Shown here piece by piece: positions 1 through 32,716 of a stretch of 32,716 nt of DNA. A model generated the notes under the pieces. That model searched no databases. It saw nothing but the letters and a program-made list of their open reading frames with translations, and was not told the origin of the DNA. The stretch is from Chromera velia. Taxonomy: Eukaryota > Sar > Chromeraceae. The DNA lies in contig JAHBMJ010001290.1 in assembly GCA_018398765.1 (NCBI GenBank), positions 1-32,716 on the forward strand, given 5' to 3'. A program made the position numbers and the translations under genes. Positions within the stretch are counted from its first letter, which is position 1. Every line of letters begins with the position of its first letter.

Positions 1-184
1 CATGCGCCTGTTGGCCTGGCTGGGGAGGGACAAGCTGCGTGGGGTGGAGTGACATCGCAAGGACAGCAAGGAATAAAAGGAGAGAGAAGGGGCGGATTGG
101 TTTGGCTCTGGCCGGGCGCTGGCTCCAGCGGTAGCTTTTCTTGAAGTTGAGTTGAAGTAGTCCACCGACAAAGAAAGCTGTTTG

Positions 185-1474
185 CTACGGGCAGGTGTTG
201 GGACGTGCGTGAGGCGGAGAGGAAACTGGGGGTACAGAGGAGGGGGTTCGGGCATGACCAGTCACTACTTGGCCCAGCTGTCTGTCTGCTCTTTGTGCTG
301 AAAAGCATGGTGCTACTCTACGTCTTCTCTTTGCGGCTTCTTCCTTTCTGTCTGCTTTTGTGGGTGGGGGGTGGAAGAACCCTGTGTACTTACGTTCGTC
401 GACGAGCCCTGCCAGAAGATAAGCATCCCAGGGGGAAAGTGGCTGGAGATCTAGACGGCGGATGTCTTGTGAGGTCATGAGGGGGACGTTGGTGGGACGG
501 AGCCAGCGGTAGCGAAAGTGGTGGATCCACCTTGCAGGGGGATCTATGCGGTGGGCCGTGCCGGTTGCCCAAAGCTCGGATGCGAAGGTGGGGGAGGCTG
601 AGTGCCCGGAGCATCTCACTCTCTGGATGTGTGCGTAGAAGAAGGTAGGGGAGGGGACACTCCAAGGGATTCCCTTCACTGTCTGCGCACACAGGGCCGT
701 AGGGGGCGAATGGGCGGCAAGCGCCGGAGACGCAACGAGAATGAGGAAGGCAGTGCAAGCGATGATGCGAGCGACTAACCTTTTTTCTCGAGGTCTCCGC
801 CTGGGGAAAAGTGTAGTGATTCGACTTGCCTGGGCCTGCCGATGCCCGGTTGCTGCCTCAAGACATAGTTGGAGGCCCTCCTCAATGGTCATGGACATTC
901 GTGCGAGGACGACCCATCCGAGTGCGGTGGCGTGGGTGCAAGCTTCCCACCCTCTTGCCAGAACGACAGCACACAGAGGAATGATAAGGATGGAAAAGAG
1001 GAGTTGCAAGAAAAGGAATGCCAGGAAGAAAGGAGAGATGAGGTAGCGATAAATAATCTCCTCCGTTCTCCGTTCTCCCAGCTCCAGAAGTCGAATCAAT
1101 TCATCTTTGTCTGTGAGGAGACGGAAGGCTGGTTTTACGAATTCCAGCACCCGATCTCTCCATCTTTCATAAACTAAGAAAACCTTCAGCTCAACCGTGT
1201 CCTTTATCCCGTGTCGGTGTGGACAGAGAACTCGTTGTGTGGAGCAGACAGCTTTGCACGTGAGGAGTTGTAGCCATCTTCGCAAGAAAAACTCCACAGG
1301 TTGCCTCCTTGGCCACAAAAGATATTTACACAGCAGGAGGCAGGAGACGGCCAGGTGGTTGATAGACAGGAATGGGGAGAAGGCCGTCACCCAATCCGGC
1401 GGTGTGAGAGCCCGCAACCAGGCGGCGAGAAGGATGAACCATACAGTGGCCGGCAGTTCGCTCCTTCCTACCAT
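185..1474 (-). CDS. Multi-pass membrane protein, unknown function
   Basis: I do not recognise this protein. The minus-strand frame stays open for about 1.3 kb and contains several long hydrophobic stretches: one near the N-terminus around VWFILLAAWL, a second around LAVSCLLLCKYLLW, a strong central one around FFLAFLFLQLLFSILIIPL, and a fourth around IIACTAFLILVASPALA. Charged helical segments (YERWRDRVLEF, KDELIRLLELGERR) lie between them, so a polytopic membrane protein is likely. I chose the ATG at 1474 (MVGRSELPATVW) because the frame upstream lacks an ATG before a stop. A good donor (GTAAGT) starts at 393. A pyrimidine-rich acceptor ends at 226, giving a probable 168-nt intron and a short last exon, 225-185, ending TAG. 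The intron is a multiple of three and has no in-frame stop, so an unspliced reading is also open. Earlier coding exons may exist upstream. The gene is transcribed away from the giant gene at 3705. Confidence 0.55.
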   Translation of the reverse strand: MVGRSELPATVWFILLAAWLRALTPPDWVTAFSPFLSINHLAVSCLLLCKYLLWPRRQPVEFFLRRWLQLLTCKAVCSTQRVLCPHRHGIKDTVELKVFLVYERWRDRVLEFVKPAFRLLTDKDELIRLLELGERRTEEIIYRYLISPFFLAFLFLQLLFSILIIPLCAVVLARGWEACTHATALGWVVLARMSMTIEEGLQLCLEAATGHRQAQASRITTLFPRRRPREKRLVARIIACTAFLILVASPALAAHSPPTALCAQTVKGIPWSVPSPTFFYAHIQRVRCSGHSASPTFASELWATGTAHRIDPPARWIHHFRYRWLRPTNVPLMTSQDIRRLDLQPLSPWDAYLLAGLVDERKYTGFFHPPPTKADRKEEAAKRRRRVAPCFSAQRADRQLGQVVTGHARTPSSVPPVSSPPHARPNTCP

Positions 1475-1957
1475 CTCGCTTGGGAATTGGACTATCTCAC
1501 AGAGCCGTCTCCTTTCGGCAGTTGACAATCTGAGAACTCAGCCATTTCTGGGCCGTTTTTTCTCAAACTTGTACGTACCAGCTGATCAACGGATTCAAGC
1601 TGGCCATTTCAAAGAAAGAGTCAGCAGAAGCTTACCAAAAGTCGGAGAGAAAGGTCCTGAATCTGCTCGGGATTTCGCTTAAGGAAGTTCTTGCTGCTAC
1701 GTCAGACAGGGGGGGGAACGTTATCAATGCGGTTGAGCTTTTTGAACTGCCATGGGTCCCTTGCTTGGCATACTTACCAACTTTAGATGCTTAGCTGCCC
1801 AGAAACAGGACGGTTCCAACACCAACAGCAATAGCAAACGTGTGCGCGGTTCTCCGTCTCACCCCATTGTCATCTCTCCGCAGCCGAATAGAAGCCTAGG
1901 AGCACCCACTCCTAGAAAGCCGAAAAGCCAGAAAAAAAGCTTTCAGCAGCTCTTACC
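1475..1957 (-). other. Probable 5' exons or leader of the minus-strand gene
   Basis: Three consensus-like donors lie on the minus strand here: GTAAGA starting at 1956, GTAAGT starting at 1777 and GTAAGC starting at 1635. Plausible acceptors end at 1912 (pyrimidine-rich, TTTCTAG) and 1694 (GTAGCAG). This suggests small exons about 1911-1778 and 1693-1636 feeding the membrane-protein gene. The first of these has stops in all frames, so it would be untranslated leader. The second has open frames and could join in frame to a downstream acceptor near 1515-1530, but I could not fix that junction. Confidence 0.3.
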
Positions 1958-2345
1958 ACCGATCGATTCGATTCACATTAAAGAAAGTAATCATGAAAAA
2001 GAGGAAAAGGAAGTGCCATAAAGCTGAGTGATTGTCACCTCAATTTTGATACGTGCTCTAACTTTATTGTATCAACAAAAAGTCATATGCAATTTCAAAT
2101 TTATCAATTTTACGTTCTTAATCTCTATTAGTACTAGAGTGAGTCTCAGTGACTAGTGTATATACACTGCCACATAGGCATTTTTTTTTTACGGAACTGA
2201 TAAGTTATAATTTTATGTATTTTTTTTTAAATTTTTGAAACACACATCAGAAATCTTCCGATAACTATTGTCATGAGAAAAATGATCAGAGTGACAGTAA
2301 GTCAGTGATTCAGTGAGGAACTCTAAGAGGTTAACCTCAAATCTT

Positions 2346-2409
2346 ACCTCAAATATCAAATATTTGAGGTTGAAGCTCAAATCAAATCAAATCAAATATA
2401 ATCAAATCA
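2346..2409. repeat. Small hairpin followed by AAATC pentanucleotide repeat
   Basis: The arms ACCTCAAATAT (2346-2356) and ATATTTGAGGT (2360-2370) are perfect inverted repeats around a 3-nt loop. Immediately after, from about 2375 to 2409, the sequence iterates an AAATC-type unit with one interruption. This looks like low-complexity intergenic DNA; no function is implied. Confidence 0.7.
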
Positions 2410-2742
2410 AACATGGTCACTAGTCAGGCATCTCTTAGTGATATTTAGTGATTTATTTTCCAATCTTCTATGAAAGGGGTTAGTAAGTAAATCAAAACTC
2501 TACTTATTTGCTCATGCTACTTGCTATGCTATGTGCCTAAACTTCTTTAAAAGTATTTAAAAGTTTGTACCTAGGTTCATACATAGTGGTTTGTATGCAT
2601 AATTGTGTTTGTCATTTTTTATTTTTTTTGTTCATTTATCGTTTTTAAAATCTTTTTGTAACTTTAAAAGTAATATTCATCTACGTTTATCTATATTTTG
2701 ATATGTATCTTTTAATTATTTTTTTCTACAGAAAGACTGGAA

Positions 2743-2962
2743 CACCTCGGAAGTGTCACCTCCCTGACACTACAAGCCACTTATATTTGAAGTCGCTCTC
2801 GCGGATGGCTTTTATCCGCACCGCAGGCGCGGGTTATATCTTAAAACTCTGCGCTGCAGGCGCTTTGTGCCGTAGGTACAGATTAATTCTTGAAAGATGA
2901 AGTCGTATGAGCAGATGAATTTGAAGATTTCTGTTTTAAGTGGCTTGTAGTGTCAGGGAGGT
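2743..2962. mobile_element. Short non-autonomous DNA transposon-like element (MITE-like)
   Basis: Two perfect 26-bp inverted repeats lie at 2758-2783 and 2937-2962, beginning ACCTCCCTGACACTACAAGC on the outer edge. The unit spans about 205 bp between outer ends. The 9-bp word AGACTGGAA occurs at 2734-2742 on the left and directly abuts the right repeat at 2963-2971, so it may be a target-site duplication. If so, the left end carries about 15 extra bases outside the matched arm (2743-2757). A 9-bp duplication is typical of Mutator-like elements. The interior is more GC-rich than its surroundings and encodes nothing convincing, so it would depend on a transposase made elsewhere. Confidence 0.6.
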
Positions 2963-3704
2963 AGACTGGAAGTACTAAGAAACAATAGAAACACGATGCT
3001 AGTAGTTGATGCTAGTTGTACATAATATGGATTCTTGTTCTCTGGAGGCATACAGACTGAGTATATGGTATACCTGAGTAGGTAGTACGTATATCTTACG
3101 TCTTGAGTCTATGAAGGCGGGGCCAGAGAAACTAAAATTTTTAAATGACTTCACAAAGAAAAAAAAAAGAATCCCTGAAATTTCATCTTACTCTTCTATA
3201 GTCCAGTTTTCTCCGGTTGGATTTTACTTGTGTTGAATTCTGCAAAGTGGGACCAGGTCTCCAGGACCACATGACAAAACATAAACTTTGTGTACTTCCT
3301 TTACTCCGTTCGTATGCAGTAACGAATTCGAAATACCTCGGCGCGCAATGCGCGCCCACTCTCGTGTATCCTGAAATGACACGGTGACACATGCGGACAT
3401 CCTGAGACTCTTTGAGACTGTGACATACCGATACGATCACTCGAGTAGATCTGTTGTCTGCGACCTTCTGTACTTTGTGCCGTGTTCAACCATGTTCAAT
3501 CCTAGCATATCCTAGCTGATGCCCGAACACCAACAGTATCGACATCGAGGGCATCATATGACATGATCACTGGTGGTGTGTGTCGCAGGAGTGGACTGAG
3601 CTTTTTTGTGCCATCAGCCTTCTTGGTGGTTTTTTCTCTGTATACAACAGCTTGAGAAACAACACTCTTGTTCTTCAGCCTTTCGGTCAACTAGCTCAAG
3701 AATC

Positions 3705-4386
3705 ATGCTGTTGTTCCAGGTGGCGCTCCTCTGCGGAGGAGTGGTCACTGCCGTGGTTTCAAGCATTGGTGGGACGTCTACTACTCTCTCGCAGTTCTCG
3801 AGCGCCTCCAAGCGTCGGCCTGAGTGGTTCGAAGGGTGTCACGCAGAGACGGAGAACTTTTCTTTTTCTCCCTCTACAGACGCCGGGAAGGGAATCGGGG
3901 GCAATCACGTTTCTCGAAATTTTGAGTTTGTAGATGAAGAAAAAGGAGGAGAGGATGAGGACCAAATTCAAGTCATCACTCTTCAAGACGGGGGCGGGGG
4001 TTGTGGAGAGAAGGAGATCCCATTGGAGTTTTTCGATGGGGACGTCAAACCTTCCGTTTCCTGTTGCCCTGTTGCATCGAGACAGTGCTCCGGGTGTGTG
4101 AAATACGACAAGTCCAAGAACAAATGTGTTCAATGCAGACCTGGATGGGTCTCGATGTGTGCGAACAGCGCGTGTAAAGAGAGATTGTGCGTGTCTTGCA
4201 AAGATCTTCCTTATGCGGACACAGACGGACAGAGCTGCCCTGAGATCTGTCCGAAAGAACCACGCTTACTGACGAAGAAGGAGACTTCGGATATCAGAAT
4301 GAAGGGAACAGAAGGGATCTCTGCAGACATCGCCTGCTGTGCCTGTGGAGGCGGGATCAAACAACCAACACCGTTCTCGTACAGCG
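3705..4386 (+). CDS. Exon 1: signal peptide and Cys-rich region
   Basis: Residues 1 to about 20 form a hydrophobic signal peptide. After an acidic, Ser-rich spacer, residues about 118-216 are Cys-rich: spaced pairs such as CSGCV, CVQC and CVSC resemble furin-like or EGF-like repeats. These are followed by YADTDGQSC and a closing ACCACGGG. That last signature recurs, from memory, in predicted extracellular proteins of several protists; I cannot name the family with confidence. The exon ends at 4386 in phase 1, using an unusual GTCCGT donor. I chose this donor because it continues directly as [15 protein letters not shown] in exon 2. An in-frame ATG exists upstream at 3606, but it would bury the signal peptide. 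Confidence 0.7.
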
Positions 4387-5259
4387 GTCCGTACCACCTT
4401 TCAGGCTACCTCTATACACAATCGTTCATCCACCGCTTTGCGGCTCTGCCCTTCTCGCTCCCTCCGCTTTTCTGTGTGCACATGAATGAAAAGATAGTAG
4501 GAGCATTCAGGGGAGCCTGGAAAAAAGGAAGAGGCACACCCTCCGTACCTCTCTTGGACAGTTGTTCCGGTCTCCTTTCGAGCATGCACTGCTGAAGTCT
4601 CTTCTGACCCTCACGTCTCTCTGACCCAATTCATGAGCAGCTCTGTCCTCCTTAAAGTTTTCGTATTCTCTTTCGGCTTTCAGAAAGGATCTCTCCTGGC
4701 TTTTCTATGCGCAGATTCTTGCGAGAGATCAGCGTCCTTCTGTCCTACGCCACGCCGCCCGTCTCTTTCTTTAGAGTCCTCTCCTGTTGAATCGACAACT
4801 AACCGAACGATTCACTCTCTTTCTTTAGAGTCCTCTCCTGTTGAATTGACAACTGACTGAACGATTCACTGCGCAACTGACTGTCTGTGTGTTCTGTGTT
4901 GTTGAACGTCCGTATGGCTGCAGACAGTGTCGACCTCCGACTGGGTGAGAAAGTTGAGATCTTTCCCTCACCAAGGACCGCCTCCCACTACGCCGTCTCC
5001 TCCGACTGTAACCTCCAGGTATATAGATAGATAGTCAGGTGTGCGTCCATTGGTGTCTCCCAATTTGTCTCGTAAATGCACCTAGCATGAAGAACATTCG
5101 AACACTTTTGACGCCTGCAAGACAGTGCGGATGTGTTCTCTGAAAGAGACCAGCATCATTCCCCTTCACGTCCCCTCTCCTCTCCTCTCCTCTCCTCTCC
5201 TCTCCCCTCCTCTCCCCTTCTTGCAATCCCGATTTGCGGCCCTTACAGTCTGTCGGTCC

Positions 5260-5300
<41 letters not shown>

Positions 5301-8300
5301 CCTCTCCCTCTCCCTCTCCGTCTCCCTCTGTGTGTGTGTGCGTGTGTGTGGTCATGTGTGGTCGCTCTCTGTCAGCAAACCGACGAGGAAGAGTGAAAAG
5401 GTTCCCCTGCCCCGCGAATGACTGTCGTACTTTCCCTCATCGTCCCTTTATCTACAAGTGAGTGCGCGCGGAGCCGAGTGTGTTCTTTGGGAAATGTGCC
5501 CCCCCATCAGTTCTCAGTTGTCTGGCACGTACCATTTTTGGAACGCAGGCACGCCTTTAGTCCGTCAGTGCGCAAAAGACTATCGGACACCTTGAACCAT
5601 CCATGGAACTCACTTCCCGGAAGCGGTTCGGTTTGGCACGATGTATTGTCTATCAACTTTGCTCCACGCGATGTTTGCCAAACTAACATTTGGCGGTGGC
5701 AAATTTTGTCACGGGATAATGACTTACTTGCGTCAGATATGCATGCATGATCTGGAATGCTCCCTTCCCTTGCTCGCATGCAGGAGTTCGGCCTGTCTAT
5801 TGATTCACGCACAGGGGAGATCTCGGGGAGCGCCTCTCAGGAGGAGGCCTTTGAGGTATCCTGTCGGGTCTCTGCCGTAGAGGATCCAGAGGAGGGCAGG
5901 ATGTTCAACGCCAGCCTTCATTTGAGATTCCTCCCTTACACCTACGAACACCAGTCCATTCTCCTTGGACGTCAGTCAGGAAGATGCGGACAGGAGAAGA
6001 AATAAAGGGGGGGTGCAGATGAGCTAGAAAATTAAGGCGTGCTCTCTCTCTCTCTCTCTCTCTCTCTGATGTTTTCCGTCTGCTCGATCATCAAAGTGAC
6101 CGTTTTCTTTCTAGAGCATTGTGGATGAGAACATTGATAAGGGGCAGAGTCATTTTTGAAAACACCTTTCCTTTCTGAGTCTGCTTTGCAAGCTTGCTAA
6201 ATTCACCGGCCTTCCTCACTCCACTCTTGTCTGTGTTCTGACCAGACCATCATTTTGACATTTCTCTCTGTGCCCAAAAAGCCTCCCTTTCCTTTCTTTT
6301 TGCCATTTCCGTTCAGGAGGGGAGGAGCTTACTCTCAAGATGAGTAAAGGGAGGGAGCCTGTGGCGGGTTCTTTCAAAATTGACTGCAACCCGCAGCTGG
6401 ACTGGCTGGACACAAAGAACTTTGCAGAGAAGGGGACACTGAGGGTCAAGAAGACTTTGCCGAAGTGGGGAAGTTTTGGCGGTCTGTCCTCTGACAGGGG
6501 TGACATCGAGGAGGAGCTTCACTCGCAAGGGTTCAACAGAACCGACGTAGGCATAGACCTCACAACCGCCTCTGCCGGGAAATGCCAGTGAGTCGAGCTG
6601 CACGCCATGCATCCTTGTTGTGGCAGTTGATTGATTGATTTGCCGTCTGTCCGTTTATGCAACTGAAGGCCTTCTCTCTCCCTTCTTCTTCTCGAGGCAT
6701 CAGTCCTCTGCATGGACGTCCCCCTCTTGCTTTCTGCTGCGTATCTTTCTCAGGTTCAAAAAAGAGAAATGCATTCATCACATGCCTTCCTTCTCATCGG
6801 CATGTAAGCCTTTTTCGCTGCATTCCTCCTTGCGCCCCTTGGATTATGTCGTCTTTCCCCCTGCATGCAGGGTGAGGCTCCTTGAAGGGGGGAAGAAGAA
6901 CGACACAGAGGTCCCAGGGCTTGCAGACGTGAGCACGACCCAGGAACACAAATTCAATGTTGTGGCGATGCTGAGGTCCCGATGGAGGTCCATTGAGTAT
7001 CCCTCCAGAGGACTTCGCCTGACTGCCGGACTGCGACTGCACGCCTCCAGAGGGTTCCTTCCCATTAGCCCCCCGTCGTCTTCAAGGATCATGGCCCCTG
7101 TGCTCTTCACGCTTTCTTGCAAAGACAAGAGGGTCACCCACGAGGTGAGGGAGGGAGGATTCACGCAGTAGGCAGTTCATTCCGAGAAGATGTGCGTATT
7201 AATTTACAGTGCCAAAATGAAACAATATAAGTTTAGTCTCTCTGCACAGCCGAGACAACAGAGTCATGCTCGAGGCGCGTCGTGAAGTGATAGGGTGTTT
7301 AATTCCGGTGTTTGCTTCTCTACTGCTCCGCAGATTTTGTGCTGAGAAAATCTTGAGCTCTCTTTCTTTCTTTCTTGTTGCTGGAGGGCTCATCAGAACG
7401 AAGGACGGGTTGGAATGAGAAACCTCGAGGAGGAGAAGAAGAAGAAGAACAGAAGTAACAGAAATCAGAGTGAAGAAGCGAATGCGGGGGCATGTGTATT
7501 CATTCATGCAAGAATTGGTTCTGTACGGGCGGAGGGATCAGATCACCCATGAGAGAGAGAGAAAGAGAGAGAGAAATTAGACCGATGACCCACGCCGGTC
7601 TTCACTGGCACAAACAAGATCGCTCGTCTTCCATTCACCATCAGTCACTCAGTACCAGAAAACACGAAAAGAGGATCGGATGGAATGCGGCCCTAACGGG
7701 GAAGCTTTCAAATGAGCGGTTTCGCCAATGCCTCCCAACTTCATCCCCCCCCTCCCTGCAGCTGAACACCAACTCTGTTGTCTTCACAACCGACAAGGGG
7801 CGCAAGTTGACTCTTTTTGACTTCGACGCCCTCACAGGGGAGGTCTCTGGAGGCCCCAGCATAGCGGTCCAGTCAGAGAGGGATGGGCTGCCGATGAAGG
7901 TGCGTCGGTCGGTCTGTCGGTCGGTGAATTTAATTGTGTGAATGGAGACCGGAGAGGTTGGCGGTCAGAATTGGTGTCTGCTCTTTTTTTAATTCTGTTG
8001 TGGCAGCATCAACCCTGAGCTCGACAACGGAGATTCAGGTTCAATGCCTCTGCGTACACAGACGTGCACATACGCACATCCGCAAATGCACCCGCAATTC
8101 AAACTGATCCCGATGCATGTCGTTGCAGTTCAACTCGAAGACCCAGAGGGGGGAGGCGACGTTCTCCTGTCGAGTGCTGGGTCGGGTTCTGCCGTCTACT
8201 CTGAGGGCAGACACGCTCCCGTGGATCCGATCAAAGACCATGACGTTCACAGTGCAGGTGGGAGGGGGGGGGGAGTTGGGTGGGTGGCGGACTGTGGGAA

Positions 8301-8430
8301 GCTTGGGAGAATGACGGGAGTGTGATTATGTGGAGAGACAGAAGGAGAGACGGGCCAAACCCAATGAAAAATTCAATCATTTTATTGAATACACACAGAC
8401 GCACAGACCCACAGAGTAGGGGACACCCAC

Positions 8431-8469
<39 letters not shown>

Positions 8470-9125
8470 CAGGAGCGCCGTTGCGGCAGTATGACTGCAT
8501 GCAGAAGGGGATCGCTAGAGGTAGGAAGAAATCTGGATCGATGGATCGATCGATCGAAGTGTGGAGAGAAAAAGAGAGAGGGAGACCAGCTTGAATTCCG
8601 AGCTTTCCGAAAAATCCTAGCTCCTTAATTCTTTCCGGAAGGAATCCCTTGATCATCGGCCCTCCCTCGCTCCCTCCTGCATGATGCCCTCTCATCTCTT
8701 CCCCCCCGTATGTCTTTTCTTTTCTTTTCGTTTCATTCCCTCTCTACAGGCCCCCTATAGCTGTCCTCCCATTTCTCTTTGATCTGTCTCTCTGCAGGAA
8801 AGCGACTCCTGGCAGCCGCTGGTGCTCCGGTCGAACCAGGTAGAACTCTGTGAGCTGCCTGATGGGGACGGTTCCGCGAACAATTGCAGGAGGGCCTGTA
8901 GGGCAGATCCCACCTGTGCGATCTTTAAGTACTACTCTAAGTCGAAGACCTGCAGGAAGGGAAGAAAGATCAACGGCGAGGGGAGAAACAAGAGACGTAC
9001 AAGGTCATTGCAAAGGAGATGCAATAGTCGCAGTTCCTTGTCGCCAGTCGCTTTCTTCCCTTTTCGTTCTTTTTTGCAGCCGTCCTTTCGGTATTCAGTC
9101 AAATGGGTCTGCACCGATCGTCCCT

Positions 9126-9157
<32 letters not shown>

Positions 9158-12100
9158 GTCCCTGTGTATCTGTATATCTACCTGTGCAACTTCCTCTTGC
9201 GCCCCTCTGTGTCCTTCCCGGTTTCTCTTACAGGTCCGTGTGGGCAGTCGCGAAGCTGACCAACAGCTCACCTGACACGACCTGCTTCCAGCTGGACATG
9301 AGAGATCAGGGTGAGGGGGTGTGTGAGAGGGAGGGCAGTCAAATGAATTCCTTCCTTGTCTGCTCCTGGTGACTGCCTGAATTTCCTCATTTAGATTCCT
9401 TTCCTTTCCATACACGTCACTCTCTAGCTTCTTCCATTTGCCTTCCAGTCGAGAGATGTTGCGTGCACGCACTCCGCCAAGCAACCGAATTTCAGCAATG
9501 CGTTTCAGGAATTCTCTTCTAGAGCGTTTTCCCCCATCGTCTTCCGCTCCTTGCTTTTCTTTCGTCCTCTCTGCTTTCTTTCGTTGTTTCCCTTTCTAGA
9601 TCCTCATTTCATTTTGCTTCTTCTTTGGTCGTCTACCTGCGCTCGCTCGTGTCTGTTGCTGCACAAGTCGGGCGGGTGCCCCTCCAAAACCTTTGTGCAT
9701 CTTTTTTTGCGTACCTGGCTGCACACGCGTCCTTAATTATGGCCGTTCCGTTCATGGATGAATGCAGGATGGCTTTCTGGGACTTTCTGTCCCATCGTGA
9801 GGGATCTGGCGGCAAACAGCTACGTGTACCAGAAAAACGGGTACACCCCGGAGGACGTTGCCTACCTGCTGAAGGTGTGCGGAGAAGTGATCTGACTGAA
9901 GCATCAACGATCTGCCAGTTTCTTCACAGTTCCCTCTCTTGACTCCTCGTCACCTGATTTCTTCGACTTCCTTCTTGTCTGCGCCCTCCCTCGGCCCTGT
10001 GCATAAGCAGACATAAAAAGTCAAGAAGCCTTCAGAAAGCTAGGTAAAAAGTCGGGGGGGCGCACACAAAGGTGGAAATGGAGAGGAAAGAATGACACTA
10101 TTCTTTCTGTGCAAATTCGAAATTGGAAGTTCGTGTCGTCATGTCCCTCCGTGCGATCTTTAAAGGTATACCGACATCGCCATGACGACTTTCCTTGCCT
10201 TTTCCTTTCTGCGCTGACCTTCTTTGAAAACAAAATTTGCGGTGCCCCTTCTAGCTCCCCACTGGTTCCTCATCGTGCCCTTCCCCCCCCCGCCTTTCGT
10301 GCAGTTCCTCCCCGAGAGAGAGGCGAAGACCAGTTGCAGGAAGGGCAGCTGGATCGTCAAGCAGGTGGGTCAGTCGGGCACATCTCCATTATTTGGAATG
10401 ATTTATTGACGGAGAGGAAGGAGAAATCGAGAAAAAAAAAAAGAAGCGTACTAAGAACGAGGAGGTGAAGAAGCAAAGGGCCAAGTCGGAAAGCGTAGGA
10501 GGTTCCATTGAAAGACAGTGAATTGAAGAGAAAGAGAAAAGATTTATTACCAATGAAGTTGTTTCTCTCCCGGCTTGCATGCTTGTTTGTTTGCCTTCTC
10601 ATCAGAAGCAAAAGCATGCGCTCCCTGTTTTCCTTTTTCTCATGAGGACCCCCCCCTAGACTTTCAAAACACAAGCTGCACAGTCGTTCTCTCTGCGGCC
10701 TGCTTTCCTCCCCATTGGTATCTTTCTCTGTTGTCACTCTCCGTTCGTGCAGGGACACCCGTCCACCGACTTTCTTGACGACAAGACGGCCACCTTCCAG
10801 CTGAGAGGAGAGACGCTCGCCTGCCTGCCCCCTCGCCATTTGTCGAGATTTGCTGGTGCAAAACAGCCAAGGAGAAGTAAGTACTGGAAGACGTCAAAAA
10901 GAGGCCAAACGGATCGACATGAAGAGACCAATTGCTGATTGATTTACGAGAGAGAATGGACGCCTGATCGATCCACCCCCTGCAACGACTCTGCGGTCTT
11001 TTGAAGAACACGTCAAAACAATCAGAAGTTGACAGTCAAATACGGCCTGAATACATGCTAATTCTGACTTCTCTTCTCGTTCTTCTGTTCCCGTCCGGCT
11101 CATTCCAGCAAAAAGGTCTGCTGACAGACAAGCTCAGCTCCTTGTTTTCATACGTCTCACGACTTCATCTCTGCGTCATTTCATTTGGTTTCCTGCAGGC
11201 ACAGCAAGCCTCCGGGTGTTCTTCGACGACAGCCAAAAGGCCTCTTTGAAGGCGAACAAGCAATCCACCAGCTGGGAACTGACGCGGTCGCCCCGTCCTT
11301 GCGGTAATCCCCTCCTTCCCGCCGCCGCTGAGGAGGCCAAGGAAGAAGAGGAGGCGGCAGAAGGATCCTCGACGGCTTCTGAGGAGGAAGGGAAGACGAA
11401 TGACCAGAGCTCTGCTGTCCAGGCTTTCCGCATTCACGACATTGACGTCCCCTCCCCCCCCGGATCTCCAGCTTTCTGGCTCGACGCCTGCGAATGTTTT
11501 CCTGTCGAGTGGGGTCCGACTCCGCCCGTGAGTGCCCAACAGTTTGCGAAGCTTCCGAATTCGGGAGAAAACAGAATACCCGCTCTCACGGGGCCGCCAC
11601 AACTGATTGCAAGAGGCAAACTGATGTGCGTGCTGAAGCATCTAATAGTCAGTGTAGCGACAAATGACATGGCGATCTGCAGTCAGAAGTGCAGGGATGA
11701 CTCGGGATGCAACTTTTTTTGGGTCGGCATGGCGGCGGGCGTGGGTCAGTGCCGTCTCTTCTCCTCGTGCGGCGCCTTGATGACAGAGACGGGCACAGAG
11801 AAGCATGTGACCAACGGAGCCCTGTACGGCATCGCGAGGTACGACACCTGTCTGATTTCAGACCCCGGTCAGTCGTGTCGGTCAGACAGGAAGCCAGCCG
11901 GTCTGCCCATTCCTGTCAAATTTCTTTTTCTTTTCTCCGTCTTATTTTCCTTTTGGCTGGTGTCATTTGGATTGTGCATCTTCTACTCAGTTCTTTGCTT
12001 CTCTTGTGGGAAAAGAACGGACAAGGACCAGGAAGAGGAGAGGCACAGGACAAGGCTAGAAGGGTGCATTCACAGTCGTGACTCTCTTGCAGGCCGGTCT

Positions 12101-12370
12101 CTGAATCTAAAGTGTGACTGTCAGACTCACCTTTCCTGCCTTCCTGCCTGGTTTTATAATTGCAGACACCTGTATGGCCCAGACAAAACGCCGAAAGCTT
12201 TTGACCTCTGTCAATGTGGAGAGCTCCCACAGTCAGTCAGTGAGTGTGCTTATTCCCGAGCTCTCATTTTTGTACACGTTCCAGCTCGTGGTTGTGCTCT
12301 CTTCTCACTCAAATCTGCTCTTCCACTCGTTAAGTTTCAGTCACTCTTTACCCCTACTCGTCTCCCTCTC

Positions 12371-12414
<44 letters not shown>

Positions 12415-12521
12415 GCTTCGCCATCATGCAGAGCATAGTGTAGACATCGACCATACTATAGAGCACTGCAGGGAAAGAATCACTTTCTGTGTGTGACTTC
12501 ACACACAGAAAAACACCAACA

Positions 12522-12558
<37 letters not shown>

Positions 12559-15500
12559 ACACTTTCATCTGGATCATGTACATGTATGTCCTGCGCAGGA
12601 CCCTACTTCCGAGTGCTGTGCGGGCAGGTGAATAAGCAAGAGGCACAGGATGCGTGTGCCGCGGAGGGCCTGGCTCTGGCCCGCATCGAGTCGAAGTCGA
12701 AGCTGGAGATCTCACTGGCCGCCCTCAAGGCCAGCTGCGGAGGTCCGTTGGCGTGTGCGTATGCGTCGCTTGTGGGTGCTTGCGCGACCCATGCTCGCGG
12801 GTCTATCCGCATCTGTGTGTAGAAGAGGGAGAGAGAATCAATGAGTTGAAAAGAGTTGGTCAACAATTTTTTGTCTGAAAATCGGAAAAAAAAAGAATGT
12901 GGACAATCAGGAGAGAAAGGGAAGGGGGGATGTTGGGAAGAACGGGAAACGGAGACAGATTGAGAACGGGTTTTTCAAAGACAAGTCAGCTAGAGTAGTC
13001 AGTGAGGTGCTCGCTCTCCATCCATCTTTTTGTCTTTCTGTATCAAAATGTCCCTGAGCGGACTCAAGATGGTCTCTCTCTCGGCCTCGCAAGAAGTTAA
13101 GAGAGAGAGAGACAGAGAAAGAAACAAACAAACAAAGAAACAAAGAAAGAAAGAAAGAAAGAAAACGAACAGCTACAGGAACGTAAAAGAATGCAAAAGC
13201 CATCGTGCATGCATGCCGGTCAGTGCCTTCTGCTCCGCCTTCCTTCGTTATCCTGTGTGAAGCCCACCCATCACCGTGCGTGCTGTGATATCGTGCATCC
13301 CTCTCTCTTCATGTGGACCCGAATGTGCAGGTGCCGCAGGTGCATTCGCTGATGGGAGTGACGAGAAGAATGAAGGGAACTGGGTTTGGTCCGATGGCTC
13401 TGAAATCTCGGAGGCTCCCTGGAGGAAAGGGCAGCCCAACAGCGCAACGAAGTGGGAGGACTGCATGACCGTTCAGAGAGGCAAAAAACCCGGGCTCTAC
13501 GACTCGAGCTGCACCAAGCGGCAACCTGCCGCGATTTGCGAACCCGCAAGTCAGCTGGTGGATGGTTGATGGGGGGGGTGAGAGAGAAGAAACAGGGAGG
13601 GATTGCGTGACTGATGTATGTTCCAAACATGCTGTCTCCCTCTGTGTGTGTGTGTGTGTGTGTATGAGAGAGAGAGAGAGAGAGCGTTTGACCAATCCAA
13701 TACGTCCGAGCATGAGTGCGTCGTGGGTTCAGATTCCTGGGGGAAAGAAAATGAAAGTAATGCAACAAATTTAAAGACAAGTGTCCTAGTAAAGTTTTGT
13801 TGAAGTGGCTGAGGGGTGTCGGCATCAATCAGCATGCACAGGGGGGGAACATTTGCTGAATTGCGGTTGGATTTTGCAAAGGCAGACGCAAGTTGGTCGG
13901 GTGCTCAACCGCTTATGATGTTGTCACGCAAACGCTAGCTGTCTCTCTCCCTTTTCTCTGCGAGCGTTTCCATCATTCTTGATTGATCGTTTGTTCTTTT
14001 TTCGTTTCGGTGTTCGCTCATTTCCTAGTTCACCGGTAGACCACCAACACAAAAGAAAAAGGGAATCCGAAGGAAGTCGGAGTCTTCGAACGCTCTTCAA
14101 GGGAGGGAGGGAGGCAGGGAGGGACCCAAAGGGAATAGTACTGCAGTACTGTGCGCCGCGTTTTCTGCATGTGTCTGAAAGAATCAGCCCCGCCATTCGA
14201 CTCATTCACTAACTGGATTGGATTGCTGTGTTCTCCCTGTCTTTTGCTGGGTGGGTGCAGGGAAGTCGTTTTCGGTATTCTGTGAGAAGAACAAATCCTG
14301 GTCCCGAGAGAAGGCGAAGAAACTCTGCGGAGACAAGGGAATGCAGCTGGCTGCCATCGATTCTCATGCCGACATGGATGGGACGAGGGAGGCATTGGAG
14401 GAGAGCTGCCCCAAAGCTGCCAAGGCGTGGATTGACGGGNNNNNNNNNNNNNNNNNNNNNNNNNNNNNNNNNNNNNNNNNNNNNNNNNNNNNNNNNNNNN
14501 NNNNNNNNNNNNNNNNNNNNNNNNNNNNNNNNNNNNNNNNNNNNNNNNNNNNNNNNNGGGGGGGGGGGGGGAGGAAGGATGGTTCCTTGATTGTTGTACG
14601 AGAATGCGATCGTGATCTAATGTGTGCTGCATGCTCTGAGCGGCAAATACGATAGTGCGATAGACGGGTGGCGGACGAAAGCGATCGAATGACCTGAATG
14701 TCGGGATAGATTTTTTCTTCTTTTTTTGGTCATTTGATGCTGCCTGTCTGTTGTTTAGTTTGGTGTTCGTTGTCACTAGTGCAATCCTCCTTATCTGCGA
14801 ATTCTCATATGCATGGAAAAGACTGGATCTTCTGTAAGGCCTGATCGAACACTCGGATGGAAGTGCACTGCTGTGGGTGGGTGGGTGGGTGATTGAGTGT
14901 GCAGGTCGAAAAAGGGCAAGCGTTGGACTGTGAGTGGAGGCGGAGAGATGCATTTCTTTCACTGGATGGTCAGCTTGATCTACAGAGAGAGGGGGGGGGG
15001 GATCGCCCGATTACCGTGTGCCCTGTATTGAGAGGAGAAAGAAAAAGCCGTGCATTCATTTTCATACAGAATTCGGTAGGAAACGACTACCGTGTGCCAA
15101 GCCTGGCGAACAATGGCCATGGAAGCATGCAATCAGATTCTCCACTTTCAACGCACCTCCTTTTCCATATGCAAGAATGGAAATCGGCGGTGTTTGTTTG
15201 AGTGATTCTATTGGGATGTTGGTTTTTGTACAAATAGAATTCTTCTCCGTTGTTTTCCAAAGGGATCTTACCGGATCATACTCGGAGTACTGTCTGTTTT
15301 TTGTACGTCGGATGTGCAGTGAGATGGGTCTATTTCTGAGAGTCACTGAGTCCGTCCCCATGTGCATGTGTCTCTCGGTGTACGTGTGTGTGGCACGGGT
15401 GGTTGCATGCAGATCGGGAAGCCAGGCGCAGAGGAGTGTATCTGGGTGGATGGCGTGTCGGGAAGAATGGAAGACACGAAGTGCAGCACGAGGGCGGCGG

Positions 15501-17328
15501 CTGTTGTTTGCTCTGAAATGAATCGAAAGAAAACGTCTCTTTCTGAGGTCAGCTAGAGGGGCAGGAGGGGAGGTCAGGTGTGCCCCTTTCTCCTAGTTTG
15601 TTTTATGCGGATTTTGTTGGCGAGTTTCTTTTTTTCCTTATCTGTTTCTTTGTTTGTGTGTTTGTTTGTGTTGCTTTTTTTTCCTTTTTGTGCGCATCTC
15701 CAGCGTTCGTCGAAGAGAGGTGGCAGGCCCACTTTTTTAATTACCAACGCCTGCGGTTCGTGAAAGAGAAAATGTAGTGAAGGGCAGACAAAGAATTAAA
15801 GCGTGCATTTCGTTGTATCTTTCGGCATGGTGCTTATGATGCAGGTAGACGAGGATGAGGACGACGATTTTTTCGACTCAGAGGAAGATGAGCTCGAAGG
15901 AGAAGGGGGGGCGCTTGCTGACAACAGCGCAGACGCAGGAGGGGAGGATGGGGCAAGGGGGGCAGGGGGGAAACGAGAGATTGGTGCAGATGGAGTGGCG
16001 AAAGGGTTCGAGAAGCGCCCCGCAGGCAGTCGCAGAGGAGGAACAAGGATCACCGCTAGTCACCCGGCTGCAGTTCCATCGTTTCTCCAGGTATGTCTGT
16101 ACCTCTCCTCTTCCAAGTTAGCCAACAAGCAGGAAAGGAACATGCGGGACTGCAGGTGAGGGAAGTTGCTGAGTTCGTGCATGCATGCTGTCTTGTGGGG
16201 TGCATGGGGGGAGGTCTTGTCGCTGCATATAGTGAGGAAGACCGGCGAATTTTTTTGTCGGCAGAGAAAACATGACATGCAATAAATGAACGTTTTTACA
16301 CCACGGCCTGCTTGCAGCTGGGTGCAAACAACTCATTGGCAAGTGTTGGCACGCTCCCTCACCTGAGGGCAGGGGAAGAGGACGAGGGTGAAAGAGAGGA
16401 TGGAGAGGAAGAAGAAGAAGAGGGTGAAGGGGATCTGGCAGAGTTGGAGATTGACGCCAAGGGGGATGATTTGAAGAGAGAGAATCCATCTTCACATTCT
16501 TCTGTTCAAGAGGACGACGCAGAAGAGGCTGCAGATGCAGAAGACGAGATGGAGGAGGATTTGGGTGAGGAGGAAAAGGTAGAGAGCAGAAAGATGCATG
16601 GTGAGGGTGAGAGGGAGAATCGGGGGATTGGCCTCCCGGACGATTTGACTTCAGTGGACGAATTGGAAATTCTCCGCTTCCACACTCAGCCAGAAGAGTC
16701 TGACGATGGCTTGGGGGAGGAGGCGAATGGCCCCAAAAGTTCGGATTCAAATTCCGATGGACTTCTCTTTTGGGATGGTGATGCTGTGACCTCTGCCACC
16801 GAAGATGATCTTGAAGAACTCACTCAAGATGAAAGGGAGAAAGATGAAGACAAGCAGGAAGAGGGAAAGGACAGACAGCAGAAGTTTTCTCAAACAGACC
16901 GAGTGAGAAGACGCCCAGTAACGCCTGAGGAAGCCCTCGCCATTCTCCGAGGAGATGTAGAGGCAGGAGGCAACCTGTACCAGGTGAGGGAGACTCTGAA
17001 CGGTACCGCTTCTGGGGAGAAAAAGGGTGAGGAGTGGGTTACTTCGGATTCCTCCTCGGACTTGATTCAGTTGGAACTCGAAGGGGACGAAGACAGTCAG
17101 TCAGTCGGTGTCTAGCTCTCTCTGTCGCCACTCTCTTTGTCTCTCTTCCTCTCTCTTTTCCGCTCTCTCTCTCTCTCTCACACACACACACAGACACACA
17201 CACTCTTTCACTCTCTCTCTCTCCCTTTCGTTCGCTTTTCCCTCTTTCCTCCTTTATCGCTTTCGAGCTAGAGGTGTTTGCGCCTCCTCTCCCCAACTTC
17301 TCACATGCTGAGACAGAAGGCAGGGATG

Positions 17329-17362
<34 letters not shown>

Positions 17363-20300
17363 TGATTGATTCAGAGATGTACCTGTGCGTGCGTGCATCG
17401 TCGCAGGATATGCGGTGACGGGGGACGGGGAATGGAAGGATTGGACTTCGCAAAACCCCGGAGCTGCTTGGGAGTTTGAGTGCAAAGGGAGCGCAGCCAT
17501 CTCGGGATTTCAGTCCGAGCTGAATGGTTGGGGGCGAAGGTACAGATTCAAGGTATGTCTAGCAATGTCGAAAGCAATCCTGCAGGGCCTCCTTCCTGTC
17601 TTGCTTGCTTATACGGCCTTGTCGGCCCGGCTGGCTGTTGATCGTGTCGTAGGTTGCTACTTCGTGTGGGGGGGTCGGTATATTCCCTGGAGCTCAGGTT
17701 TCCTCCTAGCGATCTTGTGTGGCTACTGGATGAGTATCTATCTATCGGCCGGTCCGCCGGTCGGTCGGTCGGTCGGTCAAAGGCGTCGATCTCTAAGGGA
17801 AGCTTTCAGTCAGCGGAAGGAAATTGGGAAGCGATGCTCGATCGCTGTTTGAATACCCGGGGCGTGCCTTACTCTGGCCTCATCTGTCTTCGGATGCCGG
17901 TCTCCCGTTGGTCAAAACAAAATGGCATTTTGTGGACATTCTGTGCACAAGAAAAAGCTTCCTGCCTGCCCGTCCACACGCAAGTGATTGCACCCGCATG
18001 GACATTTCAAAAAAGAAGACGGGAAGATGAGCTGGTGTGTCTGCAGGCGATCCTGTATGAGTGCACCACTTGTTTTTGTCTGCCCATACATGCATGTGAG
18101 TGAGTGCAGTGCTCGACCTTTGAGGGTTTTGAGAGGACGGGTTGCCGGTGGACGAACTGGTCGTCCAACTTCGCGGCTGCGTGGGAACAGAAGTGCAACA
18201 GCAATGGTAGGGTAGGGTAGGGTAGGGTGGGCCTGGCTTCAATGGATGGTGAAAGGCGAATGAATAGACAGTCAGGCCATCCATCGGAAATCCAGAATTT
18301 GTCGGTTTTTTCAGAAAGAAAATGATTGGGGAGTGTCACTCAGTGCCTGGGGGGTTGGTTTTTTTTCTTTTGACTCCTTCTTGTCCGCAGCACCAGAGCG
18401 TCTCCTGCTTTCATGGTGCTTTCTTGTCACTGCCTTCTCAATACAGGAGAGAGAGAGGTGGTCTCTCTGTGCAAGTGAAAACCGAAGAGGGCCAAGCTAG
18501 AGCGGCTGGATGGATGAGTGAGAGAAGGGGGGGAAAGAGAGGGAAGGAGAGGCAGCCTCCGATCGAGGGGAAAGATTCGGAACTGCACCAAGAACCTGCG
18601 TACAAGATGATGCGATGGAAATACTCAAAATGCATGGAACAGCTGCCTGCCCGGTGAGGCTGAAGAAGAAAACGCGGCGATGTGAATAGTAGGGGCGGGG
18701 CGGGAGGGCAAGTAAGTGGTGATCACAACTTCGAACGTTGTTGCTCTGCACAAGAAACAGAGCAATGTCTAAATAGAACCATTGCAAGAGAGAGTCACTC
18801 TATGGATCAATGAATGAATGAATGCAGAAGTGGCGACCCGCATCGGGACAAGCGTACAGCACGCCTTCGGTCAGAAGCTCGGCTTTCGCCTCAGGTACGT
18901 GTGCATCGTCCGCAGAGGGAGGGCTGGCAATCAAGGAGAGCGGATGGGAGAGACCCATCTTCCTTTCTTGGTCCGACAGTCGATTTGTCTTTTCTCCTGC
19001 TTCGCGTGTTTCGTAAAGTTGGGTCAGTAGGAGGGGTTCGACTTCTGCAGTCAAGCCGAGTCAACCTGATGCGCCCTTTCTGCATGAACGAAGCAAAGGA
19101 AATTGTGATAAGTCAAATTAAAGCTGCGCGTGTGTGAGTCAGAGACGGTCACCGGAGAATTCAGGAAAGATTCTTTTCCTTTCAAGTCAGAGCGAAAAGA
19201 ATTCCGCCAATCACTGTGTCTTGATTGATGCCCAGTGGCATCCTGATAAAAGGGAGTGATGGTGCGTTGACCAACCAAGTTGATCGAATCAGGTGCTGCG
19301 ACGTGAAGAGCCCTGGGCGGTTGATCAACACCAACAAAAAGACGAGCTGGCTGATGCGAGTCGGGAGGAAAGGGACGTGGGATCCCACGGAGGAGTGAGT
19401 CAGTTGTTCCTTCCTTCTTTTCTTTGTTTGCATTTTCTTCCTTTCTTTCTTCCTTTTTTCCTTTCTTCCTTCCTTCCGTCCTTTCTTCCTTCTTTCCTTT
19501 GCTTATCCCGGTCGTCGGGCAAGCAGCACATCTCAGCCGCACAGGCAAGTTGACATGCAAGAGTCCGAATCTTCTGCATGCATCGTGGGTCTGTGTATGA
19601 GCGTCGGTCTGGTTGTCTGCGTGTGTCTCAGTGTCTCAGTCTGAAAGGCAAAGAACGCGCAGGTCTTTATATACAAATCTCTCTATATCCTCGTCCGGCG
19701 CTCTCCCTCTGGCTCTCTGCTTCACTCTGTACATGTGACTGTCTGCATATGTGGGTGTTCGGGTGTTGTATCTTTGTGGGTGCGTGAAAGTATATGTGTT
19801 TATTCGCGCGCGTGTCTGCTTGTGCTCTTTTCTGCTTACTTGGGACGCTTTTAAACCTTAGTTGCAATCGTTTTTGTATCTGTGTAGCCTCTGCGTGCAT
19901 TCGCTGCTTGAATGGCAGTTCTGCTGTTTTTTTTTTTTTCTCACTTTCCATACGTTCTCTTTCCGTCTTTTTTTTGTGCGTCTTTGTTTCTTTCGTACTG
20001 CTCCCCTTCCATTCCTAAGGCTTGATCGTCCTGCCTGCAGTCAGTCCATGGTGTTTTGCCGTCCTCTCATCAATCCCTAAAAAGTGACGCGCGCGAGATT
20101 CAATTGAATCGTGGCCGGCCGGCCGCCCTTTCTTCTTTCTCTCTCCGTATGCTGCCTGCGCTTTGCATCATGCAGCTGGGTGATGCGAGGATGGGGTTTC
20201 CAGAACCACCAAAAACTTGACCACCGGACTCGAATATTCTACAGCCAGAGTGAGTGAGTACGTCCCGTCCGTCCATCAGTCGACGAAATGAATAAACACA

Positions 20301-20666
20301 TTTGTGCCGTGCAGCACTTCTCTTGTGAGCCGCTTTCTCGTGAGCATATTGACACTTTTATTGAAGGTTGATCACCACAACGAGGATCGGAGCGCACCCA
20401 CAAGCCAAGCTTGCACCTACCAGTAGCGATTCCCCCCAATGCTTTTAGAGTGCTGAGCTGCTTGTCCTGTGTTTCGTCTTTCTTTCTCTCCTTTTTTCTT
20501 TCTCTCTGTCTCTTTCTCAAATCCAGCCTTACTTTTCTTTTTTTCTTTGGACATTTTCCTGTCAGTTTGTGTCTTCTACGGTGATATTCTTTTGATTTTC
20601 TACTCCTTTAAACTCTGTCTTCTCTCGATCTCTCTCTGTCTGTCTGTCTGTCTGTCTGACGATATA

Positions 20667-20707
<41 letters not shown>

Positions 20708-23700
20708 CCTCCCTCTGTGTGTGTGTGTGTGTGTGTCTTTTTGTTCGTGAGCCTGTCTCCACCTTTGGTGTGTTTTCTGTTTAATTTTCTCGTGTTGTAT
20801 GCAGTCGTGAGGGACGGAGGGCTCTCGAGCTGGTCGAACTGGAGCTCCTGCTCGGTCACCTGTTCTACAGGGGTACGCACACGCACACGCACGTGCACAA
20901 ATCCCAAACCGTCGACGAACGGCAACAAATGCTCGGGAAAAACTCTGGAGACCAAATCCTGTGACATGGGAATCTGCCGTCAGTCAGTGAGTGCCTCCAT
21001 TATGTGTGAAAAAGAAAAATAATTCTGTATGAAAAGGAAAAAATGAATAGAGACCAAATCATGTGACATGGGAATCTGCCGTCAGTCAGTGAGTGCCTCT
21101 CTCCCCTCGGCATATTGCTCTGCAACTAGCACTCTTGTGTCCTTCACCAAAGTGCTCAGACATCTTTGGAGGCTCAAAGAATTTGCTTCACTTTTGATTG
21201 AGCAATACAGCAAGGAACGAGTCGCGATGCGTCTTGATGCGAAGGCAAATTTCCTTGCCCAGAGAGAGCCTCTCACCAGATACCGACAACACCAGACATG
21301 CACCTCTGTCTTCTTCTCCTCTACAGAGACAGACATACTAGAAGGATCTTTCAAGAAGAAGTAATGACTTAGACATATCAGGCTGCACTCAAGCACCTGT
21401 CTACACACTGTCTCTCTGACTGTCTGTCTGTGCTCGTCGATTACTCCATCATTCCCTGTTCGAGTAATTGGCTTGATGCCGTGTTCTCTCTACTGTCTGC
21501 CTGCCTGTCTGTTTATCTGTCTGTCTGTCTAGAAGAGGAGGGAAAGAAGTCTGTCTGTCTGTCTGTCTGCCTGTCCGTATGCATGCAGCCATCGACGGCA
21601 AATTGAGCGACTGGAGCGACTGGGGTAGGTGCTCAGCCTCCTGCGGCCTCGGTCACCAGGTGTGTGGGGAGGGAGGGGGCGGATTCTGGACTGCCGTGAG
21701 GTATCTGCCTGTTTGTGTTTCCGAAAGGGGAAGGATGGGTTGCTCTCTGTGTGTGCGTGGTTTGCCTTCGCGAAATGACTTTGGATACGAGGGAGAGAGA
21801 GAGAGAGAAAGAGAAGGGGCGGGGGGGTGGTAATAAGAATGAAAAAGGCGGAAAGAAAAGAGCAGAGGGATGGGAGGAAGGTCCAAAAGAAGGAAAGAAA
21901 AAAAACAAGGGAGGGAGGACTTGACTTGAAGAAGCAAATTCAAATACAAATTCGGATGGATGGATGGATTGATGGCTGTTGTTGCTTTCAGACGAGGACG
22001 CGTACTTGCACAAACCCTGCTCCGAAGCATGGAGGGAAGGACTGCAAGGGACAGGGGGAGACTACTGATGAAAGGGCGTGTAATCCCGATCCATGCCGTG
22101 AGTTTCTTTCTGTACTTGGTCGGCTTCTCTGTTGATCTCTTTTTCTTTCTCCCTTCCCACTTTGAGCCTCCTTCCTTCCTTACTTTTGATCCTTCCTTCA
22201 GGCTTTATACAAAGTCCATCCTCCTTTGATTGTCCGCAGCGCGCTCGGCGGTTCCTTTTGAAATTCTCTGTTTCTTTCGGCTTCTCGTTTTACGGTCACC
22301 TATCTCATTTGTTGGTCCGTTTTTTTTTCCCTCTTGTCTGTTCCGTGCAGCGGGATCCTGTCTGTTTGAGAGAGAGATCATGGAGTGTGAGCAGAAGAAA
22401 ATGCTCGGCGGAAGTGTCGTGGAGGAATGTGGAAGGTGTGAGGTCCTCCCCCACTGGTTCGGCATCTCTCGAAAACTCGCAAGGCCCCCTCCCGCACAGT
22501 TCGACTGGGGGGCGGCTGTCCAAGTCAGTGGGTTGCATGGGTAGTTTTTTGAGTTGTCAGCTAGGTGGGAAATGAGGTTGCTGCATCTGCAATGCAAGTC
22601 TGTAGCGAAGCATATTGCTGCATGTTCCGCGTGACTGTCAGTCTTCTAGGGTCTTTCCTCTTGGTTCCGTCGCTTCGCTTTATCAATAGTGTCTTGTGTA
22701 ATGGGGCGTGCTCAGGTGGCCCGGTCGTGTCATAATTTGTGCTGGGATGTATTTTTGTTTCCCTGATGGTGAGACTCCCCACCTGCAGGTTTCCTGTTGG
22801 CAGCAGCGATTTTCTCTGATCGACAAGAGACAAAACTCGGTGTCTGACTCCTTCGACCTCCACTGTGTCGATGGGAAGTGGATCGACAGGTTGGTTGGGA
22901 CCAGGGGGGGAAGCTGGGAAGGAGGACACTGGATGAGTGCTTGGCGAGAAAGAGGGTGCGTCGGTGTCTAAATGGTCAACGACTGGTTGTCTTCTCTTCC
23001 TAGTACTTACGTCTTTTTTTTTCGACCGCGGCTGGACTGAATCTTTCACCTGCTTCCACCTGCAGATACGGAAGCGAGGGATTCGCCAATTTTGAGTGTG
23101 CGGCATGCGTACAGGTGGGTGTGGGAAAAAGAAAGAAAAAAGAGGGGGGCAGGACGTTGTGATCCTTTTCTTTCTCAGCTTTCCTTTCTTTTTGTTCATC
23201 CGCCAAAGCCTGTTTCCTGCTCAGGTGAAACTCTTTCCGCGCTGCATGTATCAATCCCTCCCTACTTTCCCTATTCCTGTGTGTTGCGCGTGTCCGATCG
23301 TTTGGCTTCCAAGTTTGTTTGCTCCATGCGGGACACAATCTCATTCCGCCCATCGTATCAAATGCGGGATGGCAGTGCACCTTCATCGCAGTAGTGAATT
23401 TGGTCAATGAAGCGGGTGGGGCGGGAATTCTTCAAATGGCATTGGGTTGGCTTTCTTTTCGACCTGAATCGGGTTGGGTGATTACATCGGTATTCCGAGC
23501 TGTCTGCTGCTCCGTGTCGAATGCAGGCACGCTCTTAGTGCGCCTGCGCTTTGCCCGCAGGTTTCCATCCAGACATGCATGCATGCATGCATACTTGTAA
23601 AGGGAGGTGTTGTATAAATATTAATTACTGCATGCATGCCGTGGCGCATCATGCAGGTCGGCAAGCCCGAGCTCGGGATCATGGAGGGTCAGGGCACGGA

Positions 23701-25337
23701 CGCGCACTACTTTGGCTCCCGGATGCCCGTGCAGCTGTTGGTGCAGTCAACCGAGAGGGACGTCCACAGGGTCTCCTTCAGAAATGCTAGGAGGAAGAAG
23801 CAGCGGAAACTGTGGGGAGCCCCCTTTGAAGGCACTCAGGTTGCGCTTTCGGAGGAAGACGTCTTCTTTGCCTCGAGCGCTGCTGCAGAGGGAAGATTCA
23901 TGCTGGAGGGCCGAGGGGGAAATTCAGGCAGGTGTCTCCGATCCCTCAATGGGGCGATCTGGGTCAGTCAGTCAGTAAGTGAGCCTGGCTGTCAGTCGAT
24001 TTGTTTTCCATTTTCACAAATCGAAACGGCTGTGAGTCATCAGTGCAACGATACCCCAGAATTGCAGTTTCGATGGATGGATGGGCGGGGTACGTGGAGC
24101 TCTCATCGGTTCATTTTTTTTGTGTTCGTTTTGTCTAATAAATCGATTCGGATTTTCAATCGGTTGTTTCGTTCGATTTGTCTTTCTTTTCTCCTTTCCT
24201 CATTTCTTTTCCTCTTTTTTACTCCCTTTCTCCCCTGCGTTCATTTCAGAATGGCAGGGCGACCTGCGATGCCAACAGCGGGGAGCAGACGTGGGATGCC
24301 GACCTAATCGTGAAGTACATCATGGAGGCATCGATGGATTATGCTGCGAATACTGCCAAAGGTCAGTTGAAGGGATCGGGGAAAATCTAGGAACTTAGAG
24401 TCTTCCTTCCGTCAGAAGAGGCAGAAGAGAGAGGTGGAAGCGGAGTCTCGTTCCTGTGCCTTAAATGATTGTCTGTCGGGGGGGGTCCCACGGTTGGTCC
24501 AGCTCCCTTCTCTTCTTGCGCCCTTCCCCCGTTCCTCGTCAGTTGGGATCTTCTCGTACGGACTGCTGGGAAAGAAAGAAGGCCGTCATTTTTTGTTAGG
24601 AAACAAATGTACCGCCTCGATCGCTTCTCAAATCATTTTTGGAGTTGACAAGCTTTCTCTTTCTCTGTGCGCCAGTAACGGTTGCCGCCCGACTGTCGAG
24701 AGGCCCGGCCTGAGTTTTCTTCCTCCGTTCTGGTTGCGTGCAGAGCACAATTTCTTCTGGAATTCGGACGGAGACAAAAAGATGGCAGAGAAACTGATCG
24801 GATCCCCTTGGGTGACCGACGGTGGTGCGGTGAATTCGATCACTTTCAAGTCGGACGGCAAGCTGTCTGTGCAGAGCTTTGCCGCCGCCATGGGCGTGAG
24901 GACTCCGAAGACGACGGAGATGACCTGGAAGTTCAAAAAACAGGACAGCCTGGCAGTGGTCGCGTGTCCCCTCGGTCACGTGATGCAGAGCATTTTGGCC
25001 AAGAGCTACAAGAAAGACTCAAAGAACAAAAACTTCTTCAGCGAAATGTCCGGAACCTTGAATTGCGCTCCGTTGCTCACAATACCCTCGTGCCAGGTAT
25101 GCAAGCAAAAGAGCAACCAGCTTGCTCTGTGAATTTTAGTTTTCTAGTTGTTGTCATGAAGATCAGATTCTGTTGACAAAGTCTCTAGAGGCCTCGTCCT
25201 TCCTTTCCTTTCCTTTCATGCCCTTTCTGTCCCCCAAAGCCTGCCTGTCCTCCCTTAAGCCTCCGTCGGCTTCTTCTTTGTTGATTTGTCCTGCAAACAG
25301 CCACCATAACTTCCTTTGTGTTGTCTTCATTGACCTG

Positions 25338-25409
<72 letters not shown>

Positions 25410-26391
25410 GTGTCTGTCTGTGTGTGTGTATGTGGAAGAATTAATCGTTTGTTTCTTCCATTCAAGCTGTCCCAGTGGTGCCTAGCACCTGGCCATATTT
25501 TGTGAACTTGACCATTGTATGGATGTACGGGCCTGCAGATTCACACGATCAGCATGGGTGCCTCTGAAGCCCCTGACACGGACCCTCTGTGGGGCATCGG
25601 GACAGTAGGGTCGTCTGTGAGGTGCGAGGAAGATATGGTTTTGACGAACTTCACGATCTCCGTTCTTGGGAAGACCTCTGTGGTCTCTGGGGAATTTGCG
25701 TGCTGCCGTACGGGCACTCCGGGGGTTGCTTTGCAGGTGGGGGGGAAGTGTTTGTAAGTGTCTGTTTGTTGTGCGTCTTTTTATTTTCCCCACCGTTTTT
25801 GCCCTCGCTCATCTTCTTACGACAGAATGATCTCTGTTTGTTTGAACGTCTCTCTCGAGCGGCAGGCAAACACGGTCTATTGCTGCGGCTCCGTGTTGGG
25901 AGTCGACTTGTCTGAATGGGACAGTCTAACCCAGTACACAGACAACTGTTCGAAACATTGGAAGGTTTTTTTCTGGTCTTCTTCTCCTTTCTGTTTCTTT
26001 TTCTTCCTTCCAACGCTTTTTTCCTTGAGCTCTCTTTCTCTCTCTCTCTCTCTTTTCCTCTCTCGCAGGCTCTCCCCCAGATTTACGTGCCGAAGGTGGA
26101 ACTGCCGCCCTCAGTGGTGGGAGGATACGAAGCTTGGGAAGGCGAATACTGCCCTTATTCAAGGGACGGGACCGGAAGGCTTGTCTTTGCACAGGTGGGC
26201 TGGCTTGATGCTGATTCTCTCTGTGCAGTCCTGCACAGATGTTCCCTTGACCGGTCGTTGGTTTCGAAGTGGTGGTTTAACCGCATTTTTGCCGCCCGGC
26301 TCAGGTATTTGTTTGGAACCTTAGAATAAAGTGCTCTTCTCATTCTGGATGGGATTCGAAACGGGCTCATGTATCTGTGTGTAGTTGGGCG

Positions 26392-26433
<42 letters not shown>

Positions 26434-27137
26434 CGTGTGTGTGTGTGCGTGTGTGTGCATGGCTTCACCCGAAAAGTCCTCCGATGAAGACTACGCATGC
26501 ATTCACTTTCATGCAGAAAAAGAATTCTGTATGAAAATAAATGCATGTGTGCAGAAGAGCTCATGGCTTCACCCGAAAAGTCCAATGAAGACGAACCAGC
26601 TGCTTTTCGACAGAAACGAGGCCCTCTGGTGCCTCAACGGACTCAACAAGTGCCTTGCATCAGCAGCAGCACACCCTGCTTTGGCTCTGGCAGAGGAGAA
26701 CGCCGCGGGGCTGAGTCTGCTGGGCAGCGCCCGGTCGGAGCCGTCGAGTGACATTTCGGTTTCGCTGGTCTCCAACTTTGAGCTGCAGGTCAGTCAGTCA
26801 GCACACCTACCTACCTGCCGTCAGATGCAGAGTCCGTCTATACGCTTCTGTGTTGCTTGGCAGGCGGCCAGCCTCTTGCTCGAGCAGCTCATCCTTGAAC
26901 TCCTTCCACCACCTGCACTATAATCGAGAGGGAATCAACACTTCTGCTGTCCTTTCTGGACGGGCCTTTCTTGTCGGCCTGAGCCTCGCCCGACGGATGC
27001 ATGGCCGGGCTGCTCCTTTTCGCAAGCATGCGCGGTCGTCCTCTTGTGCCGAACTTTTCTCGTCTTCCAGTAGAGAGTACAATTGAGAGGAAGGCAGGGC
27101 GGCTTTGCGTGTGCGTATGTGTGTGTGTGTGTGCGTA

Positions 27138-27199
<62 letters not shown>

Positions 27200-30100
27200 A
27201 AGTGCGAGAGTGTGTGAGTGAGTGAGTGAGTGACTGTGTGTATGTATTAGTATCTTGTTCGTGTTTGCTTGCGCGGATCCCCTTCATGCATGCAGTCTCC
27301 AAAGGACAAGGAGGCCGGGGAATTCGAGAAGCCCCGACCAAAAAAGCCGGGGAAGATTCCCAAGCCCAAGCTGGCCTCCCTCTCCAAATTCGATGTTGAG
27401 GATGAGTACGCCCCCTACTGCCGAGCCGCAGAAGATCCAGACAAGTCATGGCCCCTCGTGAAGGACATGGCCGACCTGGACCCTGAACAGGGCACGATGA
27501 AAACCCAATTCGGCAAAATGGCGTCGACAGCAGACGAGGAAGGAAATTTCGTCTTCGACAGCGAGTTCAAGGGTCCTGATGGAGACTCTGCAAACGACAC
27601 CTCGATTGCCTCCAACCCCTCTACGGGGGGCGGTTCGACACCCCCGAGATCAAGTCGAAGGCCTTCGTCGCCTCTCAGAAGTTGGGCTCTCCGAAGTCAG
27701 GGATCAATTTTGATTCGGTCATGCAGTGCTTCGGAAATGAGGACACGAGAGAGATTACGACTCATGAGCTCGCCTACAAGATGGACATCGGCCAGCGCGT
27801 TCTCGAACGCTTTGTTCATCCCATCACAAACGCCGCTCTCTGCGGTCTGCTCTCTGCAGCTAAGCCCATAGCAGCCCCCTTCGGTGTCGGCCTAGAACTC
27901 GACCCTGGCGATGTTTGTTCTGACTGGCTCGACGTGGCAGTCAACGCTATTTCGTTTGGATTCGATCAGATGCAGGAGCAGCTGAGTCTCTTTGAGGCGC
28001 GTGCTGGCAACAACGATTGCAACGCTGCCAACCACGCCTTTGCCAAAGTGTTCTGCGACCTCGCGTGTATCACAGACGCGGTGCGGACAGGAAACCGCGC
28101 GATCATCTCCCGTCTCGAGGAGGTGTTTGAGGTTCTCCAGACGAACATGATGATGATGATGGAGTACCACGCCACGAACACGGACAACATGCTGAACTAC
28201 CTAGGAGATTTGATGGACTGGCACGGGGACCGTTTGCTCTTCTACATCAAAAAGTTGAGTGCCCAGGGGGGCGCCTCGTTTTTGCAGAGACTCAAGACCT
28301 GCAGGGATGGGTTGAAATTGAAGGGCGAGAAAGAGAAACAAAAAGTGGAGAGTGGGAGTGAAGATTTAAACAACGCCGCATCGTTGCCGTCTGATTCCCT
28401 CTCGGCATGCCTCCTGGGAGACACAGCCCCCTCCGCTCTGAGGGCTGCTGCCGACCCTTTGTGGGGCCTTTTCAAGAAGGCACTCACCCCAGATATTAAG
28501 AAGCAGGGTGCCGAGTGGGAGGCGGAGAAAGAGAGACAGAGAGGGGTGCACTTCTCCTCTTCTCTTGTCAGGCGATTGATGACGATGAGCAAGAGGGAGG
28601 CCACATCTTTTCTCTCAGATTTGACCTCTGTCTCCTCGTCTCTGATGGTGTCAACGGATTCAAGCATCCGAGAGTCCGCCCACCAACTCCACGAGGCCGT
28701 TGCGTCCCTTGATCCCTCTCATGCTTCTGCCCCTGTAGACGGAAAGGAAAATGAGACGAACACGGAAGAGGGGGAGAAGGGGGATGAAAAGAAAATGAAG
28801 GCATTAGTTGTTGCAGGGGAGCAAATTGAACGGCTTGTGAATGAGGCGGGGGGGCCTCTGAAAGATCGTATCGGGTCCCACGGAGCAGCTCTTGCTGCCC
28901 TGCTGGGACTTCGTTTTTTTCCTCCCTCTCCTGACTCAGGGGGGACCGTTACAGCCCCCCCGAACTTTTCGCAGAACGGGCAGGTCGAATTGAATTTCCC
29001 CCTCTCAGACACGGTCGAAAAAACTGTTAGCGAGAGACCGGCAGAGGATGTAGGTAGATCGTTAGCAGACGAGGTACGCCGGTCGAATGCCGCCCTTCTC
29101 CAACGACTGTCCGCTTCTGTAGAGCGTCACGATGGCTGGCTTTCCCTCTGGTCAGACAGACTGACACAGCAGGCAACGAGGGAGAGGTCGCTGACAATAA
29201 TGCACAGCAGCAGTAGCAGCAGACTGTTCCTGAATGGCGGCAGTCCGGGTGTGGGGGGGCTGGGTGTAGGGTCGACTTTGTTGGCAGGGGGATCTGAGGT
29301 GACACACGTTGAAATGACGATCCTTGAAAATGAGATTAGCCAGACGTTGACTGAGCTCGTCAGTCAATTGTCCGATCTCCGAGCCGCAGCCACCGCGTAT
29401 ATAGAAGAGGCCTCCCGTTTGTCCGCCCTCGAAACAGAAACCAAAAAATTGATAGAGGACTATATCGGATGCCAGACAGAGGGAGGGAAGGGAGATTTGA
29501 GGGGGGATTTTGACAAAATGCTCCCAGCGTGGCAGAGGATCGTTGCAGCACGCCAGGAAGCCGTGGCCTCGCTTCTTCGTGCGTTCTCCACAGGCACCCG
29601 GGCCCTGTCAAGAGTGAGAGACCAGGTAGTCATCAAGGGACTCTTCCCAAAGATGACCCAGGTTTCTCTGGCAAGGGTCGTAGCGGAGATCGAGGAAGCC
29701 CTCGCTTCGCTTGCCCACGGAGGCAGCGTAAAAGGCCAATCTGGGCCTCTCTCTGTCTTCATGTCTTACGTGCACCCGACAAATCGTACAGAGGCCCATC
29801 AGGAAGAGAAAGAGGAAGAGGGGCGACAAGCAGAAACCGAAACAACTGCGGGTTGTCTCTTCCAAAAGGTCCAGACCTCCGAGGGTGCAACAGCGCTTCG
29901 GAGGGTCATCGCGCGGTCTGTGGTTGAGTCCGGACCCGGGGTGCTCTCAGGCCTCCTCCGGGAGAGCATTGCCGTTGTCGCATGGCTGCACAGCCGCATG
30001 AGAAGAGAAGACGTGTGGGGCGACGCCTCGCTGCTGCAGTTCCACTCCAACGCTCCTCCGAGTCGGGCAGCAGCCGAGGGGAAAGGGAAAGAGAGGGGAG

Positions 30101-30489
30101 AGGGAAGGGGGGGCACTCTGTCTCAGCCTGTACATCGTCATCAAAGCCTAGCCTCTGAGACTGAAGCGCTTCAGGGGGGGGCTGTGGCTGTGGCTGAGGG
30201 GGCCTTTGAGGTCAGAGCTCTGCAGCTACAGCTGCGTGCCCCCGGTGGCTCAGCCTTGGAAGAAGCCCATGCGATGATGACGTCGCTCCTCCAAGAGACA
30301 GATCACTGGCGTGACAACTTTGTGCGCCTCCTAAAAGAACCATCCCAGTCCGAGAAAGTCACCTCTGTGTTCTCTGCAGACTCCCTGCTGAGTCAGACTG
30401 AGACGGGGCAGACCCTCTCAGAACTGGTGATGCGAGTGCAGAGGGCTGCAAAGGTGCTCTCTGCCTCTGCTCAGGTCTCGGACTGTTAG
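3705..30489 (+). CDS. Giant secreted multidomain protein: PIG-like, PAN-like, C-type lectin, dermatopontin-like, TSP1, helical C-terminus
   Basis: I built a 41-exon model in which every visible junction keeps frame. Exons: 3705-4386, 4924-5018, 5784-5970, 6317-6587, 6871-7144, 7762-7899, 8129-8257, 8798-9003, 9234-9310, 9768-9874, 10305-10364, 10753-10876, 11199-11867, 12166-12231, 12599-12742, 13331-13549, 14261 into the gap at 14440, 14905-14968, 15413-15547, 15845-16090, 16318-17095, 17407-17552, 18110-18211, 18391-18517, 18828-18894, 19293-19394, 20176-20249, 20805-20978, 21589-21659, 21992-22097, 22351-22523, 22789-22889, 23066-23114, 23657-23962, 24250-24361, 24744-25096, 25539-25736, 25866-25964, 26069-26194, 26555-26788, 27296-30489. 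The start is the first ATG giving a signal peptide ([20 protein letters not shown]). The product is about 3,590 residues with no obvious membrane anchor, so it is probably exported. It could in truth be two or more genes, but I saw no internal stop, promoter or new signal peptide forcing a split. The terminal exon has an apparent 1-nt frameshift near 27625. Confidence 0.7.
4762..4869 (+). repeat. 54-bp tandem duplication in intron 1
   Basis: Two adjacent copies, 4762-4815 and 4816-4869, differ at about three positions. Each starts TCTCTTTCTTTAGAGTCC and ends CGATTCAC. They lie wholly inside intron 1 and include a possible decoy acceptor-like CTTTAG in each copy. Confidence 0.8.
4924..5970 (+). 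CDS. Exons 2-3: first Ig-like (PIG-like) module
   Basis: Exon 2 (4924-5018) and exon 3 (5784-5970) join in phase 0 to read DCNLQ then [15 protein letters not shown]. The LSID..TGEISG pattern is the hallmark of putative Ig/cadherin-like beta-sandwich repeats (He_PIG type), in which a hydrophobic strand is followed by TG.ISG. The preceding segment ([16 protein letters not shown]) would be its N-terminal strands. The tail [12 protein letters not shown] has a counterpart in exon 7 ([12 protein letters not shown]), so this unit and exons 6-7 look like duplicates. Exon 3 ends with a GTCAGTCAGG donor in phase 1. Confidence 0.6.
5172..5352 (+). repeat. Microsatellite cluster in intron 2
   Basis: A CTCCT-type repeat occupies about 5172-5218. 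Pure CT runs over 5261-5298, passing into a CCCTCT repeat and then a GT repeat to about 5352. The pyrimidine strand is the coding strand of the gene. Open frames through it are Ser/Leu or Arg/Glu low complexity and not genes. Confidence 0.9.
6041..6068 (+). repeat. CT microsatellite in intron 3
   Basis: An uninterrupted CT dinucleotide run of about 27 bases, well upstream of the acceptor at 6316. Confidence 0.9.
6317..8257 (+). CDS. Exons 4-7: linker and second PIG-like module
   Basis: Exons 6317-6587, 6871-7144, 7762-7899 and 8129-8257 chain with phases 1-2, 2-0, 0-0 and 0-0. Exons 4-5 encode a region I do not recognise, with motifs [26 protein letters not shown] and [13 protein letters not shown]. 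It looks like beta-rich extracellular sequence with sparse cysteines. Exon 6 then reads [15 protein letters not shown], a second TG.[IV]SG beta-sandwich signature. Exon 7 ([12 protein letters not shown] ... KTMTFTVQ) parallels the end of exon 3. The junction of exons 4 and 5 splits a Gln codon (CA|G) after AGKC. Confidence 0.6.
8435..8463 (+). repeat. GA microsatellite in intron 7
   Basis: An AG dinucleotide run of about 29 bases, opposite in strand sense to most intronic CT runs here. A cluster of GATC/GATCGATC words follows at about 8537-8557. Confidence 0.9.
8798..10876 (+). CDS. Exons 8-12: PAN/apple-like module and Cys-containing linker
   Basis: Exon 8 (8798-9003) encodes [20 protein letters not shown] followed by a further Cys. 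This is the Cys spacing of PAN/apple folds, where a helix bearing C..C packs on a strand ending in C.. F.y. It continues through exon 9 (9234-9310; [20 protein letters not shown]) and exon 10 (9768-9874; [20 protein letters not shown]). Exons 11 (10305-10364; [12 protein letters not shown]) and 12 (10753-10876; [15 protein letters not shown]) resemble a small disulphide module with a C..G.W....C pattern, also seen in exons 31-33. The exon 8 donor (GTCATT at 9004) was chosen because only a phase-2 ending leaves exon 9 open; it is the least certain junction of this block. Confidence 0.55.
9125..9160 (+). repeat. CT then TATC microsatellite in intron 8
   Basis: A CT run followed by about five TATC units. 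Non-coding. Confidence 0.9.
11199..12231 (+). CDS. Exons 13-14: acidic stretch and second PAN-like module
   Basis: Exon 13 (11199-11867, flanked by phase-1 introns on both sides) begins [13 protein letters not shown], passes through an Ala/Glu-rich stretch ([14 protein letters not shown]), and then encodes a PAN/apple-like core: [40 protein letters not shown] and [10 protein letters not shown]. The helix C...C....C.FF.. and the later C..F..C fit PAN domains better than the copy in exon 8. Exon 14 (12166-12231, also phase 1-1) adds [15 protein letters not shown] and ends at a GTCAGTCAGTGAG donor. PAN domains bind protein or carbohydrate partners in other systems; the ligand here is unknown. 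Confidence 0.6.
12374..12556 (+). repeat. CT and CA microsatellites in intron 14
   Basis: A CT run covers about 12374-12406 and a CA run about 12524-12556, with a short TCTGTGTGTGACTTCACACACAGA-like hairpin between them near 12485-12509. Confidence 0.85.
12599..13549 (+). CDS. Exons 15-16: first C-type lectin domain
   Basis: Exon 15 (12599-12742) reads [19 protein letters not shown] then LALARIES, the N-terminal half of a C-type lectin fold: a strand with the first Cys, helix 1 with A..AC, then the LA.I.S strand. Exon 16 (13331-13549) gives [15 protein letters not shown], then [12 protein letters not shown] and [13 protein letters not shown]. This matches the WIG-like core, a QPN tripeptide at the position of the EPN/QPD sugar-selecting motif, WED in place of the classic WND, and the two closing cysteines. 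The calcium-binding side chains therefore look largely preserved, so sugar binding is plausible but unproven. Both exons are flanked by phase-1 introns. Confidence 0.8.
13086..13166 (+). repeat. Purine-rich GA and AAAG repeat in intron 15
   Basis: GA-rich sequence grading into AAAC and AAAG tetranucleotides. Non-coding, with purines on the sense strand. Confidence 0.75.
13642..13684 (+). repeat. GT then GA microsatellite in intron 16
   Basis: GT units to about 13662, then GA units to about 13684. Translated frames across it are low complexity and were discarded. Confidence 0.9.
14261..15547 (+). CDS. Exons 17-19: second C-type lectin domain, partly in an assembly gap
   Basis: Exon 17 starts at 14261 ([20 protein letters not shown], then [23 protein letters not shown]) and runs into the gap at 14440, so its end and donor are hidden. 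Exon 18 (14905-14968) reads [15 protein letters not shown], aligning with [15 protein letters not shown] of the first lectin domain. Exon 19 (15413-15547) reads [11 protein letters not shown], then [17 protein letters not shown], the C-terminal half. The first-domain QPN is KPG here and WED is replaced by EE, so the classical calcium site looks lost. This copy has one more intron than the first domain, between the two conserved W-rich segments. The exon 17 end must be phase 2 to fit exon 18. Confidence 0.7.
14440..14557. other. Assembly gap (118 N), flanked by a G run
   Basis: 118 unknown bases interrupt exon 17 and the start of intron 17. The sequence resumes as a run of about 14 G, which suggests a homopolymer or GC-rich stretch that stopped assembly. 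The run length may be an estimate rather than a measured size. Confidence 0.98.
15845..17095 (+). CDS. Exons 20-21: strongly acidic, disordered linker
   Basis: Exon 20 (15845-16090) opens [20 protein letters not shown] and turns Gly/Arg-rich. Exon 21 (16318-17095, about 260 codons) is dominated by Glu and Asp, with blocks such as [15 protein letters not shown] and [19 protein letters not shown] and almost no cysteine. The segment is predicted by eye to be disordered. In extracellular proteins such polyanionic linkers can bind calcium or basic partners; that role is inference. Exon 21 ends with a GTCAGTCAGTCGG donor in phase 1. The two exons together supply about 340 residues separating the lectin domains from the dermatopontin-like part. 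Confidence 0.7.
17163..17361 (+). repeat. CT, CA and GT microsatellites in intron 21
   Basis: CT then CA units occupy about 17163-17205, CT again to about 17224, and another CT run passing to GT lies at about 17330-17361. All are between the exon 21 donor and the acceptor at 17406. Confidence 0.85.
17407..20249 (+). CDS. Exons 22-27: dermatopontin-like repeats
   Basis: Exons 17407-17552, 18110-18211, 18391-18517, 18828-18894, 19293-19394 and 20176-20249. Exon 22 gives [25 protein letters not shown] and RRYRFK, completed by the Cys that opens exon 23. Exon 23 repeats the theme as [20 protein letters not shown], and exon 24 follows with SVSCFHG. Exons 25-26 give [19 protein letters not shown], and exons 26-27 give [12 protein letters not shown] and DHRTRIFYS. 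Dermatopontin repeats have W..N....W...C, then [AI]xGFxS, then DR.W.F.CC. The match in order and spacing is good, but the sequence is divergent. Dermatopontin is a small extracellular-matrix protein of animals that binds other matrix components; related agglutinins bind sugars. The exon 23 end uses the second of several GTAGG donors, chosen by frame. Confidence 0.55.
18207..18229 (+). repeat. GTAGG tandem repeat forming the exon 23 donor
   Basis: Four consecutive GTAGG-type units begin inside the last codons of exon 23. Each offers a GT 5 nt further on. Only the unit at 18212 keeps the frame into exon 24 in my model. Confidence 0.7.
19436..19502 (+). repeat. TTCC-rich microsatellite in intron 26
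   Basis: Imperfect TTCC and TTTC units on the coding strand of the gene. Non-coding. Confidence 0.85.
20637..20741 (+). repeat. CTGT, CT and GT microsatellites in intron 27
   Basis: Two blocks of CTGT units are separated by GACGATATAG, followed by CT and then GT runs, ending 60 bases before the TSP1 exon acceptor at 20804. Confidence 0.9.
20805..20978 (+). CDS. Exon 28: thrombospondin type 1 repeat 1
   Basis: A single phase 1-1 exon encodes a complete TSP1 repeat: [17 protein letters not shown], then [24 protein letters not shown]. The W..W motif is the usual C-mannosylation site and C..TC..G the usual O-fucosylation site, and all six cysteines are present. TSP1 repeats mediate adhesion in apicomplexan surface proteins such as TRAP and in animal matrix proteins. 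The donor is GTCAGTCAGTGAG. A second, intronic copy of this exon end and donor lies about 100 bases downstream. Confidence 0.85.
20949..21099 (+). repeat. 49-bp direct repeat of exon 28 end plus donor
   Basis: Copy 1 (20949-20997) covers the last 30 coding bases of exon 28, the splice donor and the first intron bases. Copy 2 (21051-21099) is identical except for one base and lies inside intron 28. A 53-bp AT-rich spacer (20998-21050) separates them. The second donor is therefore a decoy unless used as an alternative. Confidence 0.9.
21482..21575 (+). repeat. CTGT microsatellite in intron 28
   Basis: CTGT and CTGC units in two blocks around AGAAGAGGAGGGAAAGAAG, just upstream of the acceptor at 21588. 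Confidence 0.85.
21589..22097 (+). CDS. Exons 29-30: thrombospondin type 1 repeat 2
   Basis: Exon 29 (21589-21659) encodes [19 protein letters not shown] and exon 30 (21992-22097) encodes [18 protein letters not shown] then ERACNPDPC. Together they form a second full TSP1 repeat, joined in phase 0 and bounded on the outside by phase-1 introns. The W..W and C..SC..G motifs are intact. The RTRTCTNP core is shared with repeat 1 at protein and largely at nucleotide level, which points to tandem duplication. The intron between GHQ and TRTRTC is absent from repeat 1. About 332 bases of purine-rich intron separate the halves. Confidence 0.85.
22351..23114 (+). CDS. Exons 31-33: Cys-rich module, unrecognised
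   Basis: Exons 22351-22523, 22789-22889 and 23066-23114 chain in phases 1-0, 0-2 and 2-0. They encode [54 protein letters not shown] and [12 protein letters not shown]. The C...LHCVDGKW....C..C layout recalls sushi-type modules (C....L.C..G.W....C) but the spacing is not canonical. A similar C..GSW then L.C pattern occurs in exons 11-12. It sits directly after the TSP1 pair and probably forms its own disulphide-bonded domain. Confidence 0.55.
23657..26788 (+). CDS. Exons 34-40: extracellular region of unknown fold
   Basis: Exons 23657-23962, 24250-24361, 24744-25096, 25539-25736, 25866-25964, 26069-26194 and 26555-26788; all but the 35-36 junction (phase 1) are phase 0. I do not recognise the family. 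Visible features are [46 protein letters not shown] with EFACC shortly after, a [10 protein letters not shown], and [12 protein letters not shown]. The C....VL..F.I...F.CC arrangement resembles the dermatopontin-like units upstream, so this may be a diverged beta-rich repeat. Exon 38 has the weakest donor (GTTTTT at 25965), kept because frame and sense continue into exon 39. Confidence 0.6.
25340..25429 (+). repeat. Long CT microsatellite in intron 36
   Basis: About 67 bases of CT with a single GT interruption, then GTCTGT and GT units. Confidence 0.9.
26389..26457 (+). repeat. CT then GT microsatellite in intron 39
   Basis: CT units pass directly to GT units, ending at the first copy of the exon 40 edge duplication. 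Confidence 0.9.
26458..26592 (+). repeat. Direct repeat of the exon 40 start in intron 39
   Basis: The 22 bases starting CATGGCTTCACCCGAAAAG occur at 26458-26479 (intron) and 26562-26583 (exon 40). Similarity extends through ATGAAGAC after a 3-base length difference. The spacer between copies (about 26492-26561) is AT-rich and carries the working acceptor GTGTGCAG at 26554. Confidence 0.85.
27108..27235 (+). repeat. GT, GA and GTGA microsatellites in intron 40
   Basis: GT runs interrupted by CGTAT, then GA runs, then GTGA units. Translated frames across it are low complexity. Confidence 0.9.
27296..30489 (+). CDS. Exon 41: long terminal exon, Lys/Pro-rich start and helical C-terminal region
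   Basis: This 3.2-kb exon supplies about 1,060 residues with no intron, unlike the rest of the gene. It starts with a basic Pro-rich stretch ([14 protein letters not shown]), then an acidic one. The frame then shifts once near 27625. Beyond that the sequence runs open to TAG at 30489. The segment around [20 protein letters not shown] to [10 protein letters not shown] holds paired cysteines (NDCNAA, VFCDLAC) and is rich in Leu, Ala, Glu and Met, so helical; MMMMM comes from five ATG repeats at 28148-28162. Later parts have heptad-like runs ([16 protein letters not shown]) and Ser/Gly/Glu-rich linkers. No membrane segment is clear. I know no function for it. Confidence 0.7.
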
Positions 30490-32371
30490 TGACCGACCGT
30501 CGCTCTTTCCTTTCTATGTTTCTTGCTGAAGTCTTTTCTCGTAGAGTCTCCCCTGTTCTTCCTCGCCCGCGGGGCACGTTTTTTGTACTGCAGAAAGGAA
30601 CAAGAAAAGGAATGCAGATCAGCTCAGACTCTTCTTTCTTTCTTTCTTTCTCCCCTGCACTGCCCTCGCCTTTCGCTTGCTTGCAACTCTCCCTAGTTTT
30701 GATTCGCTGATGAGAAAACGCAAGGGACCCCTTTCGCCTGTGACATGGGCGTTTTGGAGAGTGAAACAAGTCGTGAAAAACGAAAGGGGTGCGGAGAAGA
30801 AACAAAACACGTCGATCAGGAGTTGTGACAGTCGTGCAAGGAAAAGAAGGGGAAGTGAAGTGACTCTCGCTTGCGCCTTTCGGCATTGCTCTCCCCAGCT
30901 TCCTCTCATCCATCTATCCGTCCAGAACGAAGAAGAATGCAAAGAAGTCGACCGACAACGCAGAGAGAGACTCTTTGACTCTCTCTCGACTTCGCGGCCT
31001 CTTTCCTTTCTCCTTCTGTGACGGTTCTGATATGCGGGTTGGTTGGGCGTGGAGCAGCGGCAAGCGAAGTGGAAGGGGCAGGGAAGGATGGTGTGAAGTG
31101 AATGAAAAGCGCGCATCCAGGTGGCGTTCTCTTGCGCTTAGTTTGAAGGCACACACGCAGTGCCTCTGTATAGGAGGGGACGGGAGGGAGTGGGTGGGAG
31201 TGTTTCGCTGACAGCAGGAAATCGAAGACGAGGATGTGAATGTACTTGATTTCTGATGTGACCGCAAAGCAGTCTGGATGGACCCGTTGGGTCTCTGTTT
31301 CCTTAGCTCGGTTCGTCTCTTCTGCTGGTCAATGTCAGACTATCATTTCTTGCCTCATTCCACAATTTCTGTCCCGCGAACAGTGCCGAACACTCTGACG
31401 AATTGGGTTGAAGAATAATTCACAGTACGCAAGTCTACTCGTATATGTGAGATCATACATCATTGTTATTAAATTATATTATTATTATAATGCACTATCA
31501 TCGTTCGCAAGAGACCTATAGGTCCAGACGAGTAACTTAGTAGACAAATTTTCAAGCAACAGTTAGACTAGCAGTTAAAGTTCACTAATTATAATTAAAT
31601 TATTAATTATGAATTAGCATAATCTTGCATAAGTAAAAGCAGAAAAAAACATAAAATCTTTATAAATGCACATGATTTGCGGCATGAAGACATATATAGA
31701 TAAAAGCTTGACAGCATATATTAAATTGTGTCGTATTATTGCGATTATTGCACAGGCGGCAAGTCAAATTATTTATTTTAGTTCTTTAGCATTTCTTTAG
31801 CTCATCGAGCAGCGTATATGAATGACTAGATGAATAATTGAATGAATGAATGAATGAATGAATCAATGAATGAATAAATGAATGAATGAATGACTCAGAA
31901 TGAATAAATGAATAAGTGAATATTATATACAGAATAAACTTCTAGACTGAACCGAATGCATTTCACATAATTACAATTTAATTTTAAAAAAAATAAATGA
32001 ATAAATTAATGAACGAATCATGTTACGAAGTTGAATGATGAATGAATGCGGGAACAAATGATTCTAATCCGTTGGAGCCTTGCTCCTGGAAGCCCATAAA
32101 AATTGCTTTAAAAAGTTAAAAGTATATATAGGAGGTTTGTTTTTGTGTTAAAACAATGTTATATTATAAATCATAAATCATAAAGACAGGCGTACATAAT
32201 ATCAATTATTCACTTAAATCACTTTTTGGCAAAGTTTACATTGCAAAAAGAAACAAGATCGTCTTCATAGTTGATTTTGTGACCGTGGTCTTCAATCTAA
32301 AACATGCATTAACATATGTACATACGATATAATACGCAAGTAGAAACTTTGAGCATACAGTTCAAATTGTC
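30490..32371. other. 3' flank and AT-rich convergent intergenic region
   Basis: From 30490 to about 31400 base composition is still gene-like; this is probably 3' untranslated and flanking DNA of the giant gene. Frames on either strand here are short and rich in Ser, Arg and Lys, and I do not accept them as genes. From about 31400 to 32340 the sequence is strongly AT-rich, like 2030-3180. The genes on either side point toward each other, so terminators or poly(A) sites of both should lie here; I see no diagnostic signal. Confidence 0.6.
31829..31922. repeat. TGAA tetranucleotide microsatellite
   Basis: About twenty imperfect TGAA units with occasional TAAA and TCAA variants, in the AT-rich intergenic DNA. 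A further short TAAA/TGAA stretch follows near 31990-32045. Confidence 0.9.
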
Positions 32372-32716
32372 TCAATCTTCTTCATCTTCGTCGTCGTCAT
32401 CCATCTCTGCCCTCTTCAAGAGCATGTCCCGGGGAAAGCCAGTGGCTTTTCTCTTCACTTTCCCCCCTGGCTGCTTTGTATTTGCAGAGATTTTGACTTT
32501 GCCCTCTGTTTCTTCCTCTTCTTCATCCTCGTCTTCGTCATCCATCTCTGCTCTTTTCATGAGCATGCCTCGGGGAAAGCCAGTGGCTTTTCTCTTCACT
32601 TTCCCCCCTGGCTGCTTTGTGTTTGCAGAGATTTTGACTTTGCCCTCTGTTTCTTCCTCTTCTTCATCCTCGTCTTCGTCATCCATCTCTGCTCTTTTCA
32701 TGAGCATGCCTCGGGG
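32372..32716 (-). CDS. C-terminal part of a protein with 47-residue charged tandem repeats (partial)
   Basis: The frame is open from the window edge to TGA at 32372. It encodes repeats of exactly 141 bp (47 residues), each running KRAEMDDEDEDEEEEETEGK, then VKISANTKQPGG, then KVKRKATGFPR. Anchor positions for the repeat are 32401, 32542 and 32683 on the plus strand. The final copy is cut short after an acidic run and diverges (MLLKRAEMDDDDEDEED). Copies within the window differ at only a few bases, so they duplicated or were homogenised recently. Alternating acidic and basic blocks suggest a disordered tail, perhaps nuclear or nucleic-acid associated; I do not recognise the protein. The start lies beyond the window. 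Confidence 0.75.
   Translation of the reverse strand, partial: PRGMLMKRAEMDDEDEDEEEEETEGKVKISANTKQPGGKVKRKATGFPRGMLMKRAEMDDEDEDEEEEETEGKVKISANTKQPGGKVKRKATGFPRDMLLKRAEMDDDDEDEED

Follow-up and report, generated by a model that had tools for sequence, protein, structure and literature searches.

A giant gene and its modules

The window, by which we mean the whole stretch of DNA analysed, is one entire contig (C1288) of 32,716 bases with near-even GC content; the genome totals 177.8 Mb over 4,040 contigs. The plus strand of the window carries a giant predicted gene of 40 exons and 39 introns that extends over 27 kb, from an ATG at 3705 to a stop at 30487–30489. The gene was modelled by dynamic programming and then revised manually, with splice sites, phase and the sense of the protein as guides. 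The automatic model was dropped in favour of the curated one: it missed the exon 18828–18894, broke up the PAN-like exon, got several splice sites wrong and placed a short intron over a frame shift. The features of the gene are listed below; C1199, C1293 and C3541 are other contigs of the genome that carry paralogs.

3705..30489, plus strand: entire coding region in 40 exons, about 3,535 aa, of which 2,583 aa lie upstream and 952 aa downstream of a frame shift at a G-run
3705..3764, plus strand: putative signal peptide, the first about 20 residues, at a hydropathy peak
3765..4386, plus strand: N-terminal region, the rest of exon 1, Cys-rich from about 3999; matches in C1199 and C3541; no Pfam family by profile search
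4924..8257, plus strand: Ig-like (He_PIG-like) region, exons 2–7; 45–70% identical in C1199
8798..9310, plus strand: PAN module, exons 8–9; PAN_1 above cut-off
11615..11838, plus strand: PAN-like module, end of exon 13; exon 75% identical over 211 aa in C1199
12599..13549, plus strand: first C-type lectin, exons 15–16; Lectin_C E 1.2e-11
14261..15547, plus strand: second C-type lectin, exons 14261–14438, 14905–14968 and 15413–15547; Lectin_C E 1.2e-7
15845..17095, plus strand: acidic linker, exons 15845–16090 and 16318–17095; an open frame with no Pfam match and no matched stretch in C1199 or C3541
17407..20249, plus strand: dermatopontin (DERM) domain, five exons; PF14704 E 1.6e-8; also on C1199
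20805..20978, plus strand: TSP1 module 1, one exon; PF00090; WxxWxxC and CSVTC by eye
21589..22097, plus strand: TSP1 module 2, exons 21589–21659 and 21992–22097; PF00090; WxxWxxC and CSASC by eye
22351..23114, plus strand: Cys-rich module, three exons; no Pfam family
23657..26788, plus strand: middle region, 476 aa; C3541 matches two stretches at about 35% identity; Pfam gives nothing at E 5
27296..30489, plus strand: last exon, C-terminal tail; intronless in the window, split by introns in C1293 and C3541
27623..27632, plus strand: G-run in the last exon, with a one-base frame change near 27,630
27700..28305, plus strand: conserved tail core of 202 aa with the signature CD-[IL]-x-C-[VI]-[ST]-DAVRTGN, from a nine-row alignment

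How well is this exon model supported? AG closes every one of the 39 acceptors and GT opens 38 of the 39 donors, the one at 14438 running into an N gap; since the model required these dinucleotides, the counts are not evidence for it. TGCAG reads at 30 of the 39 acceptors, which we count as some evidence. The introns measure 104 to 781 nt (median 388), and those with a length that is a multiple of three (13/39) are at the chance value. In a hold-out test whose codon usage came from the tail and the first exon alone, 29 of the 36 internal exons taken in (exons 14261 and 14905 were left out) scored highest of the three frames in the one predicted; the seven misses start at 8129, 10305, 12166, 19293, 20176, 20805 and 26069. 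The exon phases join throughout the model, and the roughly 10.6 kb of chosen exons contain no stop or shift besides that at the G-run. A preliminary description of this DNA had claimed one continuous frame over 41 exons. The single spliced frame with consistent phases stands, but the exons number 40, and continuity is broken by the shift at the G-run and by an N gap of 118 bases at 14440–14557. The gap lies within an intron of the curated model. That it had removed the middle of the second lectin was considered and rejected: the exon in question sits at 14905–14968, where it was found through its counterpart on C1199.

Outside the gene, the window holds a short element at 2758–2962 with perfect 26-base terminal inverted repeats, of a MITE-like family (of the 63 matches listed, 26 at further genomic places cover at least 161 of the 211 queried bases, at 68–84% identity). 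On the minus strand are a 450-codon open frame at 188–1537, with no Pfam match at E 0.01, and acidic 47-residue tandem repeats at the contig end (32375–32716), whose weak match to Spt5_N (E 3.7e-5, just over the cut-off) may be compositional.

What does the protein contain? From N- to C-terminus the order is leader, a Cys-rich and Ig-like N-terminus, PAN, a weak PAN-like module, two C-type lectins, the acidic linker, dermatopontin, two TSP1 modules, the Cys-rich module and a long C-terminal part. The preliminary description had named PIG-like, PAN-like, C-type lectin, dermatopontin-like and TSP1 modules behind a signal peptide, and had proposed a check against Pfam profiles. Run on the protein, the profiles found PAN, C-type lectin, dermatopontin and TSP1 over their cut-offs. 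The PIG-like module falls short: He_PIG (PF05345) reaches 13.3 bits (E 0.12) against a cut-off of 24. The PAN-like label holds for the first module, which passes PF00024 at 23.8 bits taken alone (cut-off 21.4, 28 aa matched) and at 30.3 bits in a larger region. The second, taken alone, falls below the cut-offs of both PAN_1 (14.2 bits against 21.4, E 0.039) and PAN_4 (16 bits against 27, E 0.013); KIAA0319_N reaches E 0.015 there. The C-type lectin profile PF00059 (cut-off 22.6 bits) is passed twice, at 45.7 bits by the first domain and at 32.8 bits by the completed second. The dermatopontin claim likewise held, with 35.3 bits against 28.3 over profile positions 7–137 of 152, as did that for TSP1, with 79.9 bits against 21.6 (PF00090, E 1.6e-22) in two stretches of the protein. 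A genome-wide search for DERM gave two hits and missed the split domain of the window, so that these two hits say nothing on rarity.

The EPN or QPD motif together with WND marks the calcium-dependent sugar-binding C-type lectins. Read by eye, the first lectin of the window shows QPN and YDS at the places of EPN and WND in the C3541 copy, and in the second lectin no EPN/QPD and WND pair was seen. The first lectin of the window copy may therefore bind sugars only weakly with calcium, or bind them differently. The lectin of the paralog (C3541:103387–103584), which has EPN and WND, looks mannose-type.

Both TSP1 modules, again by eye, combine WxxWxxC with CxxSC or CxxTC. In Cryptosporidium C-mannose and O-fucose are reported or expected at TSP1 sites of this kind, according to the part of the source drawn on here (PMC10034466). 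The first TSP1 exon has its last 31 bases, together with the splice donor, duplicated in the following intron (20948–20997 and 21050–21099, 98% identity), and the copy at 21050–21099 supplies a second candidate donor after that exon.

Is the protein secreted, and is it anchored? The putative signal peptide at the start is supported by the ATG at 3705 and a hydrophobic leader whose Kyte–Doolittle hydropathy of 2.17 over 19 aa is the highest in the protein; elsewhere the highest 19-aa value is 1.48, and in the tail 1.45. By the same 19-aa windows no clear transmembrane segment appears in the protein, the C-terminus included. With such a leader and nothing above 1.48 elsewhere, a secreted protein without an anchor is to be expected. 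Pfam searches of the protein pieces gave no vWA domain (E up to 5, 1 and 1), and neither MACPF nor WSC in the pieces searched.

Paralogs, the single gene and selection

Might the model have fused two or more adjacent genes? It was made from DNA alone, its introns reach 781 nt, and long stretches between the modules have no paralog match, all of which leave room for a fusion. The paralog on C3541 argues against one. Between positions 95,863 and 120,075 of that contig's plus strand, the matches to pieces of the protein, running from aa 100 through to 3385, keep the protein's order at 26 to 72% identity per piece, so that N-terminal region, PAN region, lectin, TSP1, Cys-rich module, middle region and tail follow one another on one strand within 24 kb. 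At E 0.05 the unmatched parts are aa 1–99, most of 1121–1768, 2134–2251, 2439–2505 and 2787–3191. The second of these corresponds to the second lectin, the acidic linker and dermatopontin; a narrower search of C3541 recovered a weak piece of the second lectin (E 0.004), and dermatopontin was absent from that search too.

A further paralog, on C1199, matches aa 30 to 1824 at positions 20,959 to 34,303, the contig ending at 34,575; its matches include PAN, both lectins, dermatopontin and one TSP1. Against this contig 24 of the 39 exon junctions could be judged: 22 have a match boundary no more than 12 aa away, and two run through. Three of the 24 are touched by cross-matching among TSP1 modules, and because of such cross-matching the run-through count from C3541 was not used. 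These junctions, and phases that join throughout, also tell against fused genes, which we consider highly improbable. Because the C3541 paralog keeps its matched pieces in the same order, 3705–30489 is best read as one gene. One gene with the modules first described is therefore supported by paralog order, less the PIG module that fell below its cut-off.

How has this sequence been constrained? With overlapping pieces counted once, the comparison with the window gives pS 0.73 and pN 0.28 for C1199 (1,243 codons), pS 0.72 and pN 0.40 for C3541 (1,671 codons), and pS 0.76 and pN 0.32 for C1293 (799 codons). The weakest contrast in any single piece outside the TSP1 cross-matches is that of a C3541 piece, with pS 0.59 and pN 0.45 (aa 1994–2152 in another numbering). 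A near-saturated pS with a clearly lower pN indicates that the sequence is under purifying selection.

The one-base change at the G-run bears on whether the window copy is intact. It is either an assembly error or a real lesion, and in the latter case the gene could be broken. The paralog on C1293 has an intron at the very place of the shift, and the lectin motifs of the window are degenerate, as might be expected of a copy in decay. Yet the chosen exons are free of any other stop or shift, pN stays well below pS in the N-terminal part and the tail part alike, and homopolymer errors are common in short-read assemblies. We regard a decaying pseudogene as improbable.

The C-terminal part and its family

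What is the tail? Against Pfam the window tail gives only matches at E 0.08 or worse, under the cut-off, and nothing better than E 0.07 came up for two paralog tails; among solved structures none was found at E 0.1. The pattern of the tail core had no match in viral contigs, and its 13 pattern matches in prokaryote genomes include no relative. A single-sequence AlphaFold2 model of the 202 aa core is mostly helix with a mean pLDDT of 39.6. The helical C-terminus of the preliminary description is thus weakly supported, by this one model.

The last exon of the window (27296–30489) lacks at least five introns present in the C1293 copy (C1293:5937–10028), and several present in C3541. Such a tail, intronless here and split in both paralogs, points to the loss of a block of 3′-end introns. 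Loss of this form is the pattern of intron loss driven by reverse transcriptase.

How widely does the C-terminal part recur? The census rests on two queries, the tail and TSP1 plus the Cys-rich module, and its counts are lower bounds. The tail query gave at least 29 matches on 16 contigs, the window included. On 13 of the 15 other tail-bearing contigs (C3590, C2193, C1162, C3643, C594, C2302, C36, C3541, C1183, C62, C541, C135 and C3829) the tail has the Cys-rich module on its 5′ side and on its own strand; the two modules together mark a family. The remaining two contigs are C1293, which has the tail only (within 1–11,528), and C3864, with a weak match that contains stops. TSP1 lies 5′ of the Cys-rich module in 5 of the 13 (C36, C3541, C62, C541 and C135), and none was seen on C594, C1183 or C3829 with the TSP1 plus Cys-rich query. 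Five contigs, C2193, C2302, C3590, C1162 and C3643, have a TSP1 match on the strand of the tail and 3′ of it, at a distance of 8.9 to 15.7 kb; this may reflect a permuted subfamily or a neighbouring gene.

The tail-core alignment has nine rows with a match of at least 100 aa, shorter matches from C1293, C3541, C62 and C36 having been left out. CD-[IL]-x-C-[VI]-[ST] reads in eight of the nine rows, DAVRTGN in seven and DWH in seven; C541 departs at all three motifs, and C1183 is cut before the last two. Elsewhere in the genome, C305:40955–47073 carries PAN followed by TSP1 and the Cys-rich module on one strand, without a tail match, and is a possible further relative. The plus strand of C215 holds a very long TSP1 array (35724–51082) with 25 of the 78 TSP1 matches of the genome.

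The literature searched, with most subscription papers outside its reach, described neither a protein of this module order nor the tail family. The earlier statement that no protein with this order is known has therefore not been refuted, but most of the order recurs on two other contigs, so that it belongs to a family and is not a one-off.

Proposed function and comparison with known systems

What might such a protein do? The analysis shows the structure of the gene through comparison, which domains it encodes, their conserved order, purifying selection and the existence of a family; secretion, place, partners and function of the giant protein we infer. We think it somewhat more likely than not that the product of this one 40-exon gene, about 3,500 residues long, is secreted, lacks a membrane anchor and serves as an adhesive protein of a matrix or coat. 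The N-terminal part, with PAN, two C-type lectins, dermatopontin and two TSP1 modules, would display folds that in other proteins act as binders of sugars or matrix. The constant C-terminal part, consisting of Cys-rich module, middle region and tail core, would hold the protein, perhaps through self-association, in an extracellular assembly such as a cell coat, wall or mucilage. The front modules could then grip glycans, whether those of the wall of the cell itself, those on prey or bacteria, or those of a coral surface. Against this reading we count the QPN/YDS lectin, the one-base frame shift, the low pLDDT of the tail model, the dermatopontin domain, acidic linker and further stretches unmatched in C3541, and the C3541 piece in which pN comes near pS.

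Alternatively, the protein might be a proto-invasion adhesin that the cell keeps in microneme-like organelles or in the chromerosome and releases for attachment to a host, for example coral, in the manner of apicomplexan micronemal proteins. In the parts of the sources drawn on here, its modules overlap those of the Cryptosporidium TSP proteins, which join TSP1 with PAN or C-type lectin (PMC10034466), chromerids are reported to have microneme-like structures (PMC4501334), and a study of coral-larva infection exists (PMC5864212). But the window protein has neither a clear transmembrane segment nor vWA, and among solved structures its TSP1 pair is not closest to apicomplexan TSP1, matching circumsporozoite protein, MIC2 or TRAP at E 6e-6 or worse. 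We judge this alternative unlikely. For the same reasons, and with the TSP1 pair nearer to animal proteins, the suggested bearing of the locus on the origin of invasion proteins is weak; the general idea, moreover, is already in print, as far as the part of that source used here goes (PMC4501334).

The reading as a secreted coat or matrix protein can be extended, tentatively, to the family. The C-terminal part may be an undescribed module (CD-[IL]-x-C-[VI]-[ST]-DAVRTGN, later DWH or DYH) on which giant secreted display scaffolds were founded in a chromerid before obligate parasitism, a constant assembly part bearing exchangeable heads (PAN, C-type lectin, dermatopontin, TSP1). Parasite lectin–TSP1 adhesins, for example those of Cryptosporidium, would then be reduced descendants or parallels of a coat system. 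This proposal is speculative, and we hold it to be rather doubtful.

How does the protein compare with known systems? Among solved structures its TSP1 pair scores far better with animal proteins than with the apicomplexan ones named above: the two consecutive modules match together with thrombospondin-1 (E 1e-37) and properdin (E 3e-35), a similarity at the level of the module only. The gliding adhesins TRAP and MIC2 also have TSP1 modules, but the window protein, without vWA and without a clear transmembrane segment near the C-terminus by hydropathy, is not TRAP-like.

The apicomplexan CRMPs, many of which are said to occur in Chromera velia, are likewise large and modular, some with C-type lectin, He_PIG and coiled-coil labels; their conserved core, however, has transmembrane domains, of which hydropathy gives no clear one here (PMC9815656, in the part consulted). 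For chromerids themselves, one source, again as far as consulted (PMC4501334), reports expansions of SUSHI, EGF, TSP1 and vWA proteins and states the presence of CPW-WPC proteins; the present genome has 14 CPW-WPC matches on three contigs. These matches, the near-even GC of the window and its intron-rich gene fit Chromera velia, which we take to be the very probable source; a free-living relative of apicomplexans, as the preliminary description supposed, is consistent with this. The MACPF–WSC–DERM proteins described in that source on chromerids come from the same presumed organism and carry DERM, but there DERM is C-terminal and here it is internal, and MACPF and WSC were not found in the window protein (PMC4501334).

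In Cryptosporidium parvum, CpTSP1–12 offer an overlap in modules: TSP1 is joined with PAN (CpTSP1, 3–6) or with C-type lectin (CpTSP11), C-mannose and O-fucose were found on TSP1 domains whose kind of site recurs in the window protein, and the authors suggest that some are lectin-type adhesins (PMC10034466, in the part drawn on). Unlike the present protein they belong to a parasite, and dermatopontin, Cys-rich, middle and tail modules are not named for them in that part of the source (PMC10034466).

TSP1 mosaics themselves are known; what seems new is a predicted multi-module secreted TSP1 protein on a constant C-terminal part without description in the literature searched. Questions on the origin of parasite adhesins are best put to the photosynthetic organisms most closely related to apicomplexans, and here lectin, PAN and TSP1 modules appear already joined in one predicted secreted protein whose C-terminal part has no family in the libraries searched. 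With a conserved family signature and a paralog matched over most of the protein to hand, the choice between wall or coat building and cell attachment becomes testable.
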